Below are positions 1-64,000 of a stretch of 64,000 nucleotides of DNA, piece after piece. Both the position numbers and the translations under genes were made by a program. The number at the start of each line of letters is the position of its first letter. The stretch's first letter is position 1. The DNA comes from Verrucomicrobiota bacterium (GTDB taxonomy: Bacteria; Verrucomicrobiota; Verrucomicrobiia; Opitutales; Opitutaceae). The stretch covers positions 1 through 64,000 of the forward strand of contig VHCJ01000013.1 of the NCBI GenBank assembly GCA_016871755.1. The letters run 5' to 3'. Under the pieces are notes generated by a model. That model searched no databases and had not been told where the DNA came from. It worked only from the letters and a program-made list of their open reading frames with translations.

Positions 1-213
1 GCAATCCGCGTCATCTGTGTTCAAACTCTTCGTCGGATTTCTCTGGCTAAGCCCCGACCAGGTCGGTCGGACACTCGCAATGACGGGTTGCTTTGGGGTT
101 TGAGCGGGCTGTCCGTCTTCCTATGTTCCCCAACGTCGGATTACATCACCGGACAGAACATCGCGGTCGACGGAGGTTGGTCGATGACCGTCGGGTGGGC
201 CGTCAAACCCTGA
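1..213 (+). CDS. C-terminal remnant of an SDR-family dehydrogenase (partial)
   Basis: The reading frame is open from the window edge to a TGA at 211-213. The last ~35 residues (VFLCSPTSDYITGQNIAVDGGW, then about a dozen more) are the typical C-terminus of a classical short-chain dehydrogenase, where YITGQ and VDGGW follow the last helix. The upstream ~95 bases do not read like an SDR and contain a two-palindrome repeat at 45-77. Either the gene is broken near position 95-105 or it starts outside the window in a divergent form. The stop lies 4 bp before the mannonate-dehydratase-like gene, so the two probably shared a transcript. An SDR next to a UxuA-like protein would fit a fructuronate/tagaturonate reductase role, which is inference. 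Confidence 0.55.
   Translation, partial: AIRVICVQTLRRISLAKPRPGRSDTRNDGLLWGLSGLSVFLCSPTSDYITGQNIAVDGGWSMTVGWAVKP
45..77. repeat. Two-palindrome intergenic repeat, copy 1
   Basis: GGCTAAGCC (45-53) is followed directly by the palindrome CCGACC-A-GGTCGG (54-66) and then by GGACACTCG. The same arrangement recurs at 7909-7941, with GGGCTTGAGCCC, CCGGACC-A-GGTCCGG and CGACACTC. Two hairpins in the same order plus a shared GACACTC tail suggest a dispersed repeat family rather than coincidence. Only two clear copies were found here. Confidence 0.45.
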
Positions 214-217
214 TGCC

Positions 218-1306
218 ATGAAACTCGGATTTGGCCTGTACCGCCACATGCTGAACCAGGCGCACTACGACTTCGCCCGCCAGTGCGGAGCGAGCGCGGT
301 CATCGTGCACCTCGTCGACTACTTCAACACCAGCGAACGGGTGCCGCGGGACCAGCCGATCGGCGGTCTGAACGGCTGGGGATTTGCCGGGGACGAGGAC
401 CAGATTTGGACCGTCGAGGAACTTCGCGCACTCCGCCGCGAGATCAACGATGCCGGTTTGGAGCTGTACGGCATCGAGAACTTCGACCCCGCCCACTGGT
501 ACGACATCCTGCTCGATGGTCCGCGCCGGGCCCTCCACGTCGAGAAGATCAAGCAGACCCTGCGGAACCTCGGAGCGGCCGGCATCGGCTGCATCGGATA
601 CAACTTCTCGATCGCCGGGGTCGCGGGCCGGAAGCACGGCCCGATCGGGCGAGGCAACTCCATCGCGTGCTACATGGATGGGCTCGATGCCGGCAACCAG
701 ACACCCATCAAGAAGGGGATGGTCTGGAATATGATCTATGGGGAGAAGCTCGAGGAGGAAGAATTGCCGTCGATCACCCACGAGGAACTCTGGCGCCGCC
801 TGCGGGCATTTCTGCAGGAGGTGACCCCCGTCGCGGAGGAGTGCGGCGTCCGACTCGCCGCCCACCCGGATGATCCCCCGTTGGAACGGGTGCGGCAGCA
901 ACCCCGACTCGTCTACCAGCCGCGGATGTTTGATCGTATCCTCGACGCTAAACCGAGCCCGAGCAATGCCCTTGAGCTGTGTCTGGGCACCGTCGCCGAA
1001 ATGACCGAGGGCTGCGTGTACGACACCGTGGATCGTTACACTCGGAGCAATTCCGTCGCCTACATTCATCTGCGGAACGTGGCCGGCAAGGTGCCCCATT
1101 ACCGCGAGACGTTCATTGATGAGGGCGACATCGATGTCCTGCGCGTGCTCGGCATCCTGAAGCGGAACAACTACTCGGGGCTGATCATTCCCGACCACGC
1201 GCCGCAGATGAGTTGCTCCGCCCCGTGGCACGCCGGCATGGCGTTCGCCATGGGCTACCTCCAGGCCGGCCTGCGGGCGGTCGGCGAGGGGACGGGGCGC
1301 GTGTAG
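218..1306 (+). CDS. Mannonate dehydratase (UxuA)-like TIM-barrel enzyme
   Basis: 362 aa. It resembles D-mannonate dehydratase, which dehydrates D-mannonate to 2-keto-3-deoxygluconate in hexuronate catabolism. UxuA-like landmarks appear in order: a YNFS segment near residue 128, AHPDDPP near 215, NALELCLG near 249, HLRNV near 283 and PDHAPQM near 325, all close to the metal site in this family. The start ATG is 4 bp after the stop of the SDR remnant. The protein begins directly with the first barrel strand and has no signal peptide, so it is cytoplasmic. It diverges from classical UxuA in the C-terminal third, so a related sugar-acid dehydratase or isomerase is possible. A GC-rich hairpin (1313-1337) follows and may serve as a terminator between the convergent genes. 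Confidence 0.75.
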   Translation: MKLGFGLYRHMLNQAHYDFARQCGASAVIVHLVDYFNTSERVPRDQPIGGLNGWGFAGDEDQIWTVEELRALRREINDAGLELYGIENFDPAHWYDILLDGPRRALHVEKIKQTLRNLGAAGIGCIGYNFSIAGVAGRKHGPIGRGNSIACYMDGLDAGNQTPIKKGMVWNMIYGEKLEEEELPSITHEELWRRLRAFLQEVTPVAEECGVRLAAHPDDPPLERVRQQPRLVYQPRMFDRILDAKPSPSNALELCLGTVAEMTEGCVYDTVDRYTRSNSVAYIHLRNVAGKVPHYRETFIDEGDIDVLRVLGILKRNNYSGLIIPDHAPQMSCSAPWHAGMAFAMGYLQAGLRAVGEGTGRV

Positions 1307-1312
1307 TCTCGA

Positions 1313-1337
1313 GGCGGCGCACCGATCCGGCGCCGCC
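1313..1337. terminator. GC-rich hairpin between convergent genes
   Basis: GGCGGCGC (1313-1320) pairs with GCGCCGCC (1330-1337) across a 9-nt loop, 7 bp after the stop of the UxuA-like gene and before the convergent SDR. There is no U-tract, so a terminator role is only plausible. Confidence 0.35.
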
Positions 1338-1406
1338 GAGTGTGACCCAAGAGAGCTGCGGCCTGAGGGTGGGCGCGGGTGCGAGGCGGGCTCCGGCGCC
1401 CGCGCC

Positions 1407-2195
1407 TCAGAGCGCCGTGTAGCCGCCGTCGACCGTGAGGCTGGTGCCAGTCACGTAGGCCGAGGCGTCGGAGGCGAGGTAGAGGATCGCTCCTTGAATG
1501 TCCTCCGGCTGCGCCCAGCGGCCGAGCGGCACTTTGCGCGCGTACGCCTTGATGTAGGCGGGGCTGTCGCTGTCGTCGTGAATGCCTCCGGGGATGATGC
1601 TGTTCACGCGGATGCGGTGACGACCCAGGGCGCTGGCGAGCGTGCGCGTGAACATCAACATGCCTCCCTTGATGAAGCCGTAGTCAACCGGATTGGGCGG
1701 ACTTCCGGTTTCGGTGTAGGTGGCGAAATCCGGGGCCACCACGCCGTAGATCGAGGAAATATTGATGAGGCTGCCGCCGTCGCCCTGCTCGATCATCGCC
1801 GCGGAGGCATGGCGGCACATCAGGTAGAGGGAGAGAATGTTGCCCTGCATCGACTTCGTCCACGCCTCCGTCGTCGTCGCTTCAAGGGTCCTCCCGACGG
1901 GCGTCAGGGCGTTGTTCACCACGATGTCGACGCGCCCGAATTCCCTGCGCACGGAGCGGAACAGGTCGGCGATGCTCGCCTCGCTCAGCAGGTCCAGCGT
2001 CCGGTGGTGAAGGGGGAGCGGGTGTTCGCGGCGGGCGATCTTTTCGGCGAGAAGCCGGTCGCTGCGGGAGGCCACCACCACGGTCGCGCCCGCGGCGGCC
2101 AGCGCCTCGGAAATGGCGAAGCCGTAAAGCCCGGCGCCCCCGGAGACGATCGCCACCTTCCCGCGGCAGGAGAACAGGGTGTCCGGGGTCTTCAT
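1407..2195 (-). CDS. SDR-family NAD(P)-dependent oxidoreductase
   Basis: 262 aa, the usual length of a classical short-chain dehydrogenase. The nucleotide-binding loop is a GGAGLYG variant of TGxxxGxG near residue 19. NNA follows at about residue 95, a serine in INISSIYG near 145, the YGFIK catalytic Tyr-Lys pair near 170, and VTGTSLTVDGG at the C-terminus. It probably oxidises or reduces a sugar or polyol in the cytoplasm; the substrate cannot be read from sequence. It converges with the UxuA-like gene and diverges from recN. The proximity to a UxuA-like gene hints at hexonate metabolism but is not proof. Confidence 0.9.
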   Translation of the reverse strand: MKTPDTLFSCRGKVAIVSGGAGLYGFAISEALAAAGATVVVASRSDRLLAEKIARREHPLPLHHRTLDLLSEASIADLFRSVRREFGRVDIVVNNALTPVGRTLEATTTEAWTKSMQGNILSLYLMCRHASAAMIEQGDGGSLINISSIYGVVAPDFATYTETGSPPNPVDYGFIKGGMLMFTRTLASALGRHRIRVNSIIPGGIHDDSDSPAYIKAYARKVPLGRWAQPEDIQGAILYLASDASAYVTGTSLTVDGGYTAL

Positions 2196-2333
2196 GGTCT
2201 CTGCCTAGCGCCATCGGAGCCGGCATGGCAAGAGTCATCCGGACTGCCGCCCTTGCCGCCCGGCCGAACCGGTTGCCGCGCCTTGGGCGAACGGTTCGCT
2301 TGAAATCTCCCGGGTTTCTAGTGGGGTAGGGGA

Positions 2334-4001
2334 GTGCTCCAGTCGCTGCGAATCCGCAACCTCGCTCTCCTCGAGGAGGTGTCCCTGGACTTCGAGGCGG
2401 GGTTCACCGTCGTCACCGGCGAGACCGGCGCGGGCAAGAGCATCCTGCTGGGGGCGCTGAGCCTCCTCGCCGGCGAGCGGGCGGAGAAGACGATCATCCG
2501 CCAGGGAGCAGCCGCGTGCGAGGTCGAGGCCTCGCTGCTGTTCACCGATGCCGCCCGCATCGACGCGGTCCTCGCGGAACTGGAACTGCCTGCGACCGAG
2601 GACGGGGTGCTGCTGCTCCGCCGGACCGTCCCGCGCGAGAAGGCACCCAAGATCACCGTGAACGGCAGCCTCGCGACGCTCGCAGCGCTCCACCGCTTGG
2701 GCGAGGTCTGGATCGACTTCCACGGTCCCAGCGAGCCGCGGCGGTTACTGCGCGAGGGCTGCCAGCTCGAGTTGCTCGATCTCTTCGGTCGCGCCGCCGA
2801 GGCCCGCGAACGCTACCGGGGGCACTATCAGCGTTGGCGGGCACTGCTCGCGGAGGCCGAGCGCGTCCGCGCCGCCGGACGGCTTTCGCCCGAACAACTC
2901 ACGTTCCTGCAGAATGAGTTGGCGAGGCTCGACCTGCTCGACCTCGCGCCGGAGTCGATCGAGGTGCTCGAGCGGGACTATCAGCGGATGAACCGCGCGC
3001 AGGAGCTCACCGGACTCGCCGGCGCCCTCGCGGCCGCCCTGACCGGGGACGAGGGCGTGACCGCGCGGGTGGCCGCCCTGGTGCGCGAGGCCCGGGCCTT
3101 GGAGGCGATGGATCCGGCGAGTGCGGCCTTGGCGGACCGGCTGGCGAGCGCCTCGTTCGAACTGGCGGACCTCGGGCAGGAATTCGAGAGCCTGGGGCAG
3201 TCACTCCACTTCGACGCCGAGCAGGCGGAATCCCTCGCGGCGCGGATGAACGCGTGGCTCGATGCCCGGCGCCGGCACGCACCGGATGCCGCGGCGGTGG
3301 CCGACGCGCGGGAGCAACTCCGGACGCGCCTTGCTTCGCAGGGCGACGTGGAGGGGACGCTGGCCCGGCTGGAGACCGAGGCGCGGGAGGCCCGGCGCCT
3401 GGCGGCGCGCGAGGCCGGGGCGCTGCGCGCGATCCGCGAGGGCGCGGCGCGGGACTTGGCCGCGGTGGCTGCGAAGGGCATCGCTCAGCTCGGCTTCCGC
3501 AAGGCGGATTTCCGCATCCGCCTCGTGCCCCTCGACGAACTGGGTCCCGAGGGTGATTGCCGCGCGGAATTCCTGTTCTCCCCAAACGTCGGCGAGGCGC
3601 CGCTCCCGCTCAACCGGATCGCGTCCAGCGGCGAACTCGCCCGCGTCATGCTCGCCCTCAAGACCGTCCTGGCCGACTTGGATGACGTTCCCGTGCTCGT
3701 CTTTGACGAGGTCGACGCGAACGTCGGCGGCGAGATTGGCCGGGTGGTGGGGGAGAAGATGGCCCTGATCGCCCGCAGCCACCAAGTCCTGTGCGTCACG
3801 CACCTGCCGCAGGTCGCCGCGCAGGGGCACAGCCACCTCGTGGTGGTGAAGGACCAGTCCAAGGACCGCGCCGTGGTCTCCATTGAGCCGCTGCACCTCG
3901 ATCGCAAGGCCCGGGTCGGCGAGCTCGCGCGCATGCTCGGCGACCGGAGCGCGAAGTCGGCGCTCGCGCACGCGGAGGAACTGCTGAAGGCGGTGGGTTG
4001 A
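2334..4001 (+). CDS. recN: DNA repair protein RecN
   Basis: 555 aa, matching the usual RecN length. RecN is an SMC-like ATPase that acts early in double-strand break repair. The N-terminus starts at the first beta strand (LQSLRIRNLALLEEV) and carries Walker A GETGAGKS near residue 32. Two long coiled-coil-prone segments follow (about 150-360). The C-terminal half has the ABC signature ASSGELARVMLA near 430 and Walker B VLVFDEVDANVGG near 455. The start is a GTG, chosen because it gives the canonical N-terminus; the ribosome site is weak. RecN is SOS-induced in many bacteria, but no good match to the LexA site found upstream of lexA in this window was seen here. Confidence 0.95.
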   Translation: MLQSLRIRNLALLEEVSLDFEAGFTVVTGETGAGKSILLGALSLLAGERAEKTIIRQGAAACEVEASLLFTDAARIDAVLAELELPATEDGVLLLRRTVPREKAPKITVNGSLATLAALHRLGEVWIDFHGPSEPRRLLREGCQLELLDLFGRAAEARERYRGHYQRWRALLAEAERVRAAGRLSPEQLTFLQNELARLDLLDLAPESIEVLERDYQRMNRAQELTGLAGALAAALTGDEGVTARVAALVREARALEAMDPASAALADRLASASFELADLGQEFESLGQSLHFDAEQAESLAARMNAWLDARRRHAPDAAAVADAREQLRTRLASQGDVEGTLARLETEAREARRLAAREAGALRAIREGAARDLAAVAAKGIAQLGFRKADFRIRLVPLDELGPEGDCRAEFLFSPNVGEAPLPLNRIASSGELARVMLALKTVLADLDDVPVLVFDEVDANVGGEIGRVVGEKMALIARSHQVLCVTHLPQVAAQGHSHLVVVKDQSKDRAVVSIEPLHLDRKARVGELARMLGDRSAKSALAHAEELLKAVG

Positions 4002-4020
4002 GTGACCCGGCCGCGCGCGT

Positions 4021-5880
4021 TCAGCGCGCGGCGGCGAGTGTGGCGCGGGAGCGCCAGAAACGGTCCGGCAGGTTGGCGAGGCCGATGGCGGCGACCTGCG
4101 TGAGCGCGAAGGCGAGGAGGGCGTAGAACGCCGCGTCCATGAATCCGTAGCTGTGCAGTCCGATGCCGAGCATATTGGTGCCGAACCAGCTCCAGCTCGT
4201 GACGATGTTGCCGAAGATCGCGAGCGCCATCAGCCCGCGGGCGCGCACCAGCCCTCCCCACCGGGCATGCAGGATGAGCGCGTTCCAGAGGACGATGATG
4301 AGCGCGCCGTTCTCCTTCGGGTCCCAGCCCCAGAAGCGGCCCCACGACTGGTCCGCCCAGATGCCGCCGAGCACCGTGCCGGCGAAGCTGAAGAGGGTGG
4401 CGAAGCAGATGATCCCATAGACCATCCGGTTGAGGGCATCGGCCGTGCGCGCGTCGAGTGACCGCGTGAACACGCCGCGGAAGACATAGATCAGGCCGAG
4501 GAAGCCGGCGAGGTACGTGGCCGAGTAGCCGATCGTCACGATCACGACGTGCGTCGCGAGCCAGAAGTTGGAGTCGAGCACTGCGCGCATCATCTCGAGC
4601 GTGTCACCGCTGAGCGAGAGGTAGTGGGCAATGATCAGGGTGCAGAATCCCACGACCCCGCCCGCGGCGCTGCCGAGGGCGTTGCGATAGAGCACCTCAA
4701 GGACAACGCACAGGCCGACCGTACCCCAGCCGACAAAGAGGGCCGAGGAGTAGAGGTTGGTCACCGGTGGGCGGCCCTCCAGCCACATGCGGGTGGCGAT
4801 GCCGGCCGTCGTGAGCACCCACGCGAGCCCCATCAGGTACAGCGAGCTGCGCCCCAGTTCCTGCGGGAAGAGCAGCCAGGAGAAGACGGCGAGCAGGAAC
4901 ACGATCAGGTAAAGCACCGTGGCATGGTAGAACGGGGCCGCCGTGTTGAAGCGGGTCTCGAAGTCCGACTTCACCATGCGCTCCGCATAACGCGGTTCGA
5001 GCGTCGCCCGGTAAAGCTTCACGATGGTGTTGAACTGCTCCGGCTGACCCATGCGCCAGGAGACGGCGAGGCCGGCGTAAGCCATCGCCGTCGGGTGCAG
5101 TTGCTGGGTCTGGATGGCCTCCAGCAGCACGGCGCCGACCGGTTTCCACGCGTTCGGGTCGGTCGCCGACGCGGGCGGGGCCACGGTGAGGAGATAGCCC
5201 ATGTTGGCCATGAACTCGAACTTCTGGCCCGTCGCCAGGATCGCGTTGGCCGCCGCCTCGTCGAAGGGCTGCTTGTTCTCCCGGGCCCGGACCGCCGCCA
5301 CGCCGGCGGGGATGCCCTGGACCCACGCCTGATAGTCGGCCAGCACGTCCTTGCTGTCGGGCGGGATCAGCGACTGCTTCAGCCGGTTGTAGAGCACGAG
5401 GTGCTCGCGCAGGTCCACGACCGCCTTCTGGAACGGATTGCGCACCTGCGCCTCGATCTGCGCGGCGAGCTGGGCCTGCCGGTCAAGCTCAGCCAGCTTC
5501 GGGGCCAGTTGCGAATAGGAGAACCGCTTCTTGCCGTCACCGTCCTCCGCCCTGAGCTGGAGGAGGGCGAGGACGTCAGGATGCACCACCTCAAAGTGCT
5601 GGTACCGGTCGGCGACATCGGCGCGGAAAAGCACGTCGAGCAGCCACGCGGTTGGGTGCAGGCGTTCACCGGCCGGGGTGCGGATCGGCTGCCGGCCTTG
5701 GAACATGAGGAGCGACGTGCGCGCCACCGTGTCCATCGGCTTGAGGCGGCCATTCACCAAGACCGGCAGCTTGCCGAAGCCCTCGAGATCAAACTCGGAG
5801 CGCGGCTTGCTGCGGAAGAAGGGTGTGGCGACGTAGGCGACGGCCAGCGTGAGGGCGAGAAGAGGGAGGAATCGTTTCAT
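4021..5880 (-). CDS. ccsA: Cytochrome c biogenesis protein CcsA (long form)
   Basis: 619 aa. This is the heme-handling integral membrane protein of System II cytochrome c maturation, which works with ResB to move heme to apocytochrome c outside the inner membrane. The N-terminus has one membrane segment (residues 5-23), followed by a large extracytoplasmic region to about residue 330. About eight membrane helices follow, with the heme-binding WWD motif (WGRFWGWDPKENGA) near 508-523 and flanking His positions near 443 (THVVIVTIGY) and 575 (GLHSYGF). ATG 5880 was preferred over upstream in-frame starts because those would overlap resB, and GGAG lies 8 nt before it. The gene follows resB by 29 bp. 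Confidence 0.9.
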   Translation of the reverse strand: MKRFLPLLALTLAVAYVATPFFRSKPRSEFDLEGFGKLPVLVNGRLKPMDTVARTSLLMFQGRQPIRTPAGERLHPTAWLLDVLFRADVADRYQHFEVVHPDVLALLQLRAEDGDGKKRFSYSQLAPKLAELDRQAQLAAQIEAQVRNPFQKAVVDLREHLVLYNRLKQSLIPPDSKDVLADYQAWVQGIPAGVAAVRARENKQPFDEAAANAILATGQKFEFMANMGYLLTVAPPASATDPNAWKPVGAVLLEAIQTQQLHPTAMAYAGLAVSWRMGQPEQFNTIVKLYRATLEPRYAERMVKSDFETRFNTAAPFYHATVLYLIVFLLAVFSWLLFPQELGRSSLYLMGLAWVLTTAGIATRMWLEGRPPVTNLYSSALFVGWGTVGLCVVLEVLYRNALGSAAGGVVGFCTLIIAHYLSLSGDTLEMMRAVLDSNFWLATHVVIVTIGYSATYLAGFLGLIYVFRGVFTRSLDARTADALNRMVYGIICFATLFSFAGTVLGGIWADQSWGRFWGWDPKENGALIIVLWNALILHARWGGLVRARGLMALAIFGNIVTSWSWFGTNMLGIGLHSYGFMDAAFYALLAFALTQVAAIGLANLPDRFWRSRATLAAAR

Positions 5881-5909
5881 GCTCGGATCTCCGGAGGCAG
5901 GTGCCCAGA

Positions 5910-7109
5910 TCAGGCGGAAGCGGCGGCACCCTTCGGGGCGGCGCCGGCGGCGCGGCGACGGACGAAGGCGACGAGATGGATCCCGAATTGGATCAGCAGG
6001 CCCAGCGTCATGAGCGTGCACGCCACGTACGGGAGCACCCAGCTCGGGTTGCGCACGACCTGGAACACGGTCGTGCGGTCGTTGTTGTCGAAGCCGGCCT
6101 GATAAAAGGTCAGTCCCTGGTAGCGCAGGGGGTTGTTCATGTAGATCAGCACTTCGCGGTCCTCACTGCCGTCCTCCGCTTGGATGCGGACCCGGCTGGA
6201 GAAGTTCTTCGGGATGTCGGTGCCCGGGTAGCGATCGTGGCTGAAGTCGAGCAGCGTCAGGGCGAAGGGCTTGTGCTCGCGGGCGAACCGCATCTGCAGG
6301 CGCCAGGTCTTGCCGGCGTAGTCGAAGGACTGCGGCTGAACCATCATGGTCGAGACGAGCCACGTGCCCAGCGATCCCTCAGGCCCGATCAACTCCACGA
6401 AGGCGCTCGGCAGGTTGCGCTCGTTGTCCCGGTAGGTAATGGGCAGCGGCGTGACCTCCACGCGTTCACCGATGTCGCGCGAGGCGAGCGCAGGGGCCGC
6501 GGACGGGCCGGCGGGCTTGGCCGCATCCTTCATCGAGAGGTTCGCGTTCGGGTAGTAGGCCTTCGGAACGACGCGGAACGGGAGGCGGGGGTGCTGCAGT
6601 TCCTTCTGGCGGGCGAGCAGCGCCTCGGGGATCGCCACGACGTCGTCCCACTCCGGGTTCGAGGCGTCCACGATGACCAGCTCGTCGGACCGGAAGCTCT
6701 CCGAGTAGTCCTTCGTCTGGCCTTCATCCAGACGCATCTGGAAGTCCTTCTGGAGGAGACCGGCGAGGAGTTCGCCGACGAGGAGCAGGATGAGTCCCGC
6801 GTGGGTGAGCAGAATGCCCGACTTGCGCCACGTGAAGCGGAACCGCTGCGCATGCGCGGCGAGCAGGTTCAGCAGCAGGAGGCCGCCGAGAAAATAGCCG
6901 CCCGGGAAGATGGGGACGGGGATGTCGGTGCCCGGGAGCCGGCCGAGCACGAAGAAGGTCCGGAAGAATTCCTCCTGCACGCCCCAAATCCCGAGCCGGA
7001 CCTGCGCCAGCGTGGCCCAGAAGACGAGCACGATCGACAGCGCCAGCAGCGCGATCGTCAGCTTGAGCGAGACGAAGAAGTCGAGGAATGAGCGACGAAG
7101 GTCGGACAT
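5910..7109 (-). CDS. resB: Cytochrome c biogenesis protein ResB
   Basis: 399 aa. ResB (Ccs1) partners with CcsA in System II to keep apocytochrome thiols and heme ready for ligation. The family start is clear: a short N-terminus, then helix LKLTIALLALSIVLVFWATLAQ. A second helix (FLGGLLLLNLLAAHA) and a third (LTHAGLILLLVGELLAGLL) follow, then a large periplasmic domain ending in GLTFYQAGFD, and a last helix near residues 360-385. The ATG at 7109 lies 2 bp past the stop of the lipoprotein gene. In-frame codons further upstream are rejected because ResB alignments begin here. It forms an operon lipoprotein - resB - ccsA. Confidence 0.93.
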   Translation of the reverse strand: MSDLRRSFLDFFVSLKLTIALLALSIVLVFWATLAQVRLGIWGVQEEFFRTFFVLGRLPGTDIPVPIFPGGYFLGGLLLLNLLAAHAQRFRFTWRKSGILLTHAGLILLLVGELLAGLLQKDFQMRLDEGQTKDYSESFRSDELVIVDASNPEWDDVVAIPEALLARQKELQHPRLPFRVVPKAYYPNANLSMKDAAKPAGPSAAPALASRDIGERVEVTPLPITYRDNERNLPSAFVELIGPEGSLGTWLVSTMMVQPQSFDYAGKTWRLQMRFAREHKPFALTLLDFSHDRYPGTDIPKNFSSRVRIQAEDGSEDREVLIYMNNPLRYQGLTFYQAGFDNNDRTTVFQVVRNPSWVLPYVACTLMTLGLLIQFGIHLVAFVRRRAAGAAPKGAAASA

Positions 7110-7111
7110 GG

Positions 7112-7822
7112 TCAGGGGGCGCGGACGGTCTTCATGTACTCCACGAACGCCGGCTTCTCCGCGGCGACGACCGCATCCGGCCCCGTCATCTTGAAGAACC
7201 ACGTCGATCCGGCGAACGGCACGATGCCTCCGAGGATGCGCTGCCCGTTCGCCCCGAGGATGTCCACGACGGCGACGTCGAGTCCGTTCGCGCGTGAGCG
7301 GACGAGCGAGGAAGCCAGTTCCGTGGAGCCGATCGGCCCGAGACCCACCTGGCCGCGCCAGCGGTTGACGTTGGCGAGATCGCCGCCGACGTCACCGGGA
7401 AACGCGGTGATGGCGAGTTCCGCCTCTCCGCCTGCTCCCTTGATCGCGAAGGTGCCCTTGCGCATGGCGCTGCCGGCCTTCGCCGTCCAATTCGCCGGGG
7501 CCGTCCACTGTAATCCTTGTCCCTGCGACGTGGCGACCGGCGTGTTGGCCATCGCGGCGCGATCCGCAGCGCCGCCCGCGGCTGGTGTCGCGGCGGTGGC
7601 CGGAGCCGGAGCCGAAGCGGCCGGAGCAGCGGCCGCCGGCGCCGCCGGGTTGGCGGGGCTGGCGGATGCGGTGGCCGGGGTCGCCGAAGCTGCCGGAGCC
7701 TTGGCGGCCGGAGCCGTGGGGTCCTTCTTGACGCGATAGGTCTCGATCTTCGGTTCGCTGCAGCCAGCGGCGGCCACGCACGCGAGGATCGCGGTCGAAA
7801 CGGGGAGGAGGCGCTTCATCAT
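7112..7822 (-). CDS. Ala/Pro-rich lipoprotein linked to cytochrome c maturation genes
   Basis: About 236 aa. The N-terminus MMKRLLPVSTAILACVAAAGC is a lipoprotein signal with lipobox AAGC, so the mature protein is lipid-anchored on the periplasmic side. An Ala/Pro/Ser/Thr-rich linker covers roughly residues 35-85. A globular domain follows, with WTAPANW, GDLANVNRWRGQVGL and GSTWFFKMTGP, which resembles uncharacterised PVC-group proteins found beside ccsA/resB. It lies 2 bp upstream of resB and shares its strand, so a role in cytochrome c maturation or heme delivery is a guess from context. Two adjacent ATGs (7822, 7819) compete, with GGGAAG just upstream. Confidence 0.7.
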   Translation of the reverse strand: MMKRLLPVSTAILACVAAAGCSEPKIETYRVKKDPTAPAAKAPAASATPATASASPANPAAPAAAAPAASAPAPATAATPAAGGAADRAAMANTPVATSQGQGLQWTAPANWTAKAGSAMRKGTFAIKGAGGEAELAITAFPGDVGGDLANVNRWRGQVGLGPIGSTELASSLVRSRANGLDVAVVDILGANGQRILGGIVPFAGSTWFFKMTGPDAVVAAEKPAFVEYMKTVRAP

Positions 7823-7908
7823 CTTCCCAAGGCAACGCAGCCCCGGCAAAACTCAACTCTAACCGGAGGTTTGCAGCGCTGCAGCGGAGGCGGGTGCGCC
7901 CAACTCCT

Positions 7909-7941
7909 GGGCTTGAGCCCGGACCAGGTCCGGCGACACTC
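7909..7941. repeat. Two-palindrome intergenic repeat, copy 2
   Basis: GGGCTTGAGCCC (7909-7920) overlaps the palindrome CCGGACC-A-GGTCCGG (7919-7933), followed by CGACACTC. It matches the layout of the element at 45-77. It sits between the divergent lipoprotein and pxpB genes and ends 7 bp before the pxpB ATG, so it would form a hairpin in the pxpB leader. Confidence 0.5.
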
Positions 7942-7948
7942 TCTTTCC

Positions 7949-8620
7949 ATGCGTTGCCGGCCCCTCGGAGATTCCGCCTTGCTGGTGGACCTTGCCGCTG
8001 CCGCCGACCCCGTCACCGCACGCCGTGCCCAGGTCGTCTGCGTCCGGCTTCGGGCTTCACCTCTACCCGGGGTGCTGGAATGCATTCCGGCCTTTGTAAC
8101 GGTGTGCGTTCATTACGATCCACTCGTCCTCGCGGGAGAGGACGGGCGGGTCCGACTGGAGGCTTGGATCGCGGCTGCGCTCGCCGCGCCGGACGACGCC
8201 CTCGCGCCGGTCCGAGGGAGGGAGGTCACCCTGCGGGTCCGCTACGGAGGTGAGGATGGACCGGACCTGGAATCGGTTGCCACCGCCCTCGGGATCACGG
8301 CCGAGGCGGTCGTCGGGCTGCACTCCGGGGCGTCCTACACCGTCGGGGCGGTCGGCTTCTCGCCGGGGTTTCCCTACCTGCTGGGCCTGCCGCCGCAGCT
8401 GACGCTGCCGCGCCGGGCCACGCCGCGGGCCAGCGTGCCGGCGGGCAGCGTGGCCATCGCGGCGGGGCAGGCGGGAATCTACCCGCAGGCGACACCGGGT
8501 GGCTGGCACCTGCTGGGTCGGACCGATGCGGTGCTGTTTGCGCCGGACCGCGATCCGCCCGCGCTGCTTGCGGTGGGTGATCGCGTGCGCTTCGTGCCGG
8601 AAACGGGGGGATCGGCATGA
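7949..8620 (+). CDS. pxpB: 5-oxoprolinase subunit PxpB
   Basis: 223 aa, KipI/AHS1 family. PxpB and PxpC form the ATP-dependent part of prokaryotic 5-oxoprolinase and activate 5-oxoproline for ring opening by PxpA in the cytoplasm. Family marks are the N-terminal PLGDSALLV, the central GFSPGFPYLLGLPP (near residue 135) and SVAIAAGQAGIYPQATPGGWHLLGRT. ATG 7949 begins exactly at the conserved N-terminus; the longer open frame upstream is antisense to the lipoprotein gene. The stop overlaps the pxpC start (ATGA), indicating translational coupling. Confidence 0.95.
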   Translation: MRCRPLGDSALLVDLAAAADPVTARRAQVVCVRLRASPLPGVLECIPAFVTVCVHYDPLVLAGEDGRVRLEAWIAAALAAPDDALAPVRGREVTLRVRYGGEDGPDLESVATALGITAEAVVGLHSGASYTVGAVGFSPGFPYLLGLPPQLTLPRRATPRASVPAGSVAIAAGQAGIYPQATPGGWHLLGRTDAVLFAPDRDPPALLAVGDRVRFVPETGGSA

Positions 8621-9597
8621 TTGAGGTGATCGAGGCCGGGACGTTCACGTCCGTCCAGGACCTGGGTCGTCCGGGGTGGGCCGCGCAGGGAGTGCCGCCG
8701 GGCGGCGCGGCGGACCCTTTCGCCCTGCGGGTGCTGAACACACTGCTCGGCAATCCCGAGGCGACGCCGGGCTTGGAATGCACGCTGCGCGGCCCGGTGC
8801 TGCGCTGCCTCGACGACACAGTGCTCGCGATCGGCGGGGCGGAGGTCCCTGGCTGGCCCGGCCTGCGGCGTCGGCAGGTCGCGGCTGGGCAGCAGATCGA
8901 CTTGAGCCAGCTCTCCGGCGGGGCGCGGCTGTACGTCGCCTTCGCGGGCGGCCTCGCGTTGCCGACGGTGCTGGGGAGCGCCTCCATGCTTCCGCGCTCG
9001 GGCTGGCCGGGCCTCGCGGGCCGCGCGTTGCGGGCGGGGGATCGACTGGCCTGCGGGTCCGCCGCGGGTGCGACCGGGTCGGTCGTATCCAAGCCGGTCC
9101 ACTCGGTTCGGGCATGGAGTGCGTCGCCGGCGTTGCTTCCGGCCGGCCCGCCGGCGGGTGGACTTCGCCCCGTGCGCGCGCTGGCGGGGCCTCAGTCCGA
9201 GTGGTTTGGCGAAGACGGGATGCGGGCCTTCTTCGCTGCGGAGTTTCGCGTGAATCCCCGCTCCGATCGCATGGGCGTGCGACTGGAGGGCGCGGCGGTG
9301 CGCCTGCCCTCGCCGCGGGAACTCATTTCTGAAGCGGTGGCGTTTGGGTCCGTGCAGGTGCCGCCGGACGGGCAGCCGATCGTGCTGCTGGCGGACCGGC
9401 CCACGCTCGGCGGCTATCCCAAGATCGCCCAGGTGATCACGGCGGACCGCGGAGTCGTGGCGCAACTGCGCCCGGGTGACCGGGTGCGGTTCGTGCCCGT
9501 GACCCTTGCGGAGGCGCATGCGGCCTTGCGGCGCCGGGAAGCGGCTCTTGCGCAGTTGCGGCAGGGCGTGGTGATGGCGGAGGAAAGATCGTGCTGA
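8617..9597 (+). CDS. pxpC: 5-oxoprolinase subunit PxpC
   Basis: 326 aa, KipA/AHS2 (biotin-dependent carboxyltransferase-like) family, the partner of PxpB. The opening TFTSVQDLGRPGWAAQGVPPGGAAD is diagnostic. Further marks are the region around residue 200 (FRVNPRSDRMGVRLEG) and GYPKIAQVITAD near 275. The length is typical. It overlaps pxpB by 4 bp and pxpA by 7 bp, so the three subunits are probably made together. KipA homologues in Bacillus were first named as regulators of a kinase inhibitor, but the linkage to pxpA and pcp supports the 5-oxoprolinase role here. Confidence 0.95.
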   Translation: MIEVIEAGTFTSVQDLGRPGWAAQGVPPGGAADPFALRVLNTLLGNPEATPGLECTLRGPVLRCLDDTVLAIGGAEVPGWPGLRRRQVAAGQQIDLSQLSGGARLYVAFAGGLALPTVLGSASMLPRSGWPGLAGRALRAGDRLACGSAAGATGSVVSKPVHSVRAWSASPALLPAGPPAGGLRPVRALAGPQSEWFGEDGMRAFFAAEFRVNPRSDRMGVRLEGAAVRLPSPRELISEAVAFGSVQVPPDGQPIVLLADRPTLGGYPKIAQVITADRGVVAQLRPGDRVRFVPVTLAEAHAALRRREAALAQLRQGVVMAEERSC

Positions 9598-10361
9598 CCA
9601 TCGACCTGAACTGCGATCTGGGCGAAGGCGGTGCCGCCGATGCCGAACTGATGGCGGGTTGCACGTCGGTGAACCTCGCGGCCGGCGGCCATGCCGGCGG
9701 TGGGGCGCTGCTGGCGGAGGCGGTCGCGCGGGCGCGCGCGGCCGGCGTGGCGATCGGGGCGCATCCGGGCTACGAGGACCGCGCGAACTTCGGGCGCGTG
9801 GACCTGGGGCTGTCCCCGGAAGGGATCACTGCGACCGTGCGCTGGCAGATTGAGGCGGTGCGGGCGCTCACGCTGCTCCGGCACGTGAAGCCCCACGGAG
9901 CGCTGTACAACCGTGCGGCCCGCGATCCCGCGGCCGCGCGTGCGATCGCCGAGGCGGTCGCAACGGTCGATGCTTCACTGCTGCTTTTTGGGCTGGCGGG
10001 AGGGTGCCAGGAAGCCGCGGCCCGGGACTGCGGTCTTGGCTTCATCGCCGAGGGCTTTGCGGATCGCGGCTACGAGCCGGATGGCCAGCTTGCGCCGCGC
10101 GGTCGTCCCGGCGCCCTCCTCGAAACGCCGGAGGCGGCGGTGGCCCAGGCGCTCCGCCTCGTGCGAGCGGGCGTGCCCGGCCGCGCGGCGGGGGCTCCGG
10201 CCGCGCGGGTGGCGAGCCTGTGCGTGCACGGCGACGGCGCGGCGGCGGCCGCGTTGCTGCGGGCGGTGGGCGCGGCGCTGCGCGCAGCGGGGGTCCGTCT
10301 CGCTGCGCCGCTGCGGAACGGGGAAAGGGATCGCGCCGGCGACGCGGGATCGCCACCCTGA
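9591..10361 (+). CDS. pxpA: 5-oxoprolinase subunit PxpA (LamB/YcsF family)
   Basis: 256 aa. PxpA is the hydrolytic subunit that opens 5-oxoproline to L-glutamate using ATP with PxpBC. It starts with the family signature IDLNCDLGEG and includes SVNLAAGGHAGG, GAHPGYEDRANFGR, VKPHGALYN and EGFADRGYEPDGQLAPRG. The start is GTG with a strong GGAGGAAAG ribosome site 4 nt upstream and overlaps the end of pxpC. Its alanine-rich C-terminal tail after the conserved VCVHGD is longer than in some homologues. The next gene (pcp) starts 7 bp downstream. Confidence 0.96.
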   Translation: MLTIDLNCDLGEGGAADAELMAGCTSVNLAAGGHAGGGALLAEAVARARAAGVAIGAHPGYEDRANFGRVDLGLSPEGITATVRWQIEAVRALTLLRHVKPHGALYNRAARDPAAARAIAEAVATVDASLLLFGLAGGCQEAAARDCGLGFIAEGFADRGYEPDGQLAPRGRPGALLETPEAAVAQALRLVRAGVPGRAAGAPAARVASLCVHGDGAAAAALLRAVGAALRAAGVRLAAPLRNGERDRAGDAGSPP

Positions 10362-10367
10362 GTCGCC

Positions 10368-11018
10368 ATGACCCTGACCCCGCGCGTGTTGCTGACTGGC
10401 TTTCAGCCGTTTGCCGGCGACCGGCTGAACCCGTCTGCGCTCATCGTCGAGGCGCTCGCGGGTGCGGACATCGCCGGGGCGCGCGTGGAGGGGCGAATCC
10501 TTCCCTGCGTCTTTGGCCGGGCGATCGCGGAGGCGATCCGCGCCGTGGATGAAGTCGCGCCGGAGGTCGTGATCGCGCTCGGCCAAGCGGGCGGGCGGGC
10601 GGGCATCACGGTCGAGCGCGTCGCGATCAACATCGACGATGCGCGGATCCCGGACAACGCCGGAGCGCAGCCCATCGACCAGTCGGTGGTGGCGGGCGGA
10701 CCGGCGGCGTATTTCAGCACCCTGCCGATCAAGGCGATGGTTGCGGCGTTGCAGGAGCGCGGGATCGCGGCGGCGGTCTCGCAGACCGCGGGAACCTTCG
10801 TCTGCAACCACGTCTTCTACGGCCTGAGACATCACCTCGCGCCGCGGCCGCTCGTCCGGGCCGGCTTCGTGCACGTGCCCTGGCTGCCTGAGCAGGCGGC
10901 CGCCCGTCCCGGCGATCCCAGCCTGCCGCTGGCGGTGCAGGTGGAGGCGGTGCGCGTCCTGATGGCGGTGGCGCTTACCGCGGGCGAGCGGCGGCTGGCG
11001 GGCGGGGCCGAGCACTGA
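10368..11018 (+). CDS. pcp: Pyroglutamyl-peptidase I
   Basis: 216 aa, C15 cysteine peptidase. It removes N-terminal pyroglutamate from peptides and so supplies 5-oxoproline to the PxpABC enzyme encoded just upstream. The catalytic triad can be placed: Glu in ERVAIN (about residue 83), Cys in GTFVCNHVFY (about 145) and His in VHVPWLPEQ (about 168). The N-terminal VLLTGFQPF is also diagnostic. No signal peptide. Its 3' end overlaps the convergent LysR gene by 44 bp, unusual compared with the rest of the window. Confidence 0.96.
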   Translation: MTLTPRVLLTGFQPFAGDRLNPSALIVEALAGADIAGARVEGRILPCVFGRAIAEAIRAVDEVAPEVVIALGQAGGRAGITVERVAINIDDARIPDNAGAQPIDQSVVAGGPAAYFSTLPIKAMVAALQERGIAAAVSQTAGTFVCNHVFYGLRHHLAPRPLVRAGFVHVPWLPEQAAARPGDPSLPLAVQVEAVRVLMAVALTAGERRLAGGAEH

Positions 11019-11934
11019 GCCCGGGGCGGCGCGGCGCTTCGGTGGCGGCGGCGACGAAGGCGGCGAGGGGCGGGTCGAGGGGGTCCGCCGGCTTCCAGCC
11101 CACCACGAGGCGGCTCTCCGGCGCGGGGCCGGCGAGGGGCCGGAACGTCACGTCGCCCGGCAGGTTGCGGGCCTCGGACGGGCACATGAACGTGGCGCCG
11201 AGTCCGGCGCGCACGAGACCAACGGCGTTGGCGCGCGGCCACACCTCCTCCGCGATCCGGGGCGTCACGCCGGCCTGGGCGAACGCCGCCAGCGTGCGGT
11301 CGTAGAAGCCGGGATTGTGGACCCGCGGAAACAGGACGAACGGCGTGGCGGCCAGATCAACCAAGCTCAGCCCCCGGCGGCGGGCCTGCGGATGGCCGGC
11401 GGGCAGCAGCACACCGTTGCGTTCGCGCAGCAACTGGTGGGTCGTGAGCCCCGGTGTCACCGCATCCGGGTGGAAAAACCCGCAGCCCAGTTCGCCGGCG
11501 GCGAGACCCGCGAGCTGGGTCGAGGTGGGGGACTCGTTGAGTTCCAGCCGGATGCCCGGGTGGCGGCGGTGGAATTCACGGAGGATCGCCGGCAGCACGG
11601 TGGCCATCGCGAGGCCGGTGAAGGCGATGCGGACGAGCCCGCGCTCGCCGGCGGCGGCGGCCCGCGCCTCGTCCGCGAGTGCCGCGAGCGAGCGGAGCAC
11701 GGGCTCGAGTTGGCGGAGCAGCGCGGCGCCGGCGGGCGTGAGCGCTACCTCGCGCCGCGTGCGCGTGAACAGGCGCGCCCCCAGCGCCTGCTCAAGCTGG
11801 GCGATCGTGCGGCTCAGCGCCGGCTGCGCCACCGCGAGCGTCTCGGCGGCCCGGCGGAAGTGCAGCTGGCGCGCCACCTCGCGGAAGCAGGTGAGCTGGC
11901 GGAGGGAGAAGGGGTACTGATACTCTTCCGGCAT
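10975..11934 (-). CDS. LysR-family transcriptional regulator
   Basis: About 319 aa. The N-terminal winged helix-turn-helix (residues 10-70) has the family pattern LRQLTCFREVARQLHFRRAAE with QPALSRTIAQLEQALGARLF. A C-terminal effector-binding domain runs from about 95 to 300. ATG 11934 was chosen; a GTG one codon earlier is possible. It is transcribed away from leuC across a 97-bp gap, the usual LysR arrangement, so it may control leuCD in response to a leucine-pathway metabolite, but it also abuts pcp and could control the pxp operon. The proline/arginine-rich C-terminal tail overlaps pcp. Confidence 0.9.
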   Translation of the reverse strand: MPEEYQYPFSLRQLTCFREVARQLHFRRAAETLAVAQPALSRTIAQLEQALGARLFTRTRREVALTPAGAALLRQLEPVLRSLAALADEARAAAAGERGLVRIAFTGLAMATVLPAILREFHRRHPGIRLELNESPTSTQLAGLAAGELGCGFFHPDAVTPGLTTHQLLRERNGVLLPAGHPQARRRGLSLVDLAATPFVLFPRVHNPGFYDRTLAAFAQAGVTPRIAEEVWPRANAVGLVRAGLGATFMCPSEARNLPGDVTFRPLAGPAPESRLVVGWKPADPLDPPLAAFVAAATEAPRRPGLSARPRPPAAARPR

Positions 11935-11944
11935 CACAGGCAGC

Positions 11945-11958
11945 GAAACAAGTATTTC
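11945..11958. promoter_or_regulatory. Candidate LysR operator between lysR and leuC
   Basis: GAAACAAGTATTTC is a partial dyad (GAAA...TTTC) inside the only AT-rich stretch of the lysR-leuC divergent region, followed by TTAACA (11962-11967). LysR regulators often bind A/T-rich dyads between themselves and the target gene. The assignment is positional only. Confidence 0.35.
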
Positions 11959-12031
11959 CTGTTAACACAACCTTCTGCTACATTGCCCCTCGCGCTCGGG
12001 TTCCGCCCCGGGCATTCTCTTCCCTTCCACC

Positions 12032-13447
12032 ATGCCGCAATCACTTTTCCAGAAAGTCTGGGACGCCCACGCCGTCCGGACGCTGGCCAACGGCCAGACC
12101 CAGCTCCTGATCGGGACGCACCTCATCCACGAGGTGACGAGTCCGCAGGCCTTCGGGATGCTCCGCGACCTGTCGCTCAAGGTCGCGATGCCGCACCGCA
12201 CCTTTGCGACGGTCGACCACATCGTGCCGACCGATCAGTTCGCCGAGCCCTTCGCCGACCCGCTGGCGGATGCGATGATCAAGGAACTGCGCCGCAACTG
12301 CGCGGAGTTCGGGATCACGTTCTTTGACCGCTCGACCGGCAAGCAGGGCATCGTGCACATCGTCGGACCGGAGCAGGGCATCACCCAGCCCGGGACCACG
12401 ATCGCCTGCGGTGACTCCCACACCTCGACCCACGGGGCGTTCGGCGCGATCGCGTTCGGCATCGGCACGACGCAGATCCGCGACGTGCTGGCGACCCAGA
12501 CGATGGCGCTCGGGCGGCTCAAGGTGCGCCGGATCAACGTCAACGGCCGCCTGCGGCCCGGCGTCTACGCCAAGGACGTCATCCTCCACATCATCCGCGT
12601 CCTCGGCGTCAACGGTGGCACGGGCTTCGCCTACGAGTACGGCGGCGAGGTCTTTGACCGCTTCTCGATGGAGGAGCGCATGACGGTGTGCAATATGTCG
12701 ATCGAGGGCGGCGCCCGCGCGGGCTACGTCAATCCGGACGACACGACCTACGCCTACCTCAAGGGCCGGCCCTATTCGCCGAAGGGCGCGGCCTGGGACG
12801 CCGCGGTGGCGCGCTGGCGCAGCTTCGCGAGCGATCCGGGCTGCACTTACGACGACGTGGTCACGATCGACGCCGCGGACATCGTCCCCACCGTGACGTG
12901 GGGAATCAATCCGGGTCAGGGCATTTCGATCAATGAGCGGGTGCCGGATCCGCAGGCGGTGTCGGGTGACGAGCGGACGTCCGTCGAGGAGGCGCTGGCC
13001 TACATGAAGCTGCCGCCGGGCGCCCCGATCAAGGGCACCCGGATTGACGTCGCGTTCCTCGGCTCCTGCACGAACGGCCGTCTGAGCGACTTCCAGGAGG
13101 TCGCGCGCTTCCTCCGCGGCCGCAAGGTGGCTCCGGGGATCAAGGCGATCGCGGTCCCCGGCTCGCAGGGCGTCGGTCTCCTCTGCGCCGAGCTGGGCAT
13201 CGACCGGGTCTTCCGCGACGCCGGCTTCGAGTGGCGTGAGGCGGGGTGCTCGATGTGCCTCGCGATGAATCCCGACAAGCTGGTCGGCGACCAGCTCTGC
13301 GCGAGTTCATCGAACCGCAACTTCAAGGGCCGCCAGGGCTCGCCCACGGGCCGCACCATCCTCATGAGCCCGCTCATGGTCGCGGCGGCCGCCGTCACCG
13401 GCACGGTCGCCGACGCCCGCGAGGTCTTTGCGGTGGGTGACCGCTGA
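12032..13447 (+). CDS. leuC: 3-isopropylmalate dehydratase large subunit
   Basis: 471 aa, the usual LeuC length. It isomerises 2-isopropylmalate to 3-isopropylmalate in leucine biosynthesis, as a heterodimer with LeuD and a 4Fe-4S cluster. The start [11 protein letters not shown], the [21 protein letters not shown] block (near 130), FLGSCTNGR (Cys near 346) and [12 protein letters not shown] (Cys near 405 and 408) give the aconitase-family active site and cluster ligands. The ATG follows a pyrimidine-rich leader without a Shine-Dalgarno. leuD follows after 72 bp. Confidence 0.98.
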
Positions 13448-13519
13448 GCGGCCGTCCGCCGCGCCGCCCGATCCCGTCCCTCCGACGTCACTGTTCCTCT
13501 CCTTCAACCTCCTTCCGCC

Positions 13520-14122
13520 ATGGCTCTTGCCCAGATCACCTCCGTCTCCGGCCGCGCGGTCTACGTGCCCGGCAACGACATCGACACCGATCGCATCATC
13601 CCCGCGCGCTTCATGAAGTGCGTGACCTTCGACGGTCTCGGAGAATTCCTTTTCTACGACGTCCGCAAGAACGCCGACGGCTCCGAGAAGCCGCATCCCC
13701 TCAACGAGGCGCGCTTCAAGGGGGCCACGATTCTGCTCTCCGGACTCAACTTCGGCTGCGGGTCCTCGCGTGAGCACGCCCCGCAGGCGATCCAGAAGTA
13801 CGGTTTCCGCGCCGTGGTGACCGAGGGTTTCGCCGAGATCTTTTTCGGCAACTGCACCACGCTCGGCATCCCCTGCATGGTGGCGAAGCGCGAGGACATC
13901 GCCCGGATCGCCGAGGCGGTGAACTCAGACCCGCAGTTGGAGGTCACGCTGGATCTCAGCGCGCGGGAGATCCGCTTCGGCGGGCAGGTGGTCAAGGCGA
14001 CGATCCGCGAGACTGACCGCGATGCGCTGGTGAACGGCCGCTGGGACGCCATTGGCGAGCTCCTGGAGGGGCGCGCTGCGATCGACGCCACCGCCGCGCG
14101 CCTGCCTTACCTCGCGGCCTAG
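13520..14122 (+). CDS. leuD: 3-isopropylmalate dehydratase small subunit
   Basis: 200 aa, normal LeuD length. It forms the swivelling domain of isopropylmalate isomerase with LeuC. The motifs GNDIDTDRIIPARFMK (near residue 15) and LNFGCGSSREHAP (near 77) are diagnostic. The leader before ATG is a run of C and T (CCTCCTTCCGCC) rather than a Shine-Dalgarno. After its stop lies a 246-bp gap (14123-14368) with no gene and no clear signal beyond GC-rich sequence. Confidence 0.98.
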   Translation: MALAQITSVSGRAVYVPGNDIDTDRIIPARFMKCVTFDGLGEFLFYDVRKNADGSEKPHPLNEARFKGATILLSGLNFGCGSSREHAPQAIQKYGFRAVVTEGFAEIFFGNCTTLGIPCMVAKREDIARIAEAVNSDPQLEVTLDLSAREIRFGGQVVKATIRETDRDALVNGRWDAIGELLEGRAAIDATAARLPYLAA

Positions 14123-14368
14123 ATGGCCAGTCCCGCGAGGTCGTCCGCGCCGGGAGCCGGGTGGGCGGAGGGTTCTTCCTCCCGCCCGCCGGAGCGAATG
14201 CGCCCGGCGGGGTCCGCGCCCTGCGCCGTCCTCCCAGCACCCGTATCCGGCCACCCCGGCCCCTCGCGGGCCGGCCGGGCGGTCACCGCGGGATGGGTGG
14301 CGTTCTTGCCCTTCCGCGAGATTTTCTGAACCTTTTCCCCGCCCGGACGTCTCCAAAGCATCACCGGT

Positions 14369-14956
14369 ATGTTCCTCGCCCTCATCGATATCTTCAAGGG
14401 AGCCGATTTTCTCATCTACCCGCTGGGTCTGTGCTCGGTGGTGATGGTGTTCATCCTCGGCGAGCGCTCCTATGCGCTGCGCAAGGCGGCGGTGATGCCG
14501 CAGGACCTCGTGGACGCGGTCGTCGGCGGCAAGCCGATCACGGGCGGGCAGCACTCGGTCCTCGCGCGCATCATTGACTTCGCCGAGCGCCATCCCGGCG
14601 ACGCCGGTGCGGTCAAGGCCTTTGCGCGGCTCGAGCTCAATCGCATGGAACGCGGCTTGCCGTACCTTGACATCATTTACGCGGCTGCCCCGCTCATCGG
14701 CTTGACCGGCACGGTCTGGTCGCTGCTGCGCGTGTTCTCCGCGATCTCCGGCGAGACCGGATTGCCCGACCCGGTGCAGTTCACGTCCGGCGTGGCGCTG
14801 GCCCTGTCGGCGACGCTGCTCGGCCTGACCATCGCGATCCCGGCGCTGGTCGGCGGCGGCTACCTGCAGCGGCGCGTGGAGTCGTTCGCGGCGCAACTCG
14901 ATGTGCTGCTGGAGCGCATCCTCGCGCGCACGGCGAACGGCGCGAGCCAGACCTGA
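14369..14956 (+). CDS. exbB: MotA/TolQ/ExbB proton channel family protein
   Basis: 195 aa. ExbB-type inner-membrane protein; with ExbD it uses proton motive force to drive TonB-dependent or Tol-type transport. There are three membrane segments: residues ~13-33 (LIYPLGLCSVVMVFILGE), ~95-120 (a long helix with GLTGTVWSLLRVF) and ~130-155 (ALALSATLLGLTIAIPAL). The order and the GLxGTV motif are typical. It is followed 43 bp later by exbD. No tonB gene is visible nearby, so Tol versus Ton use cannot be decided; the TonB receptor at 27.8 kb is a plausible client. Confidence 0.88.
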   Translation: MFLALIDIFKGADFLIYPLGLCSVVMVFILGERSYALRKAAVMPQDLVDAVVGGKPITGGQHSVLARIIDFAERHPGDAGAVKAFARLELNRMERGLPYLDIIYAAAPLIGLTGTVWSLLRVFSAISGETGLPDPVQFTSGVALALSATLLGLTIAIPALVGGGYLQRRVESFAAQLDVLLERILARTANGASQT

Positions 14957-14999
14957 CCCCGCGCCGTCACCGCGGTTTCCCACCACGCCCCATCCTCCC

Positions 15000-15401
15000 A
15001 TGAGCGGACTCTACGAGCGGCGCCGGAAGCGGCCGGAGATGAATCTCCTGCCCCTGATCGACGTGCTCGTCATGCTGATCTTCTTCGCGTTCGTCACGAT
15101 GCAGTTCCGGTCGGCTTCGACCCTCAACATCAGTGTTCCGAAGGTCGAGACGGCGGGGAAGAACGAGTTCGCCGGCAAGATCACCATCGGCGTCGATAAG
15201 GACGGCGCGCTTTCGTTCAACGGCCGTCCCGTCACCGCCGAACAGCTCATGCCGCTGTTGGAGGAGGTGAAGAAGGCCAACAAGGACACTCCGGTGCTCG
15301 TGCGGGCCGACGAGGTGACGCAGTTCAAGAAGGTCACCGAGGTCTGGGATGCCTGCCGCAAACTCGGCCTGAGCAAGGTCGTGATGCAGGTGCGGCAGTA
15401 G
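15000..15401 (+). CDS. exbD: ExbD/TolR family biopolymer transport protein
   Basis: 133 aa. A short cytoplasmic N-terminus (MSGLYERRRKRPEMN) leads into one membrane helix, LLPLIDVLVMLIFFAFVTM, whose Asp is the family's proton-carrying residue. A periplasmic domain follows, with ISVPKVETAG and the region LVRADEVTQFKKVTEVWDACRKLGLSKV, typical of ExbD/TolR. ATG 15000 sits directly after CCATCCTCCC. It pairs with the upstream ExbB-like gene. Confidence 0.9.
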   Translation: MSGLYERRRKRPEMNLLPLIDVLVMLIFFAFVTMQFRSASTLNISVPKVETAGKNEFAGKITIGVDKDGALSFNGRPVTAEQLMPLLEEVKKANKDTPVLVRADEVTQFKKVTEVWDACRKLGLSKVVMQVRQ

Positions 15402-15479
15402 CCGCGTCCCGGCGTTCCGGCGCGGCCTTGGCGGCGGGATCGGCTTTACGCGCCGCGGCCTCGCTGTCATGCGGTGGGA

Positions 15480-16685
15480 ATGAGCACCGCGCAGCGCACC
15501 GCCGTGATTGTGGGAGCCGGGGTGACCGGCCTGAGCACCGCCTACCAACTGGCCCGCATGGGGTACGGGCGCGTCATCGTCTTCGACAAGGATGGAGTGG
15601 GCGCGGGCTCGAGTCGCCGGGCCGCGGGCATCACGACCGGGCTCCTGTGGTCGGAGACCGGCATCCGCGCCCGGCAGGTCGCGACGCGGCTGTTTCGCGA
15701 GTTGTCCCGGGAACTGCCCGGATACGTATTCCACAACGAGCACGGGTGCCTCAATCTCTTCGACGAGCGGCTCTGGCCAGCCCGTCGGGCCCTGCTGCCG
15801 CTCTACGACCGACTGCTCGCACCGTATCAGGTGTTGTCGCCCGAGGAGATCCAGCGTCGCTGGCCGGCGTTGCGCGTGCCGAAGGGCTTCCTCGGACTCC
15901 ATGATCCCCTCGGCGGATACAGCGAACCAGCGGAGTACCTCGCCGGCCTGCGGGAGCGGCTGGGGGCGTTGGGCGTCGAAATCCGCGAGCACACCACCGT
16001 CGATGGGCTTGAACTGCGCGGCGATCGCGTCGTGGGTGTCCGCACCTCCGCCGGGATCGTCGCTGCGGATGCGGTGGTGGCGGCCGCGTACGCGTGGACG
16101 CTTCCGTTCCTCGCGTCCGCCGGGATCACCCTTCCGGCCAAGACCTTCGTGCACCAGCGCTACGTGTCGGAGCCGCTGGCCGCGCCGCCCCCGTTGCCGC
16201 CCGTCAATGCGGATCCTTTCGGCGGCTACCTCCGTCCCGCCCATGGCGGCCGCATCCTGCTGGGCGTGGAAACCCCGGACCGGCCGGAGTTCCGGGTCGA
16301 GCAACTGGGCTTCCGGTTGGACGAACTCACGGACCGCGAGGGGCTGCGGGAAGCGGCGGTCGAGCGGTTCCGGGATTTCTTTCCGCCGCTCGCCTCGGTG
16401 CGCTGGGAGAGCGCCCACGTCGGTCTCCTTTCCTTCTCCCTCGATGGCGAACCGATTCTCGGCCCGGTGCCCGGATTCGCGGGCCTGTTCGTCGGGCTGT
16501 GCTTCCACTCGGGTGGATTCAGCTACAGCCCCGCCTCGGGTCGCTTCCTCGCCGAATACGTGGCGCACGGCGCTCCTTCCGTCGATCTCACGGCGTTCCG
16601 GCCCGGACGCAACCCGGCCGACGAAACGGCCGCCTACCTGGCGGCGACCCTGACGCAGGGGCAGTCTTTCCGGCGCCGTCACTGA
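15480..16685 (+). CDS. FAD-dependent amino-acid/sarcosine oxidase-like oxidoreductase (DAO family)
   Basis: About 401 aa, cytoplasmic. The Rossmann FAD motif is VIVGAGVTGLSTAYQL (residues ~9-24) with an acidic residue after the second strand (VFDKD), as in DadA, glycine oxidase and sarcosine oxidase beta. The C-terminal part has FVGLCFHSGGFSYSPASGRFLAEY, the usual GxxG(F) FAD-contact end. It oxidises a C-N bond of an amino acid or N-methyl amine; the substrate is unknown. ATG 15480 was preferred over an in-frame GTG two codons earlier. It converges with the heparinase-like gene, with a 42-bp gap. Confidence 0.85.
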   Translation: MSTAQRTAVIVGAGVTGLSTAYQLARMGYGRVIVFDKDGVGAGSSRRAAGITTGLLWSETGIRARQVATRLFRELSRELPGYVFHNEHGCLNLFDERLWPARRALLPLYDRLLAPYQVLSPEEIQRRWPALRVPKGFLGLHDPLGGYSEPAEYLAGLRERLGALGVEIREHTTVDGLELRGDRVVGVRTSAGIVAADAVVAAAYAWTLPFLASAGITLPAKTFVHQRYVSEPLAAPPPLPPVNADPFGGYLRPAHGGRILLGVETPDRPEFRVEQLGFRLDELTDREGLREAAVERFRDFFPPLASVRWESAHVGLLSFSLDGEPILGPVPGFAGLFVGLCFHSGGFSYSPASGRFLAEYVAHGAPSVDLTAFRPGRNPADETAAYLAATLTQGQSFRRRH

Positions 16686-16727
16686 CGGCCGCCATGGACG
16701 CGCCGGGCGGCCGCTGGCTCGACCGAC

Positions 16728-19145
16728 TCAGCGTGCGACCTCGTGGTCGCGCCGGGTCGGAAACGTCTCCGTGGTTCCGTCGGGTAGCCGGAACGTAGTC
16801 ACGCCCACGAGGCTGGCGCCGGCGAGCCGGGAGCCGATGAAGACCAGCCGCGCGTAGCGGAAGTCACCGGTGATGCCGCGGCCGAAGTCGCGCGGGCTGC
16901 CGTCCGAGAGAACGATGAATTCCTCGCGTTCGCCGAGACGCACGCGATAGACGACGGCGGCCGGGTCGGGCAGGTCCACGCGCTCCACGCTGCAGGAGAG
17001 GGCGACGGATTCGGTTTCCGGGCGGTAGGGAACGATCAGGGTGGCCATCCGATCCGACGCCGCTTTGCCGGTCAGGGATCGGCGGAAGACCAGCCAGTCG
17101 ATCTCCCGGTGCCCGGGCTCGCCGGGGAGTCCGGAAAGCTGCGCAAGCCCGCGTCGCCGCTCCCGCCGGGTCCATGGACGGTCCTCCTCGTTCTGGCGGA
17201 TCACGAACCCGGTGCCGCCGTTGGACACGAAGCCGTCCGGCGTGGGGCGCATCGCCAGCGGAGTGTGCAGGTTGAACTCCATCTCGCGCTCGGTCGCGGT
17301 CGTCTCCGCCTCGTCGATCAGGAGCCAGTACTGTCCCTTGGCCCAGAGCACGTGGCGACGGAGACGAGTGCCCTGGTGGCGGACGTAGCCGCCGTGCGAC
17401 GCGGCGAATACCTCGAGTCCGGGAAGCAGCGCCCACACCTTGTCGTAGCCGGGCAGGTTCCGTTTCACCGGGACGGCACCGTTGATCGTGACCATGTTGT
17501 GCGCCGTGGGGTGCTTGTACCAGGTCAGTTGGGCGGGCTCGAGGTACCCGAGTGCCCCGAGCCCGGCATCGACGGCGAGGGCCTGCCCGTTGGCGTACAG
17601 TTCGAAGGACAGTTGGTCGAAGTGGCTGTGGTTCTGGTGGTCGCCGTAGTTGATCATCATCCACGCCGCCTGGGGGTTCCACGCCTCGCGCATGACCGCG
17701 AAGCGGGACTGCGGGAAATCGACGGAGAGGACGCGGGGCGCGGCTGGCTTGACGGGCAGCTTCTCCAGCGTGCCGGTCGGATACGCGTCCGCGAAGCCGC
17801 CCACGAAGTCTCCGCGCCCGAAGAACCCGGCCATTTCGGAGAACAGCGGGAGGAGGTCGCGGCCGCGTCCCGCGTCGTTGAAGGGGGCGTTCGTCCCGAT
17901 CGGGCTCGTGGTGAGGACAAAGAATTCGATGAACCGCTCAAGCCGCGGCAGGAAGCGGTCAAGGAGGCTGCGGTCGCCGCGGAACTGCTCCAGCATCACC
18001 ATGTACCGGTGGAAAACGCCGAACATGTACGCGGCATAGCTGGTCGTGCGCTCCACGTAGCCGCCGTCGTCGAGAATGTCCTTGCTGATGTGCTCGATCA
18101 TGCGCCCGCGTCCGTGATCAAGCCAGGTCGCGGATTCGGAAAACTCCGGGTACGCGAGTGCGATGTAGGAGAGCGTGTGCGCGGTGTGGGTCTGCCAGTT
18201 GTAGGGGTGAAACGGCGTGCGAATGAGACACTGGTCCAGCCAGCGCGCGGAGCCGAGGAGGTTCTTGAGCAGGCGCTTGGTGGTCTCGGGCTGGAGGTCG
18301 GGGCCAAAGACCCGCTGCGCGTTGATCAGGCGCTCGGTGCGGTTGGAGAGTCCCAGTTCGTACCAGATGAAGTCGTAGCTGACCGTGACGTGAATGACCT
18401 TCTCCGGCTTCACGTCGTCGATCTGGTTGTACCACTGGTTGAAGAGGCTCTCGAAGGCCGCGCTTCGGGTGGTGGTGGGCTGCACGACCTGCGCCTGCGT
18501 GAGCGCGTCGAGGAACCCGAGGTAGTGCACGCCCCTCTTGCTCATCGTCGGGTAGGTGTGCGTGAAGTCGATCCGCTCGCCCCAGGTGTGGCCGAAGAGC
18601 CGGAATCCGCGTCCCGGCGTGTGGATCTCGTCCGCCGCGGCGGTGATCGCGGCCGCACGGGAGGGATCGGCCAGAACGTCGCGGCGGAACTGGTCGCGGG
18701 TGATGAAAGGCTGCTTCGCCGCGGCGTCATAGAGCGAGAGGCGGCCGTTGTCGGGACGGCGCGTGAAGTGGTCGTGGAGCAGGCGTGACACGCGGTCGGA
18801 GTCGCCGGCGGCGGCTGCGGCCTCGAGGGCGCGCTGGATCTCCGGAATCCGCAGGGAGGCGACGAGTTCGGTGTCGGAGATGTGGCGGATGCGGTGCTCG
18901 AAGTACTCCGGGTCGATCGTGACGTCGTGCCATTCGGAGAGCTGGAGGCGAAGGTCGAGGGCGCTGCGGTCGCCCTGGGGAACGACCTCGTGGCAGAGCG
19001 GGCAATGCCACTTACCGTCCTTTTCATAGACGGTATTCTGCAGCGAAATGGTCTCGCCCGCGCGGTCGAGGGCGCGGGCGCCGGGCGCGAGGACAGCGAG
19101 GGCGCAAGCGAGGGCGAGGATCGGTCGGAGGAATGGCATCGGCAT
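16728..19145 (-). CDS. Secreted heparinase II/III-like polysaccharide lyase
   Basis: About 805 aa. N-terminal signal peptide (residues 1-25, FLRPILALACALAVLAPGARA). An alpha/alpha-toroid domain occupies about 50-430, followed by a beta-sandwich heparinase II/III domain with the block NHSHFDQLSFELYANGQ and ALAVDAGLG (near residue 510), which in PL12/15/17/21 enzymes holds the active-site and zinc ligands. Such enzymes cleave uronate-containing polysaccharides (heparan, alginate, ulvan-type) by beta-elimination. CPLC near residue 50 is an unusual paired cysteine. Upstream in-frame Met codons would precede the signal peptide and were not used. It is downstream of the ceramidase-like gene on the same strand (161-bp gap). 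Confidence 0.85.
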   Translation of the reverse strand: MPMPFLRPILALACALAVLAPGARALDRAGETISLQNTVYEKDGKWHCPLCHEVVPQGDRSALDLRLQLSEWHDVTIDPEYFEHRIRHISDTELVASLRIPEIQRALEAAAAAGDSDRVSRLLHDHFTRRPDNGRLSLYDAAAKQPFITRDQFRRDVLADPSRAAAITAAADEIHTPGRGFRLFGHTWGERIDFTHTYPTMSKRGVHYLGFLDALTQAQVVQPTTTRSAAFESLFNQWYNQIDDVKPEKVIHVTVSYDFIWYELGLSNRTERLINAQRVFGPDLQPETTKRLLKNLLGSARWLDQCLIRTPFHPYNWQTHTAHTLSYIALAYPEFSESATWLDHGRGRMIEHISKDILDDGGYVERTTSYAAYMFGVFHRYMVMLEQFRGDRSLLDRFLPRLERFIEFFVLTTSPIGTNAPFNDAGRGRDLLPLFSEMAGFFGRGDFVGGFADAYPTGTLEKLPVKPAAPRVLSVDFPQSRFAVMREAWNPQAAWMMINYGDHQNHSHFDQLSFELYANGQALAVDAGLGALGYLEPAQLTWYKHPTAHNMVTINGAVPVKRNLPGYDKVWALLPGLEVFAASHGGYVRHQGTRLRRHVLWAKGQYWLLIDEAETTATEREMEFNLHTPLAMRPTPDGFVSNGGTGFVIRQNEEDRPWTRRERRRGLAQLSGLPGEPGHREIDWLVFRRSLTGKAASDRMATLIVPYRPETESVALSCSVERVDLPDPAAVVYRVRLGEREEFIVLSDGSPRDFGRGITGDFRYARLVFIGSRLAGASLVGVTTFRLPDGTTETFPTRRDHEVAR

Positions 19146-19306
19146 TCGGGGCTGCGGGTGAGTCCGGGCGCAGTTTTCGGTGAAGGCAACCCCGGGTTGG
19201 GATGGTGGCTCAGGCGGGTCTTGGGGATCGACCGCTGGAAACGGAGGCGCGCCAGTGGCGTGGATCAAGCGAGGGTGCAACGCGGGCGAGGCGTCGGACC
19301 CTCGGC

Positions 19307-20668
19307 TCAGGTCAAGCGGTCGGCGAGGGCGATGAGGGCGGCGGGGAGTTCGCGGTGGATGCACCGAAAGGGAATCTCGCCGCACATGAGCGGCACGAAG
19401 TCCGCCGCGTAGCCGGCGCGGGCCTGCGCCGCTGCGTCAGGGGCGTAGCCCATGCCGCCGACGAGGCTCACGAGCCAGGTGTGGGGATGGGGCGAGGCCG
19501 TGAGGATGCCCGCTTGGAGGCTGTGGTAGAGTTCGAGGCCGAAGCCGAGGATCGCCACCGGGCCGATGCGGATGCCGTGCAGGCAGACCGGGGGATTGGG
19601 CGCCCGCGCTCCGCGCCACCGGGCCAGCAGCCAGCGCAGGCCATTGAGGCGCGTGACTTCCATGCCTTGCGTCAGCAGGGGCGGCTCGCCACCCGTGTGG
19701 GGGAAATCGGTGATGCCCGCCCGCTCGAATACGCGCTCCAGTTGGGCGACGCGCCGGGTCACGCCGGCGCGCGTCCACGGTTGCCGGGTGAAGGTCACGT
19801 TGGTCCGCCGGGTGCGGAGTTCCTCGGTGGGCAGGGGCCGGGCCGTGCGCAGGGCGCGGCGGATGGCGGTGGCGTACTGGCGTTCAATGGCGCGCAACGC
19901 CCGGAGGGACTCGGCGGGAACGCGGTGGTTGAGCTTCGGGTTGAGGTCGCCAAGGGCTCCGGGCAGGAAGATCGCGACCGCCCCCGGGTGCGCCGCCTCG
20001 AGGCGCAGGCTGGCCAGCCCAGCATAGTCGCCGTGGATCGCGGCGGTCTTCTCGCCGTAAACGACGGGATGGCATCCGAAATGATGAAGGAGGCCGAGAA
20101 GCCGCCCGCCTGAGTAGGCGGCAAGGACGCGGACGGTCGGGTCGGTGTGCTCCGGATGCGCGGGCCGCCACGCGGGATCGAGTCGTTCCGCAAGGTTTGC
20201 GTTCATCGCGAACCCCGCGTCGGTCTCGCGGTTGACCGCAATGCCAACACACGGCCCCGCCGCCACGCGCCACTGCGCCTCGGTCAGGGCGCTCCGCGCC
20301 TGCGCGGCGGCCGCCGCAGCGCGGGCCGGCAGGGTCTCGACGTACATCTGGTCCGCCTCGCCCCAGCCGACCATCCCGCCGACCGCCGGCGCGCTGTGGG
20401 TGTGGGTGACCGAGAGAAAGACCTCCGCCGCCTCGACCCCCGCCGCGCGCGCCGCGGCGGACCGGATGCGGGCATCAAGATCGCGGGGCAGCCCACAGAG
20501 TTCGACGCTGAGGATCAGCGCCGTCCGCGCGTGGTCCCGGAAGAGGACGGCGCGCGCGTGCAGCGGGGCGACTTGCTCGGCCGCCGCCCGGTTCCGGTAC
20601 GGTCCGTAGCCCGCCAGTTGCACCCCGAGCCGCGGGGTGATGTCGCTGCGTCCGAATCCGACGTTCAT
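19307..20668 (-). CDS. Neutral/alkaline ceramidase N-terminal-domain-like hydrolase
   Basis: 453 aa. The opening GFGRSDITPRLGVQLAGYG, SVTHTHSAP (near residue 95), GCHPVVYGE and IFLPGALGDLNP are marks of the neutral/alkaline non-lysosomal ceramidase family, whose histidines bind zinc. Unlike secreted ceramidases it has no signal peptide and no C-terminal Ig-like domain. Such short homologues are common in PVC bacteria and are more likely to act on sugar-derived amides or esters than on ceramide; this is inference. Its ATG overlaps the stop of the upstream aminotransferase gene (TGATG), so the two are translationally coupled. Confidence 0.85.
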   Translation of the reverse strand: MNVGFGRSDITPRLGVQLAGYGPYRNRAAAEQVAPLHARAVLFRDHARTALILSVELCGLPRDLDARIRSAAARAAGVEAAEVFLSVTHTHSAPAVGGMVGWGEADQMYVETLPARAAAAAAQARSALTEAQWRVAAGPCVGIAVNRETDAGFAMNANLAERLDPAWRPAHPEHTDPTVRVLAAYSGGRLLGLLHHFGCHPVVYGEKTAAIHGDYAGLASLRLEAAHPGAVAIFLPGALGDLNPKLNHRVPAESLRALRAIERQYATAIRRALRTARPLPTEELRTRRTNVTFTRQPWTRAGVTRRVAQLERVFERAGITDFPHTGGEPPLLTQGMEVTRLNGLRWLLARWRGARAPNPPVCLHGIRIGPVAILGFGLELYHSLQAGILTASPHPHTWLVSLVGGMGYAPDAAAQARAGYAADFVPLMCGEIPFRCIHRELPAALIALADRLT

Positions 20669-21993
20669 CAACGGCGCGCCGGAGTCGCCGGTCCCCGCAG
20701 GCGCTCGTGTTCGCGCAGGTCGTCGATGGAGGCTTCAACCTTCGCGATGATCTCGAGCATCCGGTCGACCTGCGCCTCCTGCGCATCCACGAAGTCGAAG
20801 CGGGTCTCGATCGAGTTGGCCACGCGGTGCCAGCACTGGGGGAGCGGCAGGTTGCGGTAGTCGACCTTCGCCGCGGCCAGCGTCGAGAGCCACGAGACCC
20901 GCGGTCCCTGGTAGTCCTGCCAGTGCAGGCGCGGCCAGTCCGGAATCGGCGAGGGCACGTAACCGAACGCCAGCATGCCCTCAGCCTTGAGCGCGGCGGC
21001 AAAGGTGTCACGCGACACGCCCGCCGCCTCCGCGTCGAAGTTCATCGTCAGGAGGTGATACACCGGCTTCACATCCGCCGCGTAGCGCGGCAGGCGGAGG
21101 AAGGCCGACGTCGCCAGGCCGGCGCGGAAGCGGTCGGCGTGGCGACGGCGCTCCGCGAGCCAGCCGTCGAGGTGGCCGAACTGCTCGGTCAGGAGCACGG
21201 CGTTCAGCGGGGTGATGCGGTAGGTGTAGACCAGCGAATCGACCCATGGACGGAGGTCATCCGGAAAGTCCTTCTCGGGCGAACGGCCCATGTGTTGGCC
21301 GATCATCGCGGCCTTCCAGAAAACCCGCTCGTCCGGTGTGACGAGGTAGCCGGCCTCGGTCGTGGGCAGCACTTTTCCGCCCATGCAGGAGAAGCCCGCC
21401 GCGTCACCGACGTCGCCGACGCGCCGGCCGGCGATTTCCGCGCCATGCGCCTGACTGCCGTCCTCGATGAGCTTCAGGCCGCGCCGGTCCGCAATTTCGC
21501 GGAGGCGGGGCAGGTTCGCGGGCTGTCCGAAGATGTGGACGGCGAGGATCGCCTTGGTCCGCGGCGTGATCGCCGCCTCAACCGCCGCGGGATCGATCAG
21601 GCCGGTGTCGGGATCGACGTCGACGAAGATCGGGATCGCGTTCTGGTGCAGGATGCAGGAGGTCGACGCGCCCCACGTGTACGGCGTCGTGATGACTTCG
21701 TCGCCACCGCAGATTTCCAGACCCGCAAGGGCGCCTTAGAGGGCGGCGTGACCCGAGCTGCAGGCGAGGACCTTCCGTCCGCCATGGTAGCGCGAAACCA
21801 CGTCCTCCGCCTCGGCGATTTCCGGGGAATGGAAACGGCCGAGCCCGACGGCCTTGCCGGCCCGGAGCACGTCGCCGACGCGGGCGATGGCTTGCTCGGA
21901 AAAGCGGGGGAAGGCCGAGTAGGTGACCTCACCGACGCGGGTGCCACCGAGAAGAGCGAGACGCTGGGCCGTGGGAACAAGGAGGGAGGCCAT
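20668..21993 (-). pseudogene. DegT/DnrJ/EryC1-type PLP aminotransferase interrupted by an in-frame TAA
   Basis: The frame runs from ATG 21993 to TGA 20668 (442 codons) but holds one TAA at codon 86 (21736-21738). Both halves are in the same frame and fully conserved around the stop: ACSSGHAAL, stop, GALAGLEICGGDEVITTPYTW. The aligned position in relatives is a polar residue such as His or Gln, so one CAA to TAA change would explain it. Downstream, FVDVDPDTGLID, ILAVHIFGQPANL, LIEDGSQAHGAE and the PLP-lysine region FSCMGGKVLPTTEAG are intact. The family transaminates keto-sugars. The second half could also be read from an internal start. A sequencing error is a real alternative. It heads the operon with the ceramidase-like gene. 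Confidence 0.85.
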
Positions 21994-22205
21994 GGATTGG
22001 ATTGCTCGAAAAGTGTGAGGGTCTCGGCGGGTCCGTCCAACGCAAAACCCCGCGCGCTGCGATCCGCGTGCGGAATCTGCAGCGAGGTCGCCCGAGTCCG
22101 GACAATCCGCCGCTGCAGACAGGGGCGCGGGTGAAATTTCAGCCGGGAATCTAGCCGGGCGCGGCCGGGCGGTAGGCCGCTCCGGTATCCGGCGACAGGA
22201 CGCCG

Positions 22206-23609
22206 CTACGGCGTCGTCGGCACCGCCTCGCGCGGAACGGCGATCAGGTCGAGTGAGGCCGCGCGTCCGGGGATGCCCACGCTGCGCACGCCCACCGCGG
22301 AGGCGGCCGGAGGGCGCACGGGGTCGTAGTAGACGGCTCGCGTCTCGTTCAGGCTGGCGCGGGGCGATTCGTCCTTGAGCAGGTACGTCGCTTTGACGAG
22401 GAGGCGGAAGCTGCTGCCCGCGCGTCCGAGCACCGGACCGAGTCGGGCGAAGAGGGCGGGCCACTCGTCGGCGGGCTCGACCGCTGCACCCGCGTCGAGT
22501 GCGCCGAGGAAAATCAGCGGAACCCCGGCGCCGACGATGGCGGCGTGGGAGAACCGGGGCGATCGGGGCTTGCCCGCGAGCACGGGAAAGACGAGCGGGG
22601 CCTCGAGCGCGGGAGCGCCGGGATTCCGCGCGAGCACCAACTCGATTTCCACGGGCAGGGGGATCGTCCACTCCGTGATGATCACGGGAGGGCATTTCCC
22701 GGCGGGGAAGAGGGGAGTGATCTGCGCGAGGGCGTCGGAGCGCGCGGCGTAGGGGCGGAGGAACACGCGGATCTGCGCCACGCCGGCGGGCGAGCCGCCG
22801 AGTTCCGCTGCGGAGCGCAGCAGCGAGGCCATCGTGAGCGCGACGCTTGACGCCGGATCGGCGCCGCGCTCGGCCTGACCGGAGATGAAGATCCGTTCGC
22901 CCGGCGGAAGGAGCGCTCCGCCGTCCGGAGTCGGGGTGGTGATCGCGACGCGTTGCGTGCTGGCGGCGATGGCCTCGACCGCGATGCGGGCGCCGGGCTC
23001 CGAGAGCGGCGAGCCGAGCCACGTCACCGCGGGTGGATGGTCTGCGAAGCGAGCCGCGAGGACGGCGGCGGCGCGGGCATGATCCGCCTCGTCGGCGAGC
23101 GCGACGGTGAGTCGGAGCACGTGGCGAAGGTCGGAGCCGACCGCCGCGAGTCGCGGGGCGAGGGCGTCGAGGAGGGCGTTCAGTTGGGTGCCTACCTCTT
23201 CGCCAGCGGCCGGAGTCGAACTCCGATCCGCCGACAGGACGCCCGGCGCGAGCAGATGCGGTGAAAAGTAGAGCGTGGCATCGGGCGCGCGGACGAACTC
23301 CGCCTGCCCCGGAGTGTGGGCGGACGCGCCGCGCTGCAGTGACACCCCCGAGCCGTTCGAGTCGCCCGCCGCCGCGGCGTGGGCGTTGGCCGGCGCCGGC
23401 TCAGGCGCAGGCGCGCCGCTGGCCGCGGCCCGGGCGTACGGCACCGGTGCGAGGTACACGACGCCGATCAGAAGCAGGAACGCGATCAGACGGGAGGCGG
23501 ATTCAACGCGCGGCCGCGTCCGAGCGAGGATCTTGCGACGGACGGACGCCGGCGTGGCGGCGTGACCCGGCGCTCCTGACGACGGGCGGGACGGAGGAGA
23601 AGCGGGCAC
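22206..23609 (-). CDS. Membrane-anchored tandem RidA-like (YjgF/UK114) protein
   Basis: About 467 aa from a GTG start at 23609. An N-terminal hydrophobic segment (LIAFLLLIGVVYLAPVPYA, about residues 40-58) acts as an anchor or signal, followed by an Ala/Pro-rich linker. Two RidA-like domains follow: the first has YFSPHLLAPG, LNALLDALAPRLAAVGSDLRHVLRLTVAL and ARIAVEAIA; the second has IFISGQAERG, VAQIRVFLRPY and PVEIELVLAR. Single-domain RidA deaminates reactive enamine/imine intermediates in the cytoplasm, so an exported double version is unusual. It starts 13 bp after the transglutaminase stop and belongs to that operon. The start codon is uncertain because no ATG precedes the hydrophobic segment. 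Confidence 0.75.
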   Translation of the reverse strand: MPASPPSRPSSGAPGHAATPASVRRKILARTRPRVESASRLIAFLLLIGVVYLAPVPYARAAASGAPAPEPAPANAHAAAAGDSNGSGVSLQRGASAHTPGQAEFVRAPDATLYFSPHLLAPGVLSADRSSTPAAGEEVGTQLNALLDALAPRLAAVGSDLRHVLRLTVALADEADHARAAAVLAARFADHPPAVTWLGSPLSEPGARIAVEAIAASTQRVAITTPTPDGGALLPPGERIFISGQAERGADPASSVALTMASLLRSAAELGGSPAGVAQIRVFLRPYAARSDALAQITPLFPAGKCPPVIITEWTIPLPVEIELVLARNPGAPALEAPLVFPVLAGKPRSPRFSHAAIVGAGVPLIFLGALDAGAAVEPADEWPALFARLGPVLGRAGSSFRLLVKATYLLKDESPRASLNETRAVYYDPVRPPAASAVGVRSVGIPGRAASLDLIAVPREAVPTTP

Positions 23610-23622
23610 GGGGCGGGGAGCG

Positions 23623-24564
23623 TCAGTCGAGCGGCGATGCGGCGCGCGGCCCCGGTGCCGCAGCGACGGGTTCCGGCGTGCGGTCGGTCGGGGCCTCGCC
23701 GGGCGGAAAACGGTGGGACGAACGAACCTGGCGCACGCAGACGTCGACCCGCAGGGAGCGGGTGGGGGCGCCGCGATAGGTGCCGCTGACCGGGCGGATG
23801 TCAGTGTAGTCGCGGCCGACGGCGACGCGGATGTAGCGGTCGTCGGCCGGTCGCGCGTGGGTCGGATCGTAGGCGATCCAGCCGGCACCGGGCAGCCAGG
23901 CCTCGATCCAGGCGTGGGACGCCTCGTTCTCGCGCGGTCGGCGGCTGGCGTTGAAGAAGTAGCCGCTGACGTAGCGGGCGGGGATTCCGAGGCTCCGGCA
24001 GAGCCCGAGGTGCACGTGGGCGAAGTCCTGACAGACGCCGGTCCGCAGGCGCAGGGCGTCGGTGGCGAGCGTGTGCACGCCCGTGGTGTTGGCGCGGTAG
24101 GTGAAGGTGCGGTGGACGTGCTCGCCAAGGCGCTGCACGTCGCTCCAGACGTCGGTGCGGCCCCCGGCGACTGCATCCTGCGCCTCGCGCCACAGATCGA
24201 CCTCGAGCGGCACGTACGGAGAACTGGTGTGGAATTCCGCGAGCATCTCGTGCTCCGGCGAGGCGGTGAGGTCGGCGGCGCTCACGACCGGGACGGTGGC
24301 GCGGTCGGCGAGCGGCACTGTCTCGATGCGGGAGACGGTCGTGACGCACAGCAGCGGATGCGGATCCGGCACATCGAAGTAATGAACCGTGTTGCCGTGG
24401 AAATCGCGGTACTCATGGGCCTCCGCGGCGGGCGAGATCCGCAGCGCAAAGGCGAGGCAGCGCTGGATCTCCGTGTCGGCCGGCCGCAGGCGCAATTCGT
24501 TGAAGCTCTCCCGGGCCTTGCCGTCGTAGGAGAACGTGGTCCGGTGGACGACGCGCAGGTGCAT
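23623..24564 (-). CDS. Bacterial transglutaminase-like cysteine protease
   Basis: 313 aa. An N-terminal beta-rich transglutaminase-associated region (LRVVHRTTFSYDGKARESFNELRLRP) precedes the papain-like core. The triad is visible: Cys178 in GVCQDFAHVHLGLCR, His217 in SHAWIEAWLPGAGW and Asp233 in YDPTH. No signal peptide. In this family, genes with ATP-grasp and alpha-E neighbours are thought to cut or exchange peptide bonds made by the ATP-grasp ligase. It follows the alpha-E gene by 57 bp and precedes the tandem RidA gene by 13 bp. Confidence 0.93.
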   Translation of the reverse strand: MHLRVVHRTTFSYDGKARESFNELRLRPADTEIQRCLAFALRISPAAEAHEYRDFHGNTVHYFDVPDPHPLLCVTTVSRIETVPLADRATVPVVSAADLTASPEHEMLAEFHTSSPYVPLEVDLWREAQDAVAGGRTDVWSDVQRLGEHVHRTFTYRANTTGVHTLATDALRLRTGVCQDFAHVHLGLCRSLGIPARYVSGYFFNASRRPRENEASHAWIEAWLPGAGWIAYDPTHARPADDRYIRVAVGRDYTDIRPVSGTYRGAPTRSLRVDVCVRQVRSSHRFPPGEAPTDRTPEPVAAAPGPRAASPLD

Positions 24565-24621
24565 CGGTGGGCCGTCGGGGACGCGGAGGTCGGAGCGGGG
24601 TGGCAGGATCGGGCGGGTTGA

Positions 24622-25779
24622 TCAGGTGGCGGACGCACCCGGCGGGGTGGCATCCGGGCGGCCGACCGCACGCGGAGCGGCCGCGGAGGCCCGGCGACGG
24701 ACGGCGGGGGCGTGTTCGCGGAGCTGCTGTTGTTGCTGCTGCTGGTCCTCGAGGGAAGACTCGGCGGGGTAAAACATGGTGGTTTCGGCGACCTCGTCAC
24801 TGATTGCGGCGAGAGTGGCCTGAGAGTCGACCAGAAATTCATGCAGGCCGCGCCGAAGGACATCGTTGATGGACAGGGATTCCAGCTCCCCAAGCAGTCG
24901 CCGGGAGGCGCGGGCGGCGTGGGAGCGGGGCCGGGCGGCGGTTTCCCCGAGGATCCGACGGAGGAGGTCATCCACCTGCGCGGTGCAGAAATGGAGGGAG
25001 CGCGGGAACGTGTCGGAGAAGATGAGGAACTCTGCCACCTTCCACGGCAGCACCTCCCGGACATGGTGGTGGCGGTAGGCGTCGAGGGCGGAGGCGGACC
25101 GGAGCACGGCCTGCCACTGGGCGGTGTCGATCGCGCCGCCCACGTCGTTCGCGCTGGGGAGGAGCACGTGGTACTTCACGTCGAGGATGCGCGTGGTCTT
25201 GTCGGCCCTTTCCAGCATCTTGCCGAAGCGGATGAACTCCCAGCCCTCGTTGCGGGGGAAGGTCGCGTCGGTCAGCCCTTGGAAGAGGTGCGAGGCGCGA
25301 ATGATGCGGTTGAAGAACTCCTGCGGACCGCTGCGCCAGACGTCCTCGGTCGAGGTGGACTTGAGGATGAGGTGCAGTTCGTTGATGACCTCCCACATCT
25401 CCAGCGAAATCTGGTCGCGGATCATGCGGGCGTTCTCGCGGGCGGCGTAGACGCAGGAGAGGATCGAGCCGGGGTTGCGCAGCTCGAAGGCGAGGAAGTC
25501 AGTCACGCGGTGGCTGTCGGCGACCGGGTGCAGGGCGCGGAACTCCTCCTGCGCCCCGGAGCTGAGGATGAGGGACTCCCACGAATTCAGCGGGGCGGGG
25601 GAGAGATCCTGGAAGTCCGCGAGGAACTGGAGGTTGACGTCGAGGAGCCGGGCGGTGTCCTCGGCGCGCTCGATGTAGCGACTCATCCAATACAGCGAGT
25701 GGGCCACCCGCGAGAGCATGACGGTGGCCGGCGGGCGGCCGGAAGGGGAGGACGGGGTGGGCATGGCGGGGCCGGTCAT
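24622..25779 (-). CDS. Alpha-E domain protein (DUF403)
   Basis: About 385 aa. The alpha-E helical domain begins with [30 protein letters not shown] (near residue 22) and includes [12 protein letters not shown] and a C-terminal helical region to about 320. The family has no established activity; it is almost always paired with a circularly permuted ATP-grasp and a transglutaminase. The C-terminal ~60 residues are extra: a run of glutamines ([12 protein letters not shown]) and an Ala/Arg/Pro-rich tail. The start ATG overlaps the ATP-grasp stop (ATGA). Confidence 0.9.
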
Positions 25780-27230
25780 TCGTCGCCCTTGAGCACCCAG
25801 GTGTCCTTGGAACCGCCGCCCTGGGAGGAGTTCACCACGAGCGAGCCCCGGCGCAGCGCGACGCGCGTCAGGCCGCCGGGCGTGACGGTGATCTTGTCGC
25901 CATAGAGGATGTAGGGCCGCAGGTCGATGTGGCGTCCCTGCAGGCGGCCGCCGCACCAGGTGGGGGAGCGGGAGAGCATGATCGGGTCTTGGGCGATGTA
26001 GTTCCGCGGGTTGGCGGCGACTTGGGCGCGGAACCGGGCGCATTCCTCCTTGGTGGCGGCGGGGCCGATGAGCATCCCGTAGCCGCCGGCTTCGTTGGCG
26101 GCCTTGACGACGAGGCGGTCGATGTGGTCGAGGATGAAGCGGCGGTCGGCCGGCTCGGAGGCGAGGTACGTGGCCACGTTCGGGAGGATCGGCTCCTCGC
26201 CGAGGTAGTAGCGGATGAGCTTGGGGACGTAGGCGTAGATCACCTTGTCGTCGGCCACACCGGTGCCGATCGAGTTGGCGAGGGCGACGGTGCCGGCGCG
26301 GTAGGCGTTCACGAGCCCCGGTACGCCGAGCATCGAGTCGGGCCGGAAGACCGTGGGATCGAGGAAGTCGTCGTCAATCCGCCGGTAAATCACGTCGACC
26401 GGCTGCAGCCCGGTGGTCGTGCGCATGTAGACCCGCCTTTCCCGCACCACGAGGTCGCGCCCCTCGACGATCGGGATGCCCATCTGGCGGGCGAGGAAGC
26501 AATGCTCGAAGTAGGCGCTGTTGTGGACGCCGGGCGTGAGGAGAACGACGCCGGGGTTCTCCTTGTGCTCCGGCGCGAGGTGGAGGAGGGCGCGGAGGAG
26601 TTGCTCGGCGTAGCCCTCGACGGGTCGGACGCCGTAGCTCTCGAAGAGCTGTGGGAACGCGCGGCGCATCGCGGCGCGGTTCTCGATCATGTAGCTCGCG
26701 CCGGACGGACAGCGGAGGTTGTCCTCGAGCACGAGGTAGTTGCCCTGTGCGTCGCGGATCAGATCGGTGCCGCAGACGTGCACATAGATGCCGCGCGGCA
26801 CCTTGAAGTTCATGAATTCACGGCGGAAGTGCTTCGCACCGAGGACGAGGGCCGCCGGGACGACGCCGTCCTTCAGGACCTTCTGCGCGTGGTAGATGTC
26901 GTCGAGGAAGCAGTTCAGCGCGTGGAGCCGCTGGATGAGCCCCGCCTCGATCCGCCGCCACTCCGCTCCGGGAATGATGCGGGGGATGAGGTCGAACGGG
27001 AAGATGCGCTCCGTGCCCTGCGCGTCGTTGTAGACCGTGAAGGTCACCCCCCGGCGGAGGAAGGCGGAGTCGACCGCCGCCCGTCGCTGGTCGAATTCCG
27101 TCACCGGCAGGTTCCCGAGGCGGTCCGCCAACCGCCGGTAGTGGGGCCGCACCCCGGCAGCCGTTCCGTCGGTGAACATTTCGTCGAAGAAGCCGGAATC
27201 GGTTTCGTAGGGGGCGCTGATGACGGACAC
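25776..27230 (-). CDS. Circularly permuted ATP-grasp type 2 protein
   Basis: 484 aa, the standard length. Landmarks of the family (formerly DUF404/DUF407) include [54 protein letters not shown] and the C-terminal GGSKDTWVL. It is predicted to join an amine to a carboxylate using ATP, possibly making a peptide tag or small peptide that the alpha-E and transglutaminase partners handle. It is first in a four-gene minus-strand operon. The start at 27230 begins 12 residues before the conserved FFDEMF. Confidence 0.95.
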
Positions 27231-27808
27231 GGGAAGAGGGAGGAAACAGGCGAGAAGGTGGACGCGCTGGCAAACGCCCTTAGGTGGCGTTGCCCAAGGC
27301 CGGATCGATCAAGCGCCCTCATAGCAGTTCCCTTGCCATCCATGGACGGAGTGCGGAGGCACCTGCGACCTATGGCCCGCAGGCGCTATTCTCCCGCACG
27401 ACGGGCCCGACTTCCTGCGGCCCTGCATGCAGCGGCACGCATCCGGTAGTCTGGGGGTCCTTCGGCGAGGCGATCCGGATAGAGTACGGCACGCGGCTCG
27501 ACTGGTCAGTCGATGTTACCGGCGGTTTGACTTTGCCTCCCCTTCAACTCGGCGGCGTCCTCGTCAGGGAGTCGGGAGCGCAATGATTCGCGACTCGCCG
27601 CCCCGAAACCCCTCGCCCCCGTTGCCCGCCGCGTTCCAGACCTGTCCGTTGTCCCAGCCGCTCCGCGAGAGTGTTGGGCTGGGGGTGACCCTTCCTTCCG
27701 GAGGGTCCGTCGACGCCCCTTCCTCGCGACGCTGAACCGAGGTTCCCGTCGCATCGATTTCGCCGGCCTGCCGGCACGTTCCCCTACCCAGACCAACCCA
27801 CAGCGATC
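27231..27808. other. 578-bp divergent intergenic region upstream of the TonB receptor
   Basis: No convincing gene. It contains the promoter side of both the ATP-grasp operon and the TonB receptor. The main signal is the inverted repeat at 27498-27513. TTGACT at 27527-27532 resembles a -35 box but has no good -10 partner at 17 bp. The rest is GC-rich with no repeat or RNA gene seen. Confidence 0.6.
27498..27514 (+). promoter_or_regulatory. Candidate operator A (shared with 47598-47611)
   Basis: TCGACTG-GT-CAGTCGA is a perfect 7-bp inverted repeat (27498-27513). The 14-mer ACTGGTCAGTCGAT (27501-27514) occurs again, on the opposite strand, upstream of the propeller gene starting at 47537. Nine of its bases (ACTGGTCAG) also occur upstream of the exported Gfo/Idh gene at 38276. 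The ACTGGTC half-site resembles operators of GntR/FadR-type regulators. It lies about 295 bp before the TonB receptor start. Confidence 0.45.
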
Positions 27809-30073
27809 ATGAAAAAACACCCAATCGGGGTCTCCCTGCTCCTGACCCTGCTCGCCTCCATCCCGGCCTCCGCGCAGGTTGCGCCGAAGCCTCCCGCCGA
27901 CGCGGCGGCCGACAAGTCCGAGGAAACCGTCACCCTTTCGCCGTTCGTCGTCTCGAACGAGGGCGACCAAGGCTATCGCACGCAGCAGACGATGATCGGC
28001 AGCCGTACGGCCAAGAACCTCCTCGAACTGCCGGTCGCCGTCTCCATCATCGGCCTCCCGCAGATCGAGGACGCCGCGGCCATCGACATTCACGAGGTCC
28101 TCAAGTACGGCACGAGCGGCGTGACCCGGAGCCAGTCGTTCAACAACGACGTCAACATCCGCGGCTTCCGCGTCTTGGGTGGCACCCTCCGCAACGGCAA
28201 CATCGCCCGCACCAGCAACAAGCACCTGCCGTTCTTCGACATTGAGCGCGTCGAGGTCCTCAAGGGACCGGCGGCGATGCTCAGCGGATCCAATTCCGGC
28301 ATGGGCGGCACGCTCAACTACTTCACCCGGCGCCCCACCGACAAGCCGATGGGCGAGGTGAAGACTTCCATCAACAGCGCCGGCCGACTCCGTGGCCAGG
28401 TGAATGTTTCCGGGCCGCTCTACCGCAAGGGCGAGTCCTTCCGGGTCAATTACCGCGGCACGCTCGGGGTGGCCAAGTCCGACACCTACCTCGGCAAGGA
28501 TCCGGAGTGGGAGGACCAGCGCTACTACGGCGCCGCGGTCGCGATGTACTTCGGCAACAACACGAGCCTCACCATCGAGGGTTCGTTCGACGACAACCGG
28601 ACCTACATCTACCTCTGGGACTTCCTCGACATTTCCGTCCCGGCAAATCCCCGCACGGGCCTGATCGACGCCAAGCTGAATCGCTACTCGACCTTGGGCT
28701 ACTCGCCGGGTCGGAAGAAGGACGCGTTCTGGCCGCTCGAGTACACGGATGTCAGCGCCACCTACCTCCAGACGCTGACCGACAACAGCAACCTGCGTTT
28801 CGTGTATAATTTCACCCGCCTGTGGGACAATCGCCGCAACAACCGCGGCATCACCGTTCGCCCCGACAACTACACGCTCGCCCGCCAGGATATCCGCAAC
28901 AACAACGGAAACGTCGTGCACGGCTTCCAGTTCGACTACCAGTACAACCTTGTCACAAAGTGGGGCAAGCTGGACTCGATGGTCGGCGCGGATGGCTTCA
29001 CGCAGAATGGGTTCAACAACGAGTCGATCCTCTTCATGCCTGACGCGGATTCGCGCACCGGTGTCGCGCCCAACGACGACGCCTTCTATGCGCAGTACAT
29101 GTCCGACTTCGATCTTTTCGACAAGGCCCGTCCCGCCACCGCTGGCACTCCGGCCACGAAGAACAAGACCAACAACCGGAACCTGTCATACTACGTGCAG
29201 GAAAACGTCTCCTTCCTCAAGGATCGCGTGGTCCTCGTGGGCGGTCTCCGCTGGTTCAAGCCGTACCGCAGCACGCTCAATCGCGTGACCAACGTGCTGA
29301 CGGAGGACTTCGTCAAGAAGCACCGCGTGCACCGCTACGGCATCGTCGTGAAGCTGCTGCCGACCGTCTCGGCATACTATACGGATGCGCAGAATCTGTT
29401 CCCCGCCAATCCGGGCCGCACCGACCTCGTCATCCAAAACGATGGTCTGGGCGAGCCGTTCAAGGACTCGGAGGGCAAGCTCCAGGAGCTGGGCATCAAG
29501 TTCGACTACAAGTTCTCGGAGCGCGTCACGGGCTACGGCTCGGCCGCCGTCTTCAAGATGGAGCAGACCAACATCCGCACCTTCGGCACGCTGCCCTCCG
29601 GCAACCAGGGCCTGATTCAGTCGGCCATGGACAGCGCGGAAGGCTGGGAGACGGACCTTGGTCTGCGGATCAAGACCGAGACCGGGGCGATTGACCTGAT
29701 CGTCACGTACTTCAACGGCGACTCCGCCATCGCGCTCGACAAGGGCAAGGCCTACGTGCGCCAGGCCAACGCCTTCGCGCCGTGGAAGTACAGCTTCTTC
29801 GGTCGCTACTCTTGGACGAGCGGCACGATGCGCGGATTCCGGTTCGGCGCGGGCTTTGAGGACGAGGACAAGCGGCGCAACGGTGCGCACCTCGTGGACC
29901 GTCCGCTCACCGCCGATGCCTTCTTCGGCTACGAGATCAACAAGCGCTGGGACGCCCAGCTGAACCTGTCCAACCTGACGGACGAGCTGTACATCATCCA
30001 GGTGGCGGCCACCGGTCTCGTCTCGCGTGAAGACCAGTTCCGCGCGAAGTTGACCGTGACCTACAAGTGGTAG
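27809..30073 (+). CDS. TonB-dependent outer-membrane receptor
   Basis: 754 aa. Signal peptide (residues 1-23, cleaved after ASA), then the mature N-terminus EETVTLSPFVVSNEGDQGY, a segment typical of Opitutaceae receptors and close to where the TonB box lies. The plug domain follows (LPVAVSII, the conserved RGF, FFDIERVEVLKGPAAMLSG, GGTLNYFTRRP). A 22-strand-type barrel region ends with the terminal aromatic residue (VTYKW). It imports a ligand across the outer membrane using ExbB/ExbD/TonB energy. Its position at the head of the exported propeller genes suggests an oligosaccharide or sugar-acid ligand; no SusD partner is present. Confidence 0.95.
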   Translation: MKKHPIGVSLLLTLLASIPASAQVAPKPPADAAADKSEETVTLSPFVVSNEGDQGYRTQQTMIGSRTAKNLLELPVAVSIIGLPQIEDAAAIDIHEVLKYGTSGVTRSQSFNNDVNIRGFRVLGGTLRNGNIARTSNKHLPFFDIERVEVLKGPAAMLSGSNSGMGGTLNYFTRRPTDKPMGEVKTSINSAGRLRGQVNVSGPLYRKGESFRVNYRGTLGVAKSDTYLGKDPEWEDQRYYGAAVAMYFGNNTSLTIEGSFDDNRTYIYLWDFLDISVPANPRTGLIDAKLNRYSTLGYSPGRKKDAFWPLEYTDVSATYLQTLTDNSNLRFVYNFTRLWDNRRNNRGITVRPDNYTLARQDIRNNNGNVVHGFQFDYQYNLVTKWGKLDSMVGADGFTQNGFNNESILFMPDADSRTGVAPNDDAFYAQYMSDFDLFDKARPATAGTPATKNKTNNRNLSYYVQENVSFLKDRVVLVGGLRWFKPYRSTLNRVTNVLTEDFVKKHRVHRYGIVVKLLPTVSAYYTDAQNLFPANPGRTDLVIQNDGLGEPFKDSEGKLQELGIKFDYKFSERVTGYGSAAVFKMEQTNIRTFGTLPSGNQGLIQSAMDSAEGWETDLGLRIKTETGAIDLIVTYFNGDSAIALDKGKAYVRQANAFAPWKYSFFGRYSWTSGTMRGFRFGAGFEDEDKRRNGAHLVDRPLTADAFFGYEINKRWDAQLNLSNLTDELYIIQVAATGLVSREDQFRAKLTVTYKW

Positions 30074-30100
30074 GCCGGCCTGCGCTGCACGGTTAGGCTC

Positions 30101-30183
30101 CGGATGCGGTGGGCGCCGTGCGCCCACCGCATCCGCGGGGCCGGACCTCGGTCCGGCCCGCTGATCTCTGGCGCTGGAGCGCC
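30101..30183. repeat. Three consecutive perfect hairpins after the TonB receptor gene
   Basis: Stem 1: CGGATGCGGTGGGCGC (30101-30116) pairs fully with 30120-30135, loop CGT. Stem 2: GGGCCGGACC (30138-30147) pairs with 30150-30159, loop TC. Stem 3: GGCGCT (30170-30175) pairs with AGCGCC (30178-30183). No U-tract follows. They lie between the receptor and the first propeller gene and may end or stabilise the receptor mRNA. The inner CGC-TGGA-GCG of stem 3 recurs at 38066-38075. Confidence 0.7.
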
Positions 30184-30221
30184 ATCGCGGTTCGCCGCGT
30201 TTTCCCCATTCAAGCGCCGGC

Positions 30222-31901
30222 ATGGCCTCCCGCCCCTCCCTTGTTCGGTGTTGGCTTCTCGGCGGCGGGTTGCTGACCGCCTCGCTCTGCGGGGTGGTCG
30301 GAGCCGCGCCGGCCGCAGAGGTGTGGGACATCGGTTCCCGCCGGGAGTTATTCGTGGAGGGGGCGTTGGTGGAGCGCCTGAGCGGGGGCGCCCAGCTGCG
30401 CCTGCACCGTCCCGTCCCGCGGGAGATGGCGATCGAGCACGATGCGCCCTGGGAGGGCACGGGCAGCGGTTACCACTCCATCTTCAAGGACGGCGACCGC
30501 TATCGGATGTACTACAGTTCCTACGAGTTGTATCTCGTGGAACTGGCGGGCGGCACGCCCCAGAGCGCGGCCCCGAAGGAACCGCACAACCTCTGCGGCT
30601 ACGCGGAGAGCAACGACGGGATCCACTGGCGCAAACCGGTTCTCGGTCTGCACGCGTTCAATGGCTCGACGGCCAACAACATCGTCATGGCCAGCGGCCG
30701 GATCGGCGGCGTGGACGCGGATGCCGCCCACCCGGCGGTCTTCCGCGACGACAACCCGGCGGCGCCCGCCGACGCGCGCTACAAGGCGATCCTGCGCTCC
30801 CGCGAGCCGCGCGGACTGCTGCCGTTCAAGTCGCCGGACGGCCTGCACTGGACGCCGATGGTGGACCGGCCAATCATCACCGATGGCGCGTTCGATTCCC
30901 AGAATCTCGCCTTCTGGGACGCCGTGCGCGGGGAATACCGGACGTACTGGCGGTACTTCGACCAAGGAACCCCGGAGAAGCCGTACCAAGGCGTGCGGGC
31001 GATCCGCACCGCGACCTCGAAGGATTTCATCCATTGGGAGAACCAGCGTGACCTGACCTACGCGGATTCCCCGTCGGAGCACCTGTACACGAACCAGGTG
31101 CTGCCGTACTACCGCGCTCCCCACCTCTACATCGGCTTCCCGACGCGGTATCGCGAGCGGGGGCACGATGATCGGGGCGATGCGCCGCATCCGGCGGCGA
31201 AACCCACGGCGGAGGAAAACCGCGCGCGCATCCAGCAGTGGTCGGCATCGCTGCGCGCACTGCCGGAACTCCGGGAGCGCGAGTTGCGCGCGGCCGCCAA
31301 CGAACGCTACGGATCCGCCCTCTCTGAGGGACTCCTGATGGCGAGTCGCGACGGAGTGAACTTCAAGCGCTGGAACGAGGCCTTTCTCCCACCGGGCATC
31401 GAGCGCGACGGTACCTGGAACTACGGTCACCAGTACCTCGCCTGGCACGTGGTCGAGACCAAGTCTGATCTCCCCGGCGCACCCAACGAACTTTCGCTCT
31501 ACGCGGTCGAGAGCTACTGGACGCCTCCCGGCAGCGCGTTGCGGCGCTACACGCTGCGGCTTGACGGCTTCGTTTCCGTGCAGGCGCCGATGTCCGGCGG
31601 CGAACTGCTCACGGTCCCGGTGCGCTTCACGGGCCGGGAACTGACGCTCAACTTCGCCACGTCCGCGGCCGGCAGCGTGCGGGTGGAACTCCAGGACCCG
31701 GAGGGCCGTCCCTATCCGGGCTTCGCCCTCGCCGACTGCCCGGCACACTTCGGCGACACCGTGGAGCGGGCGGTGACGTGGCGGAACGGTCGGGATGTCA
31801 GCTCGCTTGCCGGCCGGCCGGTTCGGCTGCGCTTCGTCCTGCAGGATGCGGATGTGTATGCCTTCCGGTTTCGCGACTCCGCCCCGACTTCGGGACCGTG
31901 A
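30222..31901 (+). CDS. Exported beta-propeller protein, GH32/GH43/sialidase-like (paralogue 1)
   Basis: 559 aa. Signal peptide in residues 1-32. The propeller part has RELFVEGALVERLSG, GYHSIFKDGDRYRMYY, and the recurring block DGIHWRKPVLGLHAFNGS with NNIVM. Later come FDSQNLAFWD, YRTYWRYF, ATSKDFIHWEN and LLMASRDGVNFKRW. A C-terminal beta-sandwich (about 455-555) has GSVRVELQDPEGRPYPGF, DC, GDT and PVRLRFVLQDADVYAFRF, shared with neighbouring paralogues. Similar proteins are annotated as hypothetical or GH32-like in PVC bacteria; whether it is hydrolytic is unknown. Nearest relative in the window is the gene at 33125. Confidence 0.75.
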   Translation: MASRPSLVRCWLLGGGLLTASLCGVVGAAPAAEVWDIGSRRELFVEGALVERLSGGAQLRLHRPVPREMAIEHDAPWEGTGSGYHSIFKDGDRYRMYYSSYELYLVELAGGTPQSAAPKEPHNLCGYAESNDGIHWRKPVLGLHAFNGSTANNIVMASGRIGGVDADAAHPAVFRDDNPAAPADARYKAILRSREPRGLLPFKSPDGLHWTPMVDRPIITDGAFDSQNLAFWDAVRGEYRTYWRYFDQGTPEKPYQGVRAIRTATSKDFIHWENQRDLTYADSPSEHLYTNQVLPYYRAPHLYIGFPTRYRERGHDDRGDAPHPAAKPTAEENRARIQQWSASLRALPELRERELRAAANERYGSALSEGLLMASRDGVNFKRWNEAFLPPGIERDGTWNYGHQYLAWHVVETKSDLPGAPNELSLYAVESYWTPPGSALRRYTLRLDGFVSVQAPMSGGELLTVPVRFTGRELTLNFATSAAGSVRVELQDPEGRPYPGFALADCPAHFGDTVERAVTWRNGRDVSSLAGRPVRLRFVLQDADVYAFRFRDSAPTSGP

Positions 31902-31941
31902 CGCGGCTTTGGGTCTTCGAGCCTGAGACAGTGCCTTCGCC

Positions 31942-33030
31942 ATGATTGACCTGACCCGACCGCCGGCCCGAGGCCCCGCCACTCAGACGGTGGAGGATGA
32001 CCCGGGCCTCGACTGGGTCACGGCTCCGGACTGCGCGCTGGATGCGCCGCCTGATGCCACGTCCGATCCCGCGCCGGAGGCCACGAGGTCACCCGCGGAA
32101 CTCCGCACCGGGGTCGGAGCCGTCGTGGCGCCGCGGATCGTGCGGCTTCCCGGAGGCTCCTACCGGATGTACTACACGCAGGTGCTGGCGAGGCCCGGCG
32201 TGCCGGAGGGGGCCCGGGACTTCGCGAGCGCGACCGCCCGAATTCTCAGTGCGAGCTCGATCGACGGGGAGACATGGACGCCGGAACCGGGGGTGCGTCT
32301 CTCGGCGGCCGATGGTGGCGCCGGCGAGTTTCGCGTCATTGTCGGTGACGCATTCCCGCTCGATGCCCCCGGGCGCCTCTGGCGGATGTACTATGAATGC
32401 ACGGATGAGCCCCGGATGGACGCCACCCGGATCCTTTCCGCCCGGTCCGACGACGGCGGCCTGACCTGGCGGCGGGAACCGGGGGTGCGACTCGGCGAAC
32501 CGGGACGCAGCTTCGTGACCCCGCGGGTGCTGTTCCTTCCGGACGGAGGCCTCAGGTTGCTCTGTGCCGAACGGGGACGCGGCATCATCAGCGCGCGCTC
32601 CCACGATGGCGGAACGACGTTTGCGGAGGAGCCCGGGATCCGGGTTGCGGCGGATGGACCCTACGACGCGGCGACCGCGTACGCGCCGGAGGTCGTCCGC
32701 GTCGCGGGCGGTGGCTATGTGATGTACTACGCCGGGTACGAGACTCCTGATCGCGCGCACATCCTCCGGGCAGAGTCCACGGACGGTCTGACGTGGCGCA
32801 AGGTGGCGCGGCCGGTCATCTCGCCCGGCGGCTCGTGGCTGAGCGCGGCGAAGTGCTCCGAGATGTGCCTCGTCACGTTGCCGCCGGGGATCGGCAGTCG
32901 GCCGCGGTACCGGCTCCTCTACGAAGCCTGCGACGGCGCGGCGGCACGCGTTCGTGGGGTCTGGCGGATCGCCAGCGCCTCCCCGCGGCCGTCGGACTCC
33001 ACCCGCGTCGAACCGTCCTCCCCGCCCTGA
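31942..33030 (+). CDS. Beta-propeller protein without signal peptide (sialidase/arabinanase-like fold)
   Basis: 362 aa. Repeated short blades include YRMYYTQV, ILSASSIDGETWTPEPGVRLS, LWRMYYECTD, ILSARSDDGGLTWRREPGVRL, IISARSHDGGTTFAEEPGIRV, YVMYYAGYETPDRAHILRAESTDGLTW. These are BNR-like S/A-x-D-G-x-T-W turns alternating with M-Y-Y strands. Unlike the flanking paralogues it has no signal peptide and no C-terminal beta-sandwich, so it is predicted cytoplasmic. It could be a glycoside hydrolase or phosphorylase of the GH43/GH130-like fold. The gene lies 40 bp after the previous one. Confidence 0.7.
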   Translation: MIDLTRPPARGPATQTVEDDPGLDWVTAPDCALDAPPDATSDPAPEATRSPAELRTGVGAVVAPRIVRLPGGSYRMYYTQVLARPGVPEGARDFASATARILSASSIDGETWTPEPGVRLSAADGGAGEFRVIVGDAFPLDAPGRLWRMYYECTDEPRMDATRILSARSDDGGLTWRREPGVRLGEPGRSFVTPRVLFLPDGGLRLLCAERGRGIISARSHDGGTTFAEEPGIRVAADGPYDAATAYAPEVVRVAGGGYVMYYAGYETPDRAHILRAESTDGLTWRKVARPVISPGGSWLSAAKCSEMCLVTLPPGIGSRPRYRLLYEACDGAAARVRGVWRIASASPRPSDSTRVEPSSPP

Positions 33031-33124
33031 ACCGCCTCCGCCGCCTCGGCGACCGTCCGCCCGCGCGTGAGCGAACGGGCCGACCCTGAGGCCGGCCCTG
33101 AGTGACCCCTCTATTCCCAATCCC

Positions 33125-34693
33125 ATGAAGACCTCCCTCGTGCTCCTCAGTCTCTTGACCCTCGGGTCCGCCGCGGCGGCGGCGCCGATCGACATCGGTG
33201 GCCGCCGTGAACTGTTCGTCGACGACGTCCTCATCGACCGCCTATCCGGCCGGGCCGAGCTCCGGCTGAACGAACCGATCCCCCGCGAAGTGGTGCTGAG
33301 CCACGATGAACCGTGGGAAGGAGCGGGGAGCGGTTACCACAGCGTCTTTCAGGACGGGCCTCTCTATCGCATGTACTACAAGGCGTGGCAGCGCACGGCG
33401 GGTCCGGGCACGCCGAACGGCGACCCTGAGCCCCTGTTTTGCTGCTACGCGGAGAGCGACGACGGCATTCACTGGCGGAAGCCGGCCCTGGGCCTGTTTG
33501 AATTCCAAGGCTCCAAGGCCAACAACATCGTGATGGCCACCGCGCAGGTTGGCGCATTGCACGTCGATGCCGGCCATCCGGCGGTCTTCAAGGACCTCAA
33601 TCCCGCCGCTCCCGCGGATGCGCGCTACAAGGCGTTCTTCCGGTCCGACGCGCCGTGGGGCAAGGAGAGCGCTGATCGGCCCCGCGGACTCCTCGCGTTC
33701 AAGTCCGCCGACGGCATCCGCTTCACCCCGATGGTGCCGGATCGTCCCGTGATCACCAACGGAGCCTTTGACTCCCAGAACCTCGCGTTCTGGGATACCG
33801 TCCGCGGTGAGTACCGCGCCTACTGGCGATACTTCCAGCGGAACAACGACGGCAGCAAGGGGGGCGCGACCCCGACGGGCTCGCGGGCGATCCGCACCGC
33901 GACCTCGAAGGACTTCATCCACTGGCAGGGCGAGGAGAACGTGCACTACGTCGACTCGCCGGAGGAGCAGCTCTACATCAATCAGATCAAGCCGTATCCG
34001 CGTGCTCCGCACCTCTTCATCGGGTTTCCCGCGCGCTACCTTGACCGCGGCTGGTCGGAGGAGATGCGTGCGTTGCCGGAGCGGGAGCACCGCGAGTGGC
34101 GGGCTGGGATCCTCGCGCGCCTCGGCACCGCGTTGACCGACTCGCTCTTCATGGCCAGTCGCGACGGCGTGAACTTCAAGCGCTGGAACGAAGTCTTCCT
34201 GCGCCCCGGGCCGGAGCGACCCGGTGCATGGACCTACGGTCAGACCTTCATCGCCTGGGAGCCGGTGATCACGAAGTCCTCCCTGGAAGGGGCGGCGGAT
34301 GAACTTTCGCTCTACATCAGCGAAAGCTACTGGAGCGGGCGGTCCGGCAGCACGGTGCGCCGGTACACCCTGCGGCTCGACGGCTTCGTCGCCCTGCGCG
34401 CCCCGATGGCCGGGGGCGAACTGCTGACCAAGCCCGTGCGGTTTGCGGGGTCTGCGTTGTCGCTCAATTTCGCCACGTCGGCGATCGGCAGCGTGCGGGT
34501 GGAGTTGCAGGACGAATCCGGCCGGCCGCTGCCGGGCTTCGCGCTGGAGGACTGCGCCCCGCTCTTCGGCGACACCATCGACCGACGCGTGCGCTGGAAG
34601 GGCGGCTCGCTCGCGGCGCTCGCCGGCCGACCGGTGCGCCTGCGTTTCGCAGTGAGCGACGCGCAGCTGTACTCCTTCCAGTTTCAGCCCTGA
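33125..34693 (+). CDS. Exported beta-propeller protein (paralogue 2)
   Basis: 522 aa. Signal peptide in residues 1-20 (SLLTLGSAAAAA). It parallels the gene at 30222 throughout: GGRRELFVDDVLIDRLSGRAELRL, GYHSVFQDGPLYRMYY, DGIHWRKPALGLFEFQGS, NNIVM, FDSQNLAFWD, ATSKDFIHWQ, LFMASRDGVNFKRWNEVF and the C-terminal sandwich ending PVRLRFAVSDAQLYSFQF. At DNA level a 43-nt stretch (33883-33925) differs at only two positions from 30995-31037. This points to duplication or gene conversion. ATG is preceded by CCCAATCCC, with no Shine-Dalgarno. Confidence 0.75.
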   Translation: MKTSLVLLSLLTLGSAAAAAPIDIGGRRELFVDDVLIDRLSGRAELRLNEPIPREVVLSHDEPWEGAGSGYHSVFQDGPLYRMYYKAWQRTAGPGTPNGDPEPLFCCYAESDDGIHWRKPALGLFEFQGSKANNIVMATAQVGALHVDAGHPAVFKDLNPAAPADARYKAFFRSDAPWGKESADRPRGLLAFKSADGIRFTPMVPDRPVITNGAFDSQNLAFWDTVRGEYRAYWRYFQRNNDGSKGGATPTGSRAIRTATSKDFIHWQGEENVHYVDSPEEQLYINQIKPYPRAPHLFIGFPARYLDRGWSEEMRALPEREHREWRAGILARLGTALTDSLFMASRDGVNFKRWNEVFLRPGPERPGAWTYGQTFIAWEPVITKSSLEGAADELSLYISESYWSGRSGSTVRRYTLRLDGFVALRAPMAGGELLTKPVRFAGSALSLNFATSAIGSVRVELQDESGRPLPGFALEDCAPLFGDTIDRRVRWKGGSLAALAGRPVRLRFAVSDAQLYSFQFQP

Positions 34694-34799
34694 AGGCCCG
34701 GGGCGCGGTGGGGTTTCCCGGCCCCCGGTGCGCCGCGTCCCGCGTGGGTTCGCGGGCCCGCGCGGCCGCGGCGGCCCGCCTCCCTGACCCCCGCCTCCC

Positions 34800-36548
34800 A
34801 TGAAGCCGATCGCCTCACGCTCCCTGTTCCTTGCCGTTGTGCTCGCGCGGTTGCTTGCTCCCGCCGGCGCGGCGGCGGCGGACCTCGATGCCAGCCGCTG
34901 GCAGCTCTTCATCGACGACCACGCCATCGCGCGAGCCACCGGACTGGACCGGGTTGTGCATCGTCCGCACTGGCGCGGGGTGGTGATCGACGCCGACCGG
35001 CCCTGGGAGACGCACGGCGTCCAGCCCGTCTTCGTGCACCGCCGGTCGGACGGCTCGTTCTTTGCGTACTACAGCGCCATCTGGTGGGTGCCCGGCACGG
35101 ACGCGCGTTCCGCCACCCTCGACCAGATCGTCCATGTGGACGGAGCGTGGCGGACGCGGGCGCCGGATGCCCGGCCGCAGGACCGCGATCAGCAGTACGT
35201 GGTGTCGGGTGCCTTCGCGACGAGCCGCGACGGCATTCACTGGGAGAAGCCGGCCCTCGGCCGTTGGGAAGGGCCGACCGGCACCGATTGGAAGCGGCAT
35301 GCGCCGTTTCCGCACCCCATGGGCGTCAGCCGCGCCAACAATCTTGAACTTCCCTTCAGCATTCACGACCTCGGCGGTCATGGCGGCGTCACCGATCCCG
35401 CACGCCGCTTCGCCCTCGGCTTCGGGGGAAAGGCGTACTTCACGGCTGAGTTGCCGGACTTCCTTGGCGACCCCGACTGGCGCTCGAAGCTGACGCCGGC
35501 CGACGGCAGCTTCAGCACGCGCGGCAATCTCCTGAGCTTCTGGGACGCGGCGCATCAGGAGTGGGTGGCGATGGTACAGAACACCATCCCGTATTGGCTG
35601 CCCTCACGGCAGATCGCCCGCTTTGCGTCGCCGGACCTCAAGGTGTGGCGCTCCGACATTGCTCTGGTGCCGGATTCCGCGGATCCGCATCGGCCCGACC
35701 AGTACGTCGAGCCCATGTTCCTGAACGGCTTCGTGGACGACGGACTCACCCTCGGGCTGCTGAGTTGGTTCCATGGTGACCGCACGGGTCCGGATGGCGG
35801 CCCCGTGATGGATCCCGCGTCGCCGCAGATGCAGGGTCGGACCCAAGGCTGGCCCTTTCCCACGACACCGGCGAATCCCTTCGTCTGGCCTTGGGCGCGG
35901 AAGGGAACCACCGAGATCCGCATCACCCTCAGCCGCGACGGGGGCAAGTCGTGGGACCGCACCTCAAGTCGCACGGCGTGGATACCGCACGGCACCGAGG
36001 AGGACAGCGTTGACCGCATGGCCTTTCTGCCGATCCCGCCGGTCCGAGTCGGTGACGAGGATTGGTTCTACGTGGGCGTGAGTGACGGCGATCACCTCGC
36101 CTCGCGGGCGAACGCGGAACGGACTCCCTACTACCGGGACCGCCTGCGCCGCGGACGCATTGCACTCTACACCCAGAAGCATCACCGGTACGTGAGTCTC
36201 CGCGCGGGTACGCAGCGCGAGACGCTCATCACGCGGCCCTTCACCGTGAATGGAGATGAGCTCATTCTGAACGTCGATGGCAGTCGGGGTCGGGTGAGGG
36301 TCGGACTCTATGAGGACAAGCCGGTGTTGACCCTCCGCGGCACGACCCTCAGCTCGGATCCGCATCTCATGCAGGAAAACGTCTTGCCCGGGTTCTCGTT
36401 GCTGGAGAGCGAGCCGGTGGAGGTGAATGCCAGCGCGCACACCGTCCGATTCAAGGGGGGCGCCAGCCTCGCCGCGCTCCGGGGCAAGCGGGTCATCCTC
36501 TTCGTGGAAATGGTTGATGCCAACCTGTTCGGGTTCAGGATTCGGTGA
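34800..36548 (+). CDS. Exported beta-propeller protein (paralogue 3)
   Basis: 582 aa. Signal peptide in residues 1-26. The first mature residues are ADLDASRWQLFIDDHAIARATGLDRVVHRPHWRGVVIDAD, almost the same as the minus-strand gene at 45777-47537, with which it aligns over its full length. The block DGIHWEKPALG recurs, then GNLLSFWDAAHQEWVAMVQN, PFVWPWARKGTTEIRITLSRDGGKSWDRTSSR and a C-terminal sandwich ending RVILFVEMVDANLFGFRIR. It sits 106 bp after paralogue 2; the leader before ATG is GCCTCCC. The next gene begins 4 bp after its stop. Confidence 0.75.
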   Translation: MKPIASRSLFLAVVLARLLAPAGAAAADLDASRWQLFIDDHAIARATGLDRVVHRPHWRGVVIDADRPWETHGVQPVFVHRRSDGSFFAYYSAIWWVPGTDARSATLDQIVHVDGAWRTRAPDARPQDRDQQYVVSGAFATSRDGIHWEKPALGRWEGPTGTDWKRHAPFPHPMGVSRANNLELPFSIHDLGGHGGVTDPARRFALGFGGKAYFTAELPDFLGDPDWRSKLTPADGSFSTRGNLLSFWDAAHQEWVAMVQNTIPYWLPSRQIARFASPDLKVWRSDIALVPDSADPHRPDQYVEPMFLNGFVDDGLTLGLLSWFHGDRTGPDGGPVMDPASPQMQGRTQGWPFPTTPANPFVWPWARKGTTEIRITLSRDGGKSWDRTSSRTAWIPHGTEEDSVDRMAFLPIPPVRVGDEDWFYVGVSDGDHLASRANAERTPYYRDRLRRGRIALYTQKHHRYVSLRAGTQRETLITRPFTVNGDELILNVDGSRGRVRVGLYEDKPVLTLRGTTLSSDPHLMQENVLPGFSLLESEPVEVNASAHTVRFKGGASLAALRGKRVILFVEMVDANLFGFRIR

Positions 36549-36552
36549 TGCC

Positions 36553-38007
36553 ATGGCCGCGAGAGCACCCTTCCGCCGGGACTGGGCGCGGATCCGCGAC
36601 GCGATGAGCACGGTCCCGGCCACGCTTCTCCGGGCCGTCCTGCTGCTCGCGTCAACTCTGGCGGCTGCCGCCGGAGAAACGCTGCTGCTCCTCGACGATC
36701 GAGTGGTGGAGCGTGCGGACGGTCTCCGGCTGCGCGTCGGGACGGTGGTCAAGCACCCAGCCAGTCCGCTCTTCGGCGAGGACCGACCGTGGGAGGTGCG
36801 TCTCGACAACGGCTACTTCAACCTCGTGCGGGATGAGACCACCGGCGCGTATCAATGCTGGTACAGTCCCTTCATCGTCGATGAACTCACGACCGGCACC
36901 CCGGAGGCCCGGCGGGCGGCGGTCCGCTACCGTTCGACCCCGACGCGGGAGATGGGCCTGTGCTACGCGGTCTCGCAGGATGGCCTGCGGTGGGAAAAGC
37001 CGGAACTGGGCCTCGTGGAATTCGGCGGGAACCGCGCCAACAATCTCGTGATGCGCAGCGTGCATGGCGCCGGCGTGCTCGAGGATCCGCTGGACCCGGA
37101 CCCGGCGCGTCGCTTCAAGGTCTTCGGCGGGGAGCAGATTCCCGGTCGTCCCCGGCGTTTCCAAGTGGCGTTCTCGCCCGATGGGCGGCGCTGGTCCGCC
37201 CCGATCGTCAGCATGGAGATCGGGGTCACGGGCGACACGCACAATGTGGCGATCTGGGCGCCGGAACTCGGCCGCTACGTCGGCCTGACCCGTCGCTGGC
37301 TAGCGGGCCAGCGGCTGGTCATGCGCTCCGAGAGCGCAGACTTCACCCGTTGGAGTCCAGCGGTCGAGGTCATGCGTGGGGATGAGGTGAATCAGACCTA
37401 TGCGCTGACGGTCTTCCGGCACGCCGACCGGTACCTTGGCTTGCTCATGGTCATGAACCAGCAGACCGACCGGGTGCACTGTGAACTCGCGTGGAGCCCG
37501 GATACGGTCCGTTGGCACCGCATCGATCCGGGCCGCGCGCTGATTCCCGTGAGCGAGTCTCCGGGCACCTACGACTGGGGATGCGTCTATGCAGCCAGTG
37601 GCCCGGTCTTCGTCGGTGACGAGGTGCGTCTCTACTACGGTGCGTCCAACGGCCCGCACACCGGATGGCGCCACGGCTTCCTCGCGCTCGCGACCCTGCC
37701 GCGGGACCGGTTCGCGGGTTACGTCGCAGGAGGCGAGGAGGGCGTCTTGGTGACGCGCCCGGTCACGCTCGGACCGAGAGGCTTGACGGTCAACCTTGCG
37801 GCCACCGAAGGCACCGCAACGATGGACATCCTTGACGAGAGCGGCAGCCCGGTTCCGGGTCTGCGCGCGCAGTGGTTGGGAGCGGACGGTTTGCGGTTGG
37901 AGCCGCGATGGGAATCCGCCGGAGAATCAGCGAGTGTGGCTGGGCGCACGGTGCGGCTTCGGTTCCGGCTGCGGAATGCGACGCTCTACGCGGTGGATCT
38001 GCTCTGA
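36553..38007 (+). CDS. Exported beta-propeller protein (paralogue 4)
   Basis: About 484 aa from ATG 36553; ATG 36604 would give a shorter signal peptide (STVPATLLRAVLLLASTLAAAA) and is equally possible. The propeller includes LLDDRVVERADGLRLRVGTV, YFNLVRDETTGAYQCWYSPF, CYAVSQDGLRWEKPELGLVEFGGN with NNLVM, DPDPARRFKVFGG, VAFSPDGRRW and YLGLLMVMNQQTDRVHCELAWSPDTVRW. The C-terminal sandwich ends TVRLRFRLRNATLYAVDLL. DPDPARRFK is also found in the gene at 44051 (DPDPRRRFK), linking those two. Function is unknown beyond the fold. Confidence 0.72.
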   Translation: MAARAPFRRDWARIRDAMSTVPATLLRAVLLLASTLAAAAGETLLLLDDRVVERADGLRLRVGTVVKHPASPLFGEDRPWEVRLDNGYFNLVRDETTGAYQCWYSPFIVDELTTGTPEARRAAVRYRSTPTREMGLCYAVSQDGLRWEKPELGLVEFGGNRANNLVMRSVHGAGVLEDPLDPDPARRFKVFGGEQIPGRPRRFQVAFSPDGRRWSAPIVSMEIGVTGDTHNVAIWAPELGRYVGLTRRWLAGQRLVMRSESADFTRWSPAVEVMRGDEVNQTYALTVFRHADRYLGLLMVMNQQTDRVHCELAWSPDTVRWHRIDPGRALIPVSESPGTYDWGCVYAASGPVFVGDEVRLYYGASNGPHTGWRHGFLALATLPRDRFAGYVAGGEEGVLVTRPVTLGPRGLTVNLAATEGTATMDILDESGSPVPGLRAQWLGADGLRLEPRWESAGESASVAGRTVRLRFRLRNATLYAVDLL

Positions 38008-38275
38008 AGGGTATGGGGTGGGAGCGCATTTCTCGTCCCGCCTGCAGATGTGCCGGATCCGCGGACGCTGGAGCGTCGCTTGCCTGGAGCGATCGGAGCG
38101 GAGTGAGATGGCGTGACGATCCGACAGCCCGGTTCGGTTGTCGGGCGGTCATTTGGGCTGACCAGTGTTTTCGGTTTGTCCACGGGCTGGGCGTGGTTCC
38201 GCTTGTACGGTCGTAGCGGTTCGCCCGATTCGCCGGAAGAGACCCCGCCGGACGACTTGCCCCGCCACCCTGACC
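38008..38275. other. 268-bp intergenic region with hairpin and candidate operator C
   Basis: Holds a GACGC-TGGA-GCGTC hairpin (38064-38077), which shares the CGC-TGGA-GCG core with the third hairpin at 30170-30183, and CTGACCAGTG at 38158-38167, the reverse complement of CACTGGTCAG found at the 47.6-kb site. No gene is supported. Confidence 0.5.
38158..38167 (-). promoter_or_regulatory. Candidate operator C (half-site)
   Basis: On the minus strand this reads CACTGGTCAG, identical over 10 bases to the 47.6-kb site and over 9 bases (ACTGGTCAG) to the site upstream of the TonB receptor. It lies about 110 bp before the exported Gfo/Idh gene. A 10-mer match alone is weak evidence. Confidence 0.3.
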
Positions 38276-39388
38276 ATGCGCCCCCGCCCCTGTTTCCTCC
38301 TTGTCGCGTTGCTCTGGCTGGCCGGAAGCGTCCTCATCGCCGCTAACGCGGTTTCGCGGTCGGCGACGGTGGCGCTGATCACCAACGCCGAGGGGGCGCA
38401 TGTTTCGGCCTACCTGTCCTCGCTGGCGGGATCGGCCGACGTTGCCGCGGTGGTTGTGGCCGACCCTTCCGGCCGGCAGGTGGCGGCGGCGAAGAAGACG
38501 CTGGGAGCGAAGTTCGCCGGATCCTACGACTCCGCGGAGGGACTCCTTGCGAAGCACCGGCCCGACCTCGCCCTCGTTTCGCTCGAGCCGGGACTCGCAC
38601 CGGCGGCGATCGATCTGGCTCTTGAGGCAGGCTGCCACGTTCTCGCGGAGAAGCCGGCGGTGCTCAGCGCCGAGCGGTTCCACGCCTTGGCGCGCAAGGC
38701 GGACGCGAAGGGGCGGCACCTCATGCTGGCGCTGGCCAACCGGTCGCGTCCGGAGATTTGTTTCGCCCGCGAGTGGATCGCGAAGGGTGGGTTGGGGCGC
38801 GTCTACGGGGTGGAGGTCCACATGATCGCTGACCAGACGCGTCTCGGCCGCCCGGGCTACGCAGATAACTGGTTCGCCCAGAAGGCGCGGTCTGGCGGCG
38901 GACATCTGATCTGGCTCGGGATCCATTGGGTCGATCTGGCGATGCTCGTGACCGGGTCTGACATCACGGACGTCGCCGGTTTCGTCGCCAACGTGGGCGG
39001 GAAGCCCTTCGACGTGGAGGATTCCGCGACCCTTAGCCTCCGCTTCGCCAACGGTTCGCTGGGCACGCTCACGTCCGGCTACTACCTCGACAAAGGGTAT
39101 CACTCGCATCTCAAGGTCTGGGGATCGCAGGGCTGGCTGGAGATCAATCTGCACGGCGGTGAGACACCCGTGCGCTACTACACGACGACCGAGGCGAACC
39201 CGACCGTGCGGAGCTTCGTGAACGACCAGCCCGACGGCGGGTACGCCCCCTTCGTCGCCTCCGCGGTCCGCGCCGCCCTCGGACTCGAGCCGCCGCCCAT
39301 CACGACGGCCGAGTCCGAGCGCGTCCTGAAGACCCTCTTCACCGCCTATCGCGCGGCGGAGTCGGGCCGCGCGCAGGCGGTCCCCTGA
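38276..39388 (+). CDS. Exported Gfo/Idh/MocA family oxidoreductase (Sec signal)
   Basis: 370 aa. Residues 1-21 (RPRPCFLLVALLWLAGSVLIA) look like a Sec signal or anchor. The Rossmann domain is recognisable (TVALITNAEGAHVSAYLSSL), but the usual GxGxxG loop is replaced by TNAEGAH. The family lysine motif is kept as AEKPAVLS, and HLIWLGIHWVDLAMLVTG and PFDVEDSATLSLRFANGSLGTLTSGY match the C-terminal alpha/beta sheet domain. Family members oxidise or reduce sugars and inositols with NAD(P). A periplasmic version with an altered nucleotide loop may bind a sugar without redox activity or carry a pre-bound cofactor. The Tat-type paralogue follows after 57 bp. Confidence 0.82.
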   Translation: MRPRPCFLLVALLWLAGSVLIAANAVSRSATVALITNAEGAHVSAYLSSLAGSADVAAVVVADPSGRQVAAAKKTLGAKFAGSYDSAEGLLAKHRPDLALVSLEPGLAPAAIDLALEAGCHVLAEKPAVLSAERFHALARKADAKGRHLMLALANRSRPEICFAREWIAKGGLGRVYGVEVHMIADQTRLGRPGYADNWFAQKARSGGGHLIWLGIHWVDLAMLVTGSDITDVAGFVANVGGKPFDVEDSATLSLRFANGSLGTLTSGYYLDKGYHSHLKVWGSQGWLEINLHGGETPVRYYTTTEANPTVRSFVNDQPDGGYAPFVASAVRAALGLEPPPITTAESERVLKTLFTAYRAAESGRAQAVP

Positions 39389-39445
39389 AACCCTGCACAC
39401 TCCGCTCCTCGCATCCTCCGCATCCGCCAATCCCCCGTTGTTTCC

Positions 39446-40768
39446 ATGAATCCCCTCCCTCCCTCGGCCGCTTCTGTCCTCACCCGTCGGCAAGTCCTGC
39501 ACCGTGCCGCGCTCGTCGGTCTCGGAGCGGGTGTTTCCGGCGCGCTCAGTCCGGTCAGCCTCCGTGCCGCGAATGCAGCCGGCCGCAAGCTGCGGGTTGC
39601 GGTCATGGCCCTGGGCCGCGGCATGGCGCACATCCGGGCGCTGCTGGCGCTGCCGGACGTCGAGATTGCGTACCTCGCGGAGGTTGACCCCGTGCGGCTC
39701 GCCGCCGGGCTGAAGCTGGTGGGCGAAACGCAGCCGGCCCCGTGCAAGGGAGTGGTCGATTTTCGGACCTGCCTGGAGGATAAGACGCTCGATGCTCTGT
39801 TCATTGCGGCGACGAACTTCTGGCACACGCCGGCGGCGCTGCTTGCGATGCAGGCGGGGAAGCACGTCTACGTCGAGAAGCCCGGCAGCCACAATCCGTA
39901 CGAGGCCGAACTGATCGTCGCCGCGACCCGCAAGTACGGCAAAGTCGTGCAGATGGGCAACCAGCGGCGCACGTGGATGCGCGAGGCGATTGCGGCCCTG
40001 CACGCCGGGGCCGTGGGCGAGGTCCGCTTTGCGCGTTCGTTCTACTACGCCTCCCGCGGGTCGATTGCGACGCCGTCGCGGCCCGCCTCGCCCGATCTCA
40101 ACCTCGATCTCTGGCAGGGTCCGGTGGCTGACGAACCGGGTCGCGAACTCAGCAAGTTCGTTCACTACAACTGGCACTGGCTCTGGCACTGGGGTAACGG
40201 CGAGCTGGGCAACAACGGTGTCCACACCCTCGACATCCTGCGGTGGGGCCTGCGGGTGAACTACCCGCGCCGCATCACCTACAACGGCGGTCGCTATTGG
40301 CACCGGGATCCGCAGGAGACGCCCGATACCGGGACCGCGGTCTTCGACTACGGGCACTGCGGCATGGAGTGGGTCCAGAGCAGCTGCGTCCCGCGGATGG
40401 CGGAAAAGCCGACGGCGGAGTGCATCTTCTACGGCGACAATGGTACGTTCGCGATCACGGGTGGCACCACGACGGGCTGGACGGTCTACGACCCGAAGGG
40501 CGTGAAGGTGAGCGAGGGCAAGGGCCCGAACGCCGGTGATCCCGCCCACTTCGGCAACTTCCTTGAGGCGATCCGTGGCAACGCCACGCTGAACAGCCCG
40601 ATCGCGGAGGGCCAGATCAGCGCGATGCTCTGTCACCTCGGCAACATTGCCTACCGGACGAACGTGACCGTCCAGTGCGATCCCGACACCGGCCGGATGA
40701 TCAACCACCCCGCAGGTGAGAAACTGTGGAAGCGGCCTTACCGCAAGGGCTGGGAGCCCGTGCTCTGA
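39446..40768 (+). CDS. Tat-exported Gfo/Idh/MocA family oxidoreductase
   Basis: 440 aa. The N-terminus has a twin-arginine signal, LTRRQVLHRAALVGLGAGVSG (residues 12-32), implying export after folding with cofactor. The Rossmann loop is ALGRGMAHIRAL, and the catalytic Lys lies in VEKPGSHNPYEAE (near residue 147). The C-terminal half has NWHWLWHWGNGELGNNGVHTLDILRWGL, typical of the large Tat-secreted Gfo/Idh group abundant in Verrucomicrobiota and Planctomycetota, and C-terminal PYRKGWEPVL. It probably acts on a sugar or glycoside in the periplasm. The leader is pyrimidine-rich (CCCCCGTTGTTTCC). Confidence 0.92.
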   Translation: MNPLPPSAASVLTRRQVLHRAALVGLGAGVSGALSPVSLRAANAAGRKLRVAVMALGRGMAHIRALLALPDVEIAYLAEVDPVRLAAGLKLVGETQPAPCKGVVDFRTCLEDKTLDALFIAATNFWHTPAALLAMQAGKHVYVEKPGSHNPYEAELIVAATRKYGKVVQMGNQRRTWMREAIAALHAGAVGEVRFARSFYYASRGSIATPSRPASPDLNLDLWQGPVADEPGRELSKFVHYNWHWLWHWGNGELGNNGVHTLDILRWGLRVNYPRRITYNGGRYWHRDPQETPDTGTAVFDYGHCGMEWVQSSCVPRMAEKPTAECIFYGDNGTFAITGGTTTGWTVYDPKGVKVSEGKGPNAGDPAHFGNFLEAIRGNATLNSPIAEGQISAMLCHLGNIAYRTNVTVQCDPDTGRMINHPAGEKLWKRPYRKGWEPVL

Positions 40769-40801
40769 GCGGCGGTTTCCCCGGATGACTTCGTCGCATC
40801 G

Positions 40802-40823
40802 CGGGCCGCCGAGGGCCCGCGAC
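40802..40823. terminator. Hairpin between convergent Gfo/Idh and enolase-family genes
   Basis: CGCGGGCC and GGCCCGCG form a perfect 8-bp stem with a 6-nt loop between two convergent genes. No U-tract on either side, so termination is presumed from position. Confidence 0.4.
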
Positions 40824-40886
40824 TGAGGCGGCCGACTCGTGCGTCTTGCCGACGTTCACGGTCGGTCGGCGATCAAGCTCGACCGG

Positions 40887-42008
40887 CTAGCGCGGTCGCG
40901 GAACCTCGAGGGCGCGGATGGCGTCGAGGTCAAGGTCGAGGCCGAGGCCCGGGGCGTCGGAGACCTCGAAGCAGCCGTCGACCAGGGGCAGGGGGGCGCG
41001 GAGCAGGCCGGACATGAAGGGGTTCTCCGTCACGTCGAACTCCACCATCGGCGTGCCGACCCCGGGCATGAGTGTCGGCTCAGGCAGCAGGGCGGCGAGG
41101 TGGATCGTGGCGGCGTTCAGGATGGCGCCGTTCCACGAGTGGGGGATGCACTGCACGCCGTAGAGTTCGGCCAACTCGGCGATGAACAGCAACTCGCGGA
41201 TCCCGCCGCACAGGCTGGCGTCGGGCTGGATGATATCGACGGCGCGGCGGTCGAGCAGTTCCTTGAAGGCCTGCCGGTGGAGGAGCATTTCCCCGCCGGC
41301 GACGGGGAGGTCGAGTTGCGCGGTGAGCTCGGGGTAGCCGCGGTAGCCGAACTGCGGCATCGGTTCCTCGAAGAACGTGATTCCGATCTTCTCGAGCTCG
41401 CGCCCGACCATCAGCGCCGTCGACAGGGTGTAGGAGCCCCAGCCGTCGACCAGCAGCTTGACGTCGGCGGGCAGGGCGGCGCGGACCGCGGCGAGGACCG
41501 GCAGTTCCTCCCGCGGATCGTAGCGACCGATCTTCAGCTTGATCGCCCGGAAGCCCCGCGCGACGAACTCCTTCGTCTCGGCCGGCCACGCGTCGGCGGG
41601 GTGCACGTCCTTGCGGTAGGCACCGGAGGCATACACCGGCACGCGTCTGCGGCGCGCACCACCGTAGAGCTGGTGCACCGGCACGCCCAGCGCCTGCCCG
41701 ATGAGGTCGTGGAGCGCGAGATCGATGGCGCCGATGGCGAGACGGTTCTCGAAGGGCGCGAGCCAGCGGGTGCGCCAGGAGTTGCCGACGTCGCGCGGGT
41801 CGCGGCCGACGAGCGCCGGAGCGTAGACGGCGTCGATCGTCTCGCGGGTGCCGGCCATCGGCACGGTCTCGCCCCAGCCGGTCAGCCCGGTGTCGGTGGT
41901 GAGGCGGACGAGCAGGTTGCGGCGGAATTCGTTGAACGAGGACGCCGGCCCGGTCGGGTGGGAAAGCTTGTGCTGCAGGAGGAAGGTTTCGACGGAGGTG
42001 ATCTTCAT
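40887..42008 (-). CDS. Mandelate racemase/muconate lactonizing (enolase superfamily) enzyme
   Basis: 373 aa from ATG 42008, where the capping domain begins (MKITSVETFLLQHKL). The barrel has the IKLKIG lysine pair near residue 160, metal ligands LLVDGWGSY (Asp), FFEEPM (Glu) and VAGGEML (Glu), then DIIQPDASLCGGI and PHSWNG, whose His suggests the mandelate racemase subgroup. Members dehydrate acid sugars or epimerise alpha-hydroxy acids in the cytoplasm. With the UxuA-like and uronate-dehydrogenase-like genes in the window, a sugar-acid dehydratase is a reasonable guess. The longer in-frame extension upstream has no homology and was not used. Confidence 0.9.
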   Translation of the reverse strand: MKITSVETFLLQHKLSHPTGPASSFNEFRRNLLVRLTTDTGLTGWGETVPMAGTRETIDAVYAPALVGRDPRDVGNSWRTRWLAPFENRLAIGAIDLALHDLIGQALGVPVHQLYGGARRRRVPVYASGAYRKDVHPADAWPAETKEFVARGFRAIKLKIGRYDPREELPVLAAVRAALPADVKLLVDGWGSYTLSTALMVGRELEKIGITFFEEPMPQFGYRGYPELTAQLDLPVAGGEMLLHRQAFKELLDRRAVDIIQPDASLCGGIRELLFIAELAELYGVQCIPHSWNGAILNAATIHLAALLPEPTLMPGVGTPMVEFDVTENPFMSGLLRAPLPLVDGCFEVSDAPGLGLDLDLDAIRALEVPRPR

Positions 42009-42449
42009 GGCGGCAGCCCGCGTGGGCGGGGGAGGGGGAACGCGGAGACCATTCCGCACCGCGGACCACCGGTCCAGCTTCGTACACTGGTCATCCGACG
42101 TGCCCAGTCTCGCGACGCCGGGCCGCGGCCGGGGGACGAACTGCCCAGCGCCGGAGCCGATCCCTTGGTGCGGAACGGCGCGTCGATGGCCGGGAAGGCG
42201 TCGGGACACTGTCGGCGAAGCGATCGTGGCGAAGAGTGGTGGGCGTCACGCCCGTTGGCGCGACGCGACGTTGTGGCCACGCCCAGACTGGATCGCGGGT
42301 GCCTTATCCGGAGCCGGCGCCTCCTGACGAGGATCGGATCATTCGGATCTGCGTCGACCCAACCGCAGCGCGCTGACGGAGCAATGCCGCCGGCGTGGCG
42401 GGCGGCGCGATTCTTGACCCGGCGGGCCGGGCGGGGCTAGCGTCGTCGG
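42009..42449. other. 441-bp divergent intergenic region
   Basis: Separates the enolase-family gene from the amidohydrolase gene. No coding sequence is supported. A possible promoter for the amidohydrolase is TTGACC (42414-42419) with TAGCGT (42438-42443) 18 bp downstream. Nothing else recognised. Confidence 0.5.
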
Positions 42450-43565
42450 GTGATTTCCGCCCCCCTGTCGTCCGGATCGACCGCCGTGGGCGCCCGCGTG
42501 CGGGCGATCGACACGGATGCGCACCACCAACTCCGCGGCATTGCGGACCTCAAGCCCTACCTATCGCGGCATGACTGGCAGCGGCTCGAGGAATTCGGGA
42601 TGCCGCGCAACAGCAACCTGTACCAGGCGAGCGGTGGCTTCCGCGGGGCGCGCGCGGACTGCTTTGGTGCGGGCGACGACGTGGATCCCCGTTCGCGGAT
42701 CGCGCTCTTTCAGGAAAAGCTGCTCGACGGCTGCGGCGTCGACTTCGCGATTCTGCAGGGCGAGTACACCCCGGCGGTACTGGCCCTGGCCGACCTCGAT
42801 TTCTCGGCGGCGCTTTGCCGCGCGACGAACGACTGGACGCTGGCGGAGTGGGTGGGCCGAGACCCGCGGTTCCGGCTCGCGCTGACGGTCCCGATCCAGG
42901 ATCCGGTGCTTGCGGTGCGGGAGATCGAGCGCCTCGGCGACCATCCTGCGGTGGTGGCGGTCTACGCCGTGTGCGGCTCCCCGCGCCTGTATGGGCAGCG
43001 CCACTACGACCCGGTCTTTGCAGCGTGCGTGAAGCACGGTCTGGCGCTCGCGCTGCACTTCAGCAACGAAGGCATCGGGATGAATCCGGCGCCGACGGCG
43101 GGCGGGCATCCGTCGTACTATGCGGAGCAGTACCTCGTGCGGCCGCAGTTCTATCAGGCGCACCTCTCCAGCTTCCTCTTCGAAGGCACTTTCGAGAAGT
43201 TCCCGCAGCTGAGGGTGGCGTTCCTCGAGTCGGGCTTCGGCTGGGTCCCGGCGTTCCGCTGGCGGGCGGATGCGACCTGGCGTTCCCTGCGGGCGCAGAC
43301 ACCGTGGGTGAAGCGGCCCCCGAGCGAGTACATGCGCGAGCACATCCGCTTCGCGACGCAGCCCTTCGAGGACCCGGAACCGGCGGGGGCGCTGACGGCG
43401 GTGCTCGACGGCATGGACGCGGAGCAGACCCTGATGTTTTCCAGCGACTTCCCGCACTGGGATTTCGACCCGCCGGATGCGATCGTGCGGCGCCTGCCGG
43501 AGTCGTTGCGCCAGCGCGTGCTCGTCGAAACGGCCCTGGAGACCTACCCCAAGCTGCCCCGATGA
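42450..43565 (+). CDS. Amidohydrolase family 2 (ACMSD-like) metal-dependent hydrolase
   Basis: 371 aa, GTG start. The barrel opens with AIDTDAHHQLRG, the metal-binding strand (D/H rather than the more usual HxH), includes VAVYAVCGSPRLYGQRHYDPVFAAC, HFSNEG and RVAFLESGFGWVP (near residue 260), and ends with MFSSDFPHWDFD, whose Asp is the usual catalytic residue. The family covers decarboxylases and hydrolases of aromatic or lactone substrates. The stop overlaps the Rieske protein start (ATGA). An amidohydrolase-Rieske pair is a recurring gene neighbourhood; the reaction is unknown. A start slightly downstream is possible. Confidence 0.88.
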   Translation: MISAPLSSGSTAVGARVRAIDTDAHHQLRGIADLKPYLSRHDWQRLEEFGMPRNSNLYQASGGFRGARADCFGAGDDVDPRSRIALFQEKLLDGCGVDFAILQGEYTPAVLALADLDFSAALCRATNDWTLAEWVGRDPRFRLALTVPIQDPVLAVREIERLGDHPAVVAVYAVCGSPRLYGQRHYDPVFAACVKHGLALALHFSNEGIGMNPAPTAGGHPSYYAEQYLVRPQFYQAHLSSFLFEGTFEKFPQLRVAFLESGFGWVPAFRWRADATWRSLRAQTPWVKRPPSEYMREHIRFATQPFEDPEPAGALTAVLDGMDAEQTLMFSSDFPHWDFDPPDAIVRRLPESLRQRVLVETALETYPKLPR

Positions 43566-43993
43566 GCGTCGGCGAAGCCAGTGGCGGCGGTCGCACGCCT
43601 CACCCGGTGTGTGCGGCGGCCGAATTGCCGCCGGGGCGGCGGCGGATCGTGACGATCGAGGGGAAGTCGATCGGGGTCTTCAACGTCGGCGGCCGCTACT
43701 TCGCGCTCCGCAATCGTTGTCCGCACCGCGGCGCGCCGCTCTGCGAAGGGCAGGTGGTCGACCTCGTCACGGCTCCCGCGCCGTACGCGTGGGAGAACGA
43801 ACGGTTCGGCGAGATCATCCGCTGCCCGTGGCACAGCTGGGAATTCGACCTGACGACGGGCCGTTCGGTGTGCCACCCCGACAGCATCCGAACGAAGAGC
43901 TACCCGGCGGGCGTGGCGGCGCCGACGGAGCACGACCGCGCGGAGGCCTACGAGGCCGCGGAGCGCGGCGGCGTGGTGGTGGTGTGGGTCTGA
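43562..43993 (+). CDS. Rieske [2Fe-2S] ferredoxin-type protein
   Basis: 143 aa. The cluster ligands are clear: Cys53 and His55 in RCPHRGAPLCEG, Cys88 and His91 in CPWHSWEFDLTTG. It is a soluble electron carrier without membrane helix or catalytic domain. Overlap of its start with the amidohydrolase stop suggests co-translation. It may bring electrons to a mononuclear iron enzyme encoded elsewhere, or act structurally with its partner. Confidence 0.93.
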   Translation: MSVGEASGGGRTPHPVCAAAELPPGRRRIVTIEGKSIGVFNVGGRYFALRNRCPHRGAPLCEGQVVDLVTAPAPYAWENERFGEIIRCPWHSWEFDLTTGRSVCHPDSIRTKSYPAGVAAPTEHDRAEAYEAAERGGVVVVWV

Positions 43994-44050
43994 CCGCGTC
44001 CTCGGCGGGAGGACCGGGCAGGCGCTGCGTGACGTTGGCGGTGCGGCGGC

Positions 44051-45577
44051 TCAGGGAGCCGAGCCGGCGACATACACGGCGTACAACCGCACGTCTTCCG
44101 GCCGGACGCCCTCGATGCTCACGCTGAGGTGAAAGAGGCTGCCGTCGGCGGGAAGGGTCGTGCCGGACTTCCAGCGCACCGCCTCCCGGAAACCGTCGGT
44201 CGAGAGCACGGCGGCGTCCGCGCCGCTGTAACCGGCCACCGGACGGAAGCCGCGGTCGAGCAGTTCGATCCGCAGGCGCGCGTTCGGGCCGAGCCCGGAC
44301 ACGTTCACGAACGCCTCCACCGTGCCGGCCGCAGTTTGGAGCGCGCGGGACACGGCGCGTGCCGGTGCACCCCGGAACGGCTGGAGCGCGCCGAGTCGGT
44401 CCCGCGGCCAGGTCACGAGACGCACCCCGCTGCCTTGGTTACCCCGCCAGAGCGAGTACCAGTACAGCGTTTCGTCGCCGACGTTCTCCATGCCCTGTCC
44501 CTGCTGGAGGGCGGGGGCGACGCCGACGGGCCGGCCCGGTTGTTCCCGGGCGGGCACGATGCGGAAGTTGGGAATCGGTTCGTGGAAGTGGATGCCGTCG
44601 TGCGTCAAGGCGAGCCCGAGGTCGATGGCGGCGTCGCCGCGGTCGCCGGTCGCTGCGCCGTGCCACATGCCGTAGATGCCGACGAGGACATTGCCGCGGT
44701 TCCACAGCGCCGCCCCGAGATGGATCTCCTCGTACTGGTGGAGTTGATCATCGGCGCTTGGCCCTCGCAGGTCGGGTCCGCGGTCCAGTCCGACGGCCCC
44801 GGCCGGCGACCAGTGCTCGAAGTCGGCCGAGACGAAGGTCACGAGCCGGCGCACCGGGACGGGACGGTGGACGGTGAGACCGGCCTGCCCGTTCACGTAG
44901 AAGAGACCCTGGTGCTTGGCGATCCCCGCCATCTCGAGGAACGGCCCGACGGGGTTGCGCGGCGATGGAGTCCAGCGCAGACCGTCCGGGCTGAAGGCGA
45001 CGGAGAGGCGCAAGCCGTCCGCGTAGCGGGCGGTGTATGCGATCTTGAACCGGCGCCGCGGGTCCGGGTCCTCGGGGTCGTGCACGACCGCGCCCGTCGA
45101 CCACAGCGTGGGCTCCGGGAGGTCGACGATGTTGTTCTCGCGGGAGCCGTTGAACGAGACGAGGCCGAGGTTGGGCTTGGTCCAGTTCACGCCGTCCTTG
45201 CTCGTCGCGTAGGCGAGGACGCACTTCTCGCGCTCGAATCCGGTCAGCGGGCGCAGCGGACCGTGGTTGCCGTTGTACCAAAGGTGGAACGTGTCGCCGA
45301 TGCGGATGACGCTGCCGTAGTAGAGCAGGGCCTCGTCGTGGGAGCCCGGGGGGCCCGGCGGGATGACGAGGCGCGGCTTTTGGCCGGTGAACAGGCGCGT
45401 CTCGACGTTGTCGCGGAACGGGAAGGCCCGGTCATCGAAGCCGAAAAGCACCGCTTCGGAGAAAGGACCCGGCGCCGGGGCGCCGGGCAGGCCGACCCGG
45501 CCGACGGTGCCCGCGGCGTGCAGGAGGCTGGAGGTGAGCAGGGCGAAGGCGACAAGACGGGGAAGGAACGCGTTCAT
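44051..45577 (-). CDS. Exported beta-propeller protein (paralogue 5)
   Basis: 508 aa from ATG 45577, where the signal peptide starts (MNAFLPRLVAFALLTSSLLHAAG). The propeller has HDEALLYYGSVIRIGDTFHLWYNGN, YATSKDGVNWTKPNLGLVSFNGSRENNIV, DPDPRRRFKIAYTA, VAFSPDGLRWTPSP and HYSP-like strands. The C-terminal sandwich has ARLRIELLDRGFRPVAGYSGADA and ends VRLYAVYVAGSAP. The DGVNWTKPNLG...NNIV block shows relation to the plus-strand paralogues. It is on the opposite strand, forming the far side of the locus. The frame continues upstream of ATG 45577 but lacks family similarity there. Confidence 0.72.
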   Translation of the reverse strand: MNAFLPRLVAFALLTSSLLHAAGTVGRVGLPGAPAPGPFSEAVLFGFDDRAFPFRDNVETRLFTGQKPRLVIPPGPPGSHDEALLYYGSVIRIGDTFHLWYNGNHGPLRPLTGFEREKCVLAYATSKDGVNWTKPNLGLVSFNGSRENNIVDLPEPTLWSTGAVVHDPEDPDPRRRFKIAYTARYADGLRLSVAFSPDGLRWTPSPRNPVGPFLEMAGIAKHQGLFYVNGQAGLTVHRPVPVRRLVTFVSADFEHWSPAGAVGLDRGPDLRGPSADDQLHQYEEIHLGAALWNRGNVLVGIYGMWHGAATGDRGDAAIDLGLALTHDGIHFHEPIPNFRIVPAREQPGRPVGVAPALQQGQGMENVGDETLYWYSLWRGNQGSGVRLVTWPRDRLGALQPFRGAPARAVSRALQTAAGTVEAFVNVSGLGPNARLRIELLDRGFRPVAGYSGADAAVLSTDGFREAVRWKSGTTLPADGSLFHLSVSIEGVRPEDVRLYAVYVAGSAP

Positions 45578-45776
45578 GGCTGGAAGGGATGGACGGGTCG
45601 CGGCCGTGGTGTGGGTGGAAGCCGATGAACGGCCCCGTTGATGACTGATTGGCGGAGGCGCCGTACGCGCTACAATCACACTCTCGCCGCTCGCGTTGGC
45701 AGATTCGCTTGGCGGCGGCGGTGCGCGCCGGCGGGTGTCGCAGTTGGGCCCGGCGGCCGCGCCGCGACCGGCGCAC

Positions 45777-47537
45777 TCAGCGAAGCCGGAAACCGTAGAG
45801 GTTTGCATCGGTCATCTCCACGAACAGGACGACGCGGCGGCCGCGCAGGCCGGCGAGGCTGGTGCCTTCGGCGAAGCGGACCGGGTGCTCGATCGCGTTG
45901 GCCGTGATCGGCGCGCCGTCCGACAGCGCGAAGCCCGGCAGGACGTTCTGCGTCATCAGGTGCGGGTCGGAGCTGGGCGTCGTGCCCTTGAGCGTGAGGA
46001 CCGGCTTGTACTCGTAGATGCCGACGCGGACCTGGCCGCGGCTGCCGTCGACGTTGATTTGCAGCGTGTCGCCGGTCACGACGAACGGCTTCGTGATCAG
46101 CGTCTCCCGCTGGGTCCCGGCGCGCAGGCTGACGTACCGGTGATGTTTCTGCGTGTAGAGCGCGATGCGTCCGCGCCGGAGGCGGTCGCGGTAGTAGGTT
46201 CCCATCTCCCGGTTGGCACGCACGGAGAGATGGTCGCCGTCGTGGACTCCCACGTAGAACCAATCCTCGTCCCCGACCCGCACGGGCGGACCGCCCCAGA
46301 TCACCATCCGGTCGATGCTGTCCTCCTCGGTGCCGTGGGGGATCCAGGCCTCGCGGCTGGAGGTCCGATCCCACGAGCGCCCACCGTCGCGGCTGATCGT
46401 GATGCGCAGTTCGTTGGTGCCCTTGCGGGCCCATGGCCAGACGAACGGATTTTGCTCGCTCGTGGGGAAGGGCCAGCCCTGCGTCCGCCCCTGCATTTCC
46501 GGGGCGGAGGGATCGAGCACCGGCCCGCCGTCGGGATCGGTCCGGTCGCTGTTGAACCAGCTGAGCAGTCCCAACACCACGCCGTCGGTTGCGTAGGGGA
46601 ACAGCATCATCGGCTCCGCATAGTGGTCGGGCCGGTGCGGGTCGGCGGCATCCGGCACCAAGGCGATATCGGAGCGCCATTCCTTGAGGTCGGGAGAGGA
46701 GAAGCGCGCGATCTGGCGCGAGGGCAGCCAGCGGGGAATGGCGTTCTGCACCATCGCCACCCACTCCTCGTGCAGCGGATCCCAGAAGCTGAGGAGATTG
46801 TGGCGCGTGCTGAAACGCCCCTCGACCTTGATCAGCTTCCCCCGCCACTCCGGATCGCGTGCGGGATCCGGCAAGTCCGCCGCGAAGTACGCCTGACCCC
46901 CGAAGGTGACCGCGTAGCGCCGGGCGGGATCGCTGACTTGGCCGTATTGACCGAGGTCCGCGAGCACGGCGGGCGCACCTAGGTTGTTGTCGCGGCTGCT
47001 CCCGGTGGGGGACGGGAACGGCGCGTGGGTGTGCGGATCGACGCCCGTCGGGGCGTCGACCAACCCGAGGCGCGGTTTCTCCCAGTGGATGCCGTCGCGG
47101 CTGGTGGCAAACGCATCGGTCTCCACGTACTGCTGGGCGCGGTCACGGGGCCGTGGGTCGGGCACGCGGGTCCGCCAAGCGCCGTCTGCGTACACGACCT
47201 GGGAGTGATTTGCGGAGCGCGCGTCCGTGTTCGGAATCCACCACTGCGCGGTGTAGTAGGCGAGAAAGGTCCCGTCCCCGGTGCGTCCGACGAAGGCCGG
47301 GCGGACGCCGGAGGTCTCCCATGGTTGGTCGGCGTCGATCACCACGCCCTGCCAGCGCGGCCGATGCACGACCCGGTCCAGCCCCGTGCTTCGCGCCACC
47401 GCATGATCATCGAGAAAGAGCTGCCACTGGGCGGCGTCGAGGTCGGGCGCGGCGCCGGCCTCGGCCAGCGCCGCCAACCCGGCGAGGGCGAGGCCATGAA
47501 CGCTGAACGTTTTCGCCTGGCGGTTCCAGCGGTGCAT
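45777..47537 (-). CDS. Exported beta-propeller protein (paralogue 6)
   Basis: 586 aa from ATG 47537 (signal region RQAKTFSVHGLALAGLAALAEAGA). It aligns along its whole length with paralogue 3 (34800): LDAAQWQLFLDDHAVARSTGLDRVVHRP, DGIHWEKPRLGLVDAPTG, HNLLSFWDPLHEEWVAMVQN, PFVWPWARKGTNELRITISRDGGRSWDRTSSR, GRIALYTQKHHRYVSLRAGTQRETLI and VVLFVEMTDANLYGFRLR. The long identical stretches suggest a recent duplication with inversion. The signal peptide is only moderately hydrophobic, so export is likely but not certain. Candidate operator B lies about 60 bp upstream. Confidence 0.75.
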   Translation of the reverse strand: MHRWNRQAKTFSVHGLALAGLAALAEAGAAPDLDAAQWQLFLDDHAVARSTGLDRVVHRPRWQGVVIDADQPWETSGVRPAFVGRTGDGTFLAYYTAQWWIPNTDARSANHSQVVYADGAWRTRVPDPRPRDRAQQYVETDAFATSRDGIHWEKPRLGLVDAPTGVDPHTHAPFPSPTGSSRDNNLGAPAVLADLGQYGQVSDPARRYAVTFGGQAYFAADLPDPARDPEWRGKLIKVEGRFSTRHNLLSFWDPLHEEWVAMVQNAIPRWLPSRQIARFSSPDLKEWRSDIALVPDAADPHRPDHYAEPMMLFPYATDGVVLGLLSWFNSDRTDPDGGPVLDPSAPEMQGRTQGWPFPTSEQNPFVWPWARKGTNELRITISRDGGRSWDRTSSREAWIPHGTEEDSIDRMVIWGGPPVRVGDEDWFYVGVHDGDHLSVRANREMGTYYRDRLRRGRIALYTQKHHRYVSLRAGTQRETLITKPFVVTGDTLQINVDGSRGQVRVGIYEYKPVLTLKGTTPSSDPHLMTQNVLPGFALSDGAPITANAIEHPVRFAEGTSLAGLRGRRVVLFVEMTDANLYGFRLR

Positions 47538-47587
47538 CGGGGTAGTCAGGGAGCCTGCCGATCCTTTCCCCCAACTCAAGCCATGGA

Positions 47588-47612
47588 CACTGGACTGATC
47601 GACTGACCAGTG
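47588..47612 (-). promoter_or_regulatory. Candidate operator B upstream of propeller paralogue 6
   Basis: CACTGG (47588-47593) and CCAGTG (47607-47612) form an inverted repeat with a 13-bp spacer. Inside it, 47598-47611 read on the minus strand is ACTGGTCAGTCGAT, identical to 14 bases upstream of the TonB receptor. It is about 60 bp before the start of the gene it precedes, a normal operator position. Confidence 0.45.
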
Positions 47613-47675
47613 TGGGGCCGCGCCGCGCTCGAAGTTCCGGCCGACGTTCCCGTCCCCCGCTGTAGAGGATCTTTG

Positions 47676-47695
47676 TCGGGACGTAAGTGTCCCGA
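47676..47695. promoter_or_regulatory. Perfect 7-bp inverted repeat in divergent promoter region
   Basis: TCGGGAC (47676-47682) and GTCCCGA (47689-47695) with a 6-nt spacer GTAAGT, in the gap between the minus-strand propeller gene and the small exported protein. It could be an operator or a leader hairpin. A possible promoter for the small protein follows: TTGCGT (47731-47736), 16 bp, TAGTTT (47753-47758). Confidence 0.35.
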
Positions 47696-47816
47696 GCAGG
47701 CGGCACTTGTGAAACGCGCGGGATTGGCGGTTGCGTGTCCGGCTTTCGACTCTAGTTTCTGGGGCATCGGTTCAGCCTCTCCGTCAACCTCTCAATCGTC
47801 GGTCTACGCAATCGTC

Positions 47817-48140
47817 ATGAACAAGTTCATTGCTCTCATCGCTACCTCCCTGTTCGCGGCTGGGATCGGTTTCGCTTCTGATGCCAAGGAGCAGACCCTC
47901 ACCGGCAAGGCTATGTGCGCCAAGTGCGAGCTGAGTGAGGCGGACAAGTGCACCAACGCCCTGCAGGTCGCCGCCAAGGATGGCAAGGTCACGACCTACC
48001 TGCTCGCCGACAACAAGGTGAGCAAAGACTTTCACAGCAAGGTGTGCATGACCGTTCTCGACGGCGTCTCGGTGACCGGCACCGTGAAGTCGGAAGGCGG
48101 AAAGCAGATCATCACCGCTTCGAAGATCGAAACGAAGTAA
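47817..48140 (+). CDS. Small exported protein with paired cysteines
   Basis: 107 aa. Signal peptide (residues 1-20, KFIALIATSLFAAGIGFA) followed by a short domain with MCAKCELSEADKC near residues 36-48 and SKVC near 80. Four cysteines and the GKAMCAKCEL start resemble small periplasmic DUF6370-like proteins, suggesting a metal or copper-binding or redox role; the match is weak. ATG 47817 gives a clean signal peptide; the longer frame upstream does not. Its codon use (more AAG/AAC, fewer GC-rich alanines) differs mildly from neighbours, as expected for a highly expressed small protein. Confidence 0.7.
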   Translation: MNKFIALIATSLFAAGIGFASDAKEQTLTGKAMCAKCELSEADKCTNALQVAAKDGKVTTYLLADNKVSKDFHSKVCMTVLDGVSVTGTVKSEGGKQIITASKIETK

Positions 48141-48352
48141 GGCGTCGTGCCGGCGCTTGGCGGGTTTGCCAAGCGTGGCCGCCGCAGCTTTCGTTTCGCC
48201 GCGCTGGCCCCGGGTCCCATCTGTGGTCGGCACGGGGCTTTGCGCTGGTTCAGCCGCCGTTGCCCGTGCCTGCGGCGCGGCTGCGGCGCGGGAGAGTTGT
48301 TCCTTTCATTCGATTGGACACCCCACCAGGGGCCTCCCAGGATCTTCGATTC

Positions 48353-49078
48353 ATGGAGACCGTGCTTGTCACAGGATCATCGGGGCGCGTGGGCCGCGCG
48401 GCGGTGGCGGAGTTGCGCCAGCGGGGGCATGCGGTGCGCGGACTCGACCGCGTTCCCTCGGCCGGTTTGCCGGAGACGGAAATCGCCGACCTCTGCGACC
48501 GCGCCGCGCTGGATCGGGTGATGGCGGGGGTCAACTGCCTCATTCACCTCGCGGCCACGCCGGATGACGACGACTTCGTGACCCAGCTCCTGCCGAACAA
48601 CCTCGTCGGGCTGCACCACGTGATGGAGTCGGCGCGGCTTGCCGGGGTGCGTCGGATCGTGCTCGCCAGCAGCGTGCAGGTGAACTGGTGGCAGCATGAA
48701 CGAGGACCGTACCCGATCCGCGAGAGCGATCCGATTTCGCCGAAAGGTTGGTATGCGGCGACGAAGATGTTTCTCGAGGCGATCGGCCGCGGTTTTACGG
48801 AACTGCACGGCCTCTCCGTGATCGTCGCCCGCTTGGGCGGCTGTCCCCGCCCGGGTCAGGAGGCCATGGTGGCGGCGAGCCCCGCCCTGCAGGACATCTA
48901 CCTCAGCCCCGGCGACGTCGGACGCTTTCTCGCCTGCTGCGTGGAGGCGCCGCCGGAGGTCCGGTTTCTGACCGTCGCGGCCACGAGCCATCCGGTGCAG
49001 ACCGCGCATTTTGACCTGACCGTGGCGGAGACGGTGCTCGGCTACCGGCCGAGGGATCGTTGGCCAGAGGGAATGTGA
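48353..49078 (+). CDS. NAD-dependent epimerase/dehydratase, uronate dehydrogenase-like
   Basis: 241 aa. An extended SDR: VLVTGSSGRVGR at the N-terminus (TGxxGxxG), LIHLAA near residue 63, ASSVQVN near 100 and the catalytic pair in GWYAATKMFLE (Tyr and Lys near 130). Length and layout are those of uronate dehydrogenase, which oxidises D-galacturonate or D-glucuronate to the aldaro-lactone. That would fit the sugar-acid genes elsewhere in the window, but other sugar epimerases share the pattern. ATG 48353 begins right at the nucleotide-binding strand. No operon partner; 212 bp of apparently empty sequence precede it. Confidence 0.83.
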   Translation: METVLVTGSSGRVGRAAVAELRQRGHAVRGLDRVPSAGLPETEIADLCDRAALDRVMAGVNCLIHLAATPDDDDFVTQLLPNNLVGLHHVMESARLAGVRRIVLASSVQVNWWQHERGPYPIRESDPISPKGWYAATKMFLEAIGRGFTELHGLSVIVARLGGCPRPGQEAMVAASPALQDIYLSPGDVGRFLACCVEAPPEVRFLTVAATSHPVQTAHFDLTVAETVLGYRPRDRWPEGM

Positions 49079-49341
49079 AGGGACACTCGGCTTACTGGCC
49101 CTGAGGCTTCGGATTGAGGGGCAGCGCTTCGCATTCCCGGGCGGGCAGTGCGGTTTTCCACGCTGGGGTGAAGTCCCTTTGACAGGCGGCGCGTGGGGGC
49201 GTACGCAACGATTACCTCTTGGTTACGCAACCCTAGCCATCGTTGGCTGAGAAGTTATGACTGCAGAAACCCCGTCGGCGTCGAATCCGGCCAAGAGCCG
49301 TTGGTTTTACCCTGTTGCTTCCGGTCAGATCCGCAACCCCC
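49079..49341. other. 263-bp intergenic region of lower GC content
   Basis: Lies between the convergent epimerase and pRiA4b ORF-3-like genes. The part from about 49190 is visibly richer in A and T than the flanks. No gene, terminator or repeat recognised. Confidence 0.4.
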
Positions 49342-49890
49342 TCATACCGGTAGCTTAGCGAGGCGTTCTTGCACGGACGCCTGGTCAAAAGCCTTGGGAT
49401 CAAACGGCTCTCGCAGCCAATCCAAGTAGCGCGCTCGCTCGGGGTGATCCTTGACGCTCATGGCCTCGCACAAAGCGAGGTAGCCCGGAATGCCGCCGAC
49501 GTCTTCCGGGGGACAGGCCCCTTCGCCGAGGATGCACTCGGCCCGCCGCCGGCGCTTCGCACAAGGGATGATTGCCTTCACGATGAGGTCGTGATCCCAA
49601 AAGTCGCCGAAGTCGTACACGTAGGAAACACGATCCCCTTTCTCGCCGACCAACTGATTGAGCGTGACCTCCGCCTCGTTCAGGCTGTCCGACAGGGTGT
49701 CGCCCTCCTCAGACTCCGGTTCGTACGTGCCGAACGTCGAGCGGAAGAGATGCAGATGTGAGTTCGTCCAACCCATGCTCCTCTGAATGACGGCGTGAAG
49801 TTTGGGGAGCTTGATCGTCGAGGGCACAAGCACTCCTCTCCAGACGGGCGTCCCTTTCAGACGGATCTCAAGGGCGGTTTCGGTTGGCAT
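49342..49890 (-). CDS. Plasmid pRiA4b ORF-3 family protein
   Basis: 182 aa from ATG 49890. The order of motifs is typical: IRLKGTPVWRGVLVPSTIKLPKLHAVIQRSMGW, SHLHLF, the acidic SEEGDTLSDS, VSYVYDFGDFWDHDL, CPPEDVGGIPGYLAL and LDWLREPFDPKAFD. The family is often near mobile elements and has no firm function. Its GC content is lower than that of neighbours and it stands alone next to a tRNA gene, which fits acquisition by transfer. A longer start upstream adds 11 residues without similarity. Confidence 0.88.
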   Translation of the reverse strand: MPTETALEIRLKGTPVWRGVLVPSTIKLPKLHAVIQRSMGWTNSHLHLFRSTFGTYEPESEEGDTLSDSLNEAEVTLNQLVGEKGDRVSYVYDFGDFWDHDLIVKAIIPCAKRRRRAECILGEGACPPEDVGGIPGYLALCEAMSVKDHPERARYLDWLREPFDPKAFDQASVQERLAKLPV

Positions 49891-50144
49891 GGTTCGGCGC
49901 GAGGAGTCCAACGCTCGACGCATATCCTGACCCTACTAGGTGGCGAGGGAAGATTTCTCAGTTGTGCTCGGCGCGGAGCGCTTGTGGGCGGAGATCCCCG
50001 TCAGTTCGTCGCGAGGGTCGAACCGGGGAAATCGCCAGCGCGCCGAGTCGGAAATCGGTCGTCGGCAATCCCACTTGAAGCGCATGGGTCAGGAGAGCCT
50101 GCGCGTCCGCTTCCAGGTATTTCCGGGACCATCACTCTCCCCCT

Positions 50145-50178
50145 AAACAAAAACCCCTAACGCTTTGGGCGTCAGGGG
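50145..50178 (-). terminator. Rho-independent terminator of tRNA-Asp
   Basis: On the minus strand, CCCCTGACGC pairs with GCGTTAGGGG (one G-U pair) across a 5-nt loop, then TTTTTGTTT. It begins 7 bases after the tRNA 3' end and is the clearest intrinsic terminator in the window. Confidence 0.9.
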
Positions 50179-50184
50179 GTAAAC

Positions 50185-50261
50185 TGGCGGGATGGACGGG
50201 ACTCGAACCCGCGACCTTCTGCGTGACAGGCAGACGCTCTAACCAGCTGAGCTACCACCCC
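50185..50261 (-). tRNA. tRNA-Asp (GTC)
   Basis: 77 nt including an encoded CCA. Acceptor GGGGTGG pairs with CCATCCC (one G-U). The D arm is GCTC/GAGC, the anticodon stem TCTGC/GCAGA with loop CTGTCAC gives anticodon GTC (aspartate), and the T arm is GCGGG-TTCGAGT-CCCGT. An intrinsic terminator follows at once. Confidence 0.96.
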
Positions 50262-50383
50262 GAAGTGGGAAAAGACTGCGGACGCTAGGTTCGCGGCAAA
50301 GTGAGTCAAGCGTCGTTTTGACGGTCTCGGAAAACCGGGGTTCGGCGCCCGTCAACCGCTGGAAGGACGGGGCCGCGCCGGGT

Positions 50384-52177
50384 TCAGGCCCGGGCCGTTC
50401 CCCAGGTGTCCTTCAGGGTAATCGTCCGGTTGAACACCAACCGATCCGCGCGACTGTCAACCGAGTCCGACGTGAAATAACCGAGTCGCTCAAACTGCAC
50501 GCACTCGCCGGGCTGAGCCGTCGCGAGGGCGGTCTCAAGCTTCGCGGAGACCGTCTCGAGGGAGCGGGGATTCAGGACTTTGAGAAAATCCTCCTCGGCC
50601 GCGGGCTCCGGGACCGTGAAGAGGCGGTCGTACAGGCGGACTTCGGCGTCCACGCAGTGGCTGGCGCTGACCCAGTGGATCGTGCCTTTGACCTTGCGGT
50701 CGGCATTCGGCTGGCCCGCCCGGGTCGTGAGGTCAGCCGTGCAGCGCAACTCCACGAGCCGGCCGTCTGCATCCTTGATGATTTCGTCGAGGCGGATGAT
50801 GCAGGCGTACTTCAGGCGGACTTCGCCGCCGGGCTTCAGGCGGAAATACCTCGGTGGCGGCACTTCCGCGAAGTCGTCCGACTCGATGTAGACTTCGCGG
50901 GTCAGGGGCACCGGGCGGGTCGTGGGGTTCTCGGCCTGCGGATGGTTGGTCGCGCGGCACTCCACGCTCTCTTTCGGGGCGAGGTTCGTGAGGACCACGC
51001 GAATCGGCTTCAGAACTGCGAGGCGGCGCGGCGAAGCGGCGTTAAGTTCGTCGCGCACGGTGTGCTCGAAGAGCGCGATGTCCGTGACGCTGTCGTACTT
51101 AGTCACGCCGACGCTCGTCACGAACCGGCGCAGCGCGGCGGCCGGGACGCCGCGGCGACGCAGGCCCGACAGCGTGGCGAGGCGGGGGTCATCCCATCCG
51201 GAGACCACGCCTTCCTCGACCAGCTTGAGGAGGCGGCGCTTGGAGATGAGCGTGTAGCTCGGCACCAGCTTCGCGAACTCGTACTGGTGCGGCAGGGGAC
51301 GGGGAAGGTTGAGGCGCGCGAGGATCCAGTCGTAGAGCGGACGGTGATCGACGAATTCGAGGGTGCAGATGCTGTGCGTGATGCCTTCGAGGTAGTCGCT
51401 CAGGCAGTGCGCGTAGTCGTAGAGAGGATAAATGCACCAACCGGCGCCGGCGTGGTGGTGGGCGACGTGGCGGATGCGGTAGAGCAGGGGATCGCGCAGC
51501 CACACGTTCGGCGAGGCCATGTCGATGCGGGCGCGCAGCGAGCGCGTACCGTCAGGGAACTCGCCCGCGCGCATGCGCTGGAAGAGATCGAGGTTCTCCG
51601 CGACCGAGCGGCTGCGGTAGGGCGACTCCCGGCCGGGGCGATCCGGAGCGCCGCGGTACTCGTCGGTATCCTTGGGCGACAGGTCGCACACGTACGCATC
51701 GCCGTTGCGGATCAGCGTGAGGGCGTACTCGTAGAGCGCGTCGAAGTAGTCGCTGGCGAAGAAGGCCTCGCAGTCCGCGTCCTTCGCGCCGGCCGGCGCC
51801 GGGCCGATCAGGCGGTCGGTGCGCCCGTCCGCCACCGTGCGCGTCTCCGGCTTGGCGCCGCGCGACTTCACGCCGAGGCAGTGGTCGGCCCAGCCTTGGA
51901 TCAGCCAACGGACATCGGTGGTGATGGAGTCGACGTACTCGACGTCCTCCTTGACCGGATTGGTGTCGTCGAAGCGGAGGTTGCAGCGGCCGTTCTGCTC
52001 GCGGGCGATGCCGAAGTTGAGGCAGATCGACTTGGCGTGGCCGATGTGGAGGTAGCCGTTGGGCTCCGGCGGGAAGCGCGTGACGATGGACGTGTGCCGT
52101 CCGGCTGCGAGGTCGGCCGCGACGATGTCGCGAATGAAGTCGCTGGGAGGGGCGGAGGTGCTCGGGTCCACGGACAT
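50384..52177 (-). CDS. glnS: Glutaminyl-tRNA synthetase
   Basis: 597 aa from ATG 52177. A class I synthetase that charges tRNA-Gln. Class I motifs: FPPEPNGYLHIGHAKS (HIGH, near residue 40) and LISKRRL (KMSKR equivalent). GlnRS-specific blocks include LRFDDTNPVKEDVEYVDSI, YPLYDYAHCLSDYLEGITHSICTLEF and the C-terminal anticodon-binding barrels with ESDDFAEVPPPRYFRL and VFNRTITLKDTW. The stop is 122 bp from the tRNA gene. The leader directly before the ATG is ACCTCCC, not a Shine-Dalgarno. A 14-residue longer start exists but adds no family similarity. Confidence 0.97.
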   Translation of the reverse strand: MSVDPSTSAPPSDFIRDIVAADLAAGRHTSIVTRFPPEPNGYLHIGHAKSICLNFGIAREQNGRCNLRFDDTNPVKEDVEYVDSITTDVRWLIQGWADHCLGVKSRGAKPETRTVADGRTDRLIGPAPAGAKDADCEAFFASDYFDALYEYALTLIRNGDAYVCDLSPKDTDEYRGAPDRPGRESPYRSRSVAENLDLFQRMRAGEFPDGTRSLRARIDMASPNVWLRDPLLYRIRHVAHHHAGAGWCIYPLYDYAHCLSDYLEGITHSICTLEFVDHRPLYDWILARLNLPRPLPHQYEFAKLVPSYTLISKRRLLKLVEEGVVSGWDDPRLATLSGLRRRGVPAAALRRFVTSVGVTKYDSVTDIALFEHTVRDELNAASPRRLAVLKPIRVVLTNLAPKESVECRATNHPQAENPTTRPVPLTREVYIESDDFAEVPPPRYFRLKPGGEVRLKYACIIRLDEIIKDADGRLVELRCTADLTTRAGQPNADRKVKGTIHWVSASHCVDAEVRLYDRLFTVPEPAAEEDFLKVLNPRSLETVSAKLETALATAQPGECVQFERLGYFTSDSVDSRADRLVFNRTITLKDTWGTARA

Positions 52178-52402
52178 GGGAGGTAAACTCAAGCAGGTGG
52201 CGACGGGGCAAGGCAACGGCGGAGTTTCCCGCGGAGGGGAGGCCGTCGACGCTTGCGAGCCGGGTCACGAAGGCGGGGTGGCCCTGGCCGAAGCGCATGC
52301 GGTCTGGCGGCGTCGCGCGACGGAGGGCCCGGCAGGCAGCTCCGTGCAGCTGGATGGGATTCGTGATCCGGGGCGACCGTGGCGCCCGTTCGCGGGCGGC
52401 GG

Positions 52403-55400
52403 TCAGTGGAAGTCGTGGGAGGCGGGGGCGAGGAGGTCGCCGAGGGGCAGGGGGGCGAATTCCTCCGCCAGGACGTGGATCACCCCGGCGCGGTGCTGCA
52501 GGCGTCCGGTGATCCGCAGTGCAGGCTCCTCGCTGATGACTCGCCGAAAGCGCTCGAAGAGCGCGGGTCGGACGATGGCGTTGGCGATGCCGGTTTCGTC
52601 CTCGAGGCTGACGAAGACCGTTCCCTTGGCGGTGCCCGGGCGCTGGCGGCAGATCACGCAGCCGGCGACGGTCAGGCGGGAGCCGTCGGCTCCGAGCGTG
52701 AGATCTGCGGCGCACCACGCATCGGTCAGTTGGGGCCGCAGGCGGGCGAGGGGGTGGGGGCCGTTCGTCAGGCCGAGGCTGGCGAGATCGGCGCGCTGGC
52801 GTTCCGCGACGGACATCGGCGGAAGCGGGCAGTCCGTCGTTGCGGCCGGAGGGCGGGATGCGTCCGAGGTCGCGTGGTGGTCTGCACCGCCGGCGGACGT
52901 GGCACGGTCGGTCCGATCGGTGTCGCCCACGAAGGAGACGGGCCCCCCACGGGAAACGACCTCCAAGCGAGAAGCGGAGTCCATCGGTGAATCGGGATCC
53001 AAGCTGGATCCGGATTCGTCGTGCGGGAGCAGCAGCGGCTCCGCGACGGTCCAAGCGGACTCCACCTGCCAGAGCGCGGCGCGGCGGTGGGAGGCGAGGG
53101 CGTTCAAGGCGCCGATGCTGGCGAGGAGACGGCGCTCGGTGGGGTTGGCGGGCGTGCGGGCGAGAAAATCGGCGAGGGAGCGGAAGGGACCCGCGGCGCG
53201 GGCCGCGAGCAGCGCCGCGATCGTGCTGCGGCGCAGCCCTTGGACGCTGCCGAGCCCGAGGCGCACGGCCCGGGCGGCGCCGTGCGGGCCATCGTCTTCG
53301 ACCTCGCACGTCTCCGCCGACGCCTGCACGCAGACGGGCAGCACCCGGACCCCGTGGCGGCGGGCGTCCTGCACGATCGTCGCCGGAGCGTAGAAGCCCA
53401 TCGGCTGGTGGTTGAGCAGGCTCGCGCAGAACTCCGCCGGGCGGTGAACCTTCAGCCACGTGCTCGCATAGGCGAGAAGGGCGAAACTCAACGCGTGCGA
53501 TTCCGGGAAACCGTAGAGCGCGAACGAGCTCGCCGTGGCCACGATCTTCTCCGCCACGGCTTCCGTGATGCCCCGCTCGACCAACGAGCGCCGCAGGTGC
53601 GTGAGCACGCGCTGCAGTCGTTCGCCGGAGCGCTTGAAGCCGAGCGAGCGCCGCAGTTCCTCCGCCTCCGTGCCGGAGAATCCGGCCAGCGTCATCGCCA
53701 CTGCAAGCATCTGCTCCTGAAAGAGCACCACGCCGTGGGTGCGGCCGAGGATGGGGCGCAGGACTTCGTTGAGGCTTTCGTCGATGCAGGTCTCGGGCTC
53801 CTCGCCGGCGCGTCGGCGGAGCAGGGGGTGGACGAGTTGCCCGACGATCGGGCCGGGGCGGACGACGGCCACCTGCATCGCGACATCGTAGAACGCGCGC
53901 GGCCGCAGGCGCGGCAGCGTCGCCATCTGGGCCCGGCTCTCGATCTGGAACGTGCCGAGCGTATCCGCGCGGCACATCGCGTCGAACGTCGCCGGGTCGT
54001 CCGTCGGAATGGCGGCGAGGTCGGCCGGGCCGCCCCGGCGGCTGCAGCGGTGCAGGCATTCCTGCAGCACCGCCATCATGCCGAGGCCGAGGAAGTCGAC
54101 CTTCACGATGCCGAGTTCCTCGCAGTCGTCCTTGTCCCACTGCACCACGACGCGCCCCGGCATCGAGGCGGGCTCCAGCGGCACGATCGTGTCGAGGCTG
54201 CCGGCTCCCAGGACCATGCCGCCGGAATGTTGCCCCAGATGGCGGGGCAGTCCGCGCAGCCGCGGATAAAGCCGGGTCAGCGCGGCGAAGCGCGGGTGCG
54301 ACGCCGGCAGGCCGGCGAGGGCGAGCTGTCGTTCGAGGGCGACGGTGTGCGGGTAATCACCGGAGGCGAACAGCCGCGAAAAACGGTCGAGCAGGTCCTC
54401 CGGCAATCCGAGCACCTTGCCCAGCTCGCGCGCGCTGCTCCGGCCGCGGTAGGTGATGACGTTGGCGGTCATCGCGGCGCCGCGCGGCCCGTGACGTCGG
54501 TACACCTCCTGCAGCACGGACTCGCGCAAGTCGCCGCTGGGCAGATCGAGATCGATGTCGGGCCACGACGGATGGCCGTCGGCGCCGACGCGTCCCTCGC
54601 TCAGGAAGCGTTCGAAGAGCAGGCCCCGGGCGATGGGATCCACGGCGGTGATGCCGAGGGCGAAGCAGACCGCGCTGTTGGCGGCGCTGCCGCGGCCCTG
54701 GATGAGGATGCCGCGTTCGCGCGCCCAGCGGCAGATGTCCCAGACGCACAGGAAATACCCCGCAAATCCGAGTTTGGAAATGACCGTGAGTTCGCGGTCC
54801 AGCTGGGCGCGGTGGCGCGGCGTGAGCGCGGGAAACCGGGCGGGAGCGGCCGCGAGGGTTTGTTGCCGCAGCCAGGAATCGGCGGATTCGCCGGGCGGGG
54901 TGGGGAACGTCGGAAACTGGTAGCCGAGGTCGCGGAGGGTGAAGGTAAGCTGCGCGGCGACCGCGACGGTCCCGTGGAGAAGCTCGGGGCGATCGGCGAA
55001 CAGGCGCTGCATCGCGGCGGGTCCGCGCAGGTGGCGCGCGTTGTTTGGTGCGAGCAGCCGGCCGGCCGTATCGAGCGTGGTGTGATGCCGCAGGCAGGTG
55101 AAGACATCGGCGATTTCCCGGTCCTCGGGTCGGGCGTAGGCGACTCCGCCGGTGGCGAGCGACGTCAGGCCGAAGCGGCGGGCGAGCGAATCGAGCAGGG
55201 CCTCCGTGCGGGTCTCGCCGCGCACGCGGTGGCGCTGGACTTCGAGGAAGAGACGCTCGGGTCCGAAGATGCGGAGGAGCGGCAGCAGGGCCTGGGCGGC
55301 GGCCTCCGGTCCTCCACGCGACCACGCGCGCAGCACGGGGCCCTCGGTGTCGCCGGACAAGGCGATGAGGCCCTCGGCGTGGGCGGCGAGTTCGTCCCAG

Positions 55401-55768
55401 GTGGCGTAGCACGGACGCTTGCGCTCGCGGGCGTCCGGGAAGGGTAGGTCTGCAGGGCGTTCGGTCAGCCGGGCGGTGGTGAGGAGGTGGCAGAGATTGC
55501 GGTAGCCGGTGCGGTCGGCGACGAGCAGCGGCAAGGCGGAGCCATCAGCGAGCGTGAGCTCGCAGCCGACAAGGGCGCGGAGCCCGTGCTCGCGGCTGGC
55601 GTGGTACAGCCGGGGGGCGCCGTACACGCCGTCGCGGTCGCACAGCGCGAGGGCCGGCAGGCCGACCGCGGCGGCGGCGGCGACGAGCTGTTCCGGCAGG
55701 CTGCCGCCGCGGAGAAAGCTGAACGCGCTCCGGGCGTGCAGTTCGACGTAGGTGGCGGGCTCAGTCAT
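52403..55768 (-). CDS. dnaE2: Error-prone DNA polymerase DnaE2
   Basis: 1121 aa, C-family polymerase of the ImuA-ImuB-DnaE2 translesion mutasome. The N-terminal PHP domain starts at YVELHARSAFSFLRGGSLPEQLV. The palm has PDIDLDLPSG (near residue 400) with the catalytic Asp pattern. The helix-hairpin-helix region has AFALLAYASTWLKVHRPAEFCASLLNHQPMGFY, and the C-terminal OB fold TVAGCVICRQRPGTAKGTVFVSLEDETG. About 60 residues of low-complexity Ser/Asp/Ala sequence are inserted before the OB fold (near 910-970). It overlaps imuB by 8 bp. Confidence 0.97.
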   Translation of the reverse strand: MTEPATYVELHARSAFSFLRGGSLPEQLVAAAAAVGLPALALCDRDGVYGAPRLYHASREHGLRALVGCELTLADGSALPLLVADRTGYRNLCHLLTTARLTERPADLPFPDARERKRPCYATWDELAAHAEGLIALSGDTEGPVLRAWSRGGPEAAAQALLPLLRIFGPERLFLEVQRHRVRGETRTEALLDSLARRFGLTSLATGGVAYARPEDREIADVFTCLRHHTTLDTAGRLLAPNNARHLRGPAAMQRLFADRPELLHGTVAVAAQLTFTLRDLGYQFPTFPTPPGESADSWLRQQTLAAAPARFPALTPRHRAQLDRELTVISKLGFAGYFLCVWDICRWARERGILIQGRGSAANSAVCFALGITAVDPIARGLLFERFLSEGRVGADGHPSWPDIDLDLPSGDLRESVLQEVYRRHGPRGAAMTANVITYRGRSSARELGKVLGLPEDLLDRFSRLFASGDYPHTVALERQLALAGLPASHPRFAALTRLYPRLRGLPRHLGQHSGGMVLGAGSLDTIVPLEPASMPGRVVVQWDKDDCEELGIVKVDFLGLGMMAVLQECLHRCSRRGGPADLAAIPTDDPATFDAMCRADTLGTFQIESRAQMATLPRLRPRAFYDVAMQVAVVRPGPIVGQLVHPLLRRRAGEEPETCIDESLNEVLRPILGRTHGVVLFQEQMLAVAMTLAGFSGTEAEELRRSLGFKRSGERLQRVLTHLRRSLVERGITEAVAEKIVATASSFALYGFPESHALSFALLAYASTWLKVHRPAEFCASLLNHQPMGFYAPATIVQDARRHGVRVLPVCVQASAETCEVEDDGPHGAARAVRLGLGSVQGLRRSTIAALLAARAAGPFRSLADFLARTPANPTERRLLASIGALNALASHRRAALWQVESAWTVAEPLLLPHDESGSSLDPDSPMDSASRLEVVSRGGPVSFVGDTDRTDRATSAGGADHHATSDASRPPAATTDCPLPPMSVAERQRADLASLGLTNGPHPLARLRPQLTDAWCAADLTLGADGSRLTVAGCVICRQRPGTAKGTVFVSLEDETGIANAIVRPALFERFRRVISEEPALRITGRLQHRAGVIHVLAEEFAPLPLGDLLAPASHDFH

Positions 55769-57245
55769 ATTCGCCCTCCAGTTGCCAGCCGTCCGGCAGG
55801 TGCAGGAGCCGGTAGAGCCCGCCGGAGTCGAGTTGCACGTCCCATTCCTCCCGTTGCCAGGTGAGATCGGCGCGCCACCATTCCCCGCTGGCGAGCCAGG
55901 GGCCGACGCAGGCCGTGACCTCGCCGGTCACGTCGGAGCTGCGCACGAACGAGGGACGATGATCGGAGAGTTCGACCCAGGCCGGGCGGGGCGGCCGGAA
56001 GCGCCGCAGCGGCGGACCAAGTACGGTCGTCGGCGCCGCGGTGGTGGCCGCCGGCGGCGGCAGCAACTCCGGCGGCGTGGAGAGCCGGAAGGCGTCGGGC
56101 CGACGGCTGTCTTCGAGGATCGGCGTGCCGGCGCGTTCGGTCCCGACGAGCGCAGCGGTGCGCGCGAGCGTCTCGGCGAAGCCGTGCGGATCGCGCAGCG
56201 CGGCGTCGAGCAGGCCGGGCTGCCGCAGCAACGGGCGGGTCGGGGCGAGACGCAGGGTGAGCCCGACGACCGGTGAGGCCGTGTGCAGCGAATCGAGGCG
56301 GGTGGCGAGGACGCGTCCGAGGGTGGCGGCGTCGCGGCATGGATCGGGTAGTGCGATATCCGATACAGAGTCGGGTGGATCCTCGAGGTGCAGTTCCAGC
56401 GTGATCCGGCTGGCGGCGAGCCCGGCGTTGGTGAGATCGAGGCACAGGCGCTCCAACTGGCGGTGCAGGATGAACTGCACGGGTTCGAGCGTGCTGATCA
56501 GATGGTCGAAGGCGTGGCGGGCGACGAACTCGGTGGTGGTGCGGGCGGGGGTGAGGGGGAGGACGGATTCCCCGGCGGCGCGTTCCCACAAGGCGAGGCC
56601 CTCGGCGCCGAGCCGGCGGGCGATCTCGGCGCGGGGCAGGTCGGTGAGGTCGCCGAGCGTGCGCACGCCCCAGCCGGCGAGGATCGGCTGCAGGTGCTCC
56701 GGCGGCGCGGCGGCGGCGAGCGGGAGTCTGGCGAGGAAGCCGCGGGGATGTTCGATCGTGCGCACCTGTCCGGCGGGGCATTCCCGGGCGGCGTAGAGGG
56801 CGAGCAGCGGCGTGGCGGCGAGTCCGGCCGAGACGGCGAGGTCGAGCGCGTGCAACTGCGCCACGGCGGCCTGCAGCCGCGGCTCCCGTTGGGCGGCGGG
56901 ATGGCCGGAGAGATCGAGCGTGCAGGTGCCGGGAGCGGTGTCCTCCACGACGGGCGAAAGTGAGACGCCGACCGCCAGCAGGGCGGCGGCGGCCTCGGCC
57001 TCGGCTGACGCGTCGGCGGGGAGGAGGAGCAAGCGGGGACAGCGGGCGAGCGCTTGGGACGGGGATGAACCGATCGCGACGCCGGCGGCGCGGGCCTGCG
57101 GGCAGGCGGCGAGGAGGACGGCGCGGCGGTGCGTGCCGGACAGCAGGGCGAGCGGGACGTTGCGCTCCCGCCCGCTGCGCATGCGGCGCAGCGCCTGGAG
57201 GGAGAAATCGGCCGCGAGCAGGACCGAGAAGGCGGGCGCCTTCAT
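55761..57245 (-). CDS. imuB: ImuB, Y-family polymerase-like mutagenesis factor
   Basis: 494 aa. It resembles Y-family polymerases (LLAADFSLQALRR at the N-terminus, GWGVRTLGDLTDLPRAEIARRLG helix-hairpin-helix near 215) but lacks the catalytic SIDE motif. The equivalent region reads VVEDTAPGTCTLDLSG, as in other ImuB proteins, which act as bridges between DnaE2, ImuA and the sliding clamp rather than as polymerases. ATG 57245 was preferred to ATG 57263 because family members start there. It lies 33 bp after imuA and overlaps dnaE2. Confidence 0.93.
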   Translation of the reverse strand: MKAPAFSVLLAADFSLQALRRMRSGRERNVPLALLSGTHRRAVLLAACPQARAAGVAIGSSPSQALARCPRLLLLPADASAEAEAAAALLAVGVSLSPVVEDTAPGTCTLDLSGHPAAQREPRLQAAVAQLHALDLAVSAGLAATPLLALYAARECPAGQVRTIEHPRGFLARLPLAAAAPPEHLQPILAGWGVRTLGDLTDLPRAEIARRLGAEGLALWERAAGESVLPLTPARTTTEFVARHAFDHLISTLEPVQFILHRQLERLCLDLTNAGLAASRITLELHLEDPPDSVSDIALPDPCRDAATLGRVLATRLDSLHTASPVVGLTLRLAPTRPLLRQPGLLDAALRDPHGFAETLARTAALVGTERAGTPILEDSRRPDAFRLSTPPELLPPPAATTAAPTTVLGPPLRRFRPPRPAWVELSDHRPSFVRSSDVTGEVTACVGPWLASGEWWRADLTWQREEWDVQLDSGGLYRLLHLPDGWQLEGEYD

Positions 57246-57278
57246 GGATGACGGAGTCCCCATCGACGGAACCGTGAC

Positions 57279-57965
57279 TCAAGCCCCGGCCAGCCTCGCG
57301 AACGGCGAGCGGTGGCGTTCCACTGTGGGTTCGAGTTGCGTGATCAGGGCGGACTGATCCTCGTCCAACGAGAGAAGGCGGTGCGATTGGCGCAGCCGCA
57401 GCCGCACCCGGGCGCACGGGGCGAGCGGGTGGGGAGAGAGAACGAGGCCGGCGACGCCGGAGGATTCCAGTGACCGCTGCAGCCGGTACCAGGACGGAGC
57501 GGGGATGCGGCTCAGGCGGTGGACCGGGATTCCGCGCAGCTCCAGCACCACCCAGGCGAGATTGGCGTCGCGGGCCAGCAGGTCGGCGGCCGCGAAGGCC
57601 ACCTCGGGGGTGTGCGGGCGAACCCAGACCAGATGCTCGAGCGAGGACGGCTCGTGGGAGCCGGGGTCGAAGGCATCCGACGCATCCACGAAAGCGATAC
57701 GCTGGCGCGCCTGGCGGGTGGTGGCCAGCAGCCCCGCGAGCAGCAGGTGCCCCCCGCAACTCGAGGCGTCGCAGACGATTTCCGTGAGGGCGGCCGGAGG
57801 CAGCCCGCCTAAAGTTTGATCAAGCTGCGGGAGACCAGAAGGGAGACCGGACTCGGCGGAACTGCAGGCCGCCGGTGCGGCGTGGCGTTGGGCGATCAAC
57901 GCCCGCAGGGCGGTGACGGTGGTGGTGGTGGCGGACGATGAACGGGAGAAAGGGATGGGGAGCAT
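57279..57965 (-). CDS. imuA: ImuA, RecA/SulA-like mutagenesis protein
   Basis: 228 aa. A diverged RecA-like protein: SGLPQLDQTLGGLPPAALTEIVCD near residues 43-68 and IAFVDASDAFDPGS near 90 match ImuA, with the P-loop degenerated. ImuA stimulates the DnaE2-ImuB mutasome. It is second in the lexA-imuA-imuB-dnaE2 order, 161 bp after lexA. That gap holds a G-rich tandem repeat on the plus strand (58086-58117). Confidence 0.92.
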   Translation of the reverse strand: MLPIPFSRSSSATTTTVTALRALIAQRHAAPAACSSAESGLPSGLPQLDQTLGGLPPAALTEIVCDASSCGGHLLLAGLLATTRQARQRIAFVDASDAFDPGSHEPSSLEHLVWVRPHTPEVAFAAADLLARDANLAWVVLELRGIPVHRLSRIPAPSWYRLQRSLESSGVAGLVLSPHPLAPCARVRLRLRQSHRLLSLDEDQSALITQLEPTVERHRSPFARLAGA

Positions 57966-58085
57966 GGCGGAGCGGCGAGCGAAGGCGGCGATGGACTCGC
58001 GGGTTGAGGCGCTGGGCGGACGAGGCGCTGGGCGATGCGCCGGGCGGCGCGCCGCGTTCGGTGCGGCATCGCACCGGGTGAACTC

Positions 58086-58117
58086 GGAGGGGCGGGGAGG
58101 GGCGGGGAGGGGCGGGG
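58086..58117 (+). repeat. G-rich tandem decamer repeat in the lexA-imuA gap
   Basis: The decamer GGCGGGGAGG is repeated back to back (58091-58110) and partly extended on both sides, giving seven runs of two to four G's. It can in principle form a G-quadruplex in the plus (template) strand of the SOS operon. Confidence 0.6.
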
Positions 58118-58126
58118 CGCGGCGGA

Positions 58127-58744
58127 TCAGACGGTGGCGCGCAGCAGACCGACCATCACGCCTTGGATGGTGAGATCGACGGCGGGCAACAGATCAGGAT
58201 AGCGGGGGTTTTCGGCGCGCAGACAGGCGCGTCCCTCGTGGCGGATGAAGCGCTTGAGGGTGGATTCGCCGTCGATGAGGGCGGCGACGATGTCGCGGGG
58301 TTGGGGTTCGCGCGGGGTGAGGAAGACGACGTCGCCGTCGAGGATGGCGGCGCCGGTCATGGAGTCTCCGCGGACGCGCAAGGCGTAGACGGGAGTCCCT
58401 TGGCGCAGGCCGAGGGACGAGACATCGAGGGCAAGGAAGCGGTCGGGTTCGCGCTCGTTGGCGGCGGGCAGGCCGGCGGGGATCACGCCGTAGAGGGGCA
58501 CGTCGGCGAGGGTCGGGCGGCGCAGCGACGGTCCGGGCGGCAGCAACCCGCGGGCGTGGCCCGGCAGACGCCGCAGCAGACCCTTGGCAGTGAGCACCTT
58601 CAGGTGGCGTTGGATGCCGTAGGGGCTGGCGAGTTGGCAGTGAGCTTGGATTTCCCGGATCGAAGGCGAGACCCCCTGCCGTTCCCGGTGGGCGAGGATG
58701 AAGTCGAGAATCTGACGCTGACGCGGGGAGAGGGTGCTGGGCAT
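58127..58744 (-). CDS. lexA: SOS repressor LexA
   Basis: 205 aa from ATG 58744. The winged helix-turn-helix (LSPRQRQILDFILAHRERQGVSPSIREI) is followed by the S24 self-cleavage domain: scissile Ala90-Gly91 in PAGLP, Ser128 in GDSMTG and Lys164 in STLKRF. All residues needed for RecA-stimulated cleavage are present. It leads the imuA-imuB-dnaE2 cassette, and a LexA box lies 2 bp before its start, so it probably represses itself and the cassette. The extra in-frame residues upstream of this ATG would run through the operator and were not used. Confidence 0.96.
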   Translation of the reverse strand: MPSTLSPRQRQILDFILAHRERQGVSPSIREIQAHCQLASPYGIQRHLKVLTAKGLLRRLPGHARGLLPPGPSLRRPTLADVPLYGVIPAGLPAANEREPDRFLALDVSSLGLRQGTPVYALRVRGDSMTGAAILDGDVVFLTPREPQPRDIVAALIDGESTLKRFIRHEGRACLRAENPRYPDLLPAVDLTIQGVMVGLLRATV

Positions 58745-58746
58745 AG

Positions 58747-58760
58747 TGTACAAATGAACA
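58747..58760. promoter_or_regulatory. LexA box upstream of lexA
   Basis: TGTAC-AAAT-GAACA matches the verrucomicrobial LexA motif TGTTC-N4-GAACA at 9 of 10 fixed bases and is flanked by G and C that extend the dyad. It is 2 bp from the lexA ATG, so binding would block transcription or the start region directly. Confidence 0.8.
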
Positions 58761-58975
58761 CTTTGACGGGTCCCTGCAACCCCGGTTTGGTCTGGAATAT
58801 CGGTATCCGCCGAAGCCACTTCCGGACAATTACTTGCTGGCGGCGGAGGGTGGAGGTGAAGGGGCGTAGGAGGACGGAAACAGGGGCTTCCGCAAAAGCG
58901 CTTGCCACCCTAGAGGGCGCGTGGACACTCGCCCCACCAAGCAAATCCGGTGGGCTCAGCCCGCCGGACTCCGTC

Positions 58976-61057
58976 ATGGACGAAACGCCCACACCCGAAA
59001 ACTCCGAGAAGAAGGGGTTTAATCCGATTGATCTGAGCCAACTTCAGGGCTTCAGCTTCGGCACGCAATGGTCCCAGGAAAAAGCGGAGCCGGGCGCACG
59101 TTCGGGATCGCGGGAGGATGCGCCGCGTCGGGATGGGGGGCCGGGCCGGGATCGGCGTGGCTTCCGCCGTCCGCAGGGTTTTGTCGGTGATGCAGGCGAG
59201 GGGGGTGGACCCGGACCGTCTCCTGATTCGCGTGGCCCCCGCGAGCCGCGTCCGTACGGCTCCGGTGAAAACCGGGGCGGTCCGCGTCGCGAAGGTCTTG
59301 GTGGCCCGCGCGAAGGGTTTGGCGGCCCGCGTGGGGGAGATCGAGGAGACCGGGGACCGGGTGCGGGGCCGGGCGAGCGTCGCCCGGGTGGACCGCGCTT
59401 CGGGGGCCCGCGGGAGGAGTTCGTGCGTCCGGAGGATCGTGGCCCGTACATCAGTCCGCACTTTGCGGTGACGTTCTATCCGGAGGATGCGAGTTTCTCG
59501 GCCTTGGCGAAGACGATCCGCGCCTCCTGCCGCACCTTTGAGCTGTTCGACATCGCGAAGACGGTGATTGGCAAGCCGGAGCGTTTCGTGGTCGTGCTGA
59601 CCCGCAAGGGACCGGAGAACGAAGCGGCGGCGGCCCCGGCCGCCAAGCTGGCGCCGATTTCGGTTTCGGTGCCGGATGGCCTGCCGTTCGACTCGGATGA
59701 GGCGGCGATTGCGCACGTGCTCGACAAGCACCTCGGCCTCTTCTTCGACGTGGCGGAGGTGGAGATCGATCCGCCGAAGGGGAATTTCCAGGTGATCAAC
59801 AAGTGTGGGATCACCGGGGAGTTGCTCGGTCCGCCGAATTACCATCGCTACAACCAGATCCTGCAGCAGCACCATGCGGCGCGGATCAAGGGGCTGTCCT
59901 TCGAGGCCTTCCGCGGCCGGGTGGAGTCCGTGCGTGATCCGGAGGCAGTGACGCAGTGGCAGGCGAAGATGCGCAAGGCGACGCGTTACACGTGGAAGCA
60001 GGGGGCAGCCGCTCCTGCTCCGGCGGCGACGCCCGCCGAGGGTGAGGCGGCACCGGAGACCCCGGCGGCCCCGCCGGCGCTGGCATTTGACTCGTTCGAG
60101 GAGGCGCGTTTGCACCTGCTCACCCATGCCCGCGAGAAACTTGTCCGGGGTATGGACAGCGTGCGTTTTCATGGAACGGTCATCGCGACGCTCCCCGCCG
60201 GCGAGGTCCGCCGGGCGGTGGAGGGCGCGCTGGAGCGCCAGCGTCGTTTCCCGCTGGATACTGCCAACGCGCTGCGCGGCCGCCTGCGCCGCGAGAACTT
60301 CACCATCTTCAAGAAAGGATCGAAGGGCGTCAGCTACGTGTGTGCGGTGAAGCGCAAGTTCCGCGTGCCGGGGCAGACGTTCTCCGAGAGCATCGGGGCG
60401 GTGATCTCCTACATCGAGTCGCACCCGATGGTGCGGGCCTTTGAACTGCCGGCGAAGGTGCTCGGCATCCGCGTGCCGGCGGCGCCCGCTGCCGGCGCGC
60501 CCGCCAACGAGGCAGCCGCCCCCGCGCTGCCGCCGGAACAGCAGACCCGCTTGGCCCGCATGCAGGGTGACCTGCGCTGGCTGGTGACGGAGGGCTACGT
60601 GACGGAATTCCTCGATGGGCGGCTGTTTGCCCCGCCGGCGATGGTGGATGCGCGCAAGAAGGAGATCGAAAGCGCCGAGCACGATCCCGAGAACTTCCCG
60701 GAGGCCCCGCCGGCCGAACCGGCGCCCGCCGCGACGTCCGCCCCGGTGGCGGCGGCGGCACCCGCTGCGGACGCCCCGGCTGCGGATGCGACCGCATCGG
60801 ATTCAGCCGGAACGCGCGCGGTGCCGGATGCCGTCGAGGCTCCTGCGGCCAACGCTGAGTCCTCCTCTTTCTCGGACGCGGCGGCGTCATCCCTGGCTGA
60901 CGGCGCGCCGACTGGGGCCGAGACGATACCCGCCGTCGTGGAAGCGCCGGCGGTGGCGGTCGAGTCGGCTCCGGAGCCAGCCGGGTCGGTGAACGAAGGG
61001 GGAACAGTGGCGTCGGCCGACCGGCCGGCGGAGGCTCCGCCGTCGTCGGGCTCTTGA
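58976..61057 (+). CDS. Large Gly/Arg-rich protein with conserved verrucomicrobial core
   Basis: 693 aa, not assigned to a known family. Residues ~35-150 are rich in Gly, Arg, Pro and Asp with several RGG/RGP-like clusters (RGDRG, GGPREGFGGPRGG), as in RNA-binding disordered regions. The core (~155-520) has two related-looking halves with PYISPHFAVTFYPED, KTVIGKPERFVVVLTRKG, PPNYHRYNQILQQHHAARI and WQAKMRKATRYTW, then RENFTIFKKGSKGVSYVCAVKRKF and EGYVTEFLDGRLFAPP. The C-terminal ~120 residues are Ala/Pro-rich. No signal peptide, so cytoplasmic. Homologues I recall are uncharacterised Opitutae proteins; an RNA- or ribosome-related role is inference only. Confidence 0.7.
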   Translation: MDETPTPENSEKKGFNPIDLSQLQGFSFGTQWSQEKAEPGARSGSREDAPRRDGGPGRDRRGFRRPQGFVGDAGEGGGPGPSPDSRGPREPRPYGSGENRGGPRREGLGGPREGFGGPRGGDRGDRGPGAGPGERRPGGPRFGGPREEFVRPEDRGPYISPHFAVTFYPEDASFSALAKTIRASCRTFELFDIAKTVIGKPERFVVVLTRKGPENEAAAAPAAKLAPISVSVPDGLPFDSDEAAIAHVLDKHLGLFFDVAEVEIDPPKGNFQVINKCGITGELLGPPNYHRYNQILQQHHAARIKGLSFEAFRGRVESVRDPEAVTQWQAKMRKATRYTWKQGAAAPAPAATPAEGEAAPETPAAPPALAFDSFEEARLHLLTHAREKLVRGMDSVRFHGTVIATLPAGEVRRAVEGALERQRRFPLDTANALRGRLRRENFTIFKKGSKGVSYVCAVKRKFRVPGQTFSESIGAVISYIESHPMVRAFELPAKVLGIRVPAAPAAGAPANEAAAPALPPEQQTRLARMQGDLRWLVTEGYVTEFLDGRLFAPPAMVDARKKEIESAEHDPENFPEAPPAEPAPAATSAPVAAAAPAADAPAADATASDSAGTRAVPDAVEAPAANAESSSFSDAAASSLADGAPTGAETIPAVVEAPAVAVESAPEPAGSVNEGGTVASADRPAEAPPSSGS

Positions 61058-61133
61058 TTTCGCGGCAGCGGGGATGGACCGGTCCGCGCGAATTTGGTCG
61101 CGCGCAACCGGTCCTTCCGTTTTAGGGACCGGC

Positions 61134-61595
61134 ATGATCATTGCCGACATTGCGAAGATTCCAGGCCGGACGTTCCCGGCGCGTCGCTGGACGCGTGGGA
61201 TGGTGGGGCAGGCTGGCCAGCCCATTCCGGCCAAGGGGTTTGCCATGGGGTACGTCGTGCTCGAGCCCAACGGCGGTCAGGTGCCCTGGCACAATCAGGA
61301 GCAGGAAGAGGTGTACATGGTGCTGGAGGGTCGCGGAGAAATCTGTGTCGGCGAGGAGCGCCGGGAGATTTCCGCCGGGCAGGCGGTTTTCCTTCCGCCC
61401 ACCGTGTTCCACCAGCTCACGAACACGGGCGACGAACCGCTCCACATGATGTACATCTACTGCCCGGGCGGCGATGTCGCGCACTGGCGGCAGGAACTTG
61501 ACGGCACGCTGCCTCCGGCGGGTGTCGGTCCCACGCCGCCGCTGCCGGCGGGAGCGGCGGCGCAGTGCACGCTCAAGCCGGGTTCGCCGGGTTGA
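61134..61595 (+). CDS. Cupin-domain protein
   Basis: 153 aa. Single cupin barrel: PWHNQEQEEVYMVLEGRGEICVGEE provides the first metal motif (His, Gln/Glu, Glu) and PPTVFHQLTNTGDEPL the second His. The N-terminal segment and C-terminal Pro-rich tail are extra. ATG 61134 was chosen because the first strand (MIIADIAKI) starts there. Function (sugar isomerase-like or small-molecule binding) is unknown. It is preceded by 76 bp of empty sequence and converges with the AraC gene. Confidence 0.88.
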   Translation: MIIADIAKIPGRTFPARRWTRGMVGQAGQPIPAKGFAMGYVVLEPNGGQVPWHNQEQEEVYMVLEGRGEICVGEERREISAGQAVFLPPTVFHQLTNTGDEPLHMMYIYCPGGDVAHWRQELDGTLPPAGVGPTPPLPAGAAAQCTLKPGSPG

Positions 61596-61701
61596 CTCTC
61601 TCAGGTCCGGCACGCCGCCGGACTCGCGGCCCGCGGGTGCCCCTTGGGTGCACACGGCCGTGTCCTCGCCTCGACGCGTGCGGTCCCTGCCGCGTGGAGG
61701 C

Positions 61702-62514
61702 TCACGCCCGGCGTGGGTTCGGAAGCGTCCGCCTCCACGCGCTGGGGGTTTGTCCGGTCTGGCGTCGGAACCAGCGGGCGAAGTAGTTGGGGTCGTCGAA
61801 TCCGGCGCGGGCCGCGGCGAGGCTGACCTCGGGAACCTCGCGGAGCGCGCGCTGCGCGGCCGCGAGGCGGAGTTGGTCGCGCAGGCTGCGCAGGCCGAGG
61901 CCGTGTTCCCGCTTGAGCCGGCGGGTGAGGGCGTCGCGGGCGTAGCCGGACGCGCGGGCCACGTCGGTCAGGGAGTGGGCGGAGTGGAGCCGGTCGCGCA
62001 CCTGTTCGAAGAAGGGCGGGGCGTCCGAGTGCGCGGGCGGCTCGATCCGCGGCCCGTCGGTCCCGGCTCGGCCCGGTTCGAGCAGCCGGGCCACGACGGC
62101 GAGGATGGCGGGATAGTCGGCGAGGGTGGGACGTCCCTTGGTGGGAATGCGGGCGAGTTGGGCGTGCAGGGCGTTCAGGGCATCCTGCGGCAGTCGACGG
62201 TGGGCCATGCGGGAAGGACGGCGCGGCGTGGCGTAGTCGAGCACGAGGCAGAGCGGGCGACTGCGCGCGACGACGGAGAAGCCGTGCGGGGTGTCGGCGG
62301 GGATGAGGAACAGATCGCCGGCGCGGGCCTCCAGCGAGCGGGCGCCGATCCGCTGCCGCCCCTCTCCGGCGAGGTAGAGGATGAGTTGATGGTAGGGATG
62401 CCGGTGCAGCGCCACCTCGGCCTCGCGGTGTCGGTTCAACTGCAGCTTGCGCAGCACGAAGCCGAGCGCGTGGATCTCGATTTGCTGGATCAGGATGGGA
62501 CTCCAGGCGAGCAT
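61702..62514 (-). CDS. AraC-family transcriptional regulator
   Basis: 270 aa. N-terminal cupin-type sensor (HRHPYHQLILYLAGEGRQRIG, DLFLIPADTPHGF) and two C-terminal helix-turn-helix motifs, the first in LTDVARASGYARDALTRRLKREHG, the second in SLAAARAGFDDPNYFARWFRRQTGQTPSAWRR. Such proteins usually sense a sugar. It is divergent from the Gfo/Idh gene across 158 bp that contain a 7-bp inverted repeat, so it probably controls that gene and itself. Confidence 0.93.
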   Translation of the reverse strand: MLAWSPILIQQIEIHALGFVLRKLQLNRHREAEVALHRHPYHQLILYLAGEGRQRIGARSLEARAGDLFLIPADTPHGFSVVARSRPLCLVLDYATPRRPSRMAHRRLPQDALNALHAQLARIPTKGRPTLADYPAILAVVARLLEPGRAGTDGPRIEPPAHSDAPPFFEQVRDRLHSAHSLTDVARASGYARDALTRRLKREHGLGLRSLRDQLRLAAAQRALREVPEVSLAAARAGFDDPNYFARWFRRQTGQTPSAWRRTLPNPRRA

Positions 62515-62525
62515 GGCGGATTCAT

Positions 62526-62552
62526 GCTAGAAACAGACGGATTCGTTCTAGC
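62526..62552. promoter_or_regulatory. Inverted repeat between araC-type regulator and Gfo/Idh gene
   Basis: GCTAGAA (62526-62532) and TTCTAGC (62546-62552) form a perfect dyad with a 13-bp spacer, 12 bp upstream of the AraC-type gene start and about 120 bp before the oxidoreductase start. It is the only AT-rich dyad in the divergent region and a natural candidate operator. Confidence 0.5.
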
Positions 62553-62672
62553 GGCAAGCCTCGGTTTGGCCTATGCTCACGACCGTCCCCGGAACCGGCG
62601 AGGTGCGACCGTCCTGAAAACGCGCTCGCGCCATCCCGTCGGCCGCCCACTCCACCCCTTCACTTTCCAGCC

Positions 62673-63821
62673 ATGACCACACACAAGATCGGCATCATCA
62701 TGAACGGCGTCACGGGACGCATGGGCACCAACCAGCACCTGCTGCGTTCGATCAAGGCAATCATCGACCAGGGCGGGGTGAAGCTCTCGGACAGCGAGGT
62801 GATCATGCCCGACCCGATCCTGATCGGGCGGAGCGAGTCGAAGCTGGCTGCCCTGGCGGCGCGGGCGGGCGTGAAGCGCTACTCGACGCGTCTGGACGAG
62901 GCGCTGGCGGATCCGGCGAATCAGATCTACTTTGACGCGACGCTCACTGGTCAACGTCCGGTGGGAGTGCGCAAGGCGATCGCGGCGGGGAAGCACATTT
63001 ACTGTGAGAAGCCGAGTGCGACGACCTCGCGCGAGGCCCTGGCGCTGTCGCGCGAGGTCACGGCGGCCGGGTTGAAGAACGGGGTGGTGCAGGACAAGCT
63101 CTGGCTGCCGGGCTTGGTGAAGCTCAAGTACCTCCTCGATACCGGCTTCTTTGGACGGATCCTGTCGGTGCGGGGCGAGTTCGGTTACTGGGTGTTCACG
63201 GGCGAGCACGAGAAGCTGCAGCGCCCCTCCTGGAACTACCGGAAGGAGGAGGATGGCGGCATCATCGTCGACATGCTCTGTCACTGGCAGTACGTGATCC
63301 AGAACCTGTTCGGCGACATCAAGTCGCTGTCCTGCCTCGGAGCCACGCACATCCCGCAGCGCTGGGACGAGGCGGGCAAGCCCTACACCTGCACGGCGGA
63401 CGACGCCGCGTACGCGACGTTCGAGCTGACCAATGGCGTGATCTGTCACTTCAACTCGTCGTGGGCGGTCCGCGTGCGCCGGGATGACCTGCTGACGCTC
63501 CAAGTGGACGGCACCCACGGATCGGCGGTGGCCGGGCTGCGCGACTGCACGGCCCAGCACCTCTCCTCGACGCCGCGTTGCGTGTGGAACCCCGATGTCG
63601 ACAGCCCGATCAAGTACCTCGACGGCTGGACGCGGGTCCCGTCGAACGATGTGTACGACAACGCCTTCAAGGTGCAGTGGGAGTTGTTCCTCCGACACGT
63701 CGTCAAGGACACCCCCTTCCCGTGGAATCTGCAGGAGGGCGCCAAGGGGGTTCAGTTGGCCGAACTCGGCCTCAAATCCTGGGCGGAGCGCCGTTGGGTG
63801 GACGTGCCTCCGCTGGCTTGA
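62673..63821 (+). CDS. Cytoplasmic Gfo/Idh/MocA family oxidoreductase
   Basis: 382 aa. NAD(P)-binding N-terminus KIGIIMNGVTGRMGTNQHL, a GVTGRMG loop that departs from strict GxGxxG, then the catalytic YCEKPS (Lys near residue 113) and the C-terminal domain with DGGIIVDMLCHWQYVIQNLFG (His of the active site near 207) and YDNAFKVQWELFLRHV. No signal peptide, unlike the two exported family members at 38-41 kb. It likely oxidises a sugar or polyol whose presence is sensed by the divergent AraC regulator. After its stop the last 179 bp of the window hold nothing recognised. Confidence 0.93.
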   Translation: MTTHKIGIIMNGVTGRMGTNQHLLRSIKAIIDQGGVKLSDSEVIMPDPILIGRSESKLAALAARAGVKRYSTRLDEALADPANQIYFDATLTGQRPVGVRKAIAAGKHIYCEKPSATTSREALALSREVTAAGLKNGVVQDKLWLPGLVKLKYLLDTGFFGRILSVRGEFGYWVFTGEHEKLQRPSWNYRKEEDGGIIVDMLCHWQYVIQNLFGDIKSLSCLGATHIPQRWDEAGKPYTCTADDAAYATFELTNGVICHFNSSWAVRVRRDDLLTLQVDGTHGSAVAGLRDCTAQHLSSTPRCVWNPDVDSPIKYLDGWTRVPSNDVYDNAFKVQWELFLRHVVKDTPFPWNLQEGAKGVQLAELGLKSWAERRWVDVPPLA

Positions 63822-64000
63822 GGTTCGGAGGCGGGCGGTGTCGGCCTGCGCCGGCTACGCCCATTTGACCTCCGCGCGTTCCCGAGTTCTCGAGGGGCTC
63901 CCAAGGGGCTGCGGGGAGGCTCCGCTGCGTCCTTCGTCGCCGGTCGTCCAGGGAGCGGGAGCCCGGACCTTGGCGCGCTTCGCAAGCGTGTGGCATCGCG

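Follow-up and report, generated by a model that had tools for sequence, protein, structure and literature searches.

A propeller family unnamed in Pfam and NCBIfam, clustered with a TonB receptor and candidate sugar-oxidising enzymes in a Verrucomicrobiota bacterium

Described five-bladed enzymes and the propeller family of the locus

The closest described counterparts of the proteins analysed here are five-bladed beta-propeller enzymes of the glycoside hydrolase families GH130, GH43 and GH32. Characterised GH130 phosphorylases are cytoplasmic and carry their catalytic Asp in a DPR motif, and GH32 enzymes also have a C-terminal beta-sandwich. The structures 9gph and 7fip, used below for comparison, are presumably GH130 beta-mannoside phosphorylases/hydrolases. 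A five-bladed propeller is found as well in the GalNAc deacetylase of Flavonifractor plautii (6n1a). From Verrucomicrobia, PMC5342196 describes Lac161_ORF10 (AGW45555), a five-bladed beta-galactosidase of a soil clone that fell outside named domains and had an enolase-superfamily gene in its presumed operon.

We analysed a 64,000-nt stretch of contig VHCJ01000013.1 (the window). The source bacterium is related to freshwater Opitutaceae. The original prediction had placed seven beta-propeller paralogues in the window, six of them exported, and open reading frames were present at all seven positions. With a profile of 57 family sequences from other genomes, made without the source genome, six of these were found to form one family: g1 (30222..31901, +; E 4e-247), g3 (33125..34693, +; E 2e-239), g4 (34800..36548, +; E 2e-40), g5 (36604..38007, +; E 7e-65), g6 (44051..45577, -; E 3e-35) and g7 (45777..47537, -; E 9e-44), with g4, g6 and g7 being divergent. 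The reading frames of g5, g6 and g7 open at 36427, 45808 and 47579, with likely starts at 36604, 45577 and 47537, respectively. No match to the profile came from the amidohydrolase-fold protein P0010, from either Gfo/Idh protein, from the TonB receptor or from any of the 11 reversed controls. The N-termini of all six resemble signal peptides when inspected by eye, and the proteins are probably exported.

In a six-frame translation of the window, the motif DG..W.[KR]P.LG had six occurrences, one per family gene (at residue 132 in g1), and it was absent from 7000 shuffled proteins. It was followed by NN[I/L] in 6/6 genes, close to the block and NNxV that had been proposed. The proposed L/V-Y/F-x-F tail was found in g1, g3, g4 and g7, with L-Y-A-V instead in g5 and g6. 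The seventh gene, g2 (31942..33030, +), lacks the motif, has no leader visible by eye and matched the family profile at E 4e-4 and the Asp-box/BNR-type model BNR_2 below the cut-off (E 4.6e-6). As judged from its sequence, g2 is marginal and probably not a clear paralogue.

Pfam was nearly blind to the family, and neither Pfam nor NCBIfam holds a name for it. GH130 (PF04041) had no match up to E 1 in the six window members nor up to 0.01 in 71 family sequences, GH43 (PF04616) was not listed in either set, and GH32 (PF00251) was absent from the window members up to E 1 and gave weak GH32N matches in 2/71 sequences (best 7.9e-5). The BNR_2 match of g5 was weak (E 0.013), and the NCBIfam model of beta-1,2-mannobiose phosphorylase matched g1 (E 0.021) and g6 (E 0.13) far under its cut-off. 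A plasmid collection contained one 30% match, annotated as a hypothetical protein.

Members of the family occur in both Verrucomicrobia and Planctomycetes. The contig scan retained the best 80 of 273 confirmed relatives, which gave 79 loci, so that taxon counts are not a census. No characterised activity is known for any of the members found. Compared by description, Lac161_ORF10 resembles the family in being a five-bladed propeller from Verrucomicrobia with an enolase-superfamily gene beside it; however, the DUF377 membership reported in PMC5342196 was not seen in the six window genes. Among these six a KDP/RDP tripeptide occurred only in g7 (residue 241). Beyond that paper we recognised no described five-bladed family of these phyla in the open-licence literature. 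GH173 proved to be a false lead: PMC8810776 assigns it to the GH-A clan, and the GH173 papers met when looking for Lac161_ORF10 do not bear on that protein. A paper about sulfated methyl pentoses and Verrucomicrobiota (PMC8857213) did not, in the passages searched, mention propellers, lactonases or unknown proteins. Since the literature search covered open-licence papers and no CAZy list, a CAZy number may already exist for the family.

Predicted fold and conserved acids

The AlphaFold model of g3, our reference, is a five-bladed propeller (pLDDT 91.8) followed, within the full-length model, by a strand-rich C-terminal region. The fold comparison proposed with the original prediction placed this model nearest to the 1,2-beta-oligomannan phosphorylase 9gph (Z 24.2, rmsd 3.2, 282 residues), the GalNAc deacetylase 6n1a (Z 23.8), BT_0996 (Z 23.6) and the GH43 xylosidase 8hcj (Z 21.9), all with Z 22-24; for GH32 and GH43 together Z was about 20-22. 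The weaker model of g4 (pLDDT 71.8, pTM 0.80) fell in the same fold class, with Z 20.4 to a GH130-type phosphorylase. In profile searches the best match of the family was the beta-1,2-mannobiose phosphorylase 7fip (E 1e-8) and the second 6n1a (E 2e-7). With hhalign the family matched an alignment of 26 GH130 sequences at E 2.3e-8 and probability 95, and GH43 at probability 42. The family differs from GH130 in having an extra C-terminal domain and in looking secreted. Taken together, it appears to be related to, but outside, GH130, GH43 and GH32.

The six proteins would then be secreted carbohydrate-active enzymes, each built of a propeller and a strand-rich C-terminal domain, and most likely exo-acting glycosidases. 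As 6n1a ties for the best fold match and is the second-best profile match, the propellers might instead strip substituents, as deacetylases, esterases or similar enzymes. We regard this as quite improbable: GH130-type structures score equal or higher, and fold similarity does not fix activity. The identity to 6n1a is 12%.

Two conserved acids, E65 and D216, sit 4-7 residues before predicted inner strands in the g3 model. Position 65 is E in 67/71 and D in 3/71 aligned family sequences, and position 216 is D in 69/71, whereas the third candidate position (E281) holds E in 52/71 only. Residue 216 is replaced by S in g4 and g7 and by E in g6, so that the activity of these proteins may differ or be lost. 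No convincing match to the GH130 DPR motif was found with hhalign. D157 (FKDLNP), which hhalign pairs with YDPR, was considered but is an unlikely equivalent of the GH130 catalytic Asp, as strand boundaries in the g3 model oppose this register.

As had been predicted, the locus lacks SusD and standard glycoside hydrolase signatures: the locus proteins scanned with Pfam included neither a SusD nor any glycoside hydrolase scoring above cut-off, the Rieske gene being scanned in NCBIfam only. The missing SusD, the candidate catalytic positions that differ between subfamilies and the lack of a match to any known catalytic motif would all agree with propellers that are non-catalytic glycan-binding proteins, replacing SusD-like surface proteins beside the TonB receptor. 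Such a binding role is unlikely in our view, as E65 and D216 are nearly invariant over 71 sequences, genes for dehydrogenases, sulfatases and dehydratases lie nearby and the near folds listed are mostly enzymes. The two acids and the neighbouring enzyme genes suggest that the propellers are enzymes.

Genes beside the propellers

The TonB-dependent receptor lies upstream of g1 (27809..30073, +), at the place predicted, and has a plug domain (E 3.1e-14). Receptors with 81, 75, 58 and 53% identity were found beside family members in four relatives (L021, L022, L023 and L203, respectively), and TonB, propeller and sulfatase genes were adjacent in 4/4 of these loci with a receptor at least 50% identical. 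In the two nearest relatives, L021 and L022, the order TonB-sulfatase-g3-Gfo1-Gfo2 is kept, and g3 is orthologous by tree and syntenic with their propellers; the sulfatase is missing from the source-genome locus. The sequence of L023 ends too early to judge the Gfo/Idh pair, and around the G153 propellers no such pair was seen.

Both proteins predicted to be exported oxidoreductases belong to the Gfo/Idh/MocA group by Pfam, and their export is suggested by leaders recognised by eye. Gfo1 (38276..39388, +; reading frame opening at 38165) matched PF22725 (E 2.1e-25) and PF01408 (E 2.4e-11, the match beginning only at profile position 20), and has 85-89% identical orthologues beside g3 in L021 and L022. 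Gfo2 (39446..40768, +) has a twin-arginine-like leader, matched PF19051 and PF01408 and is related to glycoside 3-dehydrogenases: NF058561, the model of the glycoside 3-dehydrogenase family of BT_2158, was matched at E 1e-26 with 93.6 bits, far below its cut-off of 750, and the PDB matches were 8tdf (E 2.2e-19) and 2ixa (E 9.1e-11). The open-licence literature yielded nothing of use on glycoside 3-dehydrogenases. The predicted enolase-family enzyme (40887..42008, -) was confirmed with Pfam (MR_MLE_C, E 1e-56). It is sugar-acid-dehydratase-like: NCBIfam arabinonate/galactonate dehydratase models matched below cut-off throughout (E 2e-53 to 2e-49), and 4ggb was the first PDB match, followed by the galactonate dehydratase 5olc. 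Its reading frame opens at 42209, and as homology begins at residue 68 the start is probably near 42008. PMC10444878 offers a precedent for sugar-acid pathways of the non-phosphorylative type that run in parallel and include many enolase paralogues.

The amidohydrolase/Rieske pair of the original prediction was found as an amidohydrolase-fold protein and a Rieske protein, and its assignment is corrected here to an oxygenase system. P0010 (42450..43565, +) matched PF04909 (E 5.6e-34) and, in the PDB, SfbO (8sm6, E 1.1e-93), with further matches to 8sm7, 8sm9, 6m1w and 8sm8. Its ligand positions hold D23, H25, H203, E260, D333, H336 and D338, which supply three His, three carboxylates and the additional acid typical of dinuclear members. 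In motif and spacing these residues correspond to the ligands of AibH2 as given in PMC7782822. According to PMC10811679, a neighbouring small Rieske protein with C-x-H...C-x2-H marks dinuclear oxygenases. The adjacent gene (43562..43993, +) encodes a Rieske [2Fe-2S] ferredoxin with CPH and CPWH, which matched NCBIfam ferredoxin models below cut-off and has an orthologue in L021 (13603-14019; PF00355, E 3.8e-20). On this sequence evidence we read the pair as a dinuclear oxygenase of the ARO type, like SfbO, AibH2 and PtmU3, with the Rieske ferredoxin as its candidate electron donor, and not as a lactonase. It differs from these systems in being set among secreted-looking propellers and sugar enzymes.

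We also counted genes within 5 kb of family genes, a zone of 5.0% of the source genome. MR_MLE_C genes (4/13, p 0.003; at 10 kb p 0.011; one below-cut-off match, on C5, excluded) and DHDPS genes (3/11, p 0.015; at 10 kb p 0.038) were over-represented, although these p-values are modest and uncorrected, and treat clustered genes as independent. Among 79 relatives from named genomes such neighbours were scattered (MR_MLE 15, DHDPS 5, Gfo/Idh 7, TonB 4), and 10 of the 15 linked to MR_MLE came from one Prosthecobacter-like group. PF04909 genes were also over-represented (4/16, p 0.0068; pooled count 11/40, p 2.7e-6), but we did not count this as evidence, since hydrolases and P0010-like oxygenases both fall under PF04909.

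Two further partners were considered and rejected. A sulfatase was in the flank of 14/79 named relatives; in 38 loci with full flanks seven sulfatase genes lay under and five over 3.5 kb, which gives no clear enrichment, and we retain the link solely where the close TonB receptor is present, in four loci. Of 24 sulfatase match pieces in the source genome, the one on C29 alone has a family gene on its contig. Of 10 pieces matching the 3-keto-disaccharide hydrolases (PF06439), a single one (C33:12184) had a family gene 5 kb or less away.

About 30 family genes or pieces were found on 14 contigs of the source genome, six of them on contig C32 and one member also on C42, compared with a single match for GH130 and two for GH43. 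In the phylum search at most 10 candidates were scored per genome, so that the per-genome counts are lower bounds. The window paralogues are not one local burst, since g3 is syntenic with L021 and L022, g1 is nearest in the tree to a protein of another lineage (L074, 72%) and g4 and g7 are a pair, 72% identical by blastp and in opposite orientations. Among 145 genomes of the phylum, the source genome alone showed the g4/g7 type at E 1e-20.

The locus could also be a patchwork, in which TonB, g3 and the Gfo pair form a module and g1, g2, g4-g7, the enolase and the oxygenase came separately and share no pathway. The relationships of g1, this occurrence of the g4/g7 type, the opposite strand of g6, g7 and the enolase gene, and a fetched flank of L022 with no oxygenase gene all point that way. 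Yet L021 keeps Gfo1, Gfo2, oxygenase and Rieske genes in order beside g3, and C32, with its six members, shows that family genes form clusters outside this locus too. We give such an origin a lesser, still appreciable chance.

Proposed pathway and its meaning

The reading we lean towards, by a small measure, is that secreted exo-acting glycosidases of an uncatalogued five-bladed family feed an oxidative sugar catabolism, with the genes presumably serving one pathway. A glycan fragment would enter via the TonB receptor and be cut by the propellers in the periplasm. The two exported Gfo/Idh proteins may oxidise either the glycoside or the sugar freed from it, and in the cytoplasm the enolase-superfamily dehydratase would take the sugar acid. 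P0010 and its Rieske ferredoxin would add an O2-dependent step, perhaps the removal of a methyl or similar group. The nutrient-acquisition locus of the original prediction is partly supported in this form, with the amidohydrolase/Rieske pair recast as an oxygenase system: a role in carbohydrate acquisition fits the GH130/GH43/GH32-type fold, the TonB-propeller pairing in four relatives, the Gfo/Idh pair in two and the over-represented MR_MLE and DHDPS genes nearby.

A bolder extension, which we consider a long shot, is that these uncatalogued secreted glycosidases are a main glycan-cutting toolkit of the lineage, numbering about 30 where GH130 has one match and GH43 two (other GH families uncounted). 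Their substrates would be decorated glycans, sulfated in relatives and oxidised or O-methylated here, pre-oxidised by the exported Gfo/Idh proteins. According to PMC10033563, cytochrome P450 systems perform sugar demethylation in algal-polysaccharide degraders; the dinuclear oxygenase and its Rieske ferredoxin would do so here in place of P450.

If the propellers are enzymes, a large carbohydrate-active family has been missed by Pfam and NCBIfam, and standard annotation would underestimate glycan degradation by these bacteria. The TonB-propeller-Gfo/Idh grouping of the nearest relatives offers a compact system for expression. The oxygenase-Rieske pair gives a specific guess at the class of substrates used in nature by an oxygenase family of which few members have been characterised.

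Composition of the cluster and of the propeller family

The cluster occupies 27.8-47.6 kb of the window (contig C13 of the host genome, G000, which comprises 3.67 Mb in 144 contigs). It contains a TonB-dependent receptor (27809-30073, plus strand), seven propeller-like genes (g1 to g7), two Gfo/Idh genes (Gfo1, 38276-39388, and Gfo2, 39446-40768), an enolase-superfamily gene (40887-42008) on the opposite strand, and a PF04909 gene with a Rieske gene directly after it. Codon-position GC backed the coding status of the ORFs, except for the Rieske ORF, which the gene-calling script passed over. An ATP-grasp/Alpha-E pair forms the left flank, and a class I (E/Q-type) tRNA synthetase lies farther out on the right. 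A gene for a heparinase II/III-type protein (16728-19385) precedes the TonB gene by about 8 kb. Near the right end of the cluster a tRNA-Asp (50185-50261) was observed, a possible integration site.

Family membership was determined with a profile of 57 sequences, all from other genomes, and 11 reversed sequences as controls, none of which matched. The profile matched g1 (30222-31901), g3 (33125-34693), g4 (34800-36548), g5 (36604-38007), g6 (44051-45577) and g7 (45777-47537) at E-values from 4e-247 to 3e-35. A six-frame search of the window gave six occurrences of the motif DG..W.[KR]P.LG, one per gene, whereas 7000 shuffled proteins gave none. Of the 71 aligned family members 62 have the motif, as do 19 of the 30 sequences from the own genome, among which are fragments and g2. 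The original prediction of seven paralogues held for six genes; g2 (31942-33030) was marginal at E 4e-4, resembles an Asp-box propeller related to the family and has no visible leader. Within the window g1 and g3 are approximately 58% identical and g4 and g7, which have opposite orientations, approximately 72%; the remaining pairs among the six share approximately 23-31% over stretches of at least 200 residues.

The profile gave 33 match pieces in the own genome, which after merging represent about 30 whole or partial genes, spread over 14 contigs. On one contig of 19.75 kb (C32, locus L189) there are six members of the family, together with genes for a TonB receptor, a DHDPS-type protein and a PF04909 protein. 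The own-genome glycoside hydrolase comparison covered GH130 and GH43, with one and two matches, respectively. In the phylum, the family was detected with E-values of at most 1e-10 in 32 of 145 genomes, the own genome included, and with g4 as query at E 1e-20 only the own genome of the 145 was matched. The 79 named loci, representing the best 80 of 273 relatives, were mainly from Verrucomicrobia and Planctomycetes MAGs, some being labelled as other phyla and a few being isolates (e.g. Brevifollis gellanilyticus, Parapedobacter soli); the closest among them were the Opitutaceae MAG loci L021 and L022.

Predicted fold and candidate active site

The absence of standard glycoside hydrolase signatures, as originally predicted, was confirmed for the six genes, with no match above cut-off in Pfam or NCBIfam. 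Across 71 family members Pfam gave weak GH32N matches in two and a TAT-signal match in one. A PDB sequence search with g3 found no close relative. The best PDB match of the family profile was beta-1,2-mannobiose phosphorylase (7fip, E 1e-8), followed by the F. plautii GalNAc deacetylase (E 2e-7) and a further mannan phosphorylase (E 1.5e-5); putative glycosidases and fructofuranosidases were matched only at E 3e-4 or worse.

The g3 model (pLDDT 91.8, pTM 0.91) resembles five-bladed propellers and has a strand-rich C-terminal end. VIA-align placed 9gph (Z 24.2, rmsd 3.2, 282 residues), 6n1a (Z 23.8) and BT_0996 (Z 23.6) in a tie, with the GH43 enzyme 8hcj at Z 21.9 and GH32-type enzymes at about 20. 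The weaker g4 model (pLDDT 71.8, pTM 0.80) also belongs to this class of fold, with 7fir as a match (Z 20.4, rmsd 3.4, 269 residues).

From the g3 model and the 71-sequence alignment, E65 (E in 67, D in 3) and D216 (D in 69) are near-invariant acids located 4-7 residues ahead of predicted inner strands, and are possible active-site residues. R254 was constant in all 71 sequences and Y284 in 70, E281 being less constant (52/71). In a 30-sequence own-genome alignment that includes g2 and fragments and leaves out the C42 member, the D216 position was D in 21, E in 4 and absent in 3; it is S in g4 and g7.

Oxygenase pair and sugar-acid genes

The PF04909 protein P0010 (42450-43565) had SfbO as its best PDB match (8sm6, E 1.1e-93), followed by 8sm7, 8sm9, 6m1w and 8sm8. 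According to PMC10811679, SfbO-type proteins are amidohydrolase-related dinuclear oxygenases discovered via adjoining small Rieske proteins. Residues D23, H25, H203, E260, D333 and H336 and an extra acid, D338, match in motif and spacing the AibH2 metal ligands reported in PMC7782822, and the next ORF (43562-43993) has a Rieske motif. Because of the SfbO match, the ligand set and the adjoining Rieske ORF, the pair is most likely a monooxygenase system, as judged from sequence, and not a lactonase. The first member of the predicted amidohydrolase/Rieske pair, with its full ligand set and Rieske ferredoxin, looks like a dinuclear oxygenase rather than a hydrolase. By analogy with the demethylation of 6-O-methyl-galactose by P450 (PMC10033563), we would guess a methyl-sugar as the substrate.

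The nearest models of the window enolase were arabinonate/galactonate dehydratases, all below cut-off, and its nearest PDB entries were 4ggb and galactonate dehydratase 5olc. The zone up to 5 kb from a family gene makes up 5.0% of the own genome, and in it we found 4 of 13 MR_MLE_C genes (one match below cut-off excluded; expected 0.64, p 0.003) and 3 of 11 DHDPS genes (expected 0.55, p 0.015), and for 10 kb the p values were 0.011 and 0.038; these values are modest, uncorrected and treat clustered genes as independent. On C14 and C32, DHDPS-type and PF04909 genes adjoin propellers. Sugar-acid neighbours were less regular in the named relatives (best 80 of 273) than in the own genome, with MR_MLE in 15 of 79, DHDPS in 5, always at most 3.5 kb from a family gene, and Gfo/Idh in 7.

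Conserved neighbourhood and proposed function

In L021 and L022, where the g3 orthologues are 85-86% identical to window g3, the gene order is TonB, sulfatase, g3, Gfo1, Gfo2. In L021 the orthologous PF04909/Rieske pair comes after Gfo2; in the fetched flank of L022 it was not found there. L023 has TonB, a g3-like gene, sulfatase and a g1-like propeller before the contig end, and genome G153 has TonB, two propellers and sulfatase, with no Gfo pair seen beside the propellers. Based on these orders, TonB, propeller and sulfatase occur together in 4/4 of the loci seen whose TonB shares 50% identity or more with the window receptor, and the Gfo pair accompanies them in 2/4. The sulfatase adjoining the module lies at 6264-7976 (L021), 6278-7945 (L022), 8881-10545 (L023) and 4359-5942 (L203), and is absent from the window cluster. 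In the tree g3 groups with L021 and L022 (support 100/100) and next with L023 (97/86); the partner of g1 is L074, from a different lineage (99/97).

The Rossmann profile match of Gfo1 begins only at profile position 20 and, judged by eye, the glycine loop for nucleotide binding looks degenerate, yet Gfo1 is conserved in L021 and L022. In a Prosthecobacter-like group (L024, L027-L032, L034, L037, L039-L041), the region upstream of the propeller gene holds differing combinations of genes for a protein resembling galactonate dehydratase, for an MFS transporter close to the galactonate family and for a protein with weak similarity to ceramidase.

The suggestion that every paralogue deals with its own linkage has so far found no support. 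Because of the fold, our best guess, by a slight preference, is that the six family proteins may be secreted glycosidases. Compared with Pfam, NCBIfam and PDB, the family is a novel variant within a known fold class, unless CAZy already names it, and the cluster is likely to serve nutrient acquisition.
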